Below, one piece after another: positions 1 through 64,000 of a DNA stretch of 64,000 nucleotides (position 1 is its first letter; every line of letters begins with the position of its first letter). The notes below the pieces were generated by a model, which was given only the letters and a program-made list of their open reading frames with translations, was not told the DNA's origin and searched no databases. The stretch covers positions 1-64,000 of the forward strand of contig NZ_CAMLIG010000007.1 of the NCBI RefSeq assembly GCF_946480185.1. Reading direction: 5' to 3'. Origin of the DNA: an uncultured Pedobacter sp. GTDB lineage: Bacteria; Bacteroidota; Bacteroidia; Sphingobacteriales; Sphingobacteriaceae. A program made the position numbers and the translations under genes.

Positions 1-904
1 CTTTGTCCCCGTCCGGGCCTTTTGCTCCAACATCTCCCGTCAATCCCTTATCGCCCACTTCTCCTTTGTCGCCGGTCGGACCCTTCTCGCCGTCCGGTCC
101 TTTTGCTCCAGCATCTCCTGTTAAACCTTTCTCGCCGATCAGACCCTTGTCTCCCGCCAAGCCTTTTTCGCCAATCGGACCTTTTGCTCCAGTAGCACCT
201 GTTAAACCGGTCAATCCCGCAGGACCTCTTTCTCCAACTAATCCTGCTTCTCCTTTTGTTCCCTTATCTCCAATAGGACCTTTAGGTCCCGCCTCTCCAG
301 TTAAACCTCTTTCTCCTTGTAATCCTTTATCTCCCTCTGGACCTTTTGCCCCTACATCACCTGTTAAACCTTTGTCTCCTGTTTCTCCTTTATCGCCGTT
401 TGGTCCCTTATCACCAACAGGACCTTTATCTCCTTGAGGTCCTTTATCTCCAGTTGGCCCCACACTACCACCTGCTTGCGAATTCCCACTGCCGCTGGAT
501 TTTGCGTACAAAGCAAAAGGCACAGCCAACAACTCCGAACTGCCAAATGGCTGGAAGTTATTACCACCGGTCAAGTCGAGCTCTACCTTCAAAAAATAAT
601 TGGAAACAGAAAAATCAACATCTGTTAATTTTATAGAAGACACGGGAGTTCCTCTCCCTACAATATGATTGAACAAACCAAATTGATTTGTCGTCAGCTT
701 TTGGGTTTCAGAATAAACCTCAACACCGTTAGATGAACCGCTTAATACTGTAAATCGAGCATTTATTTTCTGATTGGTCAATTCTTTACCATCTGCTTTC
801 CGAACCACCGCCTGGTATTGAAAGCCGTTCATACCGTCTTGAGCGAACGTGGATGTGGTCAAGAAAAACAACAATCCTAAGACGAAGAGTAGATTTTTTT
901 TCAT
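1..904 (-). CDS. Collagen-like secreted protein (3' end outside window)
   Basis: The reverse strand reads open from ATG at 904 to the window edge, giving 301 codons with no stop, so the C-terminus is missing. Residues 1-22 are a typical signal peptide ending in FAQ. Residues 23 to about 148 form a domain starting DGMNGFQYQAVVRKADG, a head seen in many Bacteroidota collagen-like and tail-fibre-like surface proteins. From residue 149 there are 51 uninterrupted Gly-X-Y triplets, rich in GDK, GEK, GLT and GAK. KGD/KGE neighbours are common and Pro is almost never in the Y position, as expected for bacterial collagens stabilised by salt bridges rather than hydroxyproline. An extracellular triple-helical stalk is inferred; the true function is unknown. 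The Pro/Ser-rich reading on the plus strand is only the shadow of these repeats. Confidence 0.85.
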   Translation of the reverse strand, partial: MKKNLLFVLGLLFFLTTSTFAQDGMNGFQYQAVVRKADGKELTNQKINARFTVLSGSSNGVEVYSETQKLTTNQFGLFNHIVGRGTPVSSIKLTDVDFSVSNYFLKVELDLTGGNNFQPFGSSELLAVPFALYAKSSGSGNSQAGGSVGPTGDKGPQGDKGPVGDKGPNGDKGETGDKGLTGDVGAKGPEGDKGLQGERGLTGEAGPKGPIGDKGTKGEAGLVGERGPAGLTGLTGATGAKGPIGEKGLAGDKGLIGEKGLTGDAGAKGPDGEKGPTGDKGEVGDKGLTGDVGAKGPDGDK

Positions 905-1464
905 TTATTTTTGTTTAATATTATTATAAGTCAATTTTTAAGCCGTACATATTTTAACTATTTAAAATTTAATTTCTGTGTAATGCTAATTTTGGGCAAT
1001 GTTCTTGTAAAATGTGCAAAACCTTTCTTTTTATGTAAATTAAGAGTGTTTGCATAATTTATTATACAAAAACCGTCTTTAAGAAAATACATTTTAAGCT
1101 TAATATCTTCATAATTCTAAAAACAGTTTTCTCTAAATAATGTAAAATAAGCCGCGATTTGTGGATTAACGAGAATATTGATGCCCGTCTTGTTTTTCCC
1201 CGAAACTGACAGCGTCTTGTTTAGCGATGTTAATAACTTTTAGCTTATTAACATTTTAGAGGCAAACAAACCATCGGTCAATTCCTTGTCTGATTTTTTA
1301 TTACTGATTCGTTAGTAAAAAACATCTCTTTTAAATCACTTATTCAACATTTACTACTGTATAATCAATTATACGACTGTCGCTGCTTTTAGTATACTTT
1401 TTTTTCACACAATGACGATAAAACTGAAATCTGTTTTAAAGCAAAGAATTGTTAAATTTGAAAC
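905..1464. other. AT-rich divergent intergenic region (collagen-like / lutB)
   Basis: This 560-bp spacer lies between the divergent collagen-like gene and lutB. I see no convincing ORF, tRNA or strong hairpin. A perfect match to the Bacteroidota -7 box (TAnnTTTG) occurs at 1453-1460, but it sits only four bases before the lutB ATG and has no clear -33 TTG. It would imply a nearly leaderless transcript and may be chance. Confidence 0.5.
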
Positions 1465-2850
1465 ATGACAAAGACCGCGGAAAAATTTGTAGAAGTTTCT
1501 TCTCAAAAATCTTTCGACATTCCCCATAGAGGGATACTTAACTTCAATATCGGAAGGTACGATACCGCTGTTGAGCGAGGGCTATCTCGTTTAATCAATA
1601 TCGATCATGCTAAGCGGAAAGGTCATCAAGTGAAGTGGAAGGTAATGGAAAACCTCGACAAACTTTTACCTGAATTTGAAAGCAATTTCCAAAAAAGAGG
1701 TGGAAAAGTTTTGTGGGCAAATACCATAGAAGAAGCAAACCAAGAAATACTCAGCATATTAAAAAGAGTTAATGCAAAAACAGTCATTAAGTCCAAATCG
1801 ATGGTTACTGAAGAGATTCACTTGAATGAATTTCTAGAAGCAAATGGGGTTGAATCATTAGAATCTGATTTAGGCGAATATATCGTACAATTGATCGGTC
1901 AAAAACCCTATCATATTGTAACACCAGCAATGCATTTAAATAAGGAAGATATTGCAAAATTATTTCGCGAAAGATTTGGAACGCCTGAAGATGCAACTCC
2001 GCAACAACTCACTTTAAAAGCTAGGGAATTACTTAGAAATAAATATTTAACGGCCGACGTTGGTATAACCGGTGCTAATTTTTTGATTGCAGATACCGGT
2101 AGTATTGCAGTTACTGAAAATGAAGGCAATGCCAGGTTAACTACCACTTTCCCTAAAATCCATATTGCAATTGTTGGGATAGAAAAAATGATTCCGTCCA
2201 TTACCGATCTGGATTTATTTTGGCCAATGCTTTCCACGCATGGCACTGGACAAAACTTAACTGTTTATAACACCATTTTAAGCGGTCCAAAACAGCCAAA
2301 CGAAACCGATGGTCCCGAAGAAATGTATGTTATTTTATTGGATAACGGACGTACTGAACTATTAGCGCAGAAAGACCAACGACAAGGTTTGTATTGCATT
2401 AGATGCGGCGCCTGCCTAAATGCTTGCCCAATTTATAAAAACATTGGTGGGCATACTTATGATACTACCTACACTGGACCGATTGGTTCTTTAATTACAC
2501 CACATTTAAAAGGGATGAAAGAGTTTAAGCATTTGAGTGATGCTTCAAGCTTATGTGGAAAATGCACCGAAGTTTGCCCAGTTAAAATTGATATCCATAA
2601 AATGTTATTGCTGAACAGACGAGATGCTGTGAAAGCTAATCTTAACACTAAAACTGAGCGCCTTGGATGGTTTTTGTGGAAACAGAGCGTGTTAAAAAGA
2701 AGTTTTATGGATTTTTTTGGCGGAAAATTCAAAAATGCGTTAATGAATCGTTTCTTTAAAAAATACTGGGGAGAAAAACGAGAATTACCAAAAGTTGCCG
2801 ATCAATCTTTTAGTGCCCATTGGAAAAAAGAACAACAAGTTAAAAAATAA
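1465..2850 (+). CDS. lutB: Lactate utilisation protein B (LutB/YkgF-type iron-sulfur protein)
   Basis: The 461-aa length is normal for LutB. The N-terminal two thirds are the LUD domain (for example TADVGITGANFLIADTG). The C-terminal part has two 4Fe-4S cysteine clusters: CIRCGACLNACP starting at residue 311, and LCGKCTEVCP with its first Cys at about residue 364. LutB is the electron-transferring subunit of the LutABC complex, which oxidises L-lactate to pyruvate in the cytoplasm. Upstream is a divergent gene, and the SprT-like gene follows after 14 bp, so lutA and lutC are not adjacent on either side within this window. Family assignment is firm; the lactate role is from family knowledge. 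Confidence 0.9.
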   Translation: MTKTAEKFVEVSSQKSFDIPHRGILNFNIGRYDTAVERGLSRLINIDHAKRKGHQVKWKVMENLDKLLPEFESNFQKRGGKVLWANTIEEANQEILSILKRVNAKTVIKSKSMVTEEIHLNEFLEANGVESLESDLGEYIVQLIGQKPYHIVTPAMHLNKEDIAKLFRERFGTPEDATPQQLTLKARELLRNKYLTADVGITGANFLIADTGSIAVTENEGNARLTTTFPKIHIAIVGIEKMIPSITDLDLFWPMLSTHGTGQNLTVYNTILSGPKQPNETDGPEEMYVILLDNGRTELLAQKDQRQGLYCIRCGACLNACPIYKNIGGHTYDTTYTGPIGSLITPHLKGMKEFKHLSDASSLCGKCTEVCPVKIDIHKMLLLNRRDAVKANLNTKTERLGWFLWKQSVLKRSFMDFFGGKFKNALMNRFFKKYWGEKRELPKVADQSFSAHWKKEQQVKK

Positions 2851-2864
2851 ACAACTTATAGATT

Positions 2865-3494
2865 TTGATAGATAAAAAAGTCGAAATTCTTTCTAAATAC
2901 ATGCCATTAACAGCAGCACCTTTGGTTGCCAAATGGATTGATTTTTATAGATGTGATTTTAAAATATCAAGAAGCAGGAACACTAAATTCGGTGATTACA
3001 GGCCGCCCCAACGTGGAAACGGTCATAAAATCTCTGTAAACTTCAACTTAAACACCTACGCATTTTTGGTTACCACTGTGCATGAGTTTGCACACTTAGT
3101 TACCTGGAAAGAGCATGAGCAAAATGCTAAACCCCATGGCATTGAATGGAAACAGAATTTTAAAAGAATGATGCAACCTTTTTTTGAGATGGAAGTTTTC
3201 CCGTTCGAAATCAAAAATGCCATTCAAAACTATTTAGAAAACCCGGCAGCTTCCAGTTGTTCTGATATCAATTTATTTAAAGCATTAAAAGCTTTTGACG
3301 AGAAGCCAGCGGGATCATTAACTGTTGAACAGGTTTTGGAAAATCAGATTTTCTGTTTAAAAAATGGCAGAACCTTTAGAAAATTAAACAAAATTAGAAA
3401 ACGCCACAGATGCGTGGAAGTTAAATCTGGTTTAATTTATTTGTTTAGTCCGATCGCAGAAGTTTTTCTGGTAAACTCAGACATTCAAAAATAG
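2865..3494 (+). CDS. SprT-like zinc metalloprotease domain protein
   Basis: The 209-aa protein carries the SprT-like HExxH zinc site (HEFAH, residues 73-77) and a likely third ligand at His91 (KPHGIEW). This matches the SprT/Spartan-type fold found in short bacterial proteins. It begins with TTG at 2865, 14 bp after the lutB stop, so the two are probably co-transcribed; a later in-frame ATG (MPLTAAP) would remove about 12 residues and keep the motif. The C-terminal third is basic (KLNKIRKRHRC). Its substrate is unknown. The gene ends just before a strong bidirectional terminator facing rpoC. Confidence 0.8.
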   Translation: MIDKKVEILSKYMPLTAAPLVAKWIDFYRCDFKISRSRNTKFGDYRPPQRGNGHKISVNFNLNTYAFLVTTVHEFAHLVTWKEHEQNAKPHGIEWKQNFKRMMQPFFEMEVFPFEIKNAIQNYLENPAASSCSDINLFKALKAFDEKPAGSLTVEQVLENQIFCLKNGRTFRKLNKIRKRHRCVEVKSGLIYLFSPIAEVFLVNSDIQK

Positions 3495-3531
3495 TTCTGT
3501 TACAAGTATTTTCCCGAAAGATTTTACGCAA

Positions 3532-3561
3532 AAAAGGTCTGCAATTTCTTGCAGACCTTTT
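3532..3561. terminator. Bidirectional terminator between SprT-like gene and rpoC
   Basis: A perfect 13-bp stem (3532-3544 with 3549-3561) closes a TTTC loop. A/T runs on both sides give a U-tract in either direction. It lies exactly between two convergent genes. Confidence 0.9.
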
Positions 3562-3583
3562 AAATTATGATTGAATTTAAAGC

Positions 3584-6500
3584 CTAAGCTCCAACTTCTT
3601 CTTCCTCTTCCTCCTCTTTCGAAGCCATCAGTTTATCGTACTCTTCTTGAGAACCAACAATGATTCTTTCGTAATCACGTAAACCTGTACCTGAAGGGAT
3701 CAAGTGTCCAACAATAACGTTTTCTTTCAAGCCTAATAAATAGTCACGCTTACCAGCAATTGCCGCTTCGTTTAACACTTTAGTAGTCTCTTGGAAAGAT
3801 GCCGCAGAGATGAATGATTTAGTACCTAATGATGCTCTGGTAATACCCTGCAACATTGGACTAGCCGTAGCGGCTCTTGCCTCGCGGGCAGTTACCAACT
3901 TCAAATCTTTACGTTTCAATTGTGAGTTTTCATCACGTAGTTTACGTACAGAAACAATTTGGCCAGACTTTAACACGTTAGAATCACCAGCATCTTCTAC
4001 AACCATTTTGTCGTAAATCTCATCGTTTTCTAAAGCGAAATCAAACCTATCAACTGCTTGTTTTTCTAAGAAAATAGTGTCACCTGCATCTTCAATCAAC
4101 ACTTTCTGCATCATCTGGTGAACGATGGTTTCAAAATGTTTATCGTTAATTTTCACACCCTGTAAACGGTAAACTTCTTGGATACCATTCACTAAATATT
4201 CTTGTACCGCAGCCGGACCTTTGATTGATAAGATATCTCCAGGAGAGATAGCTCCGTCTGACAATGGCATACCTGCTTTGATAAAGTCATTATCTTGTAC
4301 CAAGATATGTTTAGAAAGTGGGACCAAGTATTTCTTAATTTGTCCGTCTCTAGATTCGATAGTAACTTCACGGTTACCACGTTTAATACCTCCTAAACTC
4401 ACCACACCGTCAATTTCAGTAACAACAGCAGGGTTTGATGGATTTCTAGCTTCAAACAACTCAGTTACACGTGGTAAACCACCCGTAATATCTCGTGTTT
4501 TTCCACTTGTACGAGGAATTTTAACTAAGATTTCTCCCATTTTAACCTCGTCACCCTCATCAACCGCAACGTGGGCACCAACCGGAACATTGTATTCTCT
4601 GATAGAACCACCCTTTTTGTCAACAATTTTAACAACCGGATTTTTAGTTTTATCTCTAGTATCGATAATTACTTTTTCTCTGTGACCAGTTTGCTCATCA
4701 GATTCCTCACGGAAAGTAACACCTTCAATTACCGCTTCAAACTCAACTTTACCAGAGAATTCAGAGATGATAACCGCATTGTACGGATCCCATGAACAAA
4801 TTCTATCACCTTTGGTTACTTTGTCACCTTCTTTTACATAAAGGAAAGCTCCGTAAGGGATGTTATTCGTCATAATTATCCTTCCAGTATTCGGATCAGT
4901 AATCTTGAATTCACCTGAACGGCCTAAAACAACTTCGGTATCGCCATCATCTGTAGTTCTTGTAACTGTTCTCAAGTTTTCAAACTCGATAACACCATCA
5001 AACTTAGCGTTAATTTGAGATTCTGCCGCGATGTTAGATGCGGTACCACCCACGTGGAATGTACGTAAAGTTAACTGTGTTCCTGGCTCTCCGATGGACT
5101 GTGCTGCAATTACACCAACTGCCTCACCCATTTGAACTGGCTTGCCAGAAGCTAAGTTACGTCCGTAACATAATGCACAAACCCCTCTTGGCGCTTCGCA
5201 AGTTAGTACAGAACGGATTTCAATACCTTCTAAAGGAGATTCTTCGATTTTTCTCGCAATCTCTTCAGTAATATCTTGATCAGCTTTTACATATAATTCG
5301 TTAGTAACCGGATCATAAACATCATGTAATGACGTACGGCCTAAGATTCTATCATATAATGGTTCAACAATATCCTCGTTGTCTTTTAAAGCGGTTGTAA
5401 ACATACCTCTTAAAGTACCGCAATCGTGATGTTTAATCACCATATCTTGCGCCACATCATGTAAACGACGAGTTAAGTAACCAGCATCGGCAGTTTTTAA
5501 CGCCGTATCCGCCAAACCTTTACGGGCACCGTGAGTAGAAATAAAGTATTCTAATACAGATAGTCCCTCTTTAAAGTTCGAAAGAATCGGGTTTTCGATA
5601 ATTTCACCACCAGAACCTGATTTCTGCGGTTTCGCCATCAATCCCCTCATACCGCATAGCTGACGAATTTGCTCTTTAGAACCACGGGCTCCAGAATCAA
5701 GCATCATGTAAACAGAGTTGAAACCTTGGTTATCGTTAGTCAACTGAGTCATTACGTGAGTAGTTAACTTGTTGTTGATACGAGTCCAGATATCAATAAT
5801 CTGATTATAACGTTCATTATTAGTAATGAAACCCATGTTATAGTTACCCGTAACTTCGTCAACCTCCGCTCTAGCCTGCTCTAATAAAGTATGTTTCTGT
5901 GTTGGGATATTCAAATCTTTCAAGTTGAAAGACAAACCTCCCTTAAATGCCGATTGGAAACCTAAGGTTTTGATTTTATCCAAGAAATCAGCTGCGCCAG
6001 CCATACCGGTTATTTTCACTACTTCACCAATAATATCTCTTAAAGATTTTTTAGTCAATAGTTCGTTGATATAACCCACTTCTTTAGGCACAACTTCGTT
6101 GAACAATACTCTACCAACAGTGGTATCAATTATTTTCTCAACAAGTTCGCCTGATTTCTCTCTTACAGTTGTTTTAACTTTGATAAAAGCGTGAACATCA
6201 ATTTTCTTCTCGTTGTAAGCTATAGTTACTTCTTCTGATGAATAAAATGTTTGTCCTTCTCCTTTTACAATATGTCCTTCTTCTGATCTACGGCCTTTGG
6301 TCATATAGTATAGACCCAAAACCATATCCTGAGATGGTACTGTTACTGGAGTTCCGTTAGCCGGATTTAAAATATTGTGAGAAGCTAACATCAAGATTTG
6401 GGCTTCCAAAACTGCAGCGTTACCTAGTGGTACGTGAACTGCCATCTGGTCACCGTCAAAATCCGCGTTAAACGCAGTACACACTAATGGGTGTAATTGA

Positions 6501-7882
6501 ATAGCTTTACCTTCTACTAATTTTGGTTGGAAAGATTGGATACCTAATCTGTGCAACGTTGGCGCCCTGTTTAAAAGAACTGGATGGCCTTTTAATACAT
6601 TCTCCAAAATATCCCAAACTAATGGATCTTTTCTGTCAACAATTTTCTTTGCAGATTTAACTGTTTTAACTACTCCACGCTCAATCATTTTACGAATGAT
6701 AAACGGTTTAAATAGCTCCGCAGCCATATCTTTAGGTAAACCACACTCGTGTAGTTTCAAAGTTGGACCAACAACAATTACGGAACGTCCGGAATAATCC
6801 ACACGCTTACCTAATAAGTTTTGACGGAAACGACCTTGTTTACCTTTTAATATATCTGATAATGATTTTAAAGCTCTGTTACCTTCAGTTTTAACAGCAT
6901 TCACTTTACGTGAGTTGTCAAATAACGAATCAACAGCTTCTTGTAACATACGTTTTTCGTTACGTAAGATTACTTCTGGAGCTTTAATTTCCATCAATCT
7001 TTTTAAACGATTGTTACGGATGATTACACGACGGTATAAATCATTTAAATCGGAAGTTGCAAAACGACCACCTTCCAAAGGCACTAACGGACGTAATTCT
7101 GGAGGTATAACCGGAACAATTTTAACAATCATCCACTCTGGGTTATTCTCTATACGTGTTTTTGCTCCACGGAAAGCTTCTACAACCTGAAGACGTTTTA
7201 AAGCCTCATTTTTACGTTGTTGAGATGTTTCGTTTGCTGCTTGGTGACGTAAATCGTAAGATAACTGATCTAAATCTAATCTTTTCAATAAATCTTCTAA
7301 CGCATCAGCACCCATTTTGGCGATGAATTTATTAGGATCTTTATCATCTAAATATTGATTTTCTTTAGGTAATTTATCTAAAATATCAAGGTATTCTTCT
7401 TCTGTTAAGAAATCCATGTAATTGATTCCTTCGTCAGCCATCATACCTGCTTGGATAACCACATATCTTTCGTAATAGATAATTAAATCTAAACGTTTTG
7501 TGGGCAATCCTAATAAATAACCGATTTTGTTAGGCAAAGATCTGAAGTACCAGATGTGCGCAACAGGAACCACCAAGTTGATGTGTCCCATACGCTCACG
7601 ACGTACTTTTTTCTCGGTAACCTCTACACCGCAACGGTCACAAACGATTCCTTTATAACGGATTCTTTTGTATTTACCGCAATGGCATTCGTAATCTTTA
7701 ACCGGACCAAAAATTCTTTCACAGAACAAACCATCGCGTTCAGGCTTATAAGTTCTGTAGTTAATGGTTTCCGGCTTTAACACTTCACCGCTTGATCTCT
7801 CCAAAATTGCTTCTGGAGACGATAAGCTGATGGTAATTGAAGTGAAATTACTTTTTATTTTACTATCCTTTTTGTAAGACAT
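3584..7882 (-). CDS. rpoC: DNA-directed RNA polymerase subunit beta'
   Basis: This 1432-aa protein is the beta' subunit of RNA polymerase. It shows the N-terminal zinc ribbon (CHCGKYKR...VCDRCGVEV) and the absolutely conserved NADFDGD loop at residues 472-478, whose three Asp bind the catalytic magnesium. The bridge-helix/trigger-loop region ([13 protein letters not shown]) is also clear, and the C-terminus is a Glu-rich tail. It lies 76 bp downstream of rpoB on the same strand. A terminator follows about 25 bp after the stop, so no rpsL-rpsG-fusA genes follow here. Confidence 0.99.
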
Positions 7883-7889
7883 ATTCTTT

Positions 7890-7950
7890 TTTAAGGTTAA
7901 AAGGCTTAAGGCTTAAGGCATAAGGCTTAAACCCTATACCTTATACCTTC
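7890..7950. repeat. Short iterated repeats in the rpoB-rpoC spacer
   Basis: The 76-bp spacer is almost filled with near-tandem copies of a 7-8 bp unit (aaggctt / aaggcat) followed by two copies of a 'tatacctt' unit. The core CTTAAGGC recurs in the repeat-flanked spacer at 29514-29661. Function is unknown. Confidence 0.6.
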
Positions 7951-7958
7951 AACCCATT

Positions 7959-10900
7959 TTAGTCTAATGTAATATCTAATCCTAATCCTCTTAGTTCGTG
8001 AACCAATACGTTGAATGATTCTGGAACACCTGGAGTTGGTAAGTTTTCGCCTTTTACGATAGCTTCATAAGTTTTAGCTCTACCTACCACATCATCAGAT
8101 TTTACGGTTAAGATCTCTTGAAGGATGTTTGATGCACCAAATGCTTCTAATGCCCAAACCTCCATCTCACCAAAACGCTGACCACCAAATTGTGCTTTAC
8201 CACCTAATGGTTGTTGCGTAATTAATGAGTACGGTCCGATAGAACGAGCATGCATCTTATCATCAACCATGTGACCTAATTTAAGCATGTACATAATACC
8301 TACGGTAGTATGTTGATCAAAACGCTCACCAGTTAAACCGTTGTACAGGTAAGTTCTACCAGATTCTGGCACACCTGCTTGTTTCACATAAGCCTCAACT
8401 TCGTCATGAGAAGCACCATCAAAAATTGGAGTCGCAAATTTCAACCCTAATTCTTTTCCAGCCCATCCTAAAACAGTTTCGTAAATCTGTCCTAAGTTCA
8501 TACGAGAAGGTACTCCAAGTGGGTTTAACACGATATCAACTGGGGTTCCGTCTGCTAAGAAAGGCATATCTTCATCTCTTACGATACGAGCAACGATACC
8601 TTTGTTACCATGGCGGCCAGCCATTTTATCTCCAACTTTCAGCTTACGTTTTTTAGCAACATAAACTTTAGCCATTTGCACAATTCCGGACGGAAGCTCA
8701 TCTCCCACACTAATTGCAAATTTATCTCTTCTGTACGCACCTAACTCTTCGTTAGTTTTTATACCGAAATTGTGCAATAAGATTTTGATTAAATCATTTT
8801 TATCATCATCAGTTGTCCATTTTGTTGGGTTGATGTGGTTATAATCTAATTCCATTAACAGCTTTTGAGTGAATTTAACACCTTTGGCTATTAACAGTTC
8901 TTTGTACACGTTATAAACGCCTTGCGAAGTTTTACCGTTTACAATGGTGAATAATTTGTCAACTAAGCTTTCGCGAAGCTCTCTTACCGCTTTTTCATGT
9001 TTGGCATCTAATTTTTCAATCAATGCTTTCTCTTCGGCTTTAGAAGTTTTCTTAGCTCTGGAGAATAATTTGGTATCAATAACTACACCTTTAATAGATG
9101 GCGGAGTTTTTAAAGATGCATCTTTAACGTCACCAGCTTTATCACCAAAGATTGCTCTCAGTAATTTTTCTTCTGGAGATGGATCAGATTCGCCTTTTGG
9201 CGTAATCTTACCGATTAAAATATCACCTTCTTGAACGTCAGCACCAACTCTTATAATTCCATTTTCATCAAGGTCTTTAGTAGCCTCTTCAGAAACGTTT
9301 GGAATATCTGGTGTTAATTCTTCTTCACCTCTTTTGGTATCACGTACTTCTAACTCAAATTCTTCAATATGAAGAGAAGTAAATATATCCTGAGAAACTA
9401 CTCTTTCAGAAATTACAATCGCATCCTCAAAGTTGTATCCTTGCCAAGGCATGAAAGCAACTTTTAAGTTGATACCTAATGCTAATTCTCCGTCTTGCGT
9501 AGCATATCCCTCACAAAGCACTTGTCCCTTTTCAACTTTTTGTCCTTTTTTAACAATCGGTTTTAAGTTGATACAAGTACCTTGGTTGGTTTTCTTAAAT
9601 TTAATTAAGTTGTATGATTTAGACTCACTGTCGAAAGAAACCAATCTGTCATCATCATTTCTATCATAACGGATAGTGATTTTGTTGGCATCTACATACT
9701 CAACAACACCGTTTCCTTCTGCGTTAATTAATGTTCTAGAATCACGGGCAACTCTACCTTCTAATCCTGTTCCAACAATTGGAGCTTGTGGACGCAATAA
9801 AGGCACAGCCTGACGTTGCATGTTAGATCCCATCAGGGCTCTGTTCGCATCATTGTGTTCTAAGAAAGGAATTAACGATGCTGCAATTGAAGTAATTTGG
9901 TTTGGAGCAATATCGATGTAATCTAACTTTTCAGGGTCGATTACAGGGAAGTCACCTTCGTATCTTGCTTTTACTCTGCTTTCTTCAAAAACACCGGCAT
10001 CATTATATTGCGCACTTGCTTGTGCAATAGTCATTCCGTCTTCATCCTCAGCACTTAAGTAAGTAACCGGTTGATCCACCACTACCTTTCCGTCATTAAC
10101 TTTACGGTAAGGTGTTTCGATAAAACCTAAGTTATTTATTTTGGCATGAACACAAAGTGAAGAAATCAAACCAATGTTTGGTCCCTCTGGAGTTTCGATT
10201 GTACATAACCTACCATAGTGAGTGTAGTGAACGTCACGAACCTCAAAACCAGCTCTCTCACGTGATAAACCACCTGGACCTAAAGCCGATAAACGACGTT
10301 TGTGCGTAATCTCTGCCAATGGATTGGTTTGATCCATAAACTGAGATAATTGGTTGGTTCCAAAGAAAGAGTTGATAACAGATGATAGCGTACGGGCATT
10401 AATTAAATCTGTTGGAGTAAACACCTCGTTGTCACGGATGTTCATACGCTCACGGATTGTTCTGGCCATACGGGCCAAACCAACACCAAACTGAGCATAA
10501 AGTTGTTCTCCTACAGTTCTTACCCTTCTGTTTGATAAATGATCAATATCGTCCACATCTTCTTTAGAGTTGATTAATTTGATCAAATATTTAACAATCG
10601 CAATAATGTCCAATTTGGTTAAAACCTTAGTTTCAACCGGAGTGTCCATTTTTAATTTACGATTGATTCTGTAACGGCCTACATCACCTAAATCGTAACG
10701 CTTATCCGAGAAGAACAAACGATCGATAATACCACGGGCAGTTTCCTCATCAGGTGGTTCGGCGTTACGTAATTGTCTATATATATGTTCTACCGCTTCT
10801 TTTTCAGAATTGGAAGTATCTTTTTGCAAGGTATTGTAGATAATTGTATAATCTCCAGAGTTACCATCTTCCTTAGAAAGGATTAAGGTTTTAACTCCAG

Positions 10901-11759
10901 CATCAACAATCATATCTATATGATCATCTTCCAAAATGGTTTCTCTTTCGAAAATAATCTCATTTCTGTTGATAGATACCACTTCACCTGTATCCTCATC
11001 CACAAAATCTTCAACCCATTTTTTCAGAACTCTGGCGGCAAGCTTACGACCTACATATTTTTTCAAGCCAGATTTACTAACCTTAACCTCATCAGCAAGA
11101 TCAAATAGCTCTAAGATATCTTTATCAGAATCATAGCCTATTGCTCTTAAAAGCGTAGTTACAGGGAATTTTTTCTTACGATCAATGTAGGCATACATCA
11201 CGTTGTTAACGTCTGTTGCGAACTCAATCCATGAACCTTTAAAAGGAATAACACGAGCAGAGTACAGTTTACTTCCGTTTGTATGACGGCTTACGCCGAA
11301 AAACACACCCGGAGAACGGTGTAATTGAGATACAATCACACGCTCTGCACCATTGATTACAAAAGTACCCTTTGGTGTCATATAAGGGATAGTTCCCAAA
11401 TAAACATCCTGAACGATAGTTTCGAAATCTTCATGCTCTTCGTCATTACAAGATAAACGAAGTTTTGCCTTAAGAGGAACGCTGTAAGTTAGTCCACGCT
11501 CTATACATTCTTGAATGTCATAACGCGGTGGATCGATAAAATAATCCAGAAATTCGAGAACAAAGATGTTTCTTGAATCAGAGATCGGAAAGTTTTCAGC
11601 AAATACTTTAAATAAGCCTTCTGTATGTCGGTTATCTGAAGTTGTTTCTAGCTGAAAGAATTCCTTGAACGATTGGATTTGTACATCCAGAAAATCAGGA
11701 TAATCTAACACATGCTTACTTTGAGCAAAGTTTATCCTTTGATTGCTTTTGTTTGCCAA
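7959..11759 (-). CDS. rpoB: DNA-directed RNA polymerase subunit beta
   Basis: This 1266-aa protein is the beta subunit of RNA polymerase. The rifampicin region ([17 protein letters not shown], then [12 protein letters not shown], around residues 460-490) has the wild-type, drug-sensitive residues at the classical positions. The C-terminal [15 protein letters not shown] motif is intact. It follows rplL after a 149-bp spacer that contains a hairpin, and precedes rpoC. Confidence 0.99.
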
Positions 11760-11841
11760 GGGTCTTAAATTTTAGTTAAACCGAAAATTCGATTAAAAAC
11801 TGAACCTATGTTCAGTATAAATTTGGTGATATACACCAAAA

Positions 11842-11883
11842 GCCGTAAACTCCGTCCGCCTTTTGGCGGATGGAGTTTAAGGC
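11842..11883 (-). terminator. Hairpin between rplL and rpoB (possible attenuator)
   Basis: On the minus strand the arms GCC-TAAACTCC-TCCGCC and GGCGGA-GGAGTTTA-GGC pair over 17 bp with two single mismatches around an AAAA loop, followed by a short CTTTTGG. The U-tract is weak, so partial termination that lowers rpoBC relative to ribosomal genes is more likely than a full stop; an RNase processing site is an alternative. The position matches the rplL-rpoB attenuator of other bacteria. Confidence 0.6.
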
Positions 11884-11908
11884 TATTTTGTTATTTGAGT
11901 TAAGTAAA

Positions 11909-12286
11909 TTACTTAATCTCAACAACAGCACCAGCTTCTTCAAGCTGTTTTTTCAATGCATCAGCTTCGTCTTTAGTAACACCAGCTTTTAATTCTTTCG
12001 GTGCACCGTCAACTAAATCTTTAGCTTCTTTTAATCCAAGACCAGTTAGGTCTTTAACCAATTTAACCACAGCTAATTTTTGACCACCAGCTTCTTTCAA
12101 GATTACATCAAAAGATGTTTTCTCTTCAGCAGCAGCAACTTCGCCACCAGCAGCAGGACCAGCAACAGCAACTGCAGCAGCAGCTGGCTCGATACCATAC
12201 TCGTCTTTTAAGATTTGAGCTAATTCATTAACTTCTTTAACAGTTAAGTTTACTAATTGTTCAGCAAACGATTTTAAATCCGCCAT
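11909..12286 (-). CDS. rplL: 50S ribosomal protein L7/L12
   Basis: The 125-aa acidic protein has an Ala/Gly-rich hinge (residues about 36-52) and the conserved C-terminal factor-binding domain ([20 protein letters not shown]...). It forms dimers on the ribosomal stalk through L10 and recruits GTPase factors. It follows rplJ after 60 bp. Confidence 0.98.
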
Positions 12287-12346
12287 TATATTTAATTTTA
12301 AAATTTTACTATTTAATAATTTATTTCCAAACTTAAGGTGTTTGAA

Positions 12347-12871
12347 TTAACCTTCTCTCTCTTGTAAAGTTTTGACAATTCCTGCCAATTTGTTTCCGCC
12401 AGACGATAATGCTGAAATAACATTTTTCGCCGGAGATTGTAATAATCCAATGATTTCGCCGATAAGCTCCTCTCTTGATTTAAGATTCACTAGCGCATCT
12501 AATTGGTCATCGCCTATGAAAACAGTCGAATCTACATACGCTGCTTTTAAAACTGGTTTCTCTTCTTTTCCTTTTCTCAACGATTTGATCAGCTTAGCCG
12601 GAGCGTTAGCATTGGTTGAGAACATTACAGATGAAGAACCTTTAAGAACATCGAACAAAGGAGTTACATCACCATCTAATTGCTCTAAAGCTTTTTTGAT
12701 TAAGGTGTTTTTAACAACTTGTATCCCAATTTCGTTCTCGAAACATTTACGGCGAATATTATTGATTTTTGCAACCGTTAAACTAGAGGTATCAGTAATA
12801 TAGAAATTACCAGATTCCTTCATTCTTTCGGCTAAAGCAGAAACAACTTCGTGTTTTTCTTCTCTTCTCAT
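12347..12871 (-). CDS. rplJ: 50S ribosomal protein L10
   Basis: The 174-aa protein begins MRREEKHEVVSAL and has the L10 pattern (NTLIKKAL, GSSSVMFS). It is the stalk base that binds L7/L12 dimers. Only 4 bp separate it from rplA, so there is no room for a separate rplJ leader of the E. coli type. Confidence 0.97.
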   Translation of the reverse strand: MRREEKHEVVSALAERMKESGNFYITDTSSLTVAKINNIRRKCFENEIGIQVVKNTLIKKALEQLDGDVTPLFDVLKGSSSVMFSTNANAPAKLIKSLRKGKEEKPVLKAAYVDSTVFIGDDQLDALVNLKSREELIGEIIGLLQSPAKNVISALSSGGNKLAGIVKTLQEREG

Positions 12872-12875
12872 AATA

Positions 12876-13574
12876 TTAAATTCCCGCTACTGTTTTAGTT
12901 TCAATTTCAATTCCTGGAGACATAGTTGAAGAGATATGTACACTCTTAAAATATGTTCCTTTTGCAGCTGATGGTTTCAACTTAGAAATCACTTGAAGAA
13001 CTTCCAAAGCGTTTTCATAGATCTTATCAGAAGGGAAAGATACTTTACCTATTGAGCAGTGTATGATACCAGTTTTATCAACTTTAAAGTCGATTTTACC
13101 ACCCTTAACATCTGTAACTGCTTGTCCCACATTCATGGTTACAGTACCTGATTTAGGATTCGGCATCAAATTACGAGGTCCTAAGATACGACCTAATTTA
13201 CCTACCTTAGCCATACAGCTAGGTGTGGTAATAATAATGTCGACATCTGTCCAACCACTCTCAATCTTAGCTATATACTCATCCAAACCTACAAAATCAG
13301 CTCCTGCGGCTTTTGCTTCTTCTTCCTTATCAGGAGTTACCAAAGCTAAAACGCGAACTGTTTTACCGGTACCATGAGGTAAAGTTGCAATACCACGCAC
13401 CATTTGATTGGCTTTACGTGGATCCACACCTAAACGAACATCAATATCTACTGATGAATCAAATTTGGTAGTGGTAATGTCTTTTACCAAGGCAGCTGCA
13501 TCTTTTAAAGAATAAGCTTTACCGTCTTCAAGTTTGGAAAGTGCCGTTTTTTGATTTTTTGTTAATCTTGCCAC
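12876..13574 (-). CDS. rplA: 50S ribosomal protein L1
   Basis: The 232-aa protein has the L1 signature ([13 protein letters not shown] near residues 130-145) and the family's usual length. L1 binds 23S rRNA at the E-site stalk and, in many bacteria, represses its own rplKA mRNA. It lies 23 bp after rplK. Confidence 0.98.
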
Positions 13575-13597
13575 TTGTCTTTTACTTATTGTGTTAA

Positions 13598-14041
13598 TTA
13601 ATTATTCCAGGGTGCATCACCTGTAACGTTTATTCCCATACTGCGGGCTGTGCCTGCAACCATCTTCATTGCTGAATCAATTGTGAAAGCATTCAAATCA
13701 GACATTTTATCCTTAGCGATAACCTCTACCTGCTCCCAAGAAATCTTGGCAACTTTTTTACGGTTAGATTCTGCCGATCCACTTTTGATGTTTGCAACTT
13801 CCATTAACTGGATTGCAACTGGTGGATTTTTGATGATAAATTCGAAAGACTTGTCTGCATAAACAGTGATTACAACAGGAAGTACTTTGCCTGCTTTATC
13901 CTGGGTACGAGCGTTGAACTGCTTACAAAATTCCATAATGTTCACACCTTTTGCTCCTAATGCAGGACCAACTGGTGGAGACGGATTTGCAGCCCCTCCC
14001 TTGATTTGTAATTTGATTAACGCACTGACTTCTTTTGCCAT
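13598..14041 (-). CDS. rplK: 50S ribosomal protein L11
   Basis: The 147-aa protein starts [22 protein letters not shown] and carries the GPALG motif of L11. It forms the GTPase-associated centre with 23S rRNA. It is the first of the rplKAJL genes, 135 bp downstream of nusG. Confidence 0.98.
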
Positions 14042-14104
14042 TTTTTATTTATTTATTTCTCAACGTTAATAATGTGGAAGCATTTGTAACATTTAAGATC
14101 TTGA

Positions 14105-14165
14105 TTAGTATTAATATTTGAGTATAGTGTATTGCGACTGGTCGCTATACTCATTACCCTATACT
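14105..14165 (-). repeat. Inverted and direct repeats in the nusG-rplK spacer
   Basis: On the minus strand, GAGTATA and TATACTC enclose an inner hairpin GCGAC-CA-GTCGC. A second direct copy of the GAGTATA word lies just upstream in transcription. There is no U-tract, so a terminator is unlikely; an RNA structure near the rplK start (for example an L1 autoregulation site) or a dispersed repeat is possible. Confidence 0.45.
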
Positions 14166-14176
14166 CAATACTTATA

Positions 14177-14719
14177 TTATTCTTTTTCAACCTGCATATA
14201 GTTAAGCTCAAGCGGAGTTTTACGTCCAAAAATCTTAACCATAACTTTCAGCTTTTTCTTTTCTTCGTTAACCTCTTCAATAACTCCAGAGAAACCGTTG
14301 AAAGGTCCGTCCATCACTTTGATGTTTTCACCAACGTAATAAGGAACGTTCATCATCTCGCCCTGCTCGGCCATCTCATCAACCTTACCTAAAATTCGGT
14401 TAACTTCTGCCGCTCTTAAAGGAACTGCATTACCTGCTTTATCCCCTAAAAAACCGATTACGCTATTGATAGATTTAATGATTTGTTCTAACTCTGCATT
14501 TAACGCAGTTTCAATTAAAACATATCCTGGGTAGTAGTTTCTTTCTTTTGCGATTTTTTTACCATCACGCATTTGGTAATATTTTTCCATAGGTATTAAC
14601 ACCTGTGGAACCAAATGTGTAAGACCCAAACGGCTTATCTCAGCATCTATATATTGCTTAACTTTCTTCTCTTTTCCACTTACCGCCCTAACAACATACC
14701 ATTTCAATTGATCGCTCAT
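14177..14719 (-). CDS. nusG: Transcription termination/antitermination protein NusG
   Basis: The 180-aa protein has an N-terminal NGN domain (WYVVRAVSGKEKKVKQYI) and a C-terminal KOW motif (VMDGPFNGFSGVIEEVN). It binds RNA polymerase and couples it to Rho or to the ribosome. It follows secE by 9 bp, the classical order. Confidence 0.98.
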   Translation of the reverse strand: MSDQLKWYVVRAVSGKEKKVKQYIDAEISRLGLTHLVPQVLIPMEKYYQMRDGKKIAKERNYYPGYVLIETALNAELEQIIKSINSVIGFLGDKAGNAVPLRAAEVNRILGKVDEMAEQGEMMNVPYYVGENIKVMDGPFNGFSGVIEEVNEEKKKLKVMVKIFGRKTPLELNYMQVEKE

Positions 14720-14728
14720 GCCCTATAA

Positions 14729-14923
14729 TTATGCGAATGATTTATACATTAACTTTAATAGATTACCTGCAGACTCATCCATTGCTAAAATAATTAAAGC
14801 AATAAGTAATGATGCAACTAAAGTGATTACTGCGCTATTCTGCAATTCACTCCAAGTTGGCCAGGTAACTTTTTCACTAAGCTCTGTATATGATTCTTTT
14901 AAGTATTCTGCAAAACCAGCCAT
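14729..14923 (-). CDS. secE: Preprotein translocase subunit SecE
   Basis: The 64-aa protein has the short amphipathic helix plus single transmembrane segment of minimal SecE: YTELSEKVTWPTWSELQNSA, then a hydrophobic stretch (VITLVASLLIALIILAM). I place the start at ATG 14923, because the longer open frame to 14974 would run into the tRNA-Trp gene. SecE clamps SecY in the inner-membrane Sec channel. Confidence 0.95.
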   Translation of the reverse strand: MAGFAEYLKESYTELSEKVTWPTWSELQNSAVITLVASLLIALIILAMDESAGNLLKLMYKSFA

Positions 14924-14944
14924 TCTTAATTTTCTTTGCGTTAG

Positions 14945-15015
14945 CACGGGAACAAGGATTCGAACCCTGATCAAAGGTTTTGGAGACCTCTATTCTACCG
15001 TTGAACTATTCCCGT
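14945..15015 (-). tRNA. tRNA-Trp (CCA)
   Basis: A full cloverleaf can be drawn on the minus strand: acceptor ACGGGAA/TTCCCGT, anticodon arm GAGGT-CTCCAAA-ACCTT with anticodon CCA, and T arm CAGGG/CCTTG. It lies between tuf and secE; the 3' CCA is not encoded. Confidence 0.97.
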
Positions 15016-15060
15016 TTTTAATGTAAATCTTCTCAGATTTAGATTTGTTGTTAGATAAAA

Positions 15061-15089
15061 AATACTCAGGAACAATATTCCCGAGTACT
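15061..15089 (-). terminator. Terminator after tuf
   Basis: On the minus strand a 12-bp stem (arms 15078-15089 and 15061-15072, two G-U pairs) with a 5-nt loop is followed by a run of T (A residues at 15057-15062). It lies 37 bp past the tuf stop and before tRNA-Trp, so the downstream genes may depend on readthrough or their own promoter. Confidence 0.85.
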
Positions 15090-15125
15090 TTTTATTTCCA
15101 TTTCCTCATAAAAGGAATTGAAGAT

Positions 15126-16313
15126 TTATTTTACAATTTCAGTTACCTGACCGGCACCTACTGTTCTACCACCTTCACGGATAGCGAAACGTAAGCCTTT
15201 TTCCATTGCGATTGCGTTGATCAATTTTACATTGATAGTAACGTTATCACCCGGCATAACCATTTCAACACCTTCTTGTAACGTAATTTCTCCTGTTACG
15301 TCTGTGGTTCTGAAATAGAATTGTGGACGGTATTTGTTAAAGAATGGAGTGTGACGTCCACCTTCTGCTTTTGACAATACGTAAACCTCAGCTTTGAAAT
15401 CTGTGTGAGGAGTTACTGAACCTGGCTTACAGATAACCATACCACGACGGATATCAGTTTTCTCAATACCACGTAACAATAAACCTACGTTGTCACCAGC
15501 TTCACCTCTATCAAGAATCTTACGGAACATCTCAACACCAGTTACTGTAGATTTTAAGTTCTCAGCACCCATACCTAAGATATCAACCGGCTCACCTGAA
15601 TTGATTACACCTCTTTCAATACGACCAGTAGCAACAGTACCACGACCTGTAATTGAGAAAACGTCTTCAACTGGCATTAAGAAAGGAAGATCTGTCAAAC
15701 GTGGAGGAATTGGAATATAGTTATCTACAGCTTCCATTAATTCCAAGATTTTTCCAACCCATTTTGGATCACCATTCAATCCACCTAAAGCAGATCCTTG
15801 GATAACTGGGATATCATCTCCTGGAAAATCATAGAAAGATAATAACTCTCTGATTTCCATTTCAACTAATTCTAATAATTCTGGGTCATCAACCATATCC
15901 ACTTTATTCATGAATACAACTAATGAAGGAACACCTACCTGGCGAGCCAATAAGATATGCTCACGAGTTTGTGGCATTGGACCATCTGTAGATGCAACAA
16001 CGATAATAGCACCGTCCATTTGAGCAGCACCAGTAACCATATTTTTCACATAATCCGCGTGACCTGGACAGTCAACGTGAGCGTAGTGACGGTTAGCAGT
16101 TGAATACTCAACGTGAGCTGTGTTAATAGTGATACCTCTTTCTTTTTCTTCTGGAGCAGAGTCAATAGAAGCAAATGAACGAGCTTCTGAGAAACCAGCG
16201 TCTGCCAATACTTTTGTGATAGCTGCAGTTAATGTAGTTTTACCGTGGTCAACGTGACCGATTGTACCGATGTTAAGGTGTGGTTTACTACGGTCAAATT
16301 TTTCTTTTGCCAT
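15126..16313 (-). CDS. tuf: Elongation factor Tu
   Basis: The 395-aa GTPase has the P-loop GHVDHGKT (residues 18-25), the DCPGH switch II and the NKVD guanine-specificity motif. It brings aminoacyl-tRNA to the ribosome. It is embedded between tRNA genes, as in many bacteria. Confidence 0.99.
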
Positions 16314-16372
16314 GATTTTATACTTATTACTAGGTTAATTTTTATTTAAATATTCTAAAATATCCTCTTGCG

Positions 16373-16444
<72 letters not shown>

Positions 16445-16559
16445 TTATTTTTTAGTTCATTAAGCTCAAAACAACAAAAATAGTTCACTAGTATAAAACT
16501 ATTGAACTAACTTAACTTTTGTCCTCATTAATAAACTTATTTACCAATGAACTCTTATG

Positions 16560-16632
16560 AGCGAAAGACGAGGTTCGAACTCGCGACCTATAGCTTGGAA
16601 GGCTATCGCTCTACCAACTGAGCTACTTTCGC
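16560..16632 (-). tRNA. tRNA-Gly (TCC)
   Basis: Acceptor GCGAAAG/CTTTCGC and anticodon arm ATAGC-CTTCCAA-GCTAT give anticodon TCC. D and T arms are intact. Confidence 0.97.
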
Positions 16633-16717
16633 AATTGCAATGCAGAAGGATTGAATGAGAGAATGACCAAATATACTTCAATCATTAAAAATTCATTTCT
16701 TCGATCATTATTCCAAG

Positions 16718-16798
16718 TGGGGGGAGAAGGATTCGAACCTTCGAAACCGAAGTAACGGATTTACAGTCCGTCCCATTTGACCGCTCTGGAATCCCCCC
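16718..16798 (-). tRNA. tRNA-Tyr (GTA)
   Basis: Acceptor GGGGGGA/TCCCCCC and anticodon arm ACGGA-CTGTAAA-TCCGT give anticodon GTA. The 81-nt length reflects the long variable arm of a class II tRNA. Confidence 0.97.
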
Positions 16799-16833
16799 AT
16801 CTTTAAATCACACCCTAAAACGTAATTTAAAAG

Positions 16834-16906
<73 letters not shown>

Positions 16907-16969
16907 TTTTCAATATTTTAAAGAACTCGTTTCTTTAACCCTTCAACAAGTCGATTGCTTAAGGGACTG

Positions 16970-16998
16970 CAAAACTACGAAAATTAATATCCGAACAA
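16970..16998 (-). promoter_or_regulatory. Promoter of the tRNA-tuf cluster
   Basis: On the minus strand a TTG (16998-16996) is followed after 18 bp by TAGTTTTG (16977-16970). This matches the Bacteroidota primary-sigma consensus TTG-N17-23-TAnnTTTG in sequence and spacing. It lies 64 bp upstream of tRNA-Thr(TGT). Confidence 0.8.
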
Positions 16999-17014
16999 AA
17001 TTTTTTTGAAAAAA

Positions 17015-17044
17015 AAATCAATGATTTTTGAAGATCATTGATTT
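17015..17044 (-). terminator. Terminator after the hibernation factor gene
   Basis: An 11-bp perfect stem (17015-17025 with 17034-17044) with an 8-nt loop is followed on the minus strand by a T run. It separates hpf from the tRNA-tuf promoter. Confidence 0.85.
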
Positions 17045-17080
17045 GCAAATAAAAGGCTTCTAACAGCCAACGAGTTATAT

Positions 17081-17413
17081 TTATACTTCTTTTACTAAAT
17101 CTTTGTGATTGCTCTCATGCGACTTAACTTTGTCTTTTTGCTTGGTAATCTGTTTTCGCAAAGACTCTATCGCTAAATCTGTTGCTTCTTCAAATGTTTT
17201 ACAGGTTTCTTTTGCGAACAATGTACTCCCCGGAATCATGATTTTTATTTCTGAAGTCTTATTTGCATCCTCTGCCACATTATTAAGCTTTAAATAAACT
17301 TCACCGCCAATAATCTGGTCATAAAACAAATCTAACTTGTCTACTCTTTTTTGAATGAACGCTAATAACTTTTGATCAGCGGTGAAATGGATAGATTGAA
17401 TCCCAATTTTCAT
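17081..17413 (-). CDS. hpf: Ribosome hibernation promoting factor (HPF/RaiA, short form)
   Basis: The 110-aa protein has the beta-alpha-beta-beta-beta-alpha pattern of the S30Ae/RaiA family (MKIGIQSIHFTADQKLLAFI...KIMIPGSTLFAKE...TFEEATDLAIESLRKQI). Short-form factors bind the 30S decoding centre in stationary phase. It lies 14 bp downstream of the xerC-like gene. Confidence 0.92.
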   Translation of the reverse strand: MKIGIQSIHFTADQKLLAFIQKRVDKLDLFYDQIIGGEVYLKLNNVAEDANKTSEIKIMIPGSTLFAKETCKTFEEATDLAIESLRKQITKQKDKVKSHESNHKDLVKEV

Positions 17414-17427
17414 GTTTCCTCCTTTTT

Positions 17428-18306
17428 TTAAGCTTTTGGATGAGCTTGTTTATAAATTGATTTTAACCTTTCTATTGAATTATGAGTGTAAACCTGCGTT
17501 GCCGCTAAATTAGCATGACCCAATAAATCTTTAATTGCATTAATATCTGCCCCTTTATTAAGCAAGCTTGTGGCAAATGAATGTCGTAAAATATGCGGAC
17601 TTTTTTTACTTTGTGTAGAAATTATTTCTAAATATTTTCTCACTATCCTGTAAATCAATTTCGGATAAGCCACAAGTCCCTTTGTGGTTACAATTAAGGC
17701 TTCATTTTGCTCCTCAAAGCCTTGCGCTTTTTTTGCTGCTAAATAAAAATCTAGGCAATTTAATACTGATATGTTTAACGGAATGATGCGTTCTTTATTC
17801 CTTTTCCCTAAAACTTTAATGGTTTTTTCTGTAGGTAAAAAGTCGCGTTGTTTCAAGGTAAGCAATTCGTTTAATCTAATTCCGGTAGCGAAAAGCAGTT
17901 CTATAACTAACTTATCCCTAATTCCTTCGAACGTATCCGGAAAAACGTCACTATCTAACAGTGTGTCCATTTTTTCATCGCTGATAAATACCGGGAGCTT
18001 TTTAGCAACTTTTGGACTTTGTACCTTTAAAACCGGATTTTCGGTAACTACACCTTCTTTTAAAAAAAACTTGTAAAGAGAGCGGATACTTGAAATTTTC
18101 CGATTTACGGAACGGGCCTCAACTTGATTATCCATTAAAGAAATCATCCAAAGACGGATATCTTTATGAGTGGCTGTTAAAAAAGTTTGGTCAATTTGTG
18201 CTAAAAAACTTTGATATTGTGAAATATCATTTTCATAGGCTATTAATGTATGCTTAGAATACCGCTTTTCATATTGTAGATATTTTAAGAAATCTGTTAA
18301 TACCAT
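17428..18306 (-). CDS. xerC: XerC-like tyrosine recombinase
   Basis: The 292-aa protein has an N-terminal SAM-like core-binding domain (FLKYLQYEKRYSKHTLIAY) and a C-terminal catalytic domain. The catalytic residues are visible: Arg in TGIRLNELL, the H-x-x-R box HILRHSFATSLLNKG, and the tyrosine in GHANLAATQVYTH. Size and housekeeping neighbours (hpf, rpsU) favour chromosome dimer resolution (XerC/D) over a mobile-element integrase, and no attachment-site repeats are seen around it. Confidence 0.88.
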   Translation of the reverse strand: MVLTDFLKYLQYEKRYSKHTLIAYENDISQYQSFLAQIDQTFLTATHKDIRLWMISLMDNQVEARSVNRKISSIRSLYKFFLKEGVVTENPVLKVQSPKVAKKLPVFISDEKMDTLLDSDVFPDTFEGIRDKLVIELLFATGIRLNELLTLKQRDFLPTEKTIKVLGKRNKERIIPLNISVLNCLDFYLAAKKAQGFEEQNEALIVTTKGLVAYPKLIYRIVRKYLEIISTQSKKSPHILRHSFATSLLNKGADINAIKDLLGHANLAATQVYTHNSIERLKSIYKQAHPKA

Positions 18307-18427
18307 AGAAAATCCTGTTGTTTTACCCCGAAAAGTGAATATACAAATAGTTTATATATTGAGCGAAGTTTACGTTCAAAAGATTTGTAATTTAATACGT
18401 TGCTATTAATGATGAAAAACTGAAGAA

Positions 18428-18943
18428 TTGAAAAAACACCATTTACACTTAATTATTTTTGGAGTTTCTGGAAGCGGAAAAACATCAATAGGCAAAATGC
18501 TTGCTGAAGAACTAAATGCCGAGTTTATTGAAGGTGATGACTTTCATCCAGAGACAAATATCGAAAAGATGAGAAACGGGCACCCACTTACGGATGCCGA
18601 CAGATTGCCCTGGTTGCACATTCTTGAAACCGAAATTCATCGAAAAATAAAAGAGAACAAAGAATTTGTACTGAGCTGTTCCGCTTTAAAACTTGAATAC
18701 CGAGAAATTTTGAGAAAAGCTGGAAACGTTATATTCTTATTTTTAGATGTCCCAGAAAGTGTTGTTGCCAACAGATTGTTAACCAGAAAAGGGCACTTTA
18801 TGCCAATGTCTCTATTGCACAGCCAAATAGAAACTTTGGAACGGCCTCAACAAAAAGAAAATGATGTTATGGTTATTGATGCATCTCAACCGCCACAAAA
18901 AGTGCTTTTAGATATTTTATTTAGTCTCAGTAAAATCTCTTAA
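18428..18943 (+). CDS. gntK: Gluconokinase
   Basis: The 171-aa P-loop kinase has GVSGSGKTS at residues 12-20, EGDDFHP substrate-binding residues, and the NIEKMRNGHPLTDADRLPWL block typical of GntK. It phosphorylates D-gluconate to 6-phosphogluconate in the cytoplasm. The frame begins with TTG at 18428, since the nearest upstream ATGs run into a stop at once. No gluconate transporter or dehydratase is adjacent. Confidence 0.9.
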   Translation: MKKHHLHLIIFGVSGSGKTSIGKMLAEELNAEFIEGDDFHPETNIEKMRNGHPLTDADRLPWLHILETEIHRKIKENKEFVLSCSALKLEYREILRKAGNVIFLFLDVPESVVANRLLTRKGHFMPMSLLHSQIETLERPQQKENDVMVIDASQPPQKVLLDILFSLSKIS

Positions 18944-19034
18944 AAACATCCCTAAATAAAAAAACTGCTTACATAGCTACTAAGCGTAACTATATAAACA
19001 GTTCATATATTAATCGAGTTTAATCTAAAAAAGA

Positions 19035-19223
19035 TTAACCTTCTTGGTTCATTCCTTGAACGTAAATGGCATGTTTTACTTCCATTCTTCTTGCTACGGA
19101 TTTTTTCTCGTAAGCTTGACGGCTGCGAAGTTCTCTTAAGACACCGGTTTTCTCGAATTTCTTTTTAAAACGTTTTAACGCTCTGTCAATTGATTCGCCA
19201 TCTTTTACATTGATAATAATCAT
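19035..19223 (-). CDS. rpsU: 30S ribosomal protein S21
   Basis: The 62-aa basic protein (MIIINVKDGESIDRALKRF) is the Bacteroidota form of S21. In this phylum S21 and nearby 30S proteins help hide the anti-Shine-Dalgarno sequence, in keeping with A-rich starts here. A perfect TAnnTTTG box lies about 50 bp upstream. Confidence 0.96.
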   Translation of the reverse strand: MIIINVKDGESIDRALKRFKKKFEKTGVLRELRSRQAYEKKSVARRMEVKHAIYVQGMNQEG

Positions 19224-19271
19224 TTGTTAAATACCACCTTTCTATCCCGCTTTAAAATTCTGTTGGGGTCG

Positions 19272-19279
19272 CAAATGTA
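19272..19279 (-). promoter_or_regulatory. Putative -7 promoter element of rpsU
   Basis: The minus strand carries TACATTTG, a full match to TAnnTTTG. The -33 region is T-rich but has no exact TTG at the ideal distance. Confidence 0.45.
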
Positions 19280-19333
19280 AAACAAAAAATCTAAAAAGAA
19301 AAATTTGTAAACAGATGATATTTAAAATGTTTG

Positions 19334-20020
19334 CTACTCATCATAAAAACGATAGCCTACTCCTCTTACGGTTTGTAAAAAATCTGGTCGATCTGGGTTA
19401 GATTCAATCTTTTTACGAAGTCTAACGATATGCATATCCAATGTACGGGTATTAACATCAGAATTATAACCCCATACTTCCATCATTAAATCGTCTCGGC
19501 TTATTACTACATTTCTATGGTTTAAAAAGTAAAGCAGAATACGATTTTCAAGAATGGTCAATTCAATTTTTTTGTGGTTTTTTAATAAAGAATGGGTGTT
19601 TGGATGATGCTCCATGTCTCCAAATTTATTGTTATCAGTTTTACCTTGTAAATTATATTTTACCTTACTATATAACATGGCAACTAATACATCCATATTA
19701 AAAGGCTTACTTACATAATCAGAAACTCCAAACTGAAAAGCATCTATTTTATCAATATCCTGCGACTTTGCAGACATCATAATAATAACATTTTCAAAAC
19801 CTTTAACTCTTAGTGTGGCACATATTTCTGAACCTTCTTTTTCTGGCAACATCCAGTCTAAAAGCACAATTTCGGGCTGTTCGGCTAAAATTAGTTGAAC
19901 AGCTTCGCCGCCTTTCCCAGTTCCAACAACTTGATAACCTTCTTTTTCTAAACGATTACCTACCAAAAACCTCAGGTTTTCATCGTCTTCAATAATGGCA
20001 ACTTTTATTTCTTTTTGCAT
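19334..20020 (-). CDS. OmpR/PhoB-family response regulator
   Basis: The 228-aa protein has a receiver domain with phospho-acceptor Asp55 (IVLLDWMLPEKEG), the conserved acidic pair EDDE near the N-terminus and Lys in VSKPF. A C-terminal winged helix of the Trans_reg_C type follows (ENRILLYFLNHRNVVISRDDL, then VRGVGYRFYDE). It lies 8 bp downstream of the sensor kinase and acts as its cytoplasmic partner. Confidence 0.93.
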   Translation of the reverse strand: MQKEIKVAIIEDDENLRFLVGNRLEKEGYQVVGTGKGGEAVQLILAEQPEIVLLDWMLPEKEGSEICATLRVKGFENVIIMMSAKSQDIDKIDAFQFGVSDYVSKPFNMDVLVAMLYSKVKYNLQGKTDNNKFGDMEHHPNTHSLLKNHKKIELTILENRILLYFLNHRNVVISRDDLMMEVWGYNSDVNTRTLDMHIVRLRKKIESNPDRPDFLQTVRGVGYRFYDE

Positions 20021-20028
20021 ATAATTAT

Positions 20029-21696
20029 TTATCGTAAGGGAAGAGTTACTTCAAACACAGAACCTTTGCCGGGCTTACTTTTTACTTTAATACTTCCGTT
20101 CATAAAAGTAACGAGTTCTTTACAGAAAGCCAAACCTAATCCAACACTTCCTTGTTGGTTGTAACGGCTTTGTATTCTGTAAAATTTCTTAAAAATATGG
20201 TCTAGCTCACCGGCTTCAATACCTATACCCTTGTCCGTAAATGAAAATACTATATTTTTTTTTCTTTTAAATATAGATATCTTAAGGTATTTACTGCCAG
20301 TGTTTGCGTATTTATAGGCATTTTCTATCAGATTATAAAAAACGCTACTCAATAAAACGTGATCACTCTGAAATTTTGTAACATTATGAATATCTAGCTG
20401 GATATCATAATCGGCATATTTAAGTTGAAATGCGTCTATTATATTTTGCGAAAAAACTTCAAGATTTATATCCTCCTTTTTTATCGTAATAGATTTATTT
20501 TCTATCTGAGTAAAAGATAAAAGCTTGTTCATCAAATCGTTTAGCTTATCCGCTTCTTCATCTAAAATTTTCCCGTAGCGCCTTCTTTCAAAATCGCTGA
20601 GCGCTGTAGCGCTCAAAATATTATTACCTGCAATTTTTATTACTGCAACCGGAGTTTTAAACTCATGGGTGAAATTATTTATAAAATCGTACTGCAAACT
20701 AAACAGCTTTTGATTGATCTTTAAATTTCTGCTGATAAAAAACACCAGCATCAGCAGAATGCTATATACCGCTAATATGCCCAAGCCAATTGGTAAAAAA
20801 CGGTGCCTCACTTCTTTATTCAAAAACGTTCTATCGCTACTTAAATATAATTTGAAATTTGCAAATGCCAAAGGCAAGGCTATTTCTGTAGTAACAAGAT
20901 TTGGTTTTTCCAAAACCGAATCAAATGATAAAGGCTTTATGCTGATGTGCTGATAGATTTGTGGGTGCGTATTTTGAATAGCCAACTTATAGGGGTTAAG
21001 TTCAAAAGAAAAAACATCCTGCTCATAAAAAGGCGACGGAGGCATTTTTTCAAACATTAATTCCTTATACGCTTTAATGTCCTCTCTCCGCGGAACATTC
21101 ATGTAGGTAATTTTATTATTGGAAATATTGTAAAACACGTTAAACACCTGTTCGCTGGAGAGCACTTTTGCGGTATCAGCATTAGAAATATAACTGGCAA
21201 CTTTTAACCCAATTTTATTAAACTCATCGCCATTGGTTAAGGAAAGCGAACCCGGTTTTTCATTTGAAAACAAAACCCTGTTATTTTTATTGACTTTTGG
21301 GCCGTACTGGTAAAGCTTTTTTATCCCTAAAGAGAAATTAGAGGTTCTTAATCCGTCTTCCACAGGTCTGTTGCTGATCTGCGCATCGTAAAAAAGTATT
21401 CTTTCTACAAAAGGATATTTTTTAAGCACTGCATCTGCATAAGTTTCTGCGGAAGCAGAATCTAAAAAACCTTGATAAAAAGAAATCTCGGGGATTTTAT
21501 TTTGAAAAAACACATTATAAGGTGCTACAGTTTTCTCGAGTACATCAACTTTTGAAGCCGAAAACTCATTTTCAATCACTTTTTTAGTAAGATTATAGCT
21601 TATGGCCAAAACAACGACCAGTAAGATGGAGATTAAAACCACGAAAGAAACAATAAGCGTAAAGTTTTTCCGATAGCTTAAAATCCGTGTTTTCAT
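20029..21696 (-). CDS. Membrane sensor histidine kinase
   Basis: The 555-aa protein has an N-terminal transmembrane segment (residues about 12-35), a periplasmic sensor region of about 260 residues, a second membrane segment around residues 300-320, and a HisKA domain with His344 (FTHEFKTPVAVI). The HATPase domain shows NLIENAYKY, DKGIGIEAG and GLGLAF. No PAS or HAMP domain is evident. It sits 4 bp after the S9-peptidase homologue and 8 bp before the response regulator, so the three form one operon. Confidence 0.93.
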   Translation of the reverse strand: MKTRILSYRKNFTLIVSFVVLISILLVVVLAISYNLTKKVIENEFSASKVDVLEKTVAPYNVFFQNKIPEISFYQGFLDSASAETYADAVLKKYPFVERILFYDAQISNRPVEDGLRTSNFSLGIKKLYQYGPKVNKNNRVLFSNEKPGSLSLTNGDEFNKIGLKVASYISNADTAKVLSSEQVFNVFYNISNNKITYMNVPRREDIKAYKELMFEKMPPSPFYEQDVFSFELNPYKLAIQNTHPQIYQHISIKPLSFDSVLEKPNLVTTEIALPLAFANFKLYLSSDRTFLNKEVRHRFLPIGLGILAVYSILLMLVFFISRNLKINQKLFSLQYDFINNFTHEFKTPVAVIKIAGNNILSATALSDFERRRYGKILDEEADKLNDLMNKLLSFTQIENKSITIKKEDINLEVFSQNIIDAFQLKYADYDIQLDIHNVTKFQSDHVLLSSVFYNLIENAYKYANTGSKYLKISIFKRKKNIVFSFTDKGIGIEAGELDHIFKKFYRIQSRYNQQGSVGLGLAFCKELVTFMNGSIKVKSKPGKGSVFEVTLPLR

Positions 21697-21700
21697 TTAT

Positions 21701-23587
21701 TTATTCAGTTTTAAGATATTTATCTAAAAAATCGGACAATTGCTTATAAAACAGTAGCTTACTGTTATTGTTTTTAAACAATTGTGTTTCATTTTCGTTC
21801 AAGATGTAATTAACCGGTACGCCTTTTTTACGCAGTTCTTTAACAAACTGGCTGGTTTCATTAACGTTTACTTTTGGGTCTTTACCACCTTGCGCTATAA
21901 ATAACGGAGTTTTTATTTTTTCAATCTGAAAAACGGGAGAAGCACTTTTCAAATAATCAATATCTGTTTCTGGGTTTCCAACTATTTCATTCAGCATTAA
22001 TTTGTAGGGCTTAAAATAAGCCGGGAAACCTTTAATGTAATTAAATAAATTGATATAGCCAGAGTATGAAGCGCAACATTTATAAGTATCGGGATGTTTG
22101 ACTATCTGATTTAAAGCGGAATAACCCCCAAAACCATAACCAAAAATCCCGATTTTTTGCGGATTGGCAATACCTTCGCTAATCAACCATTGCACACCAT
22201 CAAAAATGTCATCCTGCATTTTGCCTCCCCACTGTTTAAACCCTGCATTTTCAAACGCTTTTCCGTATCCGGTAGAGCCTCTAAAATTCATCTGAAAAAC
22301 AGCATAACCTCTGTTGGCCAAAAACTGCACTTCGGGAGAATAACCCCATACGTTTCTTTGGCTAGGTCCTTGGTGCGGCAAAATTACGCAGGGAATATTT
22401 TTTTTTGATTTGCCCAAAGGTAAGGTTAAATAGCCTTGGATAGTTAAACCATCTCTTGTTTTATAACTCACAGGCTTCATCTCACACATATTTTCCGGAT
22501 TAATGGCGGAGTTAACATCAGCTATTTTTTGCAATTTTCTTTGTTGTGTTTTATAAATATAATAAGAACCCGGATCTTTATCTGTATAGGCTTTAACAAC
22601 AAAATTGCGTTCTAAAGAATCTTTAGCTATAACTTCAACTTCCTGATTTGGCAGTTTCTTTAAAATGCTATCATAAATTTTCCGGTGATTTTCATCTAAA
22701 AAATGCGTCTCCCTTTTATCGTTTTCATAAATTACTGAAATGGGTTCATTTGTTAATCTGGACACCAAAACTTCAAGAATATCTGCATTTGGATTTGTAT
22801 AAATTAATTTAGATTCTTTACCGTTTACACAATCAAACTCCACTAAAGCCAGTTTGTCCCTATTAAGGTTAGATAGCGCATAAATAAATCTTTTATCTTT
22901 TGTAAAACCCACAGGTTTTAATGTGTTTTTAAAATTGTTGCTAATCACAGGCATAAAAGCATCGGCACTACTTTTACGGTAATAAATTGTTTCATTTACA
23001 CCATCGCCACCAACGCCTAAATTTACGTTTCCGGCTTCGTCTGCAAACCAAGAAACAATATTGCCTGGATTTTTAACAAAAAGCTTTTTTTCTCCTGTGC
23101 GGATATTTAATTGATAAACATCAAAAAATGCCTCGTCTCTCTCGTTCAGGGTAATTAAAACATTGATATGGTCATGCGCCACGGCATCCAAAATGTTTAT
23201 TTTCGTATTTTCTTCACTTTTTACTGTAACGCTATTTGTCCCATCACTATTTATCAAAAAAGCGCTAAAGCTGTTTACGCTGTCCTTTTGCTTCACACAC
23301 AACAACCTGTTATCCCCTACCCAATTTAGGTTGCGCACAGATGCATCTTTAAGATCAGTTACCCTAACGGAAGCGGTATCATTAACCGACCTCACAAAAA
23401 CATTTAATTTACCTTTATAAAATTGTAAGAAAGCGAGTGATTTTCCGTTAGGAGAAATTTGATATTTAGATTGTTGAGCGCCGGTGAAAAATGCTTCCGC
23501 AGGCAACAATTTTACTTTTGGCCCATTACTGCAACCAAAAATTAGTAACACTAGCAGAAAATAATATTTTTTAACCAAAAAACGCAT
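21701..23587 (-). CDS. S9 (prolyl oligopeptidase) family lipoprotein, predicted catalytically inactive
   Basis: The 628-aa protein has a lipobox with Cys19 (LLIFGCS), an N-terminal beta-propeller like DPP-IV/acylaminoacyl peptidases, and a C-terminal alpha/beta-hydrolase domain (RGSTGYGKAFENAGFKQWGG is characteristic). The nucleophile elbow, normally GxSxGG, reads GYGFGG with Gly485 in place of Ser. The Asp is present (Asp570 in GGKDPKV). Where active members have a His in a GHGF-like motif, this protein reads NENETQLF (about residues 597-604). It is therefore probably a pseudoenzyme. It is the first gene of an operon with a sensor kinase and response regulator, which suggests a periplasmic sensing or scaffold role. 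Confidence 0.88.
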   Translation of the reverse strand: MRFLVKKYYFLLVLLIFGCSNGPKVKLLPAEAFFTGAQQSKYQISPNGKSLAFLQFYKGKLNVFVRSVNDTASVRVTDLKDASVRNLNWVGDNRLLCVKQKDSVNSFSAFLINSDGTNSVTVKSEENTKINILDAVAHDHINVLITLNERDEAFFDVYQLNIRTGEKKLFVKNPGNIVSWFADEAGNVNLGVGGDGVNETIYYRKSSADAFMPVISNNFKNTLKPVGFTKDKRFIYALSNLNRDKLALVEFDCVNGKESKLIYTNPNADILEVLVSRLTNEPISVIYENDKRETHFLDENHRKIYDSILKKLPNQEVEVIAKDSLERNFVVKAYTDKDPGSYYIYKTQQRKLQKIADVNSAINPENMCEMKPVSYKTRDGLTIQGYLTLPLGKSKKNIPCVILPHQGPSQRNVWGYSPEVQFLANRGYAVFQMNFRGSTGYGKAFENAGFKQWGGKMQDDIFDGVQWLISEGIANPQKIGIFGYGFGGYSALNQIVKHPDTYKCCASYSGYINLFNYIKGFPAYFKPYKLMLNEIVGNPETDIDYLKSASPVFQIEKIKTPLFIAQGGKDPKVNVNETSQFVKELRKKGVPVNYILNENETQLFKNNNSKLLFYKQLSDFLDKYLKTE

Positions 23588-23754
23588 TAAGTTTATTTGT
23601 TTTAGCCAAGCGAAATCAAACGCCTAACCCATGTAACTTCAATCCAAATTAAGTATTAAAACAGGATTTAAGCCGATAAAAAGGGTAACATTTAGAATAC
23701 ATGACAAAAATGACATTTCGATATTAACAAGTATAAATTTCTATTTTAGCATTA

Positions 23755-25566
23755 ATGACCAAACGTTTTAAAATTTTAAGCAGCTTTATTTTTTTATTAT
23801 TTCACTTTTTTGCTGTAAAGGGACAAAACCAAGTAAACGACTTGGCTTTAGCTCGGCAATTTTATAATATTGGCGAATATGATAAATCTTTAACGATCTA
23901 TCAAAAACTATATGAAAGCAAAGGCGGAAACGAACTGTATTTTGAAGAATATTTCAATAATCTGTTAAAGTCGAAAAAGTATGATACCGCCGAGAAACTG
24001 ATCAATAAAAAAGTTAAAGAGAACTTTAAATACGGAATTGAGCTGGGCCAGCTTTATCTGGAAAAAGGCGATGTGGAAAAGGCCAACAAAGTATTTGACG
24101 AAGTTTTAAACAAAATGCCAAAAGATGAGTTTACGATAACCGATGTTGCAAACTCTTTTTACGCCATTGGCAATTACGATTTTGCGATTAAAACTTTTAC
24201 AACGGGCAGAAAACTCTTAAAAGATGAAACCGCTTTCAGTTATGAGCTCATTAACTTATATCGCTTCAAAAAACAAAAAACTGAGCTAACTACTGAGATT
24301 TTAAATATTTTAAGTTGGCAACCCGATTTTTTAGCGAGTGCAAAAAGCAGTTTAGCCAGAACTTATGAAAGCAATGATGATTACGATATTTTAAAATCAC
24401 TAGTGCTTAAAAAAATACAGAAAGATCCCCAAAACACCACCTATATAAATTTGTTGGCTTGGGTATATCTCCAACAAAAACAGTATGATTTTGCATTGGC
24501 ACAATTGATTGCGTTAGATAAACGTACCAGCGATAATGGCGGTTACGTATTTAACTTAGCCAATATATTGGTAGAAAATAAAGCTTATACCACTGCTGAA
24601 AAAGCTTATGATTATTTACTAACTAAGCCCAAAAACTCGCCCTATTACATTGCTTCAAAAGTGGCAATGTTACAGATCAAAAATCAGCAGGTGATTGATG
24701 GGAATTACTCGCAACAGCAAATTGAGCAGTTAAGTACTGATTATGAAATACTTTTAAACGAATACGGAGAAAACGCACAAACCGCATTTGCGATTAGAGC
24801 TTTAGCCAATTTAAAAGCTTTTTATCTGAATAAAACCGATGAAGCCAGCAGCTTATTGGAGAAAGCGCTCCATCTGCCGGGAATTAGTTCCGCTGTTTCC
24901 GCTGACATCAAACTCGATTTAGCAACTATTTACATTTTGAACAACCAACCTTGGGATGCGGCGCTTTTGTACGGGCAGGTAGAAAAAAGTTTTAAGGACC
25001 ATCCCATTGGGCAAGAAGCGAAATTTAAAAACGCCAAACTTTCATTTTATAACGGAGATTTTAATTGGGCAAAAGCGCAATTGGATGTTTTAAAAGCTTC
25101 CACATCGCAATTAATTGCCAATGACGCACTTGATTTAAGCTTGTTGATTCAGGATGATTTGGCCGTTGACAGTACAGGAAATGCGCTAAAACTATATGCT
25201 AAAGCAGATTTGCTAACTTTTAAAAACAAACCAGAAATAGCTATAAAAACTTTAGACAGCTTAACTCAGCTATATCCGCAATCTACCCTATTTGATGATG
25301 TTTTAATGCTAAAAGGAAATATTTACATTAAAGAACATCAATACCAAAAGGCAATAGAAAATTTTAATGAAATTTTATCCAAATACCCAAACAGCATTTG
25401 GGCTGACGATGCACTTTTTAAACTAGCCGTATTAGAAGAAGACGATTTGAAAGATTTAGCAAGCGCAAAAAAACATTACGAACAGTTAATTAATCAGTAC
25501 CCGGGAAGCCTTTATTTAATAGAAGCTCGTAAAAGATTCAGAAATTTAAGAGGCGATGCCTTGTAA
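23755..25566 (+). CDS. Secreted tetratricopeptide-repeat protein
   Basis: The 603-aa protein has an N-terminal signal peptide (FIFLLFHFFAVKGQ) and many TPR-like helical pairs over the whole length (for example ALARQFYNIGEYDKSLTIYQKLY near the start and IKEHQYQKAIENFNEILSKYP near the end). The last repeats resemble the BamD/YbgF-type TPR. It probably works in the periplasm as a scaffold. It is divergent from the S9-TCS operon and is followed after 27 bp by a DUF4286 gene. Confidence 0.82.
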   Translation: MTKRFKILSSFIFLLFHFFAVKGQNQVNDLALARQFYNIGEYDKSLTIYQKLYESKGGNELYFEEYFNNLLKSKKYDTAEKLINKKVKENFKYGIELGQLYLEKGDVEKANKVFDEVLNKMPKDEFTITDVANSFYAIGNYDFAIKTFTTGRKLLKDETAFSYELINLYRFKKQKTELTTEILNILSWQPDFLASAKSSLARTYESNDDYDILKSLVLKKIQKDPQNTTYINLLAWVYLQQKQYDFALAQLIALDKRTSDNGGYVFNLANILVENKAYTTAEKAYDYLLTKPKNSPYYIASKVAMLQIKNQQVIDGNYSQQQIEQLSTDYEILLNEYGENAQTAFAIRALANLKAFYLNKTDEASSLLEKALHLPGISSAVSADIKLDLATIYILNNQPWDAALLYGQVEKSFKDHPIGQEAKFKNAKLSFYNGDFNWAKAQLDVLKASTSQLIANDALDLSLLIQDDLAVDSTGNALKLYAKADLLTFKNKPEIAIKTLDSLTQLYPQSTLFDDVLMLKGNIYIKEHQYQKAIENFNEILSKYPNSIWADDALFKLAVLEEDDLKDLASAKKHYEQLINQYPGSLYLIEARKRFRNLRGDAL

Positions 25567-25593
25567 TAAAAAGCCGTTGATTAACTTAGCGCC

Positions 25594-25893
25594 ATGATTA
25601 TTTATAACGTAACTACCATTATTGAAGATGATGTACACGAAGAGTATATTCAATACATGAAAAACATACACATGCCCCAAGTTATGGCAACCGGAAAATT
25701 TATTGATTGCCACCTTTTAAAACTTAGCGAACCGATTAATGAAGGCATTACCTATTGTGCGCAATACGTTACAGATGAAGCCGATAAATTAACTGATTAT
25801 CGTGAGAATTATTCACCAAAGCTTCAAGATGATATTCAACTGAAGTTTGCCAATAAACTTGTCTCTTTTAGAAGTGTTTTAGAAAAAGTTTAG
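25594..25893 (+). CDS. DUF4286 family protein
   Basis: The 99-aa protein (MIIYNVTTIIEDDVHEEYIQYM...HMPQVMATGKF) has the compact alpha/beta pattern of the DUF4286 family, common in Bacteroidota and of unknown function. Its stop codon directly abuts the next ATG, so translation of the epimerase gene is probably coupled. Confidence 0.85.
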   Translation: MIIYNVTTIIEDDVHEEYIQYMKNIHMPQVMATGKFIDCHLLKLSEPINEGITYCAQYVTDEADKLTDYRENYSPKLQDDIQLKFANKLVSFRSVLEKV

Positions 25894-26442
25894 ATGAATG
25901 TTATAGAAACCCCTATTAAAGATTTGCTGATTATTGAACCAAAAATTTGGAGAGATGACAGAGGTTATTTTTTTGAAAGTTACAACAAAGAAGCTTTTAA
26001 AAAAATTGGGATAACCGCAGAGTTTGTACAAGACAATCAATCTTATTCTCATAAAAACGCATTACGCGGACTACATGCGCAAGCACATCCTTACGCACAG
26101 GGCAAATTGGTAAGGGTAATACAAGGAAAAGTTTTGGATGTTGCTGTTGATATTAGAAAACAATCCGCTACTTACGGACAGCATTTTAGTATTGAACTAA
26201 GTGGCGAAAACAAAAAAATGTTTTATGTTCCGCCCGGTTTTTTACATGGTTTTGTGACTTTAGAAAATGAAACCATTTTCAATTATAAATGCACTGGTTT
26301 ATTCCAAAAGGACGCTGAGATTGGGGCAATTTGGAATGATCAGGATTTGGCGATTGATTGGGGAATAAACCCGATAGATGCTATCGTTTCTGAAAAAGAT
26401 GCATTATTGCCTCCTTTTTCTACTATTAACAGTCCCTTTTAA
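25894..26442 (+). CDS. rfbC: dTDP-4-dehydrorhamnose 3,5-epimerase
   Basis: The 182-aa cupin has the RmlC pattern: RGLHAQ with catalytic base His61, VRVIQGKVLDVAVDIRK, and FYVPPGFLHGFVTLEN. It makes dTDP-4-dehydro-L-rhamnose for surface polysaccharides. rfbA, rfbB and rfbD are not in the window, so the gene is separated from a standard rml cluster. Confidence 0.9.
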   Translation: MNVIETPIKDLLIIEPKIWRDDRGYFFESYNKEAFKKIGITAEFVQDNQSYSHKNALRGLHAQAHPYAQGKLVRVIQGKVLDVAVDIRKQSATYGQHFSIELSGENKKMFYVPPGFLHGFVTLENETIFNYKCTGLFQKDAEIGAIWNDQDLAIDWGINPIDAIVSEKDALLPPFSTINSPF

Positions 26443-26451
26443 ATTTTAAAA

Positions 26452-27246
26452 ATGGCGCTAAACCAAAAAACCTTAAGATTAAATAAAGCCATTAGCGATA
26501 CTGGTTTTTGTTCGAGACGCGAAGCTGACAAAGCCATCGAGGAATGCAGAGTAACAATTAACGGCCGGGAAGCTTCTTTGGGTGATAAAGTAAGCATTAG
26601 CGACGATGTTAGAATTGACGGCAGACGCGTACGGTTCAAAGATGAAGGCGATTCTATTTATATTGCATTTAACAAACCTAAAGGCGTTACCTGCACTACT
26701 GAAAGGCATGTGGAAGGTAATATTATAGATTATATCGGTCATCCAAGGCGTATTTTCCCTATCGGGAGGTTAGACAAGTTATCTGAAGGTTTGATATTTT
26801 TAACCAGCGACGGCGATATTGTAAACAAAGTTTTAAGAGCCGGAAATAACCATGAAAAAGAATATGTAGTTACGGTTAACAAACCTATAGATATTGATTT
26901 TTTAAGAAAAATGGGCAACGGTGTACCAATTATGGATACGGTAACCCAAAAATGTTTGGTTAAAAAGGAGGGTGAAAAGGTGTTTAACATCACTTTAACA
27001 CAAGGTTTAAACCGCCAAATCCGTAAAATGTGCGAATACTTGAATTACGAAGTTGTCAGACTTAAGCGTGTTCGAGTGATGAATATCACCACCAAAAACA
27101 TACCTGTTGGCACTTGGCGCAACTTAACAAAAGAGGAAGTATCGCAAATTATGGGTTTGGTATCTAAATCAAGCAAAACAGAAGAAGCTTCTAAAGGGGA
27201 TGTTGGCGAGCGTAAAGTGAGCAAAAAGAAAAATAAATATATCTAG
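26452..27246 (+). CDS. rluF: 23S rRNA pseudouridine synthase RluF-type
   Basis: The 264-aa protein has an N-terminal S4 RNA-binding domain (RLNKAISDTGFCSRREADKAI) and a RsuA/RluB/E/F catalytic domain with GRLDKLSEGL (catalytic Asp108). GLNRQIRKMCEYL is conserved in the family and fits RluF best. The last 35 residues are a Ser/Lys/Glu-rich tail. It follows rfbC by 9 bp. Confidence 0.9.
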   Translation: MALNQKTLRLNKAISDTGFCSRREADKAIEECRVTINGREASLGDKVSISDDVRIDGRRVRFKDEGDSIYIAFNKPKGVTCTTERHVEGNIIDYIGHPRRIFPIGRLDKLSEGLIFLTSDGDIVNKVLRAGNNHEKEYVVTVNKPIDIDFLRKMGNGVPIMDTVTQKCLVKKEGEKVFNITLTQGLNRQIRKMCEYLNYEVVRLKRVRVMNITTKNIPVGTWRNLTKEEVSQIMGLVSKSSKTEEASKGDVGERKVSKKKNKYI

Positions 27247-27300
27247 ATAATTCTTTGATCTGTCAAAGATAACATTCAGATTATCTTCAGTTTCTTCAGC

Positions 27301-27308
27301 TAATTTTG
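27301..27308 (+). promoter_or_regulatory. Putative -7 promoter element of the PAP2 gene
   Basis: TAATTTTG matches TAnnTTTG fully and lies 17 bp before the ATG. No clear -33 TTG is present at the expected distance. Confidence 0.4.
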
Positions 27309-27325
27309 TTAAAAAAGCTGAACTA

Positions 27326-28051
27326 ATGAAGAAATTACTGACGACCCTAATTTTAAGTATTTCAACCTCTTTGTTATTTTCTCAACAACTCACTACTGAA
27401 AATCAAGATTCTAAACCTTCTCCAAATTCATCAAGTCTATCTCAATCATACTATAAACTACCAACAAAAAAAGGCTTATACATTCCATTAATATTAACCA
27501 CTTATGGACTTAGCAGTCTGATCAGTTCCGATGTGAGGAATGTAAACTACTCCATTAGAGAAGAAATTTTGGAAAATGATCCTCATTTTAAAACCAGTTT
27601 CGACAATTATTTACAATATTTACCGGCCGCTACCACTTTTGCATTAAAATTTGGAGGAGAAAAAAGTGCTCACGGGATGTGGTCTTCTTTGAAGATTTAC
27701 GCTACATCTAGTATATTATTAGCGGGGACTGTTTATGCTTTAAAAACAGTTACTCATGAGCAAAGACCGGATGGCAGCGCCTACAATTCCCTACCTTCTG
27801 GGCATACAGCTACTGCTTTTGCCGCAGCGGAGTTTATGCACCAGGAGTTTAAAACCACAGTCCCTTTGATAAGTTATGCTGGCTATTTGGCGGCATCAAC
27901 AACTGGCACTTTAAGAATGTTAAACAACAGACACTATTTTAGTGATGTTTTGGCTGGTGCGGGTATTGGTATTTTAACTACCAAAGCGGCCTATTGGTTA
28001 AATGAAAAGCTTTTTGAAAAGCCTAAACCTAAAGTTCAATTTCCATATTAA
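27326..28051 (+). CDS. PAP2-family (acid phosphatase-like) phosphatase
   Basis: The 241-aa protein has a signal peptide (LILSISTSLLFSQQ) and the three PAP2 motifs: KTVTHEQRP, PSGHTATAF and RHYFSDVLAGAG. Such proteins dephosphorylate lipid phosphates or undecaprenyl pyrophosphate outside the cytoplasm; the substrate cannot be told from sequence. It is a single-gene unit ending in a terminator. Confidence 0.88.
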   Translation: MKKLLTTLILSISTSLLFSQQLTTENQDSKPSPNSSSLSQSYYKLPTKKGLYIPLILTTYGLSSLISSDVRNVNYSIREEILENDPHFKTSFDNYLQYLPAATTFALKFGGEKSAHGMWSSLKIYATSSILLAGTVYALKTVTHEQRPDGSAYNSLPSGHTATAFAAAEFMHQEFKTTVPLISYAGYLAASTTGTLRMLNNRHYFSDVLAGAGIGILTTKAAYWLNEKLFEKPKPKVQFPY

Positions 28052-28127
28052 CGAATTCCTTTTTCGGGTAATCCACTATTTACTTCTTTTTTTGGCTTAA
28101 TATTAGTTGCGTTAGGCGGATAAAGCA

Positions 28128-28172
28128 AGGCTTTTGCGCATTGGAATGTGCGCAGAAAAGCCTGTTCTTTTT
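28128..28172 (+). terminator. Terminator after the PAP2 gene
   Basis: An 8-bp stem (AGGCTTTT/AAAAGCCT) continues, after a small bulge, into a GCGCA/TGCGC stem around the loop region TTGGAATG. The downstream strand then reads GTTCTTTTTA. Confidence 0.75.
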
Positions 28173-28364
28173 ATGATTTTTCATTAGTATATATTTTGTT
28201 TAATGACTGCTTCATCATAAAAAAACCGTAGCGGAGCGGAGTGTGGCATACGCCGACCTTTAGGTAACGCCCTTAAAAAAAGCTGAAAGTATAAAACCAA
28301 GGCTACTATTATAACGAACATATTCTTTAATTAGGAATTGAAATTAAAACTTAAAGATGAACGA
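28173..28364. other. Intergenic region with a GC-rich structured patch
   Basis: Most of this spacer is AT-rich. Positions about 28228-28272 form a GC-rich island with the short palindromes GGCATACGCC and ACCTTTAGGT, unlike the surrounding DNA. I see no ORF. It might be a dispersed repeat or part of the egtB leader. Confidence 0.4.
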
Positions 28365-29513
28365 ATGAACTTAGCGGAAAAATACCTAGCCATAAGAAAA
28401 TATACCGAAACCATTTGCGAACCTTTGCAAACCGAAGATTATGTAGTGCAACCCGTGGCAGATGTTAGTCCGCCGAAATGGCATTTAGGGCATACGACCT
28501 GGTTCTTTGAAACTTTTATTTTGAAACCTAACGCTACAGAATACCAAGTTTTTGATGAGAATTACAACTTTGTTTTTAACAGCTATTACGAAAGCGTGGG
28601 TGCAAGGGTAATCCGTACAGATCGTGGAAATTTAAGTAGGCCAACAGTACAGGATATTTACAAATATCGGGCTTATGTTGATGAGGCTATGGAACGCTTT
28701 TTAGCTTGCGAAATTTCTGAGGAAGTGCGTGAACTGTTGGAACTGGGCCTAAACCACGAGCAACAGCACCAAGAATTATTATGTTATGATATTAAATATA
28801 TTTTAGGGCATAACCCTTTATTCCCTGCTTATTCATTAAAAAATATTGAGCGTAATTTAACTGAAAACGAGATCGGTTTTGTAAGCGTAAAAGAAGGTGT
28901 ATATGAGATTGGTTATAGCGGCGATGAGTTTTGTTTTGATAATGAATTAGGCCGACATAAAGTTTACATTAATGATTTCGAGATTTCTAAAAGCTTAGTC
29001 AGCAATGCCGAATATTTAGAATTTATAGAACAAGGCGGTTATCAGGATTTTAAATTTTGGCATTCACAAGGCTGGGAATGGGTTAAAAACAACGATATAA
29101 AAGCACCGTTATATTGGCATAAAGTTGATGGAAAATGGCTTCGTTACAATTTAACAGGATTAAACCCAATTAAAATGGACGAACCGGTTTGCCACATCAG
29201 CTTTTATGAAGCAGCTGCTTTTGCTGCATTTAAACAAATGCGCATACCTACGGAATTTGAATGGGAAGTTGCTTCTTTACAATTAAATTGGGGCAAGCTT
29301 TGGGAATGGACAGAAAGTGCATACCTACCCTACCCTAATTTCGCGAAAGCGCCCGGCGCAATTGGTGAATACAACGGAAAATTTATGGTAAACCAAAAAG
29401 TTTTACGAGGCGCTTCTGTAGCAACATCTCCGGGACATCAGCGAAACACCTATCGTAATTTCTTTTATCCGCATTTGCGATGGATGTATAGCGGAATTAG
29501 GCTGGTGAAATAA
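28365..29513 (+). CDS. egtB: Ergothioneine-type sulfoxide synthase EgtB
   Basis: The protein has an N-terminal DinB-like domain with a three-histidine iron site (His40 in WHLGHTTW; His131 and His135 in NHEQQHQE). A C-terminal formylglycine-generating-enzyme-like domain follows (PTEFEWEVASL, LRGASVATSPGHQRNTYRNFF, RWMYSGIRLVK). EgtB forms the C-S bond between hercynine and a thiol using oxygen. I chose ATG 28365 (MNLAEKYLAIRK; 382 aa); a TTG at 28338 would add nine residues. The usual partner egtD is not adjacent. The gene ends before a strong terminator. Confidence 0.88.
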   Translation: MNLAEKYLAIRKYTETICEPLQTEDYVVQPVADVSPPKWHLGHTTWFFETFILKPNATEYQVFDENYNFVFNSYYESVGARVIRTDRGNLSRPTVQDIYKYRAYVDEAMERFLACEISEEVRELLELGLNHEQQHQELLCYDIKYILGHNPLFPAYSLKNIERNLTENEIGFVSVKEGVYEIGYSGDEFCFDNELGRHKVYINDFEISKSLVSNAEYLEFIEQGGYQDFKFWHSQGWEWVKNNDIKAPLYWHKVDGKWLRYNLTGLNPIKMDEPVCHISFYEAAAFAAFKQMRIPTEFEWEVASLQLNWGKLWEWTESAYLPYPNFAKAPGAIGEYNGKFMVNQKVLRGASVATSPGHQRNTYRNFFYPHLRWMYSGIRLVK

Positions 29514-29532
29514 GCATCAAGCTTAAAGCAGA

Positions 29533-29647
29533 AAGCTTAAGGCAGAAATGGGCATAAAAAAGACCGGTTCTAACCGGTCTTTTTTATGCTGTAATTTGCT
29601 CGTTTTATATTCTTTTATACTAGGTTTTAGCTTTCTGCCTTCAGCTT
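29533..29647. repeat. Imperfect inverted repeat bracketing the egtB-ompA terminator
   Basis: AAGCTTAAGGCAGAAA at 29533-29548 recurs inverted at 29632-29647 with one mismatch in 16. A further near-tandem copy lies just left of the first arm. The pair encloses the terminator at 29552-29589. Confidence 0.7.
29552..29589. terminator. Bidirectional terminator between egtB and the OmpA lipoprotein gene
   Basis: An 18-bp perfect palindromic stem contains GACCGGTT/AACCGGTC, with A and T runs on its flanks giving a U-tract in both directions. It lies between convergent genes. Confidence 0.92.
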
Positions 29648-29661
29648 ATAGCCTAAGAAAA

Positions 29662-30528
29662 TTATTTTCTTTGTGGGGTTTCTAACAATTTAAAGAACTG
29701 ATCCAATTGTGGCAAAATTACAATACGGGTTCGTCTATTGGCAGCTTTACCTTCTGCGGTATCGTTAGAGGTTACCGGAACATATTCGCTTCTACCGGCG
29801 GCAGTCATTCTAGCTGGTGGAATGTTGTATTGATCTTGCAAAATTCTCACTACGGAAGTCGCTCTTTTAACACTTAAATCCCAGTTATCCAAAAGCACAC
29901 CATTTGATTTGTACGGAACGTTATCAGTATGGCCTTCAACCATAAACTCAATATCCGGTTGGTTCATTAATACTTTAGCAACTTTACCTAACACAGTTTT
30001 TGCACCTTCGTTCACGGTATAGCTTCCGCTTTTAAATAAAAGTTTGTCAGAAATATCAATATACACCACACCTTTATCCACTTTAATATTGATGTCTTTA
30101 TCGTCCATATTCCCAATTGCGCCTTTCAGGTTCATCACTAAAGCCATATTTAACGAATCTTTTCTGGCAATGGCCGATTGCAAATCTCTGATATAACTAT
30201 CTTTTGCACCTATGTTTTCTAAAGATTTGTTGATGCTTTCCGCCTGTTTCCCACTAATAACAGAAAGGTCTTTCAGTTGATTTACCATCACGTTATTGGT
30301 ACTTTTGATAGTCGAAAGCTGATCGTTAAGGTTTTTAATACGCATTTCATAATCAGAAGTACTGCTTTTTTTAGCGTTTTCACATGCCATTAACTGGTTC
30401 TGCAAATCTCTGTAAAGACTGTCAAGCCTTCTGTTTTCAACCTGTGCCTCTCTTAATTTTCTTGGCGCAGAACAGGATGCCATCATTAACGCAACTCCTG
30501 TAATTGCTAATACTGCTTTAACTTTCAT
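29662..30528 (-). CDS. OmpA-family peptidoglycan-binding lipoprotein
   Basis: The 288-aa protein has a lipobox (MMASC, Cys19), then a long heptad-like coiled coil (residues about 25-130), and a C-terminal OmpA domain (EFMVEGHTDNVPYKSNG, RATSVVRILQDQYNIPPARM, NRRTRIVILPQ). It probably anchors the outer membrane to the cell wall. It is a single gene facing egtB. Confidence 0.92.
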   Translation of the reverse strand: MKVKAVLAITGVALMMASCSAPRKLREAQVENRRLDSLYRDLQNQLMACENAKKSSTSDYEMRIKNLNDQLSTIKSTNNVMVNQLKDLSVISGKQAESINKSLENIGAKDSYIRDLQSAIARKDSLNMALVMNLKGAIGNMDDKDINIKVDKGVVYIDISDKLLFKSGSYTVNEGAKTVLGKVAKVLMNQPDIEFMVEGHTDNVPYKSNGVLLDNWDLSVKRATSVVRILQDQYNIPPARMTAAGRSEYVPVTSNDTAEGKAANRRTRIVILPQLDQFFKLLETPQRK

Positions 30529-31301
30529 AATGCCTATTTTAATTTAACCAATGAGTTTTAAATCATAATTGCAATTACTATGCAATTTGCTACAGTGCTT
30601 AATTTTTGGATTTTAAGTTGAGTTTACTGACCTATATTCTAGACTATTTCTTATATTCAACAAAGGCTTCATCCTGGCAACACTATAACCATTGTTCGGC
30701 AGATTAAACTACAGGATGATGCGTTTGATGGTGATACTTTGTTACATACTTTAAAAGTTAACTACGCAATTTTGGCAAGTGGATAAGTGCATCCAACTGC
30801 TTCCTAACTTTAAACATTCCTAACAGCAAACAAAATTCTGTAAATCAAATTTTATAGCTCTTTTTTGTTTTATGAAATATCACAAGATATTTATCGCATA
30901 ATTCGATTAAGTAATTAGTGAGTATTTCGAAAGTAAAATAAAAAAGGGCCCTTACCAGAATCATCTTAAAGGAATGTAAAACAATATGTTATAAACATCT
31001 TGATTTGAAATGCTACAGGTGTAAATCTTTAAAATTATGTTGTTATGCTATCTAATTTTCAGGTGCTTTTCTACTTAAAACTATTCTTCAGAGTTAAGGC
31101 GTTATAAAGTTATTTGTGACACAAAAGAACATCTTATCGATTGCAGGAACGGAAACATCCCTGATTTGTAAATTCTATTATAGTTTCAAATTATTTCTGT
31201 AATCGGCTAACGCGGTAAAATAACATTAAAAAATACTCATACAGTTTAACCATATAAAAATCTTAATGTTTAAATTCGTAAATATTAAAAGAAATTAAGC
31301 T
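30529..31301. other. Long AT-rich intergenic region with a possible gene remnant
   Basis: This 773-bp spacer separates the divergent OmpA gene and the sugar dehydrogenase gene. No intact gene is visible. At about 30643-30786 the plus strand has 47 protein-like codons between two stops (containing NTITIVRQIKLQDDAFDGD) without a start codon, which looks like the end of a decayed gene. No terminator or tRNA is seen. Confidence 0.5.
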
Positions 31302-32594
31302 ATGATTCGATCCAACAAAATCAACTTTTTTTTACGCCTAGCATTTATCTTGATTATCTGTTTGGCATTTAAAGATTACGGAAACAATATCAGTGTATTT
31401 AAAGCAGATGCTGATAATGCTAACCTGAAACTGCCTAAGGGTTTTGGCGCCGCAGTTGTTGCTAATAAAGCGGGCAGAGCAAGACATATTGCAATAACTA
31501 AAAATGGAAGCTTCTATGTTAAAACCCAGAATTTAGTTAACGGAAAGGGGATTTTATATTATACTGACGAGAATAAGGATGGTAAATATGAGCTGGCATC
31601 ATCTTTTGGAAATTATACTGGGACTGGCATTACCATTAAAAATGGGTATCTATATGCTTCGTCAGATTTGGAAGTTTTTAGGTATAAACTCAATGATAAA
31701 GATGAAGTTATTGATACCGCCAAAGCAGAAAGAATTATTTATGGCCTAAAGGCGGGCAGGCAGCATCAAACAAAATCTATTGTTTTAGATGATGATAATA
31801 ATATTTATGTAAACATTGGTGCTTACTCTAACTCATGCCAGATTAGAGATAGAGGACTAGAATCTAAGGGTATTGAAAATTGCCCTATTCTTGATTCGGC
31901 AGGTGGTATATGGCAGTTTAAGGCCAACCGACTGAACCAAACTTATAAAGATGGTGTTAGATATGCTACCGGTTTAAGAAATGTAATGGGGCTTGATTGG
32001 AACAGCACCAACCAAACGCTTTATGTTACCCAACATGGCAGAGACAATTTAAATTCCTCATGGCCAAAGTTATACACCACAAAAGAGTCTGCCGAATTAC
32101 CTGCAGAAACAATGTATATGATTAAAAAAGGTGATAATGCCGGCTGGCCTTACATTTATTACGATCCTTTCTTGAAAAAGAAGATGATAGCTCCGGAGTA
32201 TGGCGGTGATGGTAAAACCGAAAGTAAAGGAAATTATATCGATCCGATTATTGATTTCCCTGCTCACATGGCACCTAATGCATTGCTTTTTTATACTGGC
32301 AACATGTTTCCCGAAAGATACAAAAATGGTGCTTTTATTGCCTTCCATGGTTCGTGGAACAGGGCTCCAGAAAAACAGGCAGGTTATTTTGTAGTATTTG
32401 TTCCGTTTAAAGATGGTAAGCCCTCAGGTAAATGGGAAGTTTTTGCAGATAATTTCTCTGGTAAGGCTGAAATTGACTCCCCGAGGGAAGCTGAACACCG
32501 ACCTTGTGGTTTAGCGCAAGCACCGGATGGCTCTTTGTTTGTAACAGATGACTCTAAAGGAACCATTTACAGAATAGGGTATCATAAAAACTAA
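31302..32594 (+). CDS. PQQ-type glucose/sorbosone dehydrogenase family protein
   Basis: The 430-aa exported protein has a hydrophobic N-terminus (FLRLAFILIICLAF) and the six-bladed beta-propeller signature of the GSDH family: GLRNVMGLDWNSTNQTLYVTQHG, GDNAGWPY, FHGSWNRAP, and ADGSLFVTDD-like APDGSLFVTDD near the end. Such enzymes oxidise aldose sugars in the periplasm with PQQ, passing electrons to a cytochrome. The next gene, 7 bp downstream, encodes a cytochrome c, a fitting acceptor. Its substrate is unknown; its position at the edge of a fucose-directed locus makes a sugar released there plausible. Confidence 0.85.
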   Translation: MIRSNKINFFLRLAFILIICLAFKDYGNNISVFKADADNANLKLPKGFGAAVVANKAGRARHIAITKNGSFYVKTQNLVNGKGILYYTDENKDGKYELASSFGNYTGTGITIKNGYLYASSDLEVFRYKLNDKDEVIDTAKAERIIYGLKAGRQHQTKSIVLDDDNNIYVNIGAYSNSCQIRDRGLESKGIENCPILDSAGGIWQFKANRLNQTYKDGVRYATGLRNVMGLDWNSTNQTLYVTQHGRDNLNSSWPKLYTTKESAELPAETMYMIKKGDNAGWPYIYYDPFLKKKMIAPEYGGDGKTESKGNYIDPIIDFPAHMAPNALLFYTGNMFPERYKNGAFIAFHGSWNRAPEKQAGYFVVFVPFKDGKPSGKWEVFADNFSGKAEIDSPREAEHRPCGLAQAPDGSLFVTDDSKGTIYRIGYHKN

Positions 32595-32601
32595 AAACAA
32601 C

Positions 32602-33030
32602 ATGAAAAAAACAGCATTTATTTGCTTAATTATATTAGCATCTGCTTTTGCATTAAAAGCACAAACTACCAAAAAGCCCGTTGCCAAGCCTTCTGTTAAT
32701 CCAAAATTAGAGAAAGGGAAAGCTGCCTATATGCAATATTGTATAGCTTGCCACCAGGCAGACGGAGGAGGAGTAATGGGCTTAAATCCTCCATTAATTA
32801 AAACTACTTATGTTTTAGGCGACCCGAAGAGGATGATTAATATTGTTTTAAAAGGATTTAACCAGGAAATTGAAATAGATGGTGATACTTATGCAAACCC
32901 TATGCCTGCACTTAACTCTTTAACTGACCAGCAGGTGGCCGATATATTAAGCTATGTAAGAAACAGCTTTGGCAATAAAGCCAGTATGATCACACCGAGC
33001 CAGGTAAAAGCGGTTAGGGCTGCTAAATAA
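32602..33030 (+). CDS. Secreted c-type cytochrome
   Basis: The 142-aa protein has a signal peptide (IILASAFALKAQ) and one haem-binding CIACH motif (Cys47, Cys50, His51), with a likely axial Met in NPMPAL. It is a class I cytochrome c. It is co-transcribed with the PQQ-type dehydrogenase and probably takes its electrons. Confidence 0.92.
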   Translation: MKKTAFICLIILASAFALKAQTTKKPVAKPSVNPKLEKGKAAYMQYCIACHQADGGGVMGLNPPLIKTTYVLGDPKRMINIVLKGFNQEIEIDGDTYANPMPALNSLTDQQVADILSYVRNSFGNKASMITPSQVKAVRAAK

Positions 33031-33070
33031 TAAGAAGGCAATTGAAAAAAGATTCAATTGCCTTCTTATT
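33029..33070. terminator. Bidirectional terminator after cytochrome c
   Basis: A perfect 18-bp stem (33029-33046 with 33053-33070) closes a 6-nt loop between the convergent cytochrome gene and the ConA/Ig-like gene. The minus-strand operon starting at 40977 also ends here. Confidence 0.9.
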
Positions 33071-33090
33071 ACTTTTTAATACTTAAAGGA

Positions 33091-34072
33091 TTAATTAACA
33101 ATCAATTCTCTTAATTCGCTTGCCGGATAGTATTGAGTATTACCTTCATGAAAAGCTAAAATTAGAGTTTTGCCTGACCCAACAATATGTACTTTCCCAT
33201 CTGCTGTGATGGTTGCTACAGACAAATCGGAACTGCGGTAAATCAAGGGTAAACCAGCATTGGATTTTGCGCCGGCATCAAAATCAGCGTCGCCTACCTT
33301 TTTTGCCTCTAATGAAGGATAATTAATGATAATTAATGGTTTGTGTAGCCTTTTCATATATTTTTCCGCCTTTATCTTTAAAATGCTGTACGTTTCTCCA
33401 TACTACTTTAGGGCTTTCATGTCCATCTTTAACTGTACCGTAAACCCCGTATTTATGATAGTTCCCGTTAAAATTGTTAATTGCCTTTTCACTATCCTCA
33501 TGCTCGAAAACCTTCTTATCGTTTAAATAAACTATAAATTTATTGCCCACATCTTCCTGCAAGTGGATTACATTTACTTTCACTTCCTTACCATAAACGT
33601 TATCCATCAATTTTACTCCGCTCACATTTCCACAATTTACCGTTATGGTTCCGTTATTTGCATGGAAACCTCTCATCATAAACTGAGTAGCACCTTCTTC
33701 ACTTCCCCATATCTGCATCAGACACTCATCATCAAGAGGCGGATAAATAGTTACATAACCTTCAAACTGCCGGGCTCCAAACTCGTATTCATTAATCAGT
33801 CTTATTTCTGCCCGGTTTGATTTTTTATCGTACAACTGAAAGGTTTCTGTTTTATCTTTTTCATTATAGGTGTAACTGGCGTTTTTACCTACGGAGGTTT
33901 GTAGTTCTTGGTATGGAGTCCAGTCGTACATCATGTGTTTGCCTATCTCGTTACACAGATGTATTTTCTTTTTTGGCTGATAGCTTTCCCAGGTGATACG
34001 ATCTACGGGTTGTTGCGCAACGAGCTGCGATGATAAGATCACTAAACAGATTATTAAATTTAATTTTATCAT
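33091..34072 (-). pseudogene. Secreted ConA-like protein with Ig-like C-terminus, frameshifted by a 10-bp duplication
   Basis: Two frames make one protein. Frame one (34072 to 33323) has a signal peptide (ICLVILSSQLVAQQ) and a jelly-roll domain resembling the PL7/ConA-like superfamily: SNRAEIRLINEYEFGARQFEG, then CLMQIWGSEEGATQF, then NGNYHKYGVYGT. Frame two (to 33091) encodes a bacterial Ig-like domain (KVGDADFDAGAKSNAGLPL, then SVATITADGKVHIVGSGKT). The break falls on a perfect tandem copy of a 10-bp unit at 33318-33337. Removing one copy restores QTINYPSLEAKKVGDADF, the usual join between such domains. The catalytic QIH-type His of PL7 is Trp here. It is the last gene of the six-gene PUL operon. 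Confidence 0.7.
33318..33337. repeat. Perfect 10-bp tandem duplication (2 copies)
   Basis: The unit GATAATTAAT occurs twice in a row inside the ConA/Ig-like coding region and shifts the frame by one. It is a classic slipped-strand product, and loss of one copy would restore the gene. Confidence 0.95.
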
Positions 34073-34185
34073 AACGAAAAATTGAAGGGTTTTGGTTCCG
34101 AGTTATAGGTGTTTACAAGTCCTATGTTGTAAGCGTTAACCAACTTTAAGGGTTTGTGAATTGCTTATGAAGCAGTTTTGCCACA

Positions 34186-35736
34186 CTATATCTTAATTTT
34201 AAACGAATACATTATTTGCTGTTCTTTTGGTATTTTGTTGAGGAATTTTTCGGGTACGGTGATCACTAATCCGGTTTTCTTTTTATATCTCCATTTTAAA
34301 GGCTCGTTTATACCAAGTAAATAAATTTGGGAGTCTTCTAGGGGCTGTACTGTTTTTAGTTGAAGTTGTTTTTTAGGCCAGTTAAAACTGTGCACATAAA
34401 CAATTTTATTGTCTTTTGAGCGTGTAAATCTAATACCATCCCCCTCATGCCAGTTTTCTCCGTCTCTAGCTCTTGTTCCGTAAATGGCTTCTCCGTTGGT
34501 TTTTAACCATCTGCCTGTTTGTCTTAACTGGGCTTCTGCGGTTGGGCTAAATTTACCCTCACCATCCGGCCCTATCCCTACCATAAAATTCCCTCCTTTT
34601 GCCGCACAATCTACAATATTTTGCACCACCCATTTCGCACCTTTATGTTGTACCGGGTCATCCTCGTAAGAAAAGGTACGTCCTAACGGATAAATAACAA
34701 ACCAGGGTGCTTTTGTATTCTCTTTATCCCCCGGAACAAATCCTTCAGGTGTATAATAATCGCCGTAGTTTCCTATGCCTCTGGCTCTAAACATCACATT
34801 AGGTTGGATTTTTCTCAACGCTATCATGGTTTCTCTTAACTTAGGCCATACTGCTGGCCCAAACCACATATCCAGACAAATCATATCTATCTTACCGTAA
34901 TTGGTTAAAAGCTCTTCTAATTGGGTTCGGTGTCTGGTCATCATCCTTTCCACTTCAGCCGGAGTGGGATCAGGAGCCATAATTGGCCCATTACTGCCAT
35001 AATGTGATTCTATTGCGCCTTCGGGTTGGTAATCCTTACCCCGTACTGCTAATGTTGCTGACGAAGGCACTTGTAGTGGATGCCAAACATAGGGACGGAA
35101 ATCGGCATCAAACCAATCCGGGTTTGAGTAATAAAGGTCAATCTTAATGTCCCTCTTTCTAGCCGCATCTGTTAATTCTTTAACAATATCGCGTTTGAAA
35201 GGTGTTTCCATAACGCTATAAGCAACATCAGTATCTTCTATCACTGGCCCGCCGGGAGCTAAATAATTTATGCGCTTTTTTACCCTGGTTTTAGTATCAA
35301 ACAAAGAAAAACCCTCATGGTGTTTTGTAGTAAAAGCAAACATCTTGATGCCACTTTCTTTAAAAAAGTTCATCCAGCTATCTGCATTAAAATCTTTGGG
35401 ATTCCAGGTTTTGTACAGATCTACGTATTTTTGCTTGTCTGCATTACTAAGCTTTAGAAATGGCCAGGATTCTTTCTCTTGCTTAATCATAGAATACAGG
35501 CCCCAATGTATTCTCACGCCAAACTTAATGTCGTTAAAATCTTCATAAGCCTGAGGGGACGCCCAGGTGTACTCTGGCACAGGTTCTTCTTCTATATAAC
35601 CGCTGGTATAGTTGTATTGCCTATCACTTTTAGGCAGATGATGCTTTACATTTTCATCTTTGGTTTTGACTTGTGAAAATGTTTTTAGAAATAAAACTAA
35701 CGTAAAACCTAGTGCTAAAAAATGCGACTTTTTCAT
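34186..35736 (-). CDS. GH29 alpha-L-fucosidase (first copy)
   Basis: The 516-aa protein has a signal peptide (ALGFTLVLFLKTFSQ) and the GH29 barrel: FGVRIHWGLYSM, FAFTTKHHEGFSLFD, and DMICLDMWFGP with likely nucleophile Asp289. A C-terminal beta-sandwich follows (GIRFTRSKDNKIVYVHSFNWP). It removes L-fucose from glycan ends, probably in the periplasm. It is more like the canonical HHEGF type than the other two GH29 proteins here. It sits 113 bp upstream of the frameshifted ConA gene and 110 bp after the beta-propeller gene. Confidence 0.9.
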   Translation of the reverse strand: MKKSHFLALGFTLVLFLKTFSQVKTKDENVKHHLPKSDRQYNYTSGYIEEEPVPEYTWASPQAYEDFNDIKFGVRIHWGLYSMIKQEKESWPFLKLSNADKQKYVDLYKTWNPKDFNADSWMNFFKESGIKMFAFTTKHHEGFSLFDTKTRVKKRINYLAPGGPVIEDTDVAYSVMETPFKRDIVKELTDAARKRDIKIDLYYSNPDWFDADFRPYVWHPLQVPSSATLAVRGKDYQPEGAIESHYGSNGPIMAPDPTPAEVERMMTRHRTQLEELLTNYGKIDMICLDMWFGPAVWPKLRETMIALRKIQPNVMFRARGIGNYGDYYTPEGFVPGDKENTKAPWFVIYPLGRTFSYEDDPVQHKGAKWVVQNIVDCAAKGGNFMVGIGPDGEGKFSPTAEAQLRQTGRWLKTNGEAIYGTRARDGENWHEGDGIRFTRSKDNKIVYVHSFNWPKKQLQLKTVQPLEDSQIYLLGINEPLKWRYKKKTGLVITVPEKFLNKIPKEQQIMYSFKIKI

Positions 35737-35846
35737 AGATGTGGTTATTTATCGTAAAAACTTATTGTGAACTGGACATGGTACTTGAGCTAATTTAAAT
35801 TGCTGGTTCCATAATAAAGTTAATTTATGAGGCTTTAGATAGCTAA

Positions 35847-36833
35847 CTATTTAATATTTCCGAATCTTAGGTCTTCGGGCTTTTTACTGGTATTTAAGAA
35901 TTGAAAAATGGTTGAAGGTCCCAGATTATTAGGAGCAATCCACTCTTTTAAAGCCCATACGACCTTTTTATCTGGTGTGATTTCCAAAAACTGAACAGGC
36001 AAATTTACTGGTGCAATGCTGTACTTTTTCCATTGGTTGTACCAATTATTGATTAAGGTATTTCCATTAGGAAGGCGGTAAGCCATTTGTAGTCCATAAA
36101 GACTATAATCGGCCAGGTCACTAGGTTTAAACTCCCAAATTATTTCGCCATTTCTGCTAATCTCACGGATGTAATTTTTGTTACAAACTGCCAGTAGATT
36201 TCCGTTAGGAAGTTCTTCCACGGACCAAGGCGAAGGAAAATCGACGCTAAATAAGATTTTACCATTATAATCATACTCTATAATTTTATTTAAATCCATG
36301 TGAGCCACCAGATAGGTGCCTCTATCAGTTAGTCTGGCATGCCTGAACTGCGTATGTGCCCTGGAGGTATCGCCCACCTGTAACGCAAATTCTCTTACAT
36401 ATTTTCCTGTTTTAATATTTACTACCCTTACTTTTGGTTTACTAGAGTTTTCTATAAAAATCACATGGTTGTTGCCAATAGGTTGCGCTGTGTGTATTTC
36501 AGTTCCGGCCGGGCAGTTTAAGTTCCAAATTACTTTTTTATCCTTATTTATCACCGTTAAGCCATGTTGATGCGCAAATACAACATTACCGTTAGACATT
36601 AAAACTGCATCACTTATTTCTCCTCTTCCGGTTGAGTCTAAATATGACCAAGCTATTTTTCCGTCTTTAACGATATACATATTGCGGTATTTTTGCTCAC
36701 CTGCATAAAAAAAATCGTATTGCATCAAACCTTTTCCGGGTAAGGGCGATGGAGATGTTGGTTTAACGATAACTTCTTGCCCAACCGCAAAAAAACCTTT
36801 TAAAATAATAATTACGCCTAGTAAATATTTCAT
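35847..36833 (-). CDS. Secreted beta-propeller protein (PQQ/arylsulfotransferase-like fold)
   Basis: Repeated blades are visible (VKDGKIAWSYLDSTGRGEISDA, INKDKKVIWNLNCPAGTEIHTA, EISRNGEIIWEFKPSDL, ITPDKKVVWALKEW). I chose ATG 36833 (MKYLLGVIIILKGFFAVGQ, a signal peptide; 328 aa), two bases after the preceding stop, rather than the longer frame that overlaps it. No catalytic residues can be named. The tight placement between a beta-propeller hydrolase and a fucosidase implies a role in the same glycan pathway, as a lyase-like or binding protein. Confidence 0.75.
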   Translation of the reverse strand: MKYLLGVIIILKGFFAVGQEVIVKPTSPSPLPGKGLMQYDFFYAGEQKYRNMYIVKDGKIAWSYLDSTGRGEISDAVLMSNGNVVFAHQHGLTVINKDKKVIWNLNCPAGTEIHTAQPIGNNHVIFIENSSKPKVRVVNIKTGKYVREFALQVGDTSRAHTQFRHARLTDRGTYLVAHMDLNKIIEYDYNGKILFSVDFPSPWSVEELPNGNLLAVCNKNYIREISRNGEIIWEFKPSDLADYSLYGLQMAYRLPNGNTLINNWYNQWKKYSIAPVNLPVQFLEITPDKKVVWALKEWIAPNNLGPSTIFQFLNTSKKPEDLRFGNIK

Positions 36834-36834
36834 G

Positions 36835-37863
36835 TTACTTAGACCGCTTACTAGACGATGACTTACCTGGAACATAATCTTTAACAGGATGTGCTACAAT
36901 AACGCCTTTATCATCAGGGGTCATACAGGCTAAAAAGTAAGCTTTTACCACACCATTCTCGGTATATACAAATGGTCGCTCAACCCTTTTAAATTTCTCT
37001 TTTGAACCATCATCATAAGTTATTTCATTGGTATTTATGGGTTCTTTGCTAACAAGCAGGTAGTTGATTCCATCCTTTGAATAATATTGCACACCCGCTT
37101 TATTTCTTCCGGTTGCTACACCGCCAAAGTCGGTACAGATAACGTTGTACTGGTTATCTGCCCACCAGATGGTTGGGTCCTCAAGTTCGTAGTTGTTTGG
37201 AAGAAGATTTACCTTATCCGGGGCTAAATTGGTATACGGACCTTTATAAGTAGGTGCTTCTGCGGCTCTTGCTGTTCTAACCTGCTTGTCGCCTATTTTT
37301 ACTGATAGACGACCGAATACGTAAACACTGCCATCAGGCCTAACCAATGGAGCGGGATTACTGAAACTGATCATTTTCTCTGACCTAGTCCAGGGACCAG
37401 TAATTTTGTCTGATTCGGCATAGCCCGTTTCATTTGCAGAAGATATGTAGAACAATAGAAATTTATTTCCTGCTTTTACTATTTTTGGGTTATGTACACG
37501 ATCATTATCCCATTGACCCTCTCTTTTTTCTAAAACTACTTCGGCAAACTCATAGGGTCCCAAAAGATTTTTTGAGGTAGCTCTTATGCAGAACGATTTA
37601 GATGTCCAGCTAGCCATACCACCCTCTGCAGGCCAGGCAGATGCAAACATATGATAGGTATCACCAACTTTAATTACAGATGGGCACCATAAAAAGTACT
37701 GACTTAATTTTAAGCCACCGTTTTTCTTTGCGGGTTGAATGAAGTTTTTAATACTCTCGAAAGGAGCCACTTCCTGTGCTTTTATTTGATGTGTGAGTAA
37801 AATAAAACAAATGAATAAGGAGGCTTTTAAAAATTTATTTAGCGATGGATTATAGTTTAACAT
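36835..37863 (-). CDS. Five-bladed beta-propeller glycoside hydrolase (GH43/GH117-like)
   Basis: The 342-aa secreted protein (signal HQIKAQ) shows blade motifs of the GH43/GH117/GH130 superfamily: FLWCPSVIKVGDTYHMFASAWP, RVHNPKIVKAGNKFLLFYISS, APLVRPDGSVYVFGR, and YELEDPTIWWADNQYNVI, where the Glu-Asp probably contributes catalytic acid residues. The exact family and sugar cannot be assigned by eye. It lies 6 bp after the GH28 gene. Confidence 0.78.
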   Translation of the reverse strand: MLNYNPSLNKFLKASLFICFILLTHQIKAQEVAPFESIKNFIQPAKKNGGLKLSQYFLWCPSVIKVGDTYHMFASAWPAEGGMASWTSKSFCIRATSKNLLGPYEFAEVVLEKREGQWDNDRVHNPKIVKAGNKFLLFYISSANETGYAESDKITGPWTRSEKMISFSNPAPLVRPDGSVYVFGRLSVKIGDKQVRTARAAEAPTYKGPYTNLAPDKVNLLPNNYELEDPTIWWADNQYNVICTDFGGVATGRNKAGVQYYSKDGINYLLVSKEPINTNEITYDDGSKEKFKRVERPFVYTENGVVKAYFLACMTPDDKGVIVAHPVKDYVPGKSSSSKRSK

Positions 37864-37869
37864 ACTTGA

Positions 37870-39420
37870 TTATTTTATAGTTTCTAATTCTTTTTTTATT
37901 CCTTTGATTTTGTTATTTGCCACACTAATCTTAGCATCAGTATTACCCTCTACTCTTACAAGTGCTTTTGCCTGACCTTCGCTCCTAATATTAGAGATGG
38001 ATGCACTTTCTACTTCCTCTAACCTGATAACTGCTTCCATATCCCTAAAAGTTGGCAAATCAGCGTTGGTGATTTTTATGTCTTTACCATCTTCAACGAT
38101 TATTGCAGGGCGCATATCTGAGCTATCCAAGGTAAACTTGATACGGTTTAATGTTAAGCCCGCCACATGTCTGGCCCATATCCCGTATGCAGGTATAGTT
38201 GGTCCAAATGTGCTTACTTCGGGATATTTATTTTCAGCTTCTGGAACCTGGTGCCGGGAATTTGCAACTGTTCCTCGGCCTGCTAACGTGATTTCTACAT
38301 TGTCAAGTGTTAAATTTGTAATAGGATGGTTAGGGACTCCCGTAATCAAAACCCCGGTTGGAGGATTAAGTTGTGCCGGAAAAGCAGCTTTGGCCTTTAC
38401 ATTACGGATGGTGACGTTCTCTATAACACCGGTTGCTTGTTGGGTATCGGTATCTTTTCTAAAAACATTTAATCTGGAACCTAAACGTACCATAATGGGC
38501 GTACGTACATTGTTCATTACGATATTTGATATATCAATATTCCTGATCTGGGCACCATCTACACTATGTATTTTGATCCCTCCGTTTCGGGTATCATAAA
38601 TATAGATGTAGGATATCTTAATATTTTCGAAAGGCGCCATTGACTCGGTTCCAAACTTTATGCCTGCATGGTTACTCGTTATCCTTATATCTTTAATGGT
38701 GATATTTTTACATGCCATTTTACTCCAGGTTGTTTTAAAACAAATGGCATCATCACCTGTATCAATATCGCAATTGCTTATATTAACATCCTGAGAACAA
38801 TCTATATCAAAACCATCGTTATTTCCCAGTCCTTTACTTTTTAAGGTCACTCCTGCTATATCAACACCTTGGCAGGCAAAGAAATGAGCAGTCCATGCTG
38901 TTGAATTTAAAAGCTTGATGCCGTCTAAAACGACTTTTTTACTGCGTACAAATCTTACTAAGAAAGGTCTTTTACCCCTACCGCCAGAGGTCAGCACATC
39001 TTTCCCTCTTCCATTAATAGTGCCTTCGCCAGTTATGCCAACATTTGTTGCATCTACGGCTCCTACAAAACAGTATCCCATTAACGCTCCGTTACCGGTT
39101 TTAAAAGCATCCACTATTTGATAATCGGCAATGTTTTTACTTCCTAAAAGTTCTGCTTTTTCGGAAAGTTGTAAAGTAATGTTGTCTTTTAACAAAATAG
39201 TGCCGGATACGTACTGACCTGCGGGGAAGTATAAAATTGCGCCTCCTTCTTTACTGTATTTATCAATTAACCTTTGTATGGCATTGGTGTTGACAACGTT
39301 GGTATCTGATACTACGCCATATTTAGTTACATCGATAGTTTTATCGGCCTTTGCTATCTTTGGTGTTGCTGATAATAAAATAAGTACAAAGCTTATTATC
39401 TGATAAATTTTCTTGATCAT
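37870..39420 (-). CDS. GH28-family right-handed beta-helix glycosidase
   Basis: The 516-aa secreted protein begins with a Pectate_lyase_3-like segment (IDVTKYGVVSDTNVVNTNAIQRL) and continues as a GH28 beta-helix. Motifs are GNNDGFDID (NTD-like, near residue 200), DTGDDAICFKTT, SNHAGIKFGTES and NGGIKIH. The three acidic residues and the His are kept, but the family's R-I-K motif reads G-I-K. In polygalacturonases that Arg contacts the substrate carboxylate, so a non-galacturonan substrate is likely. It lies 12 bp after a GH29 gene. Confidence 0.85.
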   Translation of the reverse strand: MIKKIYQIISFVLILLSATPKIAKADKTIDVTKYGVVSDTNVVNTNAIQRLIDKYSKEGGAILYFPAGQYVSGTILLKDNITLQLSEKAELLGSKNIADYQIVDAFKTGNGALMGYCFVGAVDATNVGITGEGTINGRGKDVLTSGGRGKRPFLVRFVRSKKVVLDGIKLLNSTAWTAHFFACQGVDIAGVTLKSKGLGNNDGFDIDCSQDVNISNCDIDTGDDAICFKTTWSKMACKNITIKDIRITSNHAGIKFGTESMAPFENIKISYIYIYDTRNGGIKIHSVDGAQIRNIDISNIVMNNVRTPIMVRLGSRLNVFRKDTDTQQATGVIENVTIRNVKAKAAFPAQLNPPTGVLITGVPNHPITNLTLDNVEITLAGRGTVANSRHQVPEAENKYPEVSTFGPTIPAYGIWARHVAGLTLNRIKFTLDSSDMRPAIIVEDGKDIKITNADLPTFRDMEAVIRLEEVESASISNIRSEGQAKALVRVEGNTDAKISVANNKIKGIKKELETIK

Positions 39421-39432
39421 TATATATTGATT

Positions 39433-40977
39433 TTATTCTAATATTAAATCCCACGTATCACGACTTTTATCGTCTAATTTGATTTTAAATGCTAAAGCAT
39501 ATTTGCTTTTTATTTTATCCGGTAAGGTGACCTGAAGTGCGTTGCTTGTTTGTTGCCAACTTAATTTTTCTGAATTGCCCAATAATTCCACCCCCTCTAC
39601 TTTGTTGGCTAAAGTAAGTGTAGACGACAAAGATTTGATATTAACCTGTTTATCAGTAGGAATTTTTAAAACAAAAGCATACAAATAGCCACCTTTAGTT
39701 GTAAACCTAATGTCTTCTGGCGTATAAGGTTTAGTTTGTTCTTGAAAGGCTCCAGAGGTGACCTTTGTTGGCCCTTCTCCGTAAACCATCCATGGCCGAC
39801 TTCCATAGATTCCTTCTCCGTTAATTTTTAACCACTCACCAAGTTGTTTAAGAACTGATACTTGATTTTGGGGCAAAGTTCCATCGCCCTTTAATCCTAC
39901 ATTTAACAATAAATTACCGTTTTTACTTACAATGTCAATTAAATTTCCGACTAAAACATCGGGGGTAAACTGTGGATCTGTTTTTCTGTAAAACCAGCCG
40001 CCCGATAAATCTGTATCTGTTTGCCAAGGCAATCGTTGCAGGGCATCAGCCTGCCCTCTTTCAATATCCCACACAAAAGCTCTTTTATCTGGGCCGTGTT
40101 TAAGGTTGAGCACTGCTTCCAACTTTCCATTGTGCTTTTCGATATTACTATTATAAAAATGAGAAACAAGGTCTAACCCATAAGTCATCCCTTTGTTAAT
40201 ACCTGGCAGTGAACCGTCAAAGTATAAAAGATCTGGTTGGTATTTATCTACGAGTTCCAACGTTCTGTTATACCACACCTTCATCCACTTCTCATCGTTC
40301 ATATAATCCAGACTGTAGTTGCTGTTATAGAAATCAGCATATTTGGGGTCGGCACCGTCAAATTTTCTGGATGTTTGAAAAAAAGAGGCAACTCTATCTA
40401 AATGTGACGAAACTCCGAATCTCATTCCTTGTCGCTCGGCGGCGTCTTTCCAGCCTTTAATAATATCTTTTTTAGGACCCATTTTTACAGAATTCCAGCG
40501 GTGTTGTGAATCGTACATATCAAAATTATCATGATGTACCGCAACAGGCACAATGTATTTTGCACCAATCTCTTTATAAAAAGCAACTAGCGAATCGGGA
40601 TTCCACTTTTCTGCTTTGAACATGGGAATAAAATCTTTATAGCCGAATTTGGATGGGTCGCCATAATGCTTGGTATGCCAGGCTTTTAATTTTTCTGCCT
40701 GCACAGATCTTTCATGACCCACAGGATATTCTCCTTGCCCATACATGTACCTGCCATAATGAGATCCTCCATATTCCCGATTTTCATCGATAGCAGACAT
40801 AATTCCCCAATGCATAAAAATACCAAATTTGGCATCACGAAACCATTCTGGCGTTTGGTAATTATCAGCAAGCGATTTCCAGCTGGGTTCAAATTTTTGA
40901 GCTCTTGCAGTATTTAAACAAGCAAAAGAAATAGCACATATAAACGCTCTTTTAACTATCCTATTGATAAAAAACAT
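39433..40977 (-). CDS. GH29 alpha-L-fucosidase (second copy)
   Basis: The 514-aa secreted protein has PEWFRDAKFGIFMHWG, VPVAVHHDNFDMYD and DLLYFDGSLPG with likely nucleophile Asp254. A C-terminal beta-sandwich follows. It resembles the divergent GH29 at 41277-42815 (shared HHDNF and GDPSKFGYKD-like blocks) more than the copy at 34186. It is first in a six-gene operon running to 33091. Confidence 0.9.
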   Translation of the reverse strand: MFFINRIVKRAFICAISFACLNTARAQKFEPSWKSLADNYQTPEWFRDAKFGIFMHWGIMSAIDENREYGGSHYGRYMYGQGEYPVGHERSVQAEKLKAWHTKHYGDPSKFGYKDFIPMFKAEKWNPDSLVAFYKEIGAKYIVPVAVHHDNFDMYDSQHRWNSVKMGPKKDIIKGWKDAAERQGMRFGVSSHLDRVASFFQTSRKFDGADPKYADFYNSNYSLDYMNDEKWMKVWYNRTLELVDKYQPDLLYFDGSLPGINKGMTYGLDLVSHFYNSNIEKHNGKLEAVLNLKHGPDKRAFVWDIERGQADALQRLPWQTDTDLSGGWFYRKTDPQFTPDVLVGNLIDIVSKNGNLLLNVGLKGDGTLPQNQVSVLKQLGEWLKINGEGIYGSRPWMVYGEGPTKVTSGAFQEQTKPYTPEDIRFTTKGGYLYAFVLKIPTDKQVNIKSLSSTLTLANKVEGVELLGNSEKLSWQQTSNALQVTLPDKIKSKYALAFKIKLDDKSRDTWDLILE

Positions 40978-41228
40978 GAGTTAAATTTTTATTTTAAAAT
41001 CAGTATAGATAAACCTTGTATTATCTGAATTGGCTATTTCAAATAAACACTATTTTTAGCTAAGAAGGATGAGTGTAATTAGCCATTAATTGCGTGATAT
41101 TTGCAAAAGTATTTTACAGGAAATTCAACAGCTTACAAATGAATTAACTTGCAAATGCTATTTTGACTTAATTTATTGCATATAGGCAATCATCAATTTT
41201 ATTTGTGTTTTTGCCATCTTTGGTAGCC

Positions 41229-41242
41229 TGTTAGCTGTAACA
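41229..41242. promoter_or_regulatory. Candidate operator palindrome before GH29 (third copy)
   Basis: TGTTA-GCTG-TAACA is a near-perfect inverted repeat 35 bp upstream of the ATG, in the 299-bp region shared by two divergent GH29 genes. The size and symmetry suit a LacI-family site. This is inference only. Confidence 0.35.
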
Positions 41243-41276
41243 TTTAATACTACTACCAGAAAACCAAAACCATAGC

Positions 41277-42815
41277 ATGATTTCTTTAAATTTAAGAACA
41301 AAAAAAATCGCACTATTTACATTATGTGCATTAATTTTTCTTTCATCTACTTTTGCTCAGCAATTCGAAGCCAATTCAGAATCGTTTAAACAATATCAAT
41401 ATCCCGAATGGTTTAGAGATGCAAAATTTGGCATATGGGCTCATTGGGGGCCACAGGCGGTGCCACGACAGGGTGATTGGTATGCCAGAAATATGTACCA
41501 AAGTGATTATTACGACCGTAAAAAAAATGAATATACTGGCAAGCCTCACGAGGCCTATTTGTACCATGTTAAACATTATGGACACCCATCAAAATTTGGT
41601 TACAAGGACATTTTGCCTTTATGGAAAGCCGAGAGATGGCACCCGGAAGAGCTTATGGCTTTATATAAGCGTGTGGGCGCAAAATATTTTGTAAGTATGG
41701 GTGCACACCATGATAATTTCTTTTTATGGAACTCAAAAATACACCGTTGGAATTCTGTAAACATAGGTCCAAAAAAAGATGTTGTAGGTCTTTGGCAAAA
41801 AGCCGCAAAAAAAGAGGGACTTAAGTTTGGTGTATCAGAACATTTAGCAGCCAGCTACAATTGGTTTCAAACCAATAAAGGAGCAGATAAAACCGGACCT
41901 TTAGCTGGTGTACCTTATGATGGCAACGACCCCAAATTTGAGGATTTATATTACCCAAAGTCAGATGAAAAAACCTGGCTAACCACCAACCGTGATTACC
42001 AAGAAAAATGGTTGAAAAATATAACTGAACTGATTGACATGTACCAGCCAGATTTACTTTACTCTGATAGCGAACTGCCTTTTGGCAAAATTGGGGAAAC
42101 CATGCTGGCACATTTTTACAATCAAGATATAATCAAAAACGGTGGCAAACTGGAAGCAGTTTATACGTGTAAAAGACTGCCTTCTGAGGGACGATGGGTA
42201 AAAGATATCGAACGGGGAGTAATGGACTCTATAAGCGTATTTCCCTGGCAAACGGATACTTCTATTGGTGATTGGTTTTACAGAACCGGACAGAAATACC
42301 GTACCGGAACAGAAGTTATACAGATGTTGGTTGATATCGTAAGCAAAAATGGAAATCTTTTACTTAACGTAGTACAAACCCCAGAGGGCGACCTTGAACC
42401 CGATGTTTTAAATATTTTGGAGGAAATTGCTAAATGGACTCAGACAAATGGAGAGGCTATCTATGGCACCAGACCTTGGAAAATTTATGGTGAAGGCCCT
42501 TCAACAAGTTCCTATAAACCCGAAGGAAAGTTTGGGGGAGTAAGTGATGAGCGCACTTACGAACCAGCAGATATCCGTTTTACTACTAAAGCAGATACGT
42601 TATATGCCTTTAGCATGATGGAATCTAAAAAAGACATCCTCATAAATTCTTTAGGTACAAACACTAAATACAACCATAAAAAAATACGCTCGATAAACCT
42701 TTTGGGAAGTAAAGAAAAAATTAATTGGAAACAGAGCGACCAATTACTCACTATCAAAACCCCAGAAAAATTGCCCGATTGGCAGGTAAACACCTATAAA
42801 ATAATCTTTGATTAA
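41277..42815 (+). CDS. GH29 alpha-L-fucosidase (third copy)
   Basis: The 512-aa secreted protein (signal FLSSTFAQ) has PEWFRDAKFGIWAHWG, SMGAHHDNFFLWN and DLLYSDSELPF with likely nucleophile Asp264, and a C-terminal beta-sandwich. The HHDNF and SDSE variants differ from the canonical HHEGF/HHDGF type, so linkage or sugar preference (fucose or related 6-deoxy or galacto sugar) may differ. It is the first gene of a two-gene plus-strand operon. Confidence 0.9.
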   Translation: MISLNLRTKKIALFTLCALIFLSSTFAQQFEANSESFKQYQYPEWFRDAKFGIWAHWGPQAVPRQGDWYARNMYQSDYYDRKKNEYTGKPHEAYLYHVKHYGHPSKFGYKDILPLWKAERWHPEELMALYKRVGAKYFVSMGAHHDNFFLWNSKIHRWNSVNIGPKKDVVGLWQKAAKKEGLKFGVSEHLAASYNWFQTNKGADKTGPLAGVPYDGNDPKFEDLYYPKSDEKTWLTTNRDYQEKWLKNITELIDMYQPDLLYSDSELPFGKIGETMLAHFYNQDIIKNGGKLEAVYTCKRLPSEGRWVKDIERGVMDSISVFPWQTDTSIGDWFYRTGQKYRTGTEVIQMLVDIVSKNGNLLLNVVQTPEGDLEPDVLNILEEIAKWTQTNGEAIYGTRPWKIYGEGPSTSSYKPEGKFGGVSDERTYEPADIRFTTKADTLYAFSMMESKKDILINSLGTNTKYNHKKIRSINLLGSKEKINWKQSDQLLTIKTPEKLPDWQVNTYKIIFD

Positions 42816-42816
42816 A

Positions 42817-43521
42817 ATGAAAATATATAAAAAACTGGCGTTGCTACCCACAACCATTATTTTGATATTTATATCAACCGGCATGCATACAATTGATAGT
42901 ATTTTACCTAAAAAGCCGTCGCTTAAAAAAGGTCGCTTACTTTTTAAAGATAACTTTGATAATAAGATAACCTATACAAAAGAATACCAAAAAGTGGCCG
43001 AAGGATGGTGGGTAAAAACAACCCATGCAAACTGGGAACAAACAAAAAACGGACTAAAAAGTATCTACAAAGAAGGCCATATGCCGGTTTTAACATATAA
43101 AGGAGAATTTAAAAACGTAATTATTGAATTAGATTTCCGATTCTATACAGAAGAAGGAAAGTGGTCTGCATGTAGAATTTCTGCAACCAACCCTGTTTTA
43201 AATCCAAGAGCTTATGCAGTTTCTGCCTGGGCCAATATTGATAACAAAGCCCGATCTTTGGGTATGGTTTTAGAACATGATGAATGGAAGCCTGGTGAAA
43301 TTACCACGGTAGACCACAAACAAGCCAATTTTAAGACTGGCAAATGGTACACTTTAAGGTTAGAAGTTGTAGGAAACACAGCAAAAGCAAGCTGTAAGGG
43401 AATAACCGTCTCTGGTAGTAACGCAAATTTTGGGATAGATAAAAGCGCCATTTATTTAGGTGTGGGCACAAGCCCTCATGAGCTAAGAAATTTTAGAGTT
43501 TACGAAGCCATTGAGAACTGA
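42817..43521 (+). CDS. Secreted ConA-like (DUF1080-type) protein
   Basis: The frame has KGRLLFKDNFDNKITYTKEYQ at the start of the mature part, then VIIELDFRFYTEEGKWSACRIS and KTGKWYTLRLEVVGNTAKASCKG. This is the pattern of ConA-like jelly rolls, including DUF1080/3-keto-glycoside hydrolases. I prefer ATG 42817 (MKIYKKLALLPTT) right after the GH29 stop; a TTG at 42808 would overlap it. No catalytic residues can be named. It may bind or cleave the same glycan as its operon partner. Confidence 0.7.
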   Translation: MKIYKKLALLPTTIILIFISTGMHTIDSILPKKPSLKKGRLLFKDNFDNKITYTKEYQKVAEGWWVKTTHANWEQTKNGLKSIYKEGHMPVLTYKGEFKNVIIELDFRFYTEEGKWSACRISATNPVLNPRAYAVSAWANIDNKARSLGMVLEHDEWKPGEITTVDHKQANFKTGKWYTLRLEVVGNTAKASCKGITVSGSNANFGIDKSAIYLGVGTSPHELRNFRVYEAIEN

Positions 43522-43575
43522 TGTTGTGTTAGATAACTGTTCCCCATATTAACCGCTATACTTTTACCTAAAAAA

Positions 43576-43611
43576 AATCGGCTGTTTTCGATGTTTCGAA
43601 AACAGCCGATT
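43576..43611. terminator. Bidirectional terminator between the GH29-ConA operon and beta-helix gene
   Basis: A perfect 16-bp stem (43576-43591 with 43596-43611) with a TGTT loop lies between convergent transcription units. The A run on its left supplies the U-tract for the minus-strand direction. Confidence 0.9.
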
Positions 43612-43798
43612 AAAACAGGTTGATTTTTAAAAAATTGCTCATTACGACCCTAAGATTTTAAGCTTTCGATTTTGTAAAGGTTAGCAAGTTTCCGTTGATT
43701 TTTAGCTTAACTGCATTTTTTGATTTATGAGTTAGAGAAAGCGTTTTATGTTTACAATCAAAAATTTCGCCGATGGGGTTTTGTATCCTACTGAGCTT

Positions 43799-45331
43799 TT
43801 AAAGCTTTTTATCAGCTAATCTTTTGGCTGCTAATTGTGCTAAATATAATGATTGGGGCTGTACATGTTGCCCTAAACTTTCCCATTCGCCATCGGGTCT
43901 GCCCTCAAAGCGTCCGCTGTATTTTTTACCTACAAGGCCAATACAGTAGTTTTTACCTGATATCCAAGGAGTTTGAACTGCCACTTTGTTAGCGGTACAA
44001 TTCCAGAGTACTTGAGTAGTACCTACCCAGCCATGCCCCGAACCATAGTTGCCTCTATCTTGAATGTTGATTTCACCGTCTGTGTTGATGTTATCATAAA
44101 GTGTACCCGCCGACCAACGATGATGAGGGCCAATATCTGCATGCGTTTTTGATGCTTTGCAGTTGTAAAACACATTTGGACCCATCGTTCTAGCCCCACT
44201 AACATAATCATGCCTTCCTTCTGTAGTTTCACAATTTTTAACGAGATTAAAGGAACCATCAACATTAAAACTATACCTTCTTCCACCAGTTATTATCGAT
44301 TTTGCGTCTAGGCATTTTGAATCGGTTACGGTAACATATCTGGCATTCTTCTCAAGATTTACACAGGTTGAAGCAAAGTATTGTGCGGTAATATTCCGTA
44401 CCCATCCGTTATCAATTTTATCAAACTGTACGGCCTTCCATGAGTGTTCTTCATCTGTTTCTGAAGTGTACTCAGATTGGAAGAAAATATTTTCGACCCC
44501 TACTTCTTGGATGCGCCCGTTAAAAGTGAACTTATACACCTCTGCTCCGCCATATTTTTTCTCCAATGGCATTACCACAGGCTGGTCAAAATAAATCTGG
44601 TTATTTTTAATAGCTGTTATTTTGCGCTCAAAAGTTAAATTATACTCATTGGCCTCCCATTGCTTAGTACCTGGCCTTTCTACAATCTTGTCCATTTGTA
44701 AATCGTGAATCCAATTGTCGGTACCTGGTCTGTAAATTATTATTTCATCACCCACTTTAAATTTTTTAGATTCTTCTACACTTACAGAATATTGGCCAAC
44801 CGGTACATAATCATCGGTAATTCTGGTTCTTGTTCCTTTAACTTCCGTTGGACGGCCTTCTCCTGAAATCTGAATCAAAACTCTTCTGTCTTTGCCAGTA
44901 GCAACAAGTTTAGTTCCGTCCTCGTTATTACCTTCTCCTTTCAACACTATTCCGCTTGATTTAATGGTAATAAATCCCGGAATATTATAAATACCTCTCT
45001 TAAGTAAAATTGCACCTCTATAACCGTCTTTATGCAAAGGCATTTTAGCAACCTCATTTATAGCTTTTTGAATAATATCCTGACTGCTTCCTGATGCTGA
45101 AGCACTTATGGTTTTAACAACAGCTACTTCTGGCAGATTCTTATCGCCCTGATGGTAGCCAACTTTGCTAAAATCAGGAATAATATTACCCTGATTATCC
45201 GGAGTGTAACTCAGACTTCCGTCTTTATTGGTTTTTACAAATTTAGATTGCACTAGGGATGCAGTAAACGAAAGCAAGATTAATGCAATGCTGGGTAAAA
45301 AAAACCATTTAAGTTTGAACCTTTTCATCAT
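43799..45331 (-). CDS. Secreted pectate-lyase-like right-handed beta-helix protein
   Basis: The 510-aa exported protein has an N-terminal membrane or signal segment (FFLPSIALILLSFTASL). A Pectate_lyase_3-type start follows (SGSSQDIIQKAINEVAKMP, then GAILLKRGIYNIPGFI) and beta-helix coils with Asn ladders (SFNLVKNCETTEGRHDYV, HADIGPHHRWSAGTLYDNI). The conserved His/Asp-rich end of the helix suggests an enzyme, but its reaction is unknown. It lies 18 bp after the GH27 gene. The frame stays open for 46 codons beyond its TAA stop, down to 43658. Confidence 0.78.
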   Translation of the reverse strand: MMKRFKLKWFFLPSIALILLSFTASLVQSKFVKTNKDGSLSYTPDNQGNIIPDFSKVGYHQGDKNLPEVAVVKTISASASGSSQDIIQKAINEVAKMPLHKDGYRGAILLKRGIYNIPGFITIKSSGIVLKGEGNNEDGTKLVATGKDRRVLIQISGEGRPTEVKGTRTRITDDYVPVGQYSVSVEESKKFKVGDEIIIYRPGTDNWIHDLQMDKIVERPGTKQWEANEYNLTFERKITAIKNNQIYFDQPVVMPLEKKYGGAEVYKFTFNGRIQEVGVENIFFQSEYTSETDEEHSWKAVQFDKIDNGWVRNITAQYFASTCVNLEKNARYVTVTDSKCLDAKSIITGGRRYSFNVDGSFNLVKNCETTEGRHDYVSGARTMGPNVFYNCKASKTHADIGPHHRWSAGTLYDNINTDGEINIQDRGNYGSGHGWVGTTQVLWNCTANKVAVQTPWISGKNYCIGLVGKKYSGRFEGRPDGEWESLGQHVQPQSLYLAQLAAKRLADKKL

Positions 45332-45349
45332 ATTTAATTAACAATTAGT

Positions 45350-46885
45350 TTAGTTAGCTTTTCGTAAGCTTACCATAACAACACCATGTTGGTTAACAGA
45401 AGTTTTATACTCGTTTTCAAAAATACCTATATCTTTCTGTCTCCAAAGATCTCTAACTATATATTTACCTTTTACCCCTAAATCAGACCATTTAAGGGTT
45501 ATTTCCTGCGCTCCGTTATCCGCTAAATTAAACATGCCAACTGCTTTGGATTCATCTTCCATATCCTTTGCAAGTATGCCTAAATCAGCATCTTGCCAAA
45601 TTACTGTTGCTTGTTTTCCTAAAGGGTCCTGATTTACGTCTAATACTTCTGAATTGGTTAATAAGCTTAAAGTAAACTCATCAGTTAAAGAAATATCGTT
45701 CCCCAAAAGCAAGGGAACCGACATTAAGCACCATGCACTCATATGAGTATATTGTTCATCAGCCGTTAGTTTCGAAGGCCATTTCTCATCTCTACCCCAG
45801 CCCAAGACTCCCAATATCATCATGTCCGGATCGTTCCAGTGACCTGGCCTTGCGTATTTTGCCCATTTATCCTGAGTTAAAATGCGACTTTTTAAGCTTT
45901 TCCAGTTGTCTTTTATATCTCCGCCGGTTCTCCAGGCATTTGCAATTTTTGAGATTTCTGCGATATTGGCGTATGGTGTACTATTGGATAAACTGTAAAC
46001 TATATCTCTTCCGCTTTTACGGAGTGCATCATACATTGATTTTGTTTCGGGTAATTCTATCGGATTCCAATCGTATTTTAAATAATCGAACCCCCAATCT
46101 GCAAATTGCTTAGCGTCGTTTTCCCAAAACGTGTAAGGGCCAATGGCATAAGGAAGCAATTTTTTATTTCTTGGGATATCTTCTTTGGTCTTGCTAAATT
46201 TTCCGTCGGCCGAAAGGGAAGAACCTCCAATACGATGACCATAAGACTCTACCCATGGAGTAGAGTAGGTTCCTATTTTTAGGCCCATACCATGCACTTC
46301 GTCAACTAACTTTTGTATGTTTGGGAACCGTGTGCTGTCTGGCAAAATAGCGAAATATTTACCGCCTCTTTTGCCTTGCCAGCCATCATCAATGTTCATA
46401 TAAGACCAGCCATAATTTATCAGTCCGGTACTTACCATAGCTTTTGCCTGCTTTAATACCTGATCCTGATAAATTTTGGTTCCATAAATATTATAATGGT
46501 TCCATCCCATGGGTGGGGTTAGCGCTAAGTCTTCGCCTACGATAATTTTAAAGTCTCGGGTAGCTGAACCCTTGCTGTTTGCAACTTTGATTTTAAGTGT
46601 GTAAGTACCTGTCTTTTTGATACTGCCGGATAGCCAGCCTTTTTTTGCATCCAGTTTAACTCCGCTGGGAAGATTTTCAACGATAAATTTTATAGGTCTG
46701 TCTCCCGAAACCGGTATGGTAAATAATATAGGATGATTTGGCCTTACGCCAAAAACTTTTGGTCCATTAATCCTGGGTTCTGCTTTTGGTTGGGGAGTTA
46801 AAATTTCTGATGCACTAATTTGCTGTGCAAATGATTGAGTTGCTATGGCAAAACTCAACATTAAAAATGTGGCTAATTTAAGCAT
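45350..46885 (-). CDS. GH27 alpha-galactosidase with N-terminal Ig-like domain
   Basis: The 511-aa secreted protein has a putative Ig-type N-terminal domain (residues about 35-115, VENLPSGVKLDAKKGWLSG). A GH27 barrel follows: LTPPMGWNHYN, YMNIDDGWQG, YLKYDWNPIE with nucleophile Asp272, and WRTGGDIKDNW with acid/base Asp323. A C-terminal beta domain closes it. GH27 retaining enzymes release alpha-D-galactose (or related sugars). It is in an operon with the beta-helix gene, 165 bp after GH95. Confidence 0.93.
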   Translation of the reverse strand: MLKLATFLMLSFAIATQSFAQQISASEILTPQPKAEPRINGPKVFGVRPNHPILFTIPVSGDRPIKFIVENLPSGVKLDAKKGWLSGSIKKTGTYTLKIKVANSKGSATRDFKIIVGEDLALTPPMGWNHYNIYGTKIYQDQVLKQAKAMVSTGLINYGWSYMNIDDGWQGKRGGKYFAILPDSTRFPNIQKLVDEVHGMGLKIGTYSTPWVESYGHRIGGSSLSADGKFSKTKEDIPRNKKLLPYAIGPYTFWENDAKQFADWGFDYLKYDWNPIELPETKSMYDALRKSGRDIVYSLSNSTPYANIAEISKIANAWRTGGDIKDNWKSLKSRILTQDKWAKYARPGHWNDPDMMILGVLGWGRDEKWPSKLTADEQYTHMSAWCLMSVPLLLGNDISLTDEFTLSLLTNSEVLDVNQDPLGKQATVIWQDADLGILAKDMEDESKAVGMFNLADNGAQEITLKWSDLGVKGKYIVRDLWRQKDIGIFENEYKTSVNQHGVVMVSLRKAN

Positions 46886-47050
46886 GCTGCTAAGTAAAAA
46901 TTAATAAGTAATTATTATCGGCTTTAATTCAGTTATATGATTACAAATCAAATAAACTATATTTCTACTAAATAATACTCATCGTAATTGGCTACCAAGT
47001 AAGTTTAATTAGCATCTGCAACAATGTTACAATAGATTTTAACAACATTT

Positions 47051-49636
47051 TTATTTAGGCGTAATTTCATACCTTTTTCCTTTTTGAACCGCAAAATCAA
47101 TAGTATAATCTTTTGAGATATTTAAGTCGGGAAGCTTAGCTCGACTGTCTTTTTCATACTTCATACTCCCAAAATCATGATATAAAGGGTTGGGGTTTTT
47201 ACCCAACGCCGGCCTTGTTACTATTCCTTTAACGTTTACAGGCATTTTGGTGCGTAACCTACAGTTACCGTTATCGCCAGCGTAGATTACGGCCGAAGTT
47301 AATTTTTCACTATCCCAATTGATATCAACAGTAAAATTACCTCTTGCTTTAATCCCTTTAATACTTCCTTTTTTCCATTCGGAAGGTAAAGCAGGCAGCA
47401 AACTAATTGCATCGGTATGGCTTTGCATTAGCATTTCGATAATACCTGCGGTAGCACCAAAATTCCCATCGATTTGAAAGGGTGGATGTGCATCAAATAA
47501 GTTGGGGTAAGCGCCGCCTCCACTCATTTGTAACTTGCTGAGTTGTTTACTTGACGTATCTTTTGCGGCACTGGTATTTCTAGACGGATCAATTTCGGTT
47601 AAGCCTGATTTTAAAATTTTCAATGCATGATCACCATCCTGTAATCTGGCCCACCAGTTAATCTTCCAGGCCATGGACCATCCCGTACTTAGATCGCCAC
47701 GTTGAATTAAAGACCGTTTAGCCGCAGCGGCTAGCTCGGGGGTATTTTTTACAGTAATGTGGGTGCCCGGAAAAAGCCCGAAAAGTTGAGAAATATGTCG
47801 GTGCTTATCATTAGGGTCATCCCAATCTTTAAACCACTCTTGAATTTGTCCATACTTACCAATTTTATACGGATAAAGCTTGTTGTAGGCTGCTTGCACC
47901 TTGCTTCTTAAAGATGGTTCTATCGCAAGAACCTCGGAAGTTTTAATAAATGCGGCAAAAAATTCTTTGGTGATAGCCATATCCATAGTGGAGGCCATAC
48001 TCATTTCGTATTCTTTTCCATCCAGTTTAAAAACATTTTCTGGCGAGGTTGATGGATTGGTAACTAAGTAGCCATTTTTATCTGTTTGTAACCAATTTAG
48101 CATAAACAAAGCAGCACCACGCATTAAAGGATAAGCTTTATCTCTTAAAAAGGCTTTGTCTCCGGTATATAAATAATGCTCATACAAGTGTGTAGCCAGC
48201 CATGGACTTCCTAATGCCCAGGCCGACCAGCGTGGGGAACCTCTCGGATCCCAGTCGTAGCCGCCTGTGGGTGAAGTTTTTGCCCAAATATCTGTATTAT
48301 GATGTACCGTCCAGCCTTCATTAATCCCGTAATTGGTTTTTACGGTTTTTTCACCATTGACTGCCAAACAAGCTATAAAATCAAATAGCGGGCTGTGCAG
48401 TTCAGATAAATTTGCGTTTTCTGCAGGCCAGTAATTCATTTCGGTATTAATATTTGTAGTATAATTACTGCCCCAGGGCGGTTGTACTAAATCGTTCCAG
48501 ATGCCTTGTAAATTTGACGGCACTGATCCCGGCCTGGATGTAGCTATCATCAGGTATCTGCCGTAGTTAAAATACAAAGATTGTAAGCCTTGATCGTTTC
48601 CAGATGCTCCTTGCTGTTGCAAACGTAAATTAGTTGGCAGTTTTTCCAGTTCAGGATTGGGTGTTAAGCTAAAACTTACTCTATTAAAAAGTTGTTGATA
48701 GTCTTTGATATGCGCAGCTTTTATTACTTGAAATGACTTTGTATACGATTTTTCCAAATCTGATATAGGTTCAAGCGCTGGATTTATCCCTTCCAATCCA
48801 GGAGATTTATCAAATCCATTAAAGCTGGTACCATCTGCCAAGTATATAGTTACTGCATTTGCATTGATAACTTGCAAACGGTCTCCAATAGCCTTAATAG
48901 TACCTCCTTCGAGTTTCAACTTTACATGTACTTCAAAAGTCATCCCTTCTTTATCATCATAAACCACCTGCTCAGGCTCGGTACTTCTATGGGCAACATG
49001 CTTGGGTGCTTTACCTTTCAAAATCAAGTAATTAGAATCTTTAGCAGTTACGGTGCACTTTAGCTTGCTGTTTATACTGGTAACAAAATTTAGGGCATTT
49101 GGCCTATCAGCCGTTAAGCGGATAACCATTACCTGGTCTGGATGGCTTACCAGTATTTCTCGTTTATAAGTAGTTCCTGCTACTTGATAAGAAAGCGTAT
49201 TTATTGCCGTGGATAAATCTAATTCACGTCGATAATTTTGGGTGGTAGAGTCCTTAAGATTTAAATCTAAAAATAAATCTGCCATAGGAAGGTAACGGGC
49301 AGAGTAGGGTCCTTGCAAATTCTTTTTCCATATTTCTGCAGCTTTACCGTAATTTCCGTTATTAATAGCTTTTCTAACCAGAGTTAAAGCGGAGGGACCT
49401 CTGGGGTTATTTCCAGGATTAGGATAACCGGCCCAAAGCGTATTATTATTAAGTTGGATACGCTCTTTATTTACTCGCCCAAACACCATTGCGCCCGTTT
49501 TAGCGTTCCCTAGTGGTAAGGCTTCTTCCCAATAATTTGCAGGAGCTGTATACCACAGTTTGAGATTATTATTTTGAGCAAAAAGATAGTTGGCGCTAAT
49601 TATAAAAAGAGTAAGAACAGAAAATTTTATTTTCAT
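47051..49636 (-). CDS. GH95 alpha-L-fucosidase/galactosidase (second of pair)
   Basis: The 861-aa secreted protein (signal [10 protein letters not shown]) has the GH95 order: N-terminal beta domain beginning [20 protein letters not shown], and an (alpha/alpha)6 barrel with [15 protein letters not shown] (the Asn pair that activates water). It also has [10 protein letters not shown] (acid Glu) and [12 protein letters not shown] (Asp). GH95 enzymes invert alpha-1,2-linked L-fucose, or L-galactose in some plant-glycan enzymes. Its start overlaps the stop of the other GH95 gene by four bases. Insertions relative to its partner (for example a Ser/Thr-rich [12 protein letters not shown] loop) suggest a different specificity. 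Confidence 0.93.
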
Positions 49637-52107
49637 AATGTATTAAATTTTAGTTGATAAACTCGACCTGCCTGGGTGCTTAAATCAAACTCTTTACTTT
49701 TAGCAATACCTGTAGGCTTTAATTTAGCTAAGGGCGAAATCAAAGGTTTCTTTACCTCTGGCATTTCATAAAAAGGATTAGCGTTTTCACCTTTAGCCTG
49801 TGTTAAATTATCAGGTGTGTTTTGTATTAGGTTCTCATTTATCCTTAATCGGCAGTTTCCTCCTAAATTAGATTTAACAACAACCGCCTTTAGCTTATTA
49901 TTTTCCCAGGAAATGTCTAGTTCAAAGCCTCCACGAGCTTTCAATCCTTTAACGCAACCCGTTGGCCAATTGCTTGGGAGGGCTGGTAAAATATGAACTG
50001 CACCGTCCTGGCTTTGAAGCAACATTTCGGCAATACCTGCTGTACACCCAAAATTGCCGTCAATCTGAAATGGAGGATGCGCATCAAACATGTTTGGATA
50101 GGTTCCACCTCCGGTTGCACTCATCGAAGCGGAAGGGTCAACCAAATGCAACTGGTCGGCAATTAATTTATAAGCATGATCACCATCTAAAAGTCTGGCC
50201 CAAAGATTCACCTTCCAACCCATGGACCACCCCGTTGCGATGTCCCCTCTGTATAATAGTGAGGTTCGGGCAGCATCAAACAGTTCTGGCGTTCTGTACG
50301 GTGATATTTGGTTGCTAGGGTATAAACCATATAAATGGGAAACATGGCGATGCTTATCATCTGGCCGGTCTATATCCTGCATCCATTCTTGTAACTGACT
50401 GTATTTACCAATTTGCATTGGCGCAAATCTGGTCTTTGTTGCTTCAAGTTGCTTTCTAAAATCATCATCGAGATTTAAAATTTTTGATGCCTTGATGGTT
50501 TTTCTAAATAAATCAAACAACAGCTGGTTATCCATAGTTGCACCAGCGGTAATTGATATTCTTTTCCCTTCTACTTGTGTGTTTTCGGGCGATACGGATG
50601 GAGAAACTATTAGCCATTTATTTACAGGATCTTCTTGTAACACATCTAAATAAAACTGGCATGCGCCTTTTAATACTGGGTAATAAGTTGCTAAAAATCT
50701 TTTGTCGCCAGTAAATTCGTAGTGATCCCAGAGGTGTTGGCTTAACCAATTGCCTCCCATAGGCCACAAACCTGCATAGGGACGGTCGACTATACCTGTA
50801 ATACGCCAAATATCTGTATTATGATGTGCTACCCAACCTTTTGCACCATACATCAGCTTTGCAGTTTCTTGCCCGGTTACGGATAAATCTTTAATCATTT
50901 TGAACAAGGGATCATGCAGCTCCGTTAGATTAGTGACCTCTGCAGGCCAATAATTCATCTCAGTATTAATATTAATGGTGTACTTACTATCCCACGGTGC
51001 CTCAACCTTGTCATTCCATATTCCCTGCAAATTTGCAGGCTGTGTGTTAGGTTGCGAACTTGATATCAGCAAGTAGCGCCCAAACTGAAAATACAGGGCT
51101 ACAAGATGAGGATCGTTACTGTTAGAAAATTCCAAAATACGCTGATTGGTAGGTTTATTTACAGCATCTGTTATTCCTAGATTTAACTTTACACGATTAA
51201 AATATTGCTGATAAAATTTAATATGTGCAGCTTTTTCAGTTCCATAATTTACCTTCAAAGCCTTATTTAATTGTGAGGTTGCAATTTTATTAGGATTACC
51301 GGAAATATCTTTATAGTTTTTAAAATTAGTAGCTATTGAAACATATAGTATTGCGCTATTTGCATTTTTAATTTGCCATTGGTTATTCACTAATTTTATG
51401 GAACCTCCTTCTGCAAAGGCTTTTACCTGACTTTCAAACTTCACCTGCCCTTTTTCTCCTTCATGATCTGTGGTTATACCATCTAAAATAAGTTTGTGGT
51501 TTGCCATGCTTTGGGTGCTTTTTTGCGCAGAAAGCATACTGGCGTTAAAGCTTATCATCCGGGGTTTACTAGCAGTTAAACGCACTACAATCACCTGATT
51601 GTTAAATGACGAAAACATTTCTCTTTTATAATCTACCCCATTTAAAGTATAGGTTACTGTAGCTATGGCCTTTTCTATGTTGAGGTCACGATAGTAGTTT
51701 TCTACTTTCTGGTGGCCAGGAATAGTTAATATTAAATCGCCAACAGGCTGATAAATCATTCCACTATTTTTCTTTGGCATTAACTCCGCATCTGCCAAAG
51801 CCTGTGCTTCAACAATCTTCCCTTCAGCCAACAACTTTCTTACCGCAGGTATAGCTTTTCCTGATTCTGCCGTTACGTTATTGTTTGGCCCGCCAGACCA
51901 TACTGTTTCTTCATTTAACTGTAATTGTTCTCTGTCTGTACCACCAAAAATCATCGCTCCTAACCTTCCATTCCCTATAGGCAATGCTTCATTCCAGTTT
52001 TTTGCAGGGGAATTGTACCATAGCTTTAAAGTGCCATCCAATGGTTTTTGTTGCGCTATCGCCATCAAATGAAATGTGAGTGATAAACAGAACAATATTT
52101 TTTTCAT
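49633..52107 (-). CDS. GH95 alpha-L-fucosidase/galactosidase (first of pair)
   Basis: This secreted protein of about 824 aa has the same architecture as its neighbour: [46 protein letters not shown] and [12 protein letters not shown], with all catalytic positions kept. I prefer ATG 52107 ([19 protein letters not shown], a signal peptide); an upstream ATG at 52122 adds five residues. It is the first gene of the GH95-GH95 pair and lies divergent to the AraC regulator. Confidence 0.93.
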
Positions 52108-52122
52108 ATCATTTACAAACAA

Positions 52123-52790
52123 AAGTTAACAATTAAATATACATGTGTTACCCTTATACATCCTGCTAAAATACTCGATTTAACAACCATAGTTCGCCAA
52201 TTTATTAATGAAACTACAGTTCAGAATACAATTTCAATAATCAAGTGATTATTGTTTAATAAGGTATTGGTCAACAAGTCAGTATTGGTTATGCTCAAAA
52301 ATAAATATTAAGATAGCTATAAAATTAAATTTGATTGGCATATCATAGTTGATTGTTACCATTTTTAACATGTTAAAAAAAATTTGAATTGATTTTTTGA
52401 GTGTAAGAAATAGAAATTAAGAATTTTTAATACTGTACAGGTGGCTAATAGCCAAAACTATTATTTACGCAATGGATTTCGAAATTTAACAAACAATATA
52501 TCTCTAATTAATTAATAAAAAACTACTTTTAATATTTAATTTTTAATAAATAAACAAATAATTTAACATAAAGTGTATTTAGTAATTGTTAAAGGGTTCT
52601 AATAAAAACAAGCTCTTAATTACGCTATTGCTTATGTATAAAGCTTCATTTATTATTGTATAACCAATTATTAGTAAGGATGAACAACTGGTTAAAATAG
52701 ACATCTGCTTTGGCAATATTGTATATTTTAAGCATAATGTTATTGGCCTAACAGGCAGCACATCCTAACCTAACAAACTATACTGAACAT
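52123..52790. other. AT-rich divergent regulatory region (GH95 / AraC)
   Basis: This 668-bp spacer lies between divergent GH95 and AraC genes. It holds no convincing ORF and no clear hairpin terminator. A TAAC-TTTTG stretch near 52120-52131 on the minus strand approaches the -7 consensus, and short TGTTAA/TTAACA words recur. The length suggests regulated promoters on both sides, but I cannot define a site. Confidence 0.5.
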
Positions 52791-53672
52791 ATGAAACCAG
52801 AATTATTAAAAGTAGAGGCAAATGCTGTGCACTCATTTAGCACCAGACAAGATCTTATTCCAAACATTAACAATAGGCTTCATTACCATTCTCAGTTAGA
52901 GCTCATTCATTTTGTGGAGGGCAAAGGAACTCAATTCATCGGAGATAATATTAAGCGATTTAATAACGGCGACATTGTGCTGGTGGGTTCAAATCTTCCG
53001 CACTATTGGCGATATGATGATTTATATTCACACGAAGACCCAAAACTTACGGCAGAATCAAGGGTGATTCATTTTAAAGAAGACTTTTGGGGAGAATATT
53101 TTCTAAATCTCCCTGAAAATAAAATATTTAGGCTTCTGTTTGAAAAAGCTAAGAGAGGAATTCAGATCAAAGGAAAAACTAAAAATAAAGTAGCTGAATT
53201 AATGCAAAGACTTTTATATGCAGAAGGACCAGAAAGAATTATACTTCTGATGGAATGTTTGGTATGTATAGCAAATTCTTGCAGCATTTCACTGTTATCT
53301 TCGTTTGGTTTCAAGTACGATGCGGAAGAATCTGAAAATGACCGGATGACTTCAATATATGAATATACATTAGCCAACTACAAGAAAAAGATTCAATTGG
53401 AAGAGATTGCAGACGTTGCAGGTATCAGCCCGAACTCATTTTGCAGGTATTTCAAATCTCAAACCAGAAAAACCTACTCTCAGTTTTTGCTCGAAATTAA
53501 GATAGGACAAGCCTGCAAGATGTTGATTGAAAGCAATCTCAGCATAAAAGAGTTATGTTATGAGTGTGGTTTCAATAATTTTTCCAGCTTCCATAAATAT
53601 TTCAAACTTATAACTGGTTTAAGTCCTCTTAGCTATAAAAAAGAGATTAATCCAGGCCTTAATCTAAATTAA
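52791..53672 (+). CDS. AraC-family transcriptional regulator
   Basis: The 293-aa protein has an N-terminal cupin-like sensor (HYHSQLELIHFVEGKGTQFIGD) and a C-terminal double helix-turn-helix (IQLEEIADVAGISPNSFCRYFKSQTRKT, then SIKELCYECGFNNFSSFHKYFK, LSPLSYKK). The cupin type usually binds a sugar. It is divergent from the GH95 operon and convergent with a LacI regulator, so it probably controls the locus in response to a monosaccharide. Confidence 0.92.
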   Translation: MKPELLKVEANAVHSFSTRQDLIPNINNRLHYHSQLELIHFVEGKGTQFIGDNIKRFNNGDIVLVGSNLPHYWRYDDLYSHEDPKLTAESRVIHFKEDFWGEYFLNLPENKIFRLLFEKAKRGIQIKGKTKNKVAELMQRLLYAEGPERIILLMECLVCIANSCSISLLSSFGFKYDAEESENDRMTSIYEYTLANYKKKIQLEEIADVAGISPNSFCRYFKSQTRKTYSQFLLEIKIGQACKMLIESNLSIKELCYECGFNNFSSFHKYFKLITGLSPLSYKKEINPGLNLN

Positions 53673-53767
53673 GATCGGTTTACAAAAACGTTTTATTTCT
53701 TATATTGATGAATTTGATATTAAACCTTCCTACATATAAAATGATTGTTGAAAACCAGGCTTCTCGT

Positions 53768-54781
53768 TTATAAAGTTGATGCTCTTTCAATTAATATTGA
53801 TGGTATAACAATTCTTTCATTTTGTAGATCTGCCTGGTTCTTCTTCAAGGCATCTACTAAGACTTTTGCTGCTAGGTTCCCTATTTCATATGCCGGCTGA
53901 GAAACTGTTGTTAAAGGCGGGTCTAAAATAGGTGCTGTTTGCAAATTAGAAAAAGTTATCAGTTTTAGGTCTTTTCCTATAACTAACCCCAAATCTTTAC
54001 AAACCAAGTATGCGGTAACGGCCAACCTTTCTACACAAGAAAAAATAGCATCCGGAACATCAGAACCTGTAAGTAAATTCTTTATCAAATTAAAATTTGC
54101 CTCGTCATCTATGCCACATGTTACTATTTTTTTTTGTTGATGGCTAAAATTGTGCTCGCTAGCAGCTTTTAAAAAACCCTGCATTCTATGCTGGTCTACA
54201 GAGATATTTAATGATAAAGATAAATAAGCTATCTTTTTTGCACCTTTCGCTATCAGATGTTGAGTAGCTTTATACGCACTTTCCAAATCGTCTGTGACCA
54301 CCTTTACTGTACTTATTTTTTCAGAAACTCGGTCAAAAAAAACAAGCGGTATTCTTTTATCCTTCAAACTTTTGATATGGCTAACTTCGTTGGTTTCTGT
54401 AGCCATACACATTAACACTCCATCAACCCTACCATCCATTTTCTCCAAAATTTCTACTTCTTTCTGATGGCTCTCATGGCTTAAATAAATTAAAAGCTGA
54501 TAGCCTTCCTGTCGTACAATTTCTTCGATACCATCTATTGCAAGAGCAAAAAAATTGTTAGAAATTTCCGGAATGATAACAGCAATCATCTGACTTTTTT
54601 TATTTCTTAGGCTCGCTGCATGGGGATTAGGTTTATAACCTAGTTTATTAGCTAATTCTTTTACCTTTTTTTTTGTTTCTTCACTTATTTCATGGCTATC
54701 CCTTAAAGCCTTTGAAACTGTAGATGTTGCAAGGTTTAATTTATCAGCTAACTGCTTAATGTTAATTCGATTCATGAACAA
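53768..54781 (-). CDS. LacI-family transcriptional regulator (first)
   Basis: The 337-aa protein has the LacI helix-turn-helix (NIKQLADKLNLATSTVSKALRDSHEISEETK), the hinge GYKPNPHAASLR and a periplasmic-binding-protein-like sensor domain (AVIIPEISNNFFALAIDGIEEI). It is upstream of, and on the same strand as, the surface lipoprotein end of the SusCD operon, separated by a terminator. The effector is likely a sugar or sugar acid. Confidence 0.93.
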   Translation of the reverse strand: MFMNRINIKQLADKLNLATSTVSKALRDSHEISEETKKKVKELANKLGYKPNPHAASLRNKKSQMIAVIIPEISNNFFALAIDGIEEIVRQEGYQLLIYLSHESHQKEVEILEKMDGRVDGVLMCMATETNEVSHIKSLKDKRIPLVFFDRVSEKISTVKVVTDDLESAYKATQHLIAKGAKKIAYLSLSLNISVDQHRMQGFLKAASEHNFSHQQKKIVTCGIDDEANFNLIKNLLTGSDVPDAIFSCVERLAVTAYLVCKDLGLVIGKDLKLITFSNLQTAPILDPPLTTVSQPAYEIGNLAAKVLVDALKKNQADLQNERIVIPSILIERASTL

Positions 54782-55159
54782 GGGCTAAACTTTAGGCTTT
54801 TAGATTTACTATTTGATAAATATTGTTACAAATAGCTTTACAGTGTTAACAAGGATAAACAATTAAGATAACATTTCAAAAGTCCTCTAGGCTATTTTAT
54901 TTGGTAATTTAGCTAAAATGCATTTTTACAGACATATGTATTAAAACATCTATTTCTTGTTATAAAACATCAATTAGGGCTAGTGAATTTTCATCACCGT
55001 TTGTTATTCCCAAAAAACCACACCTTCAACATCTTTCTTTTCTGTACAGCACTGAGCTTTTTGTAAAAGCTAAACACCTTTTAAACAAAAAAGCGACCGC
55101 TTTCTTTTGGAAAACAGTCGCCCTTTTGCGAGATAGAGACAGAGAATTATAAGTTTACA
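54782..55159. other. Intergenic region between the susCD operon and LacI
   Basis: This 378-bp spacer carries the terminator of the SusCD operon at its right end and the LacI promoter region at its left. A TGTTAACA palindrome is present at 54844-54851, but such an 8-mer is expected about twice by chance in DNA of this size and composition. Confidence 0.45.
55087..55121 (-). terminator. Terminator of the susCD-FAS1-lipoprotein operon
   Basis: On the minus strand a 12-bp stem (55110-55121 with 55093-55104, two G-U pairs) with a 5-nt loop is followed by six T. It lies 39 bp after the last gene's stop. Confidence 0.85.
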
Positions 55160-56197
55160 TTATTTCCCAAGATCTTTTCCATCGTTTGTAAACACCGCAT
55201 TATCAATAAACATTTTTGCTAACTGCGGATATTCGTATCTCCAAGAAAATACATATACCGGATCTTTACTGCCATTTGCTTCTCGCCACAGTTTCAGTGC
55301 ATCTGTCCGATAAACTTCTACGCCATCTATATACACAATAACTAGGTGGTCTGTGGTTAAAGTAAAAACCATTTTCTTAGATTGTCCGTTAGCAAAAGTA
55401 AATGCCGGGTTATTGATAGGAAAATTAAATGTTGTGGCGGCGCCAGTATTTAAATTTCTAACTGTGTACCTAAAATTAGCATTACTTGCAGGATTAGACC
55501 CAATGCGTGTGCCAACTGGCCAAAACTCAAAACGAATGTCTTCTATAAAAATTTTATCCTGTGGCGGACGGTTAAGTTGAAAACGCCACCAGGTATTATT
55601 CTCAGATTTGTTATTGTTGAGCTTTGTAGTTGGATATTTATCAAACCAACCGATATCTGCAGATGCAGAAAACGGCGCTTTAAGTTCCGGGTCATTAAAC
55701 TCGTACCTAAAGTTTCCTGTAAACTTATCAGCCTTACTAACCTCGAGCTCCATACGACCTAAGGTCTTATTTTGAGAAACTTTCGTATCATTGTTTTTCC
55801 AGGCAGTGGTACTACTGGAAAATCTATCAAAAAAGTAGGAACTTACAAACATCTCGGTTTTGCGTATGTCCGTTTTACCATCCTTTGTTACCGTGATGGT
55901 TATTGTGTACTTGCCAGCCTCTCTGGGCGCTTCCCACAAGTTTTCGGCTAATCCGGGTAAGCCCAACAGCTTTCCGCCATCACATTCCCACTTATAGGTA
56001 ACAGGAGATACGTAAGTTTTATCTTCTTCCTGATTCTGTTTTACAGCAACCCACACAGGAACCTTTTCGCCAAAGAAAAACTCATCGCCATTTTTACTTA
56101 AAGATTCAACTTTAACAAAGGAATCCTTATCTTTTTTACAGCTCACAAGAATAACCAGAACTGTTATAAAGCTTATATAATATTTAATTCTTCTCAT
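55160..56197 (-). CDS. Surface lipoprotein, putative glycan-binding (PKD-like plus ConA-like)
   Basis: The 345-aa protein has a lipobox (VILVSCKK, Cys20) and a PKD/Ig-like domain at residues about 30-120 (YVSPVTYKWECDGG, AGKYTITITVTKDGK). A jelly-roll C-terminus follows, with TWWRFQLNRPPQDKIFIEDIRFEFWP and LVIVYIDGVEVYRTDALKLW. It occupies the SusE/SusF position, so a cell-surface glycan-binding role is likely. No named family was recognised. It follows the FAS1 gene by 10 bp. Confidence 0.75.
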   Translation of the reverse strand: MRRIKYYISFITVLVILVSCKKDKDSFVKVESLSKNGDEFFFGEKVPVWVAVKQNQEEDKTYVSPVTYKWECDGGKLLGLPGLAENLWEAPREAGKYTITITVTKDGKTDIRKTEMFVSSYFFDRFSSSTTAWKNNDTKVSQNKTLGRMELEVSKADKFTGNFRYEFNDPELKAPFSASADIGWFDKYPTTKLNNNKSENNTWWRFQLNRPPQDKIFIEDIRFEFWPVGTRIGSNPASNANFRYTVRNLNTGAATTFNFPINNPAFTFANGQSKKMVFTLTTDHLVIVYIDGVEVYRTDALKLWREANGSKDPVYVFSWRYEYPQLAKMFIDNAVFTNDGKDLGK

Positions 56198-56207
56198 ATA
56201 CCAGTAT

Positions 56208-56915
56208 TTATTGTTTCATTTTACCATAAGATGCGAGTATCAGCTTTGTTGGAGGTGCTAAATACTGATCCATTACATGTATATAACCATTGGTTGCCCT
56301 AAGGTTACTAGTACGAGGGCGCAAATTCGCAATTCTCGAATTTGGCCAGTTATTTAAAAATAAGTACGGATTCCTGCTTAAATCAAGATACATATTAACC
56401 TTTGAAGTGTCAGTGGTTCCATAAGTATCAAACCAGGTTGGTGTAGAGTTAAGGTTCTCATACGAATAAATGCCTTTTACAGTATGATATCTCAAAAACT
56501 CTTTTACCTGTTCAACAGGATATTGCTCCCATGCAGATGCTGGGATAGTAGCAGGTAATGGTACTGGCGCATTTGGATCATACGCGGGGTTAGGAATTGG
56601 ATTTTTCACAAAGTAAGAGTTACCATTGGTAGATTCTTTAAGCGCATTATTAGTAGGTAGAAAGTATGTTGAATTCTGTTGAGTATATAAATCTTCAAGC
56701 TTAGTGTAATTAATCGCCTCGATTAACGAAGAGAATAAGTCAGGTCTTGATTTTATAAATTCAAGGGCACTCATATTGATGCGGTTATCTAATAAACCGG
56801 GCTCAAAATCATAGGGCTTTTGCAATTTGTAACCTGCTACTTTTTCACAGCCACTAAATATTACTATTGAAAGGCAGAGTGCGCAGATGAGGCTACTTAT
56901 AAATGATCTTTTCAT
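56208..56915 (-). CDS. FAS1 (fasciclin) domain lipoprotein
   Basis: The 235-aa protein has a lipobox (VIFSGCEK) and one FAS1 domain: LFSSLIEAINYTKLEDLY, TYFLPTNNALKES (H1 box), LRYHTVKGIYSYENL and TNGYIHVMDQYLAP (H2-like). FAS1 domains mediate adhesion and ligand binding. Its place directly after susD, in the SusE/F position, suggests that it binds the target glycan at the surface. It lies 17 bp after susD. Confidence 0.88.
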   Translation of the reverse strand: MKRSFISSLICALCLSIVIFSGCEKVAGYKLQKPYDFEPGLLDNRINMSALEFIKSRPDLFSSLIEAINYTKLEDLYTQQNSTYFLPTNNALKESTNGNSYFVKNPIPNPAYDPNAPVPLPATIPASAWEQYPVEQVKEFLRYHTVKGIYSYENLNSTPTWFDTYGTTDTSKVNMYLDLSRNPYLFLNNWPNSRIANLRPRTSNLRATNGYIHVMDQYLAPPTKLILASYGKMKQ

Positions 56916-56932
56916 AATTTTTAGCTTTTAAA

Positions 56933-58441
56933 TTATTCTGAATAAGGAGGATTTTGTTTTCCAACCAGTAATGGATTCGATTCAAACACTTTAGTATTTA
57001 ATGGCCACAGAATTTTACGAAGATCTCCAAAACCTTCCTGAGGGAGATTAAGTGCTGCCTGCCGACGTTTTAAAGCAGGATCCATATGCCTTAGCACTCT
57101 ACCAGTTCTGATTAAATCAAACCAACGTTTTCCTTCACCGAAAAGTTCTAATTGCCGTTCAAGCAGAATAAGTGTTTCTACTTTTTCTGTTGAAGGGTTT
57201 GCGCCCAACTCTGATTCAGCAGTAACATTGTAGCCCACTCTCCTTCTGATCTGATTTACGATGGTATATGCTTCGGGCTTACGGTTTTGCTGATTAAGAG
57301 CTTCTGCCCGCATCAGCATCACATCAGCAAAACGAATGATTGGTATACGAATATCGCACTGTGAATTACTATAATATTTAAAGGTGCTTTTGGCGGGGTC
57401 GTACTCATTAAACTTTCCGGTTTTTTCTATATACTGATAATTTAAATATCCGATAGGAAGTCTCCCACCGTTCGTATATAAATACGTGGTATCAATATAT
57501 TGCCATAGTCTAGAATCTTGTTTATTGCGATCAATCAGCGCGTAATAAATCGAATCCTGCATTTTGTAATTTGTAGTGTTGCTACCAGATGCCAGTAGTG
57601 AACAAGAACCAGCGCCTGTACCGTCCTGAATGTAGGACCAATACATGTTAAACATCGTCTCTGTGGAACTTTCTGGCGTTACAAATATGTTTTTGAAGTC
57701 TGTTGTGTTAGTTACCAAAGAATATGAGTTAAGTGCAATAATATCATCTGATGTTTTAATCGCATTATCATATTCGTTAAACCACATTTCAACCTCCATT
57801 TTCAATGCCATTGCTGAACCTTTGTTGATGTAGTAAACATCAGCACTCGGCTGTAACAGTCCAACGGCGGTAGTTAAATCAGACATGATCTGGGTTTTAA
57901 CTGATTGCACAGGTGACCGCTCATAAAATTGTTTTTCGTTAGGATTACCTTCGTACGGTTCTGTTATTAAAGGAACATCCCCCCACACTCTAATAGCATA
58001 AAAATACATTAATGCTCGCATTGCGTAAGCCTGTCCTAAAAAGCGGTTTAAAGTCAGCGGATCAACCTGCTGAACATTTGGATAATATTTTATTGCAGTG
58101 TTACATCGTGTTATCACTTTGTAAAGGTCGGTCCAATCAGTTTGAGCCATATCGGAAGTTAGGCCATTATTTAACATCTTGCTCTGTACTGTACCGGTAC
58201 CCTCCTGCTCTAAGTTATCGGATCGCACTTCTCCCCACTCTAAAAAACGTGATGAAAGTGTTTTCTGCATTCCGTCATAAATACCTGCATTCCAGCTTGT
58301 GATATCGTCCGCGTTTTGGAAAAAATTTTCTTTTGCCAGTGAAGATGTTGGATTTAATTCCAGAAATTTATTACATCCTGCAAATATTGTTACCAACAAT
58401 GGTAAACAAATAAAGTGTATGGTTATTTTTTTCATTACCAT
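56933..58441 (-). CDS. susD: SusD/RagB-family glycan-binding lipoprotein
   Basis: The 502-aa protein has a lipobox (VTIFAGCNK), the N-terminal KFLELNPTSSL motif, TPR-like helices (WTDLYKVITRCNTAIKYYPNV) and the C-terminal RagB/SusD pattern (FADVMLMRAEALNQQNR, LLERQLELFGEGKRWFDLIRTGR). It closes the SusC barrel and captures oligosaccharides. It lies 4 bp after susC. The Met at 58435 is an alternative start. Confidence 0.95.
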   Translation of the reverse strand: MVMKKITIHFICLPLLVTIFAGCNKFLELNPTSSLAKENFFQNADDITSWNAGIYDGMQKTLSSRFLEWGEVRSDNLEQEGTGTVQSKMLNNGLTSDMAQTDWTDLYKVITRCNTAIKYYPNVQQVDPLTLNRFLGQAYAMRALMYFYAIRVWGDVPLITEPYEGNPNEKQFYERSPVQSVKTQIMSDLTTAVGLLQPSADVYYINKGSAMALKMEVEMWFNEYDNAIKTSDDIIALNSYSLVTNTTDFKNIFVTPESSTETMFNMYWSYIQDGTGAGSCSLLASGSNTTNYKMQDSIYYALIDRNKQDSRLWQYIDTTYLYTNGGRLPIGYLNYQYIEKTGKFNEYDPAKSTFKYYSNSQCDIRIPIIRFADVMLMRAEALNQQNRKPEAYTIVNQIRRRVGYNVTAESELGANPSTEKVETLILLERQLELFGEGKRWFDLIRTGRVLRHMDPALKRRQAALNLPQEGFGDLRKILWPLNTKVFESNPLLVGKQNPPYSE

Positions 58442-58445
58442 TTAA

Positions 58446-61400
58446 TTAAAAATTTATGTTTAATCCCAAACCAAACTCTCTGTTTCTAGGAAATTTACCA
58501 CTGTCTTGACCTGGTGTAAGTACACCACCTCCAAATTCTGGATCAAACCCGGTGTAGTTAGTCCATGTAAGTAAATTCGTTCCATAAAGGTAGGCGGTCA
58601 TCCCTGCCATATATAGTTTTTTAGCCACCTTATTGTTCAGGCGATAGGCTAGTCTTGCATTTCTTAACCTAATGAAAGAACCATCCTCAAGAAAATAGCT
58701 GTTCAACTCTCTTGAATTATCTGTAACAGATCTAAAAGCGATAGGAACATCTGTGATTTGCCCCTGATATTTCCATGCATTACGAATATCATATGGCCAT
58801 GGAGTTGCATTAGTTGAGCTATATTGAGTTAAATCTCTCCTTTGCTTGTTGTATAAAAGGTTACCGAAACTTCCGTACACATTGACAAATAGTGAGAAAT
58901 TTTTGTACGAAAAAGTATTTTGCCAGGCACCAAACCATTTAGCTACTGCATTGCCTAAAACCTGCCTATCTGAATCATCTATTTGATTATTGTAAACTCC
59001 ATCGCTGTTAGGCAGATTCTGCCAAATGACGTCGCCTCCTTTTGATACATTTCCTTGTGCATACATTTGGTAAACTGGTTTGGTGGTAGGATCCCATCCA
59101 TAGTTTGTTCCGTCAGGATATTGATAGCCTAAAAGAACAGGAGCTCCGGATTTCTCAAACACTACGTTATTATTTGCATCTCGTTGAAATACGGGTAAAA
59201 GTCTGACTTTGTAATCTGGTGTCCAAGCGTTGGAGACGTCATATTCATATACTCCGAGGTTTCTAAAGCCATACCATTGTCCAACTGGACGTCCAACTCC
59301 AACATACCATTTAGAATCTTGAACGTAATCCGCTTTTGCAAGCGCTGTAATGGTGTTTTTATTCCTAGAGTAGTTTACGGAAGTTTGCCAGCTAAATTTT
59401 GAGTTCCTTACTGGGTACCCTGTTAAAGTAACCTCTAGTCCTTTATTTTGAATTGCACCCAAATTAATTCTGATATCGTCATATCCCAGTTCGGAAGGCA
59501 TTTTGGCAGAGTAAAGAAGCTTATCAGTAGATTTTATATAATAATCTATAACTGCAGATAAACGACCCTTGTACATAGAAAGGTCAAAACCAAAATCACT
59601 GGATGTGCTTGTTTCCCAACTTAAACTGGGGTTACCAAATCTGGTATTCTGCACTACTCCACCAATATTATTGTAGGTGTAATCTCCTCCTAATATGAGC
59701 CGGTTTACAGTTTCAAAATCCCCAATACGCTCATTTCCTGTTTTTCCCCAGCTAACCCTAAACTTAGCATCGTCTACCTGCGCATTTCTAGCCCAGCCCA
59801 TAAATTTTTCTTCGGATATTCGCCATGCTGATTGCAAGGCCGGAAAAGTACCCCACCGATCCTGAGTAAACCTTGAAGACCCGTCTCGACGAAGTGTACC
59901 GCCTAAAATATATTTTCCTTTGTAACTATAATTTAAGCGGGTAAAAAAACTAATCATTCTGTTTGCTGTTGCATCCGTTGCCGTTGCGCCTTTGTCTAAA
60001 TCTTGCAAAGAGTTCAATGTTTCCACACTTTCCGTCACAAAACGGCTACCTTCTATCCCGATTGAATTTCGCTGATCCATTTCAGCACTAGTTCCTAAAA
60101 GAGCGGTAATAGAATGTTCTTTCTTTATTGTTTTGTTATAGGTAAAATATGCATCACCCATGAAATATCGCCTAAAGGTATTATTATCTCCGGCACTCCC
60201 TATTGGAGGATTTCCTGAATTAAGCACTTTCGAGCTAAAGGTTTCGCTTCTATTAAAATCTAAATCTGCAGTAATACTCGTCTGGAATTTAAAGTTTGGA
60301 TTGAAACTATACTCGAGATTTTGATAGATAGTTCCTTCGTAAGCTGTTCTGTAATCATGTGCAAAGCGAGCTTGAGCAAGGGGATTCCTTACGCCGGCAA
60401 TAATGTATGCATAGCTACCGTCAGGATAAAACAAAGGAAATTCAGGAGGTCTTATTATAGAGCCCGCTATTACTGCCCCCTCGTTTACTGCGTTGGCTTT
60501 CCGATAACCAAAGTTTAGCCTCGAGTTAAGCGTTAATTTAGGCGCCACATTGTACTTGATATTCAAACGGCCTGTTAATCTTTTAGCCCAGCTTTCGATA
60601 ACTATCCCATCCTCTTGTTGAAAGCCTAAGCTTGCCAGATAGTTAAAATCTTTAGTCGCACCACTTGCCTGCAGATTGAGCTGATCTCTATTACCCCTTT
60701 GGGTAATTAGATCGAGATAATCGTTACTAGCATTTGTACCTATGTATAAAGAATCTGCTCCCTCCGCAGGGTCGATTATTTTAGCTCTATTGTTGAAAAT
60801 CTTCAACCGCTCAATCCTATTTGCTTGAGATATCTTATTAGCCAAAGCATAAGTGCTTCGAAGATAACTGAAATCAATTTTAGGCTTACCTACAACACCA
60901 CTTTTGGTAGTTATTATAATAACTCCATTGGCTGAGCGTGAACCGTAAATAGCCGCCGATGCCGCATCTTTTAATATGTCGATTGATTTAACGTCATTTG
61001 GGTTTATGGTGGTAATATCATCCTGAGGCACCCCGTCAACGATATATAGAGGTGCAACCCCACCTTCAAATGTTGATGCCCCTCGCACCCTAATATCTGC
61101 TGACTCGCCCGGTGCGCCGGAGTTACTAATGATTTGGACTCCAGGAGCCTCTCCCTGGATAGCATCAAAAATGTTTACAGGTGCCCTTTGCTCAATATCT
61201 TTCTCTGTGATGGTGTTAATGGCAGCCGCAACGTCTCTTTTTGCTTGGGTTCCATAACCTACAACCACTACCTCATCTAATTTGCTTATGTCTTCACTTA
61301 AAACAATATTAAAATTTGTTTTATTCCCAACCACAACTTCCTGAGGAGTAAATCCTATGTATTTGAAAACAAGAGTTGAATTTACAGCAACTTTTAGTTT

Positions 61401-61622
61401 AAATTCTCCGTTTAGATTTGTAACGGTTCCTAAAGTGCCTCCTTTAACATTTACTGCAACCCCCGGCAAAAGAACACCGGTTTCGTCTTTAACAGTTCCG
61501 GAGATCCCCACAATTTGCCCGTAGCCTCTATTAAACATTAAGGCAGTGATTAATAACGTAAGCATCAGCCTTTGCTTGGAAAACAGTTTTGGAAAAAAAT
61601 CTAGTAGTACTCGTTTTTTCAT
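58446..61622 (-). CDS. susC: SusC/RagA-family TonB-dependent transporter
   Basis: The 1058-aa protein has a signal peptide and a carboxypeptidase-D-like domain (GISGTVKDETGVLLPGVAVNVKG). The TonB box region is DEVVVVGYGTQAKRDV, and the plug contains PLYIVDGVPQDDITTINP and ASAAIYGSRSANGVIIITTKSG. The 22-strand barrel ends in FGLGLNINF. No N-terminal STN domain is visible, so it is not of the ECF-sigma signalling type. It imports oligosaccharides across the outer membrane with SusD. Confidence 0.97.
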   Translation of the reverse strand: MKKRVLLDFFPKLFSKQRLMLTLLITALMFNRGYGQIVGISGTVKDETGVLLPGVAVNVKGGTLGTVTNLNGEFKLKVAVNSTLVFKYIGFTPQEVVVGNKTNFNIVLSEDISKLDEVVVVGYGTQAKRDVAAAINTITEKDIEQRAPVNIFDAIQGEAPGVQIISNSGAPGESADIRVRGASTFEGGVAPLYIVDGVPQDDITTINPNDVKSIDILKDAASAAIYGSRSANGVIIITTKSGVVGKPKIDFSYLRSTYALANKISQANRIERLKIFNNRAKIIDPAEGADSLYIGTNASNDYLDLITQRGNRDQLNLQASGATKDFNYLASLGFQQEDGIVIESWAKRLTGRLNIKYNVAPKLTLNSRLNFGYRKANAVNEGAVIAGSIIRPPEFPLFYPDGSYAYIIAGVRNPLAQARFAHDYRTAYEGTIYQNLEYSFNPNFKFQTSITADLDFNRSETFSSKVLNSGNPPIGSAGDNNTFRRYFMGDAYFTYNKTIKKEHSITALLGTSAEMDQRNSIGIEGSRFVTESVETLNSLQDLDKGATATDATANRMISFFTRLNYSYKGKYILGGTLRRDGSSRFTQDRWGTFPALQSAWRISEEKFMGWARNAQVDDAKFRVSWGKTGNERIGDFETVNRLILGGDYTYNNIGGVVQNTRFGNPSLSWETSTSSDFGFDLSMYKGRLSAVIDYYIKSTDKLLYSAKMPSELGYDDIRINLGAIQNKGLEVTLTGYPVRNSKFSWQTSVNYSRNKNTITALAKADYVQDSKWYVGVGRPVGQWYGFRNLGVYEYDVSNAWTPDYKVRLLPVFQRDANNNVVFEKSGAPVLLGYQYPDGTNYGWDPTTKPVYQMYAQGNVSKGGDVIWQNLPNSDGVYNNQIDDSDRQVLGNAVAKWFGAWQNTFSYKNFSLFVNVYGSFGNLLYNKQRRDLTQYSSTNATPWPYDIRNAWKYQGQITDVPIAFRSVTDNSRELNSYFLEDGSFIRLRNARLAYRLNNKVAKKLYMAGMTAYLYGTNLLTWTNYTGFDPEFGGGVLTPGQDSGKFPRNREFGLGLNINF

Positions 61623-62115
61623 TTTGCTCGTTTATAATTTAGTTAATTGATTACAGCTCCAATTACCATCGTTAAAAATCATAGTTTTCAATCAAGTTTG
61701 AACTGCTGTTAACAGATTTTGATACAACTAAAATTTAATTTACTCAGGTTTAAAGCAGATATTCAAACTCTTGGTTACCTATGTTGAATATCTCTATATT
61801 CAAATGTAATATGAATAAACTCCAAAAAATTGCGATAGATTAGCAAATGAATGCTTTACTTTAACAAGAAATAACCAAACAGAGATTTATTGCTTATATG
61901 AAGGCATAGTTTATTAAAAGCTGAAGAGTCTTACAATTGACTTTGAAGAAGCTTTAAGGGCTTTGGCTAAATCATCCATTAATTTAGTTCTTGGCTAAAT
62001 TAAATCAAGAGGGAGATCTTAAATTTAGATTTTATAAGAGTTGACTGAGTGTTACTGGTTATAAAAATGAGGCGATAGTTGCGACAATCAACAATTAACA
62101 GGTTTACTTTTGAAA
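61623..62115. other. Upstream region of susC
   Basis: This 493-bp spacer is upstream of susC and downstream of the second LacI gene. CTGTTAACAG at 61706-61715 and a TTCAA-TCAAGT-TTGAA inverted repeat near 61687-61702 are candidate operator elements. At about 61918-61998 the plus strand has a short open stretch (KLKSLTIDFEEALRALAKSS) that may be a gene remnant. No terminator was seen. Confidence 0.45.
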
Positions 62116-63147
62116 CTAAATATCTATTCGCATTTCAGAAGATTCTCTCACTATCAATTCGCAAGAAATTATTTCGGTTTTATGAAATTTCTTATCTTTT
62201 GCCTTTAAAATACTATTAAAATAAAGATTGGCGGCAGTTTTGCCAATTTCTCTGCTTTTTTGTTCTACAGAACTTAAGGACGGGGTAACATAATTTGTAA
62301 ATTCCTCGTTTTGGAACCCAATAACGCCTAATTGTTGAGGAACCTTTATGTTTAGCTCTTTTGCAGCTTGCAATACTCCTAAAGCGGCAGGGTCAGAAGC
62401 CGTAAAAAAAGCGTCGGGTCGGTTTCTCTGCGACAATAGTTTTAAAGCAATAGTTTTTGCTTCTTCTCTAGATATAGTCACATGCTTAATAAAATTTTCA
62501 TCCAAACTTATTCCTGTTTCACTTATCGCTTTAGCAAAACCTTTTTTCCGTTCACTGTAAACGGCTAAATGTTCCGGTCCGCCTATATAGGCGATATTTT
62601 TAAATCCCTGTTTAATTAAATGGCTAACCGCTTTATAGGAAGCTTCTTGATTATCGTTTTTAACGATAGAACTTACTATAGAATCATCAAAACGGTCAAA
62701 TTGTATTAAATGAATTTGGTTGTCAAGAATTTCCTTTAAATGCAAATTGGACATTGTTTCTTGCGATAGTGATATCATAATGCAATCAACGTTTTGCCTA
62801 ATTAATGTTTCAACTGCTTCTTGTTCTTTTGTAAAACTCTCTTCACTTTGGCAAATAATGATGTGATGCTTGTGCTTGTAGCAGATTTCTTCTACGCCTG
62901 CAATCACGTTAGCAAAAAAAATTTCACTTATTTTTGGGACAATAATTCCTATAATTTTAGATTTACCCTGTCTTAAATTGGCGGCAAAAGAGTTATGTTT
63001 ATAATTTAACTCGGTGGCCTTCTTTTTAACCAAATTTTTTACTTTCTCACTAACCACAGGATGATTGCTCAATGCCTTAGAAACATAAGAACCACTAATG
63101 CCAAGAGCCTTAGCTATATCATAAATTGTAACTCTTTTATTATTCAT
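62116..63147 (-). CDS. LacI-family transcriptional regulator (second)
   Basis: The 343-aa protein has the LacI DNA-binding domain (TIYDIAKALGISGSYVSKALSNHPVVSEKVK), hinge NYKHNSFAANLRQG and a sensor domain (GIIVPKISEIFFANVIAGVEEI, DAFFTASDPAALGVLQA). It lies between susC and the divergent fucose-dehydrogenase-like gene, so it is the best candidate to control both. Confidence 0.94.
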   Translation of the reverse strand: MNNKRVTIYDIAKALGISGSYVSKALSNHPVVSEKVKNLVKKKATELNYKHNSFAANLRQGKSKIIGIIVPKISEIFFANVIAGVEEICYKHKHHIIICQSEESFTKEQEAVETLIRQNVDCIMISLSQETMSNLHLKEILDNQIHLIQFDRFDDSIVSSIVKNDNQEASYKAVSHLIKQGFKNIAYIGGPEHLAVYSERKKGFAKAISETGISLDENFIKHVTISREEAKTIALKLLSQRNRPDAFFTASDPAALGVLQAAKELNIKVPQQLGVIGFQNEEFTNYVTPSLSSVEQKSREIGKTAANLYFNSILKAKDKKFHKTEIISCELIVRESSEMRIDI

Positions 63148-63596
63148 TATAAAAGTAAACAGACTTTTGGCAATATATAAAAAATCATCCTTGTCTCACA
63201 AAAACATAGCGTTTAACGCCTCAATCTTCTATTCATTCTATAAAGACATTATGCTTTTGTTAATATAAATGAATAGCAAATGAATGTAATTCATCTATAG
63301 CTCCTGTGTAAATTAAAATCCCTCACTGGGCCTAGAATTCTTTTATAGACTCAAGAAATCATCACAAATAAAATTTTTTATAAATATTTTGAATACCAAA
63401 TTTTATAAAAATCGGTCTTTACCTCACCTAGTGTGATAAAATAAAGAAAAACTCTTCTTAACGGAATAAAAAAATAATTTCAATTTTGAAATCGATTGAA
63501 AAAACTTTAATATTGAAAACCAATTTATAAGTCAAAATTTTTAAACGTAGTTTTCTATAATAGCGATTACCTATAAACGATCAAAATTTAACTCAG
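63148..63596. other. Divergent regulatory region (LacI / aldo-keto reductase)
   Basis: This 449-bp AT-rich spacer has no ORF. A 16-bp palindrome lies in its right half at 63477-63492. The words TTCAA/TTGAA recur near the susC promoter. Confidence 0.5.
63477..63492. promoter_or_regulatory. Candidate operator: ATTTCAA-TT-TTGAAAT
   Basis: This is a perfect 7-bp inverted repeat with a 2-bp centre, 104 bp upstream of the aldo/keto reductase ATG, in the spacer shared with the second LacI gene. Two or three similar half-sites lie nearby. AT-rich palindromes arise by chance, so the call is tentative. Confidence 0.35.
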
Positions 63597-64000
63597 ATGC
63601 AACCAGTAATACCTGAACTAAACAAACAACATGGAGCTGAAACTGCCTCGTCATTAAAGTATTCTAAATATAGATTCCCGAAAACCATAATGGGAACCAG
63701 TAGTTTAGGAAATTTATATCAGGCGCTAGATTTTGAGCAAAAACTGGCTATCGTAAAAGAAAGTATAAAAAACTCAAACGGGTTAGCTTTCTTCGATAGC
63801 GCCGGAAAATATGGGGCTGGCTTGGCCTTAGAGTCTTTAGGGAGATGCCTAAAACTACTAAAGGTTAACCAAAAAGACACCCTAATTAGTAATAAATTAG
63901 GTTGGATAAGAAAACCTTTAATAACAGATGAGCCTACCTTTGAGCCTGGAGTTTGGAAAGAACTAAAGTTTGACGCCTACCAAAACATCAGCTACCACGG
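63597..64000 (+). CDS. Aldo/keto reductase, L-fucose (D-threo-aldose) 1-dehydrogenase-like (3' end outside window)
   Basis: Reading from ATG 63597 gives 134 complete codons with no stop before the window end. The protein has the start of an aldo/keto reductase barrel: FPKTIMGTSSLGNLYQAL near residue 27 and NGLAFFDSAGKYGAGLALESLGRCL, with the catalytic Asp-Ser-Ala-Gly-x-Tyr arrangement. DTLISNKLGW follows. The GTSSLGNLY form is typical of the D-threo-aldose/L-fucose dehydrogenases that begin the fuconolactone pathway. The fucosidase neighbours support L-fucose as substrate. Only the N-terminal 40 percent is visible. Confidence 0.8.
   Translation, partial: MQPVIPELNKQHGAETASSLKYSKYRFPKTIMGTSSLGNLYQALDFEQKLAIVKESIKNSNGLAFFDSAGKYGAGLALESLGRCLKLLKVNQKDTLISNKLGWIRKPLITDEPTFEPGVWKELKFDAYQNISYH

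Follow-up and report, generated by a model that had tools for sequence, protein, structure and literature searches.

What does a Bacteroidota locus crowded with fucosidase-type enzymes take apart, and how is the sugar it frees put to use? The question is raised by a 64,000-nucleotide stretch of DNA from an uncultured Pedobacter sp. (contig NZ_CAMLIG010000007.1; hereafter the window), in which 22 ORFs between positions 31302 and 63998 were scanned with Pfam (E ≤ 0.001). Tandem SusC/SusD genes with CAZyme genes and regulators place the locus among the Bacteroidota PULs, and the data support a PUL rich in fucosidase-type enzymes. An earlier note made from the letters alone had listed three GH29 and two GH95 enzymes, GH27, GH28, a propeller hydrolase, a beta-helix protein and SusC/SusD, plus a LacI regulator and a dehydrogenase-like gene at the right edge; all were matched by Pfam, the propeller hydrolase as GH43-like and the edge gene as a partial aldo-keto reductase (AKR). 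An AraC gene and a second LacI gene lie alongside. The assignments of the enzyme families, SusC/SusD, the regulators and a GSDH-cytochrome pair, and the recurrence of that pair with the same CAZymes, come from homology and synteny.

Our preferred reading, held with moderate confidence, is that the glycan handled by this Sphingobacteriaceae PUL has a chain that contains uronate and is probably rhamnogalacturonan-like, capped with L-galacto-configured sugars (L-fucose, L-galactose or both), and that the caps, once removed, are used oxidatively. SusC/SusD and lipoproteins would capture the glycan, GH28, the GH43-like enzyme and the proteins that resemble lyases would cleave it, and the GH29, GH95 and GH27 enzymes would act in the periplasm to take off terminal sugars. 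Two entries, alone or together, would then oxidize the free sugar at C1. One is a PQQ-type dehydrogenase in the periplasm that hands its electrons to the cytochrome; the other is an AKR in the cytoplasm, after which relatives have a lactonase and later steps.

Table 1 Features of the locus, with window positions, strand and the matches on which each assignment is based.
Feature	Position	Strand	Evidence
PQQ-type sugar dehydrogenase (GSDH), AA12-like	31302..32594	+	Pfam GSDH 57.4 bits; TrAA12 36.9 bits
c-type cytochrome, adjoins GSDH	32602..33030	+	Pfam Cytochrom_C 46.2 bits; single CxxCH motif, CIACH
PL7-like jelly-roll protein, two frames	33091..34072	-	249-aa ORF 33323-34072 and 88-aa ORF 33091-33357; homologues P0121 and P0122 align to the two frames
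GH29 (GH29a)	34186..35736	-	Pfam 209 bits; orthologue 77-79% in four relatives
Propeller protein, Mala_s_1-like	35847..36875	-	Pfam 58.8 bits; orthologue 75-76% in 3/4 relatives
GH43-like five-bladed propeller hydrolase	36835..37863	-	Pfam 38.7 bits (cut-off 32.2); orthologue 84-87% in four relatives
GH28	37870..39420	-	Pfam 90.3 bits; nearest NCBIfam rhamnogalacturonidase BT4146 (NF049898), 228 bits, below cut-off 500
GH29 (GH29b)	39433..40977	-	Pfam 299 bits; orthologue 81% in G038 and G103
GH29 (GH29c)	41277..42815	+	Pfam 302 bits
DUF1080 / 3-keto-disaccharide hydrolase-like protein	42808..43521	+	Pfam 35.1 bits
Beta-helix protein, DUF4955-like	43799..45331	-	Pfam 24.0 bits, just below cut-off 25
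GH27	45350..46885	-	Pfam Melibiase_2 140 bits
GH95 (GH95a)	47051..49636	-	Pfam 574 bits; orthologue 70-71% in four relatives
GH95 (GH95b)	49633..52122	-	Pfam 618 bits; nearest solved structure alpha-L-galactosidase 4ufc
AraC-type regulator	52791..53672	+	Pfam 73 bits; orthologue (79-80%) heads arrays of four relatives
LacI-type regulator 1	53768..54781	-	Pfam; 64% to gene after SusC/D-fasciclin in L007
345-aa protein of SusC/D core, lipoprotein-like N-terminus	55160..56197	-	Without Pfam match
Fasciclin-domain protein of SusC/D core	56208..56915	-	Pfam 48.9 bits
SusD	56933..58441	-	Pfam 98 bits
SusC	58446..61622	-	TIGR04056 775 bits (cut-off 368)
LacI-type regulator 2, divergent from AKR	62116..63147	-	Pfam; 54% (L132) and 50% (L131) to LacI by AKR operons
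AKR, first 134 residues, interrupted by window end	63597..63998	+	Pfam 39.3 bits

The GSDH and its cytochrome went unnamed in the earlier note, although the interval it described begins at the GSDH. The solved sequences closest to the window GSDH are TrAA12 and CcPDH, and when its predicted structure (pLDDT 87.1) was searched with Foldseek the best four matches were TrAA12 entries and CcPDH (TM 0.68-0.71 by query). By sequence and in this model, a six-bladed quinoprotein fold, the protein is thus closest to the fungal AA12 enzymes. R61, H155, R226, H322 and H349 align with TrAA12 Arg57, His153, Arg220, His330 and His350, so that the PQQ-contact and catalytic residues of an AA12-like dehydrogenase are present in the alignment; four of these five pocket residues, along with N227 and D248, show no variation across 50 sequences, and R61 shows none across 32. 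The AA12 literature gives L-fucose as the preferred substrate of TrAA12, with very low turnover, and L-fucose and L-galactose as substrates of CcPDH. The window pair has the fold, PQQ-contact residues and cytochrome partner in common with these pyranose dehydrogenases, but the cytochrome is a separate gene rather than a domain as in CcPDH, identity in the structural match is ~19%, the source is bacterial rather than fungal, and both PQQ dependence and substrate are putative here. Teredinibacter turnerae proteins that likewise combine a bacterial GSDH with cytochrome c have been likened to AA12; as described in PMC12055684, they are single multidomain secreted proteins with CBMs, in contrast to the two adjoining genes in a PUL seen here.

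As the pair is oriented opposite to the neighboring PUL genes, it lies outside their transcript. That it nevertheless belongs to the locus is indicated by four relatives in which GSDH and cytochrome c head a single array carrying much of the same enzyme set behind them: two GH95 genes, beta-helix, GH28, GH43-like and GH29 genes and a divergent AraC gene (Pfam names were taken from G038 alone). Eleven window genes recur in a single G038 cluster at 58-86% identity, which argues that their grouping is not due to chance.

Is the pair, then, dedicated to fucose? The GSDH family as a whole is not fucose-specific, because it is found in many genomes (118 of 301 in the family) and because only 7 of 40 other GSDH regions hold GH29 or GH95 and none holds the window-type AKR. 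These 40 regions, some shorter than 20 kb, were picked down a list that passed over the four sister clusters, G165, the second hits of G210 and G180, G094, G053, G050, G231, G026, G022 and the lower rows except G301 and G070; the 20 control regions were other stretches, 0.2-2 Mb off, on some of the same contigs. SusC was found in 13 of the 40 GSDH regions versus 5 of the 20 controls. It is a serious, if somewhat less than even, possibility that GSDH and cytochrome act on another sugar, such as D-galactose or one that GH28 releases, or in general periplasmic respiration and are mere neighbors of the fucosidases. GH28 at ≥50% identity occurs in 11 of the 40 regions, more often than GH29/GH95 (1 of the 20 controls had a GH28, a weak 24% match), several regions lack any sugar-degrading gene of the comparison set, and the G038 array ends in D-galactonate route genes: a galactonate dehydratase (700 bits, cut-off 311), a DGOK kinase and a KDPG-type aldolase. 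Against this, in the AA12 sources activity on D-galactose was either little (5.7% for TrAA12) or not assayed and that on L-rhamnose was little, and besides the four genomes in which GSDH heads a fucosidase array there are four others in which it lies inside a fuconolactonase gene array, although those arrays lack the window-type AKR. GSDH was within 5 kb of a lactonase gene in at least 3 genomes versus 0.17 expected, and AKR lay equally close (≤5 kb) to a fuconolactonase-like gene in at least 15 versus 0.10 expected, counts based on the best 107 GSDH and best 100 lactonase places of longer lists and on 84 AKR places, with 5 Mb genomes assumed. In L245, an AKR-family gene of a different type follows the cytochrome.

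If GSDH does serve the caps, the pair may start oxidation outside the cytoplasm. A fuller version, which we put forward tentatively and consider rather unlikely, is a respiratory front end in which the AA12-like PQQ dehydrogenase would oxidize freed sugars in the periplasm and reduce the dedicated cytochrome c, the aldonate entering the cell beside or instead of the AKR route. The cofactor would have to be scavenged, since PqqE was found in 0 of 20 genomes; note that control genomes matched in 8 of 14 cases but none above the cut-off, and hence the search was not validated by any known PQQ maker. Absence of PqqC was dropped as evidence because its control was silent. PULs are usually described in terms of capture, hydrolysis and sugar import. 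If a PUL came with a PQQ-type dehydrogenase and a cytochrome of its own, glycan trimming would be tied straight to respiration, and a widespread family would gain a function. In the open-licence literature searched we found no description of a PQQ dehydrogenase acting on fucose within a Bacteroidota PUL (further background is in PMC6881810, PMC10063614 and PMC4332668).

The second entry was followed through relatives. The earlier note had favored the fuconate route over FucI/FucK, and the choice of oxidation over isomerization is supported by proxy: AKR genes occur in relatives with FucP, lactonase and Zn-dehydrogenase genes, and the FucI Pfam model matched 0 of 13 relatives versus 2 of 14 control genomes. 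The FAA hydrolase of the L-fucose pathway was present in 12 of the 13, and in all four relatives with sister arrays AKR and lactonase genes lie ≤2 kb apart elsewhere in the genome. A GH29 or GH95 homologue shares the same 15-20 kb with AKR in 9 of 20 regions. The non-phosphorylating L-fucose pathway, as given in PMC5507952, is partly recovered in relatives. The dehydrogenase at the window edge and the lactonase, FAA hydrolase, SDR and permease of relatives are shared with it, whereas the window holds only the start of the dehydrogenase, and relatives have an altronate-dehydratase-type gene beside the FAA hydrolase, with a putative role in the pathway.

Fuconate did not stand as the only fit. 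The AKR operons of L131 and L132, whose LacI genes resemble that of the window, contain a Zn-dehydrogenase and no dehydratase, and so L-galactose fits too (L132 has AKR, lactonase and Zn-dehydrogenase together; L131 has no lactonase locally). The key sugar could then be L-galactose rather than L-fucose: GH95, perhaps also GH29, would free it, AKR would oxidize it, and lactonase and Zn-dehydrogenase would lead to D-tagaturonate. We regard this as possible but doubtful. The L-galactose route of Phocaeicola vulgatus reportedly includes a lactonase step. In its favor, GH95b is nearest to 4ufc (906 bits, next-best 735), the solved relatives of the AKR are L-galactose dehydrogenases (7smi is one), and the P. 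vulgatus route (BVU_0219 and BVU_0222, from PMC12632266) is comparable, sharing AKR and Zn-dehydrogenase with the operons of relatives, a likeness by description and not by sequence. However, the lactonase of the relatives finds its closest match in L-fuconolactonase models (254.8 bits, below the cut-off of 400; PDB 4dlf) and lies beside the FAA hydrolase gene in several genomes, and their FucP scores above the cut-off as an L-fucose permease. Both window GH95 proteins have Thr instead of His at the C6 contact, but this was rejected as proof of alpha-L-galactosidase activity because PMC8245568 describes XacAfc95 as having the same Thr and yet being fucose-specific. A PUL-linked dehydrogenase of the PQQ type would also show how users of L-fucose and of L-galactose can be told apart among environmental Bacteroidota, something that family names do not reveal by themselves.

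As to the glycan, the earlier note had seen no sulfatase and considered sulfated fucoidan unlikely; with no match to a sulfatase family, the mark of fucoidan PULs, among the 22 ORFs, the fucoidan reading was rejected. Xyloglucan was also rejected, as neither an endo-xyloglucanase (GH74, GH5 or GH9) nor GH31 was found in these ORFs. Endo-xyloglucanases of GH5 and GH9 are features of xyloglucan PULs. GH74 and GH31 are given as such features in the literature. A pectic glycan is plausible. A bacterial or algal exopolysaccharide that contains fucose and uronate is an unlikely alternative target, because the best-matching model for the GH28 is a rhamnogalacturonidase and L226 has GH28, GH88, GH95 and GSDH side by side, even though the PL7-like fold and the weak BT3328 lyase-family match of the beta-helix protein (NF058554, 50.6 bits, cut-off 1100) suit uronate polymers generally and PL11, PL9, GH78, GH106 and pectin esterase were unmatched by Pfam in the 22 ORFs. 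Among Bacteroidota GH95 PULs, B. ovatus PUL-XylL (alpha-L-galactosidase BACOVA_03438; PMC4491172) shares SusC/SusD, debranching glycoside hydrolases and a GH95 close to GH95b, whereas the window has no xylanase family in its 22 ORFs and has GSDH, cytochrome c and AKR.

Several further genes were unnamed in the earlier note: the second LacI, AraC, the fasciclin protein, the lipoprotein-like 345-aa protein, the second propeller, the DUF1080 protein and the PL7-like protein, whose gene a frameshift splits in two. For this last protein the nearest fold is that of PL7 lyases; a profile search gave no solved sequence relative, and weak fold matches to neurotoxin and sialidase chains were set aside as generic jelly-roll. 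Base composition gave no signal of foreign origin (G+C 0.364 at 1-30600 versus 0.372 at 31302-63998). In the 35 of 80 loci that were listed, the fasciclin gene adjoins SusD in 32 and is followed by a homologue of the 345-aa protein in 15.

Every element that the earlier note named in this fucosidase-rich locus was recovered with Pfam, but its interpretation, a self-contained pathway coupling glycan trimming to oxidative fucose catabolism, was supported only in part. Two genes it did not mention open the interval, one for a dehydrogenase of the GSDH family and one for a c-type cytochrome, and this PUL-linked, putatively PQQ-type dehydrogenase with its cytochrome appears to be the more interesting part of the locus. 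We regard the whole as a variant of an already known kind of system, new in form.

Coordinates of features in the window
Feature	Positions	Strand
Locus under study	31302-64000	
rpoB to OmpA-like gene	7959-30528	
DinB + FGE-sulfatase gene	28338-29513	
GSDH	31302-32594	+
Cytochrome c	32602-33030	+
PL7-like gene	33091-34072	
GH29a	34186-35736	
GH28	37870-39420	
GH29b	39433-40977	
GH29c	41277-42815	
GH95a	47051-49636	
GH95b	49633-52122	
LacI1	53768-54781	
345 (345-aa lipoprotein-like protein)	55160-56197	
LacI2	62116-63147	
AKR (aldo-keto reductase start)	63597-63998	+

The solved sequence relatives of the window GSDH were the fungal AA12 enzymes TrAA12 and CcPDH; the profile search added a designed protein with a low score. 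The top four structure matches of its AlphaFold2 model (pLDDT 87.1) were three TrAA12 entries and CcPDH, with soluble glucose dehydrogenases ranking next. TrAA12 residues Arg57, His153, Arg220, His330, and His350, named in PMC6881810, align with GSDH R61, H155, R226, H322, and H349; the last four of these, together with N227 and D248, were invariant in 50 sequences and R61 in 32. The protein is probably an AA12-like PQQ-type sugar dehydrogenase. Against the PQQ assignment, PqqE was found in none of the 20 genomes searched, so that the bacteria would have to take up PQQ made elsewhere, unless the assignment itself is mistaken. L-fucose is the preferred substrate of TrAA12, although turned over slowly (PMC6881810). 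CcPDH oxidises L-fucose with a kcat of 56.4 per second and L-galactose with one of 56.1 per second, and is only slightly active toward L-rhamnose (PMC4332668).

The window comes from a Sphingobacteriaceae-type genome. Its RpoB was compared with 301 sampled genomes of the family to which G006 (Pedobacter glucosidilyticus UBA7667) belongs, and was 98% identical to those of G073, G059, and G132 and 95% to that of G006. GH28 orthologues (70-72% identity) led to a single sister array in each of four relatives, G006, G038, G103, and G127. There an AraC gene (79-80% to the window AraC) is transcribed divergently from a run of genes that starts with GSDH (64-66%) and cytochrome c (58-66%) and continues with GH95b (75-76%), GH95a (70-71%), a beta-helix protein (58-59%), GH28, a GH43-like gene (84-87%), and GH29a (77-79%). 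Only two of the relatives, G038 and G103, had a called GH29b orthologue (81%), and three of the four had the second propeller; some G127 genes appear split. GSDH and cytochrome c are therefore predicted members of the window's system. In the window the pair points toward the minus-strand PUL genes, and this opposite direction implies its own transcript.

Pfam names in the G038 array also include GH2, GH31, a GH88-type protein, rhaM, SDR, MFS, FucU, a KDPG-type aldolase, DGOK kinase, and a mandelate-racemase-type dehydratase that scores above cut-off as galactonate dehydratase. The array (L171-L172) terminates in a D-galactonate-type module behind a GSDH (galactonate dehydratase, DGOK kinase, KDPG-type aldolase, and an MFS resembling the galactonate transporter, below cut-off). 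Found in the window and not in the G038-type array are the fasciclin-type SusC/D core, GH27, GH29c, DUF1080, two LacI genes, and AKR.

G006 carries three modules at separate places. One is the SusC/D-fasciclin-345-LacI1 core, found at L007, and another the CAZyme array, which lies on contig C14. The third is an AKR operon (L132, contig C11) of FucP, AKR, lactonase, and Zn-dehydrogenase, and the LacI gene diverging from it shares 54% identity with LacI2. The window holds all three inside 33 kb, the third represented only by the first 134 residues of AKR. The SusC, SusD, fasciclin core is widespread in Bacteroidota. Among the matches listed, the fasciclin gene directly follows SusD in 32 of 35 loci across the phylum (L001-L034, L064), which carry GH95 in 11, GH29 in 11, and a beta-helix protein in 13.

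GSDH occurred in 118 of the 301 genomes (E<=1e-60), lactonase in 256 (E<=1e-70), and AKR in 77 (E<=1e-30). Distances were counted over the best 107 GSDH, best 100 lactonase, and 84 AKR places, with expectations assuming 5 Mb genomes. Fifteen genomes had AKR and lactonase no more than 5 kb apart, against an expectation of 0.10. For GSDH and lactonase the count was 3 genomes against 0.17, and in a fourth genome the two were 14 kb apart. One GSDH was near an AKR (G165); none of the best 100 lactonase places had both GSDH and AKR within 15 kb. Of the four GSDH-lactonase loci, L245, L273, and L275 have GSDH, cytochrome, a 327-residue gene, Zn-dehydrogenase, and lactonase, and in L245 the 327-residue gene encodes an AKR-family protein of another type than the window AKR; in L274, which combines GSDH with rhaM, lactonase, and Zn-dehydrogenase, no cytochrome was called as a gene of its own. 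Forty other GSDH regions, L245 included, contained cytochrome (33), GH28 of at least 50% identity (11), and GH29 or GH95 (7), whereas 20 control regions had none of these. GSDH therefore commonly accompanies sugar-degrading loci, and it is found beside GH28 more often than beside fucosidases. AKR is tied to fucosidases more closely than GSDH is: of 20 regions fetched around AKR, 9 had a homologue of GH29 or GH95. In other Pedobacter-type genomes, PULs L226, L223, L227, and L228 have SusC/D in one locus with GSDH, cytochrome c, GH28, and GH95a; besides a Pfam-named GH88, L226 encodes two proteins (688 and 280 aa) without Pfam match.

FucI was absent from all 13 relatives, the same model matching in two controls; FAA hydrolase was present in 12 and an altronate-dehydratase-type gene in all 13. 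In five fetched loci (L283-L287) the latter (~550 aa) shares an array with a FucP-like permease, rhaM, SDR, and FAA hydrolase, four also having lactonase and L287 a GH29-like gene inside. This gene may be the 6-deoxyaldonate dehydratase of the clade. The FucI absence and these arrays support oxidative 6-deoxyhexose use in the clade, although some copies may serve L-rhamnose instead. Three points count toward L-galactose over L-fucose: AKR resembles L-galactose dehydrogenases, GH95b is nearest to an alpha-L-galactosidase, and both AKR operons with matching LacI carry Zn-dehydrogenase. The GH95 threonine was not decisive as a discriminator.

For GH28 the closest model was that of a rhamnogalacturonidase, with a score under the cut-off. 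GH88 occurs with GH28, GH95, and GSDH in L226, the G038 GH88-type gene scored 34.4 bits, and lyase-like folds are found among window proteins. From GH28, the GH88 context, and these folds we infer a uronate chain that carries L-fucose or L-galactose as its terminal sugar; one candidate would be flax-type RG-I.

The PL7-like gene is broken by a frameshift (a real mutation or an assembly error), and two homologues match it in two frames, P0121 (313 aa, 99%) and P0122 (Pedobacter puniceum, 80%). Upstream of the locus, one gene combines DinB and FGE-sulfatase domains, which we take to be the layout of EgtB-type enzymes and therefore no evidence for sulfatase maturation. The distance between rpoB and the OmpA-like gene is 17.9 kb in the window and a similar 16.9 kb in G132. 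Where the window locus starts, four relatives have a ~1100-aa gene or two other genes, and thus the locus lies at a variable site.
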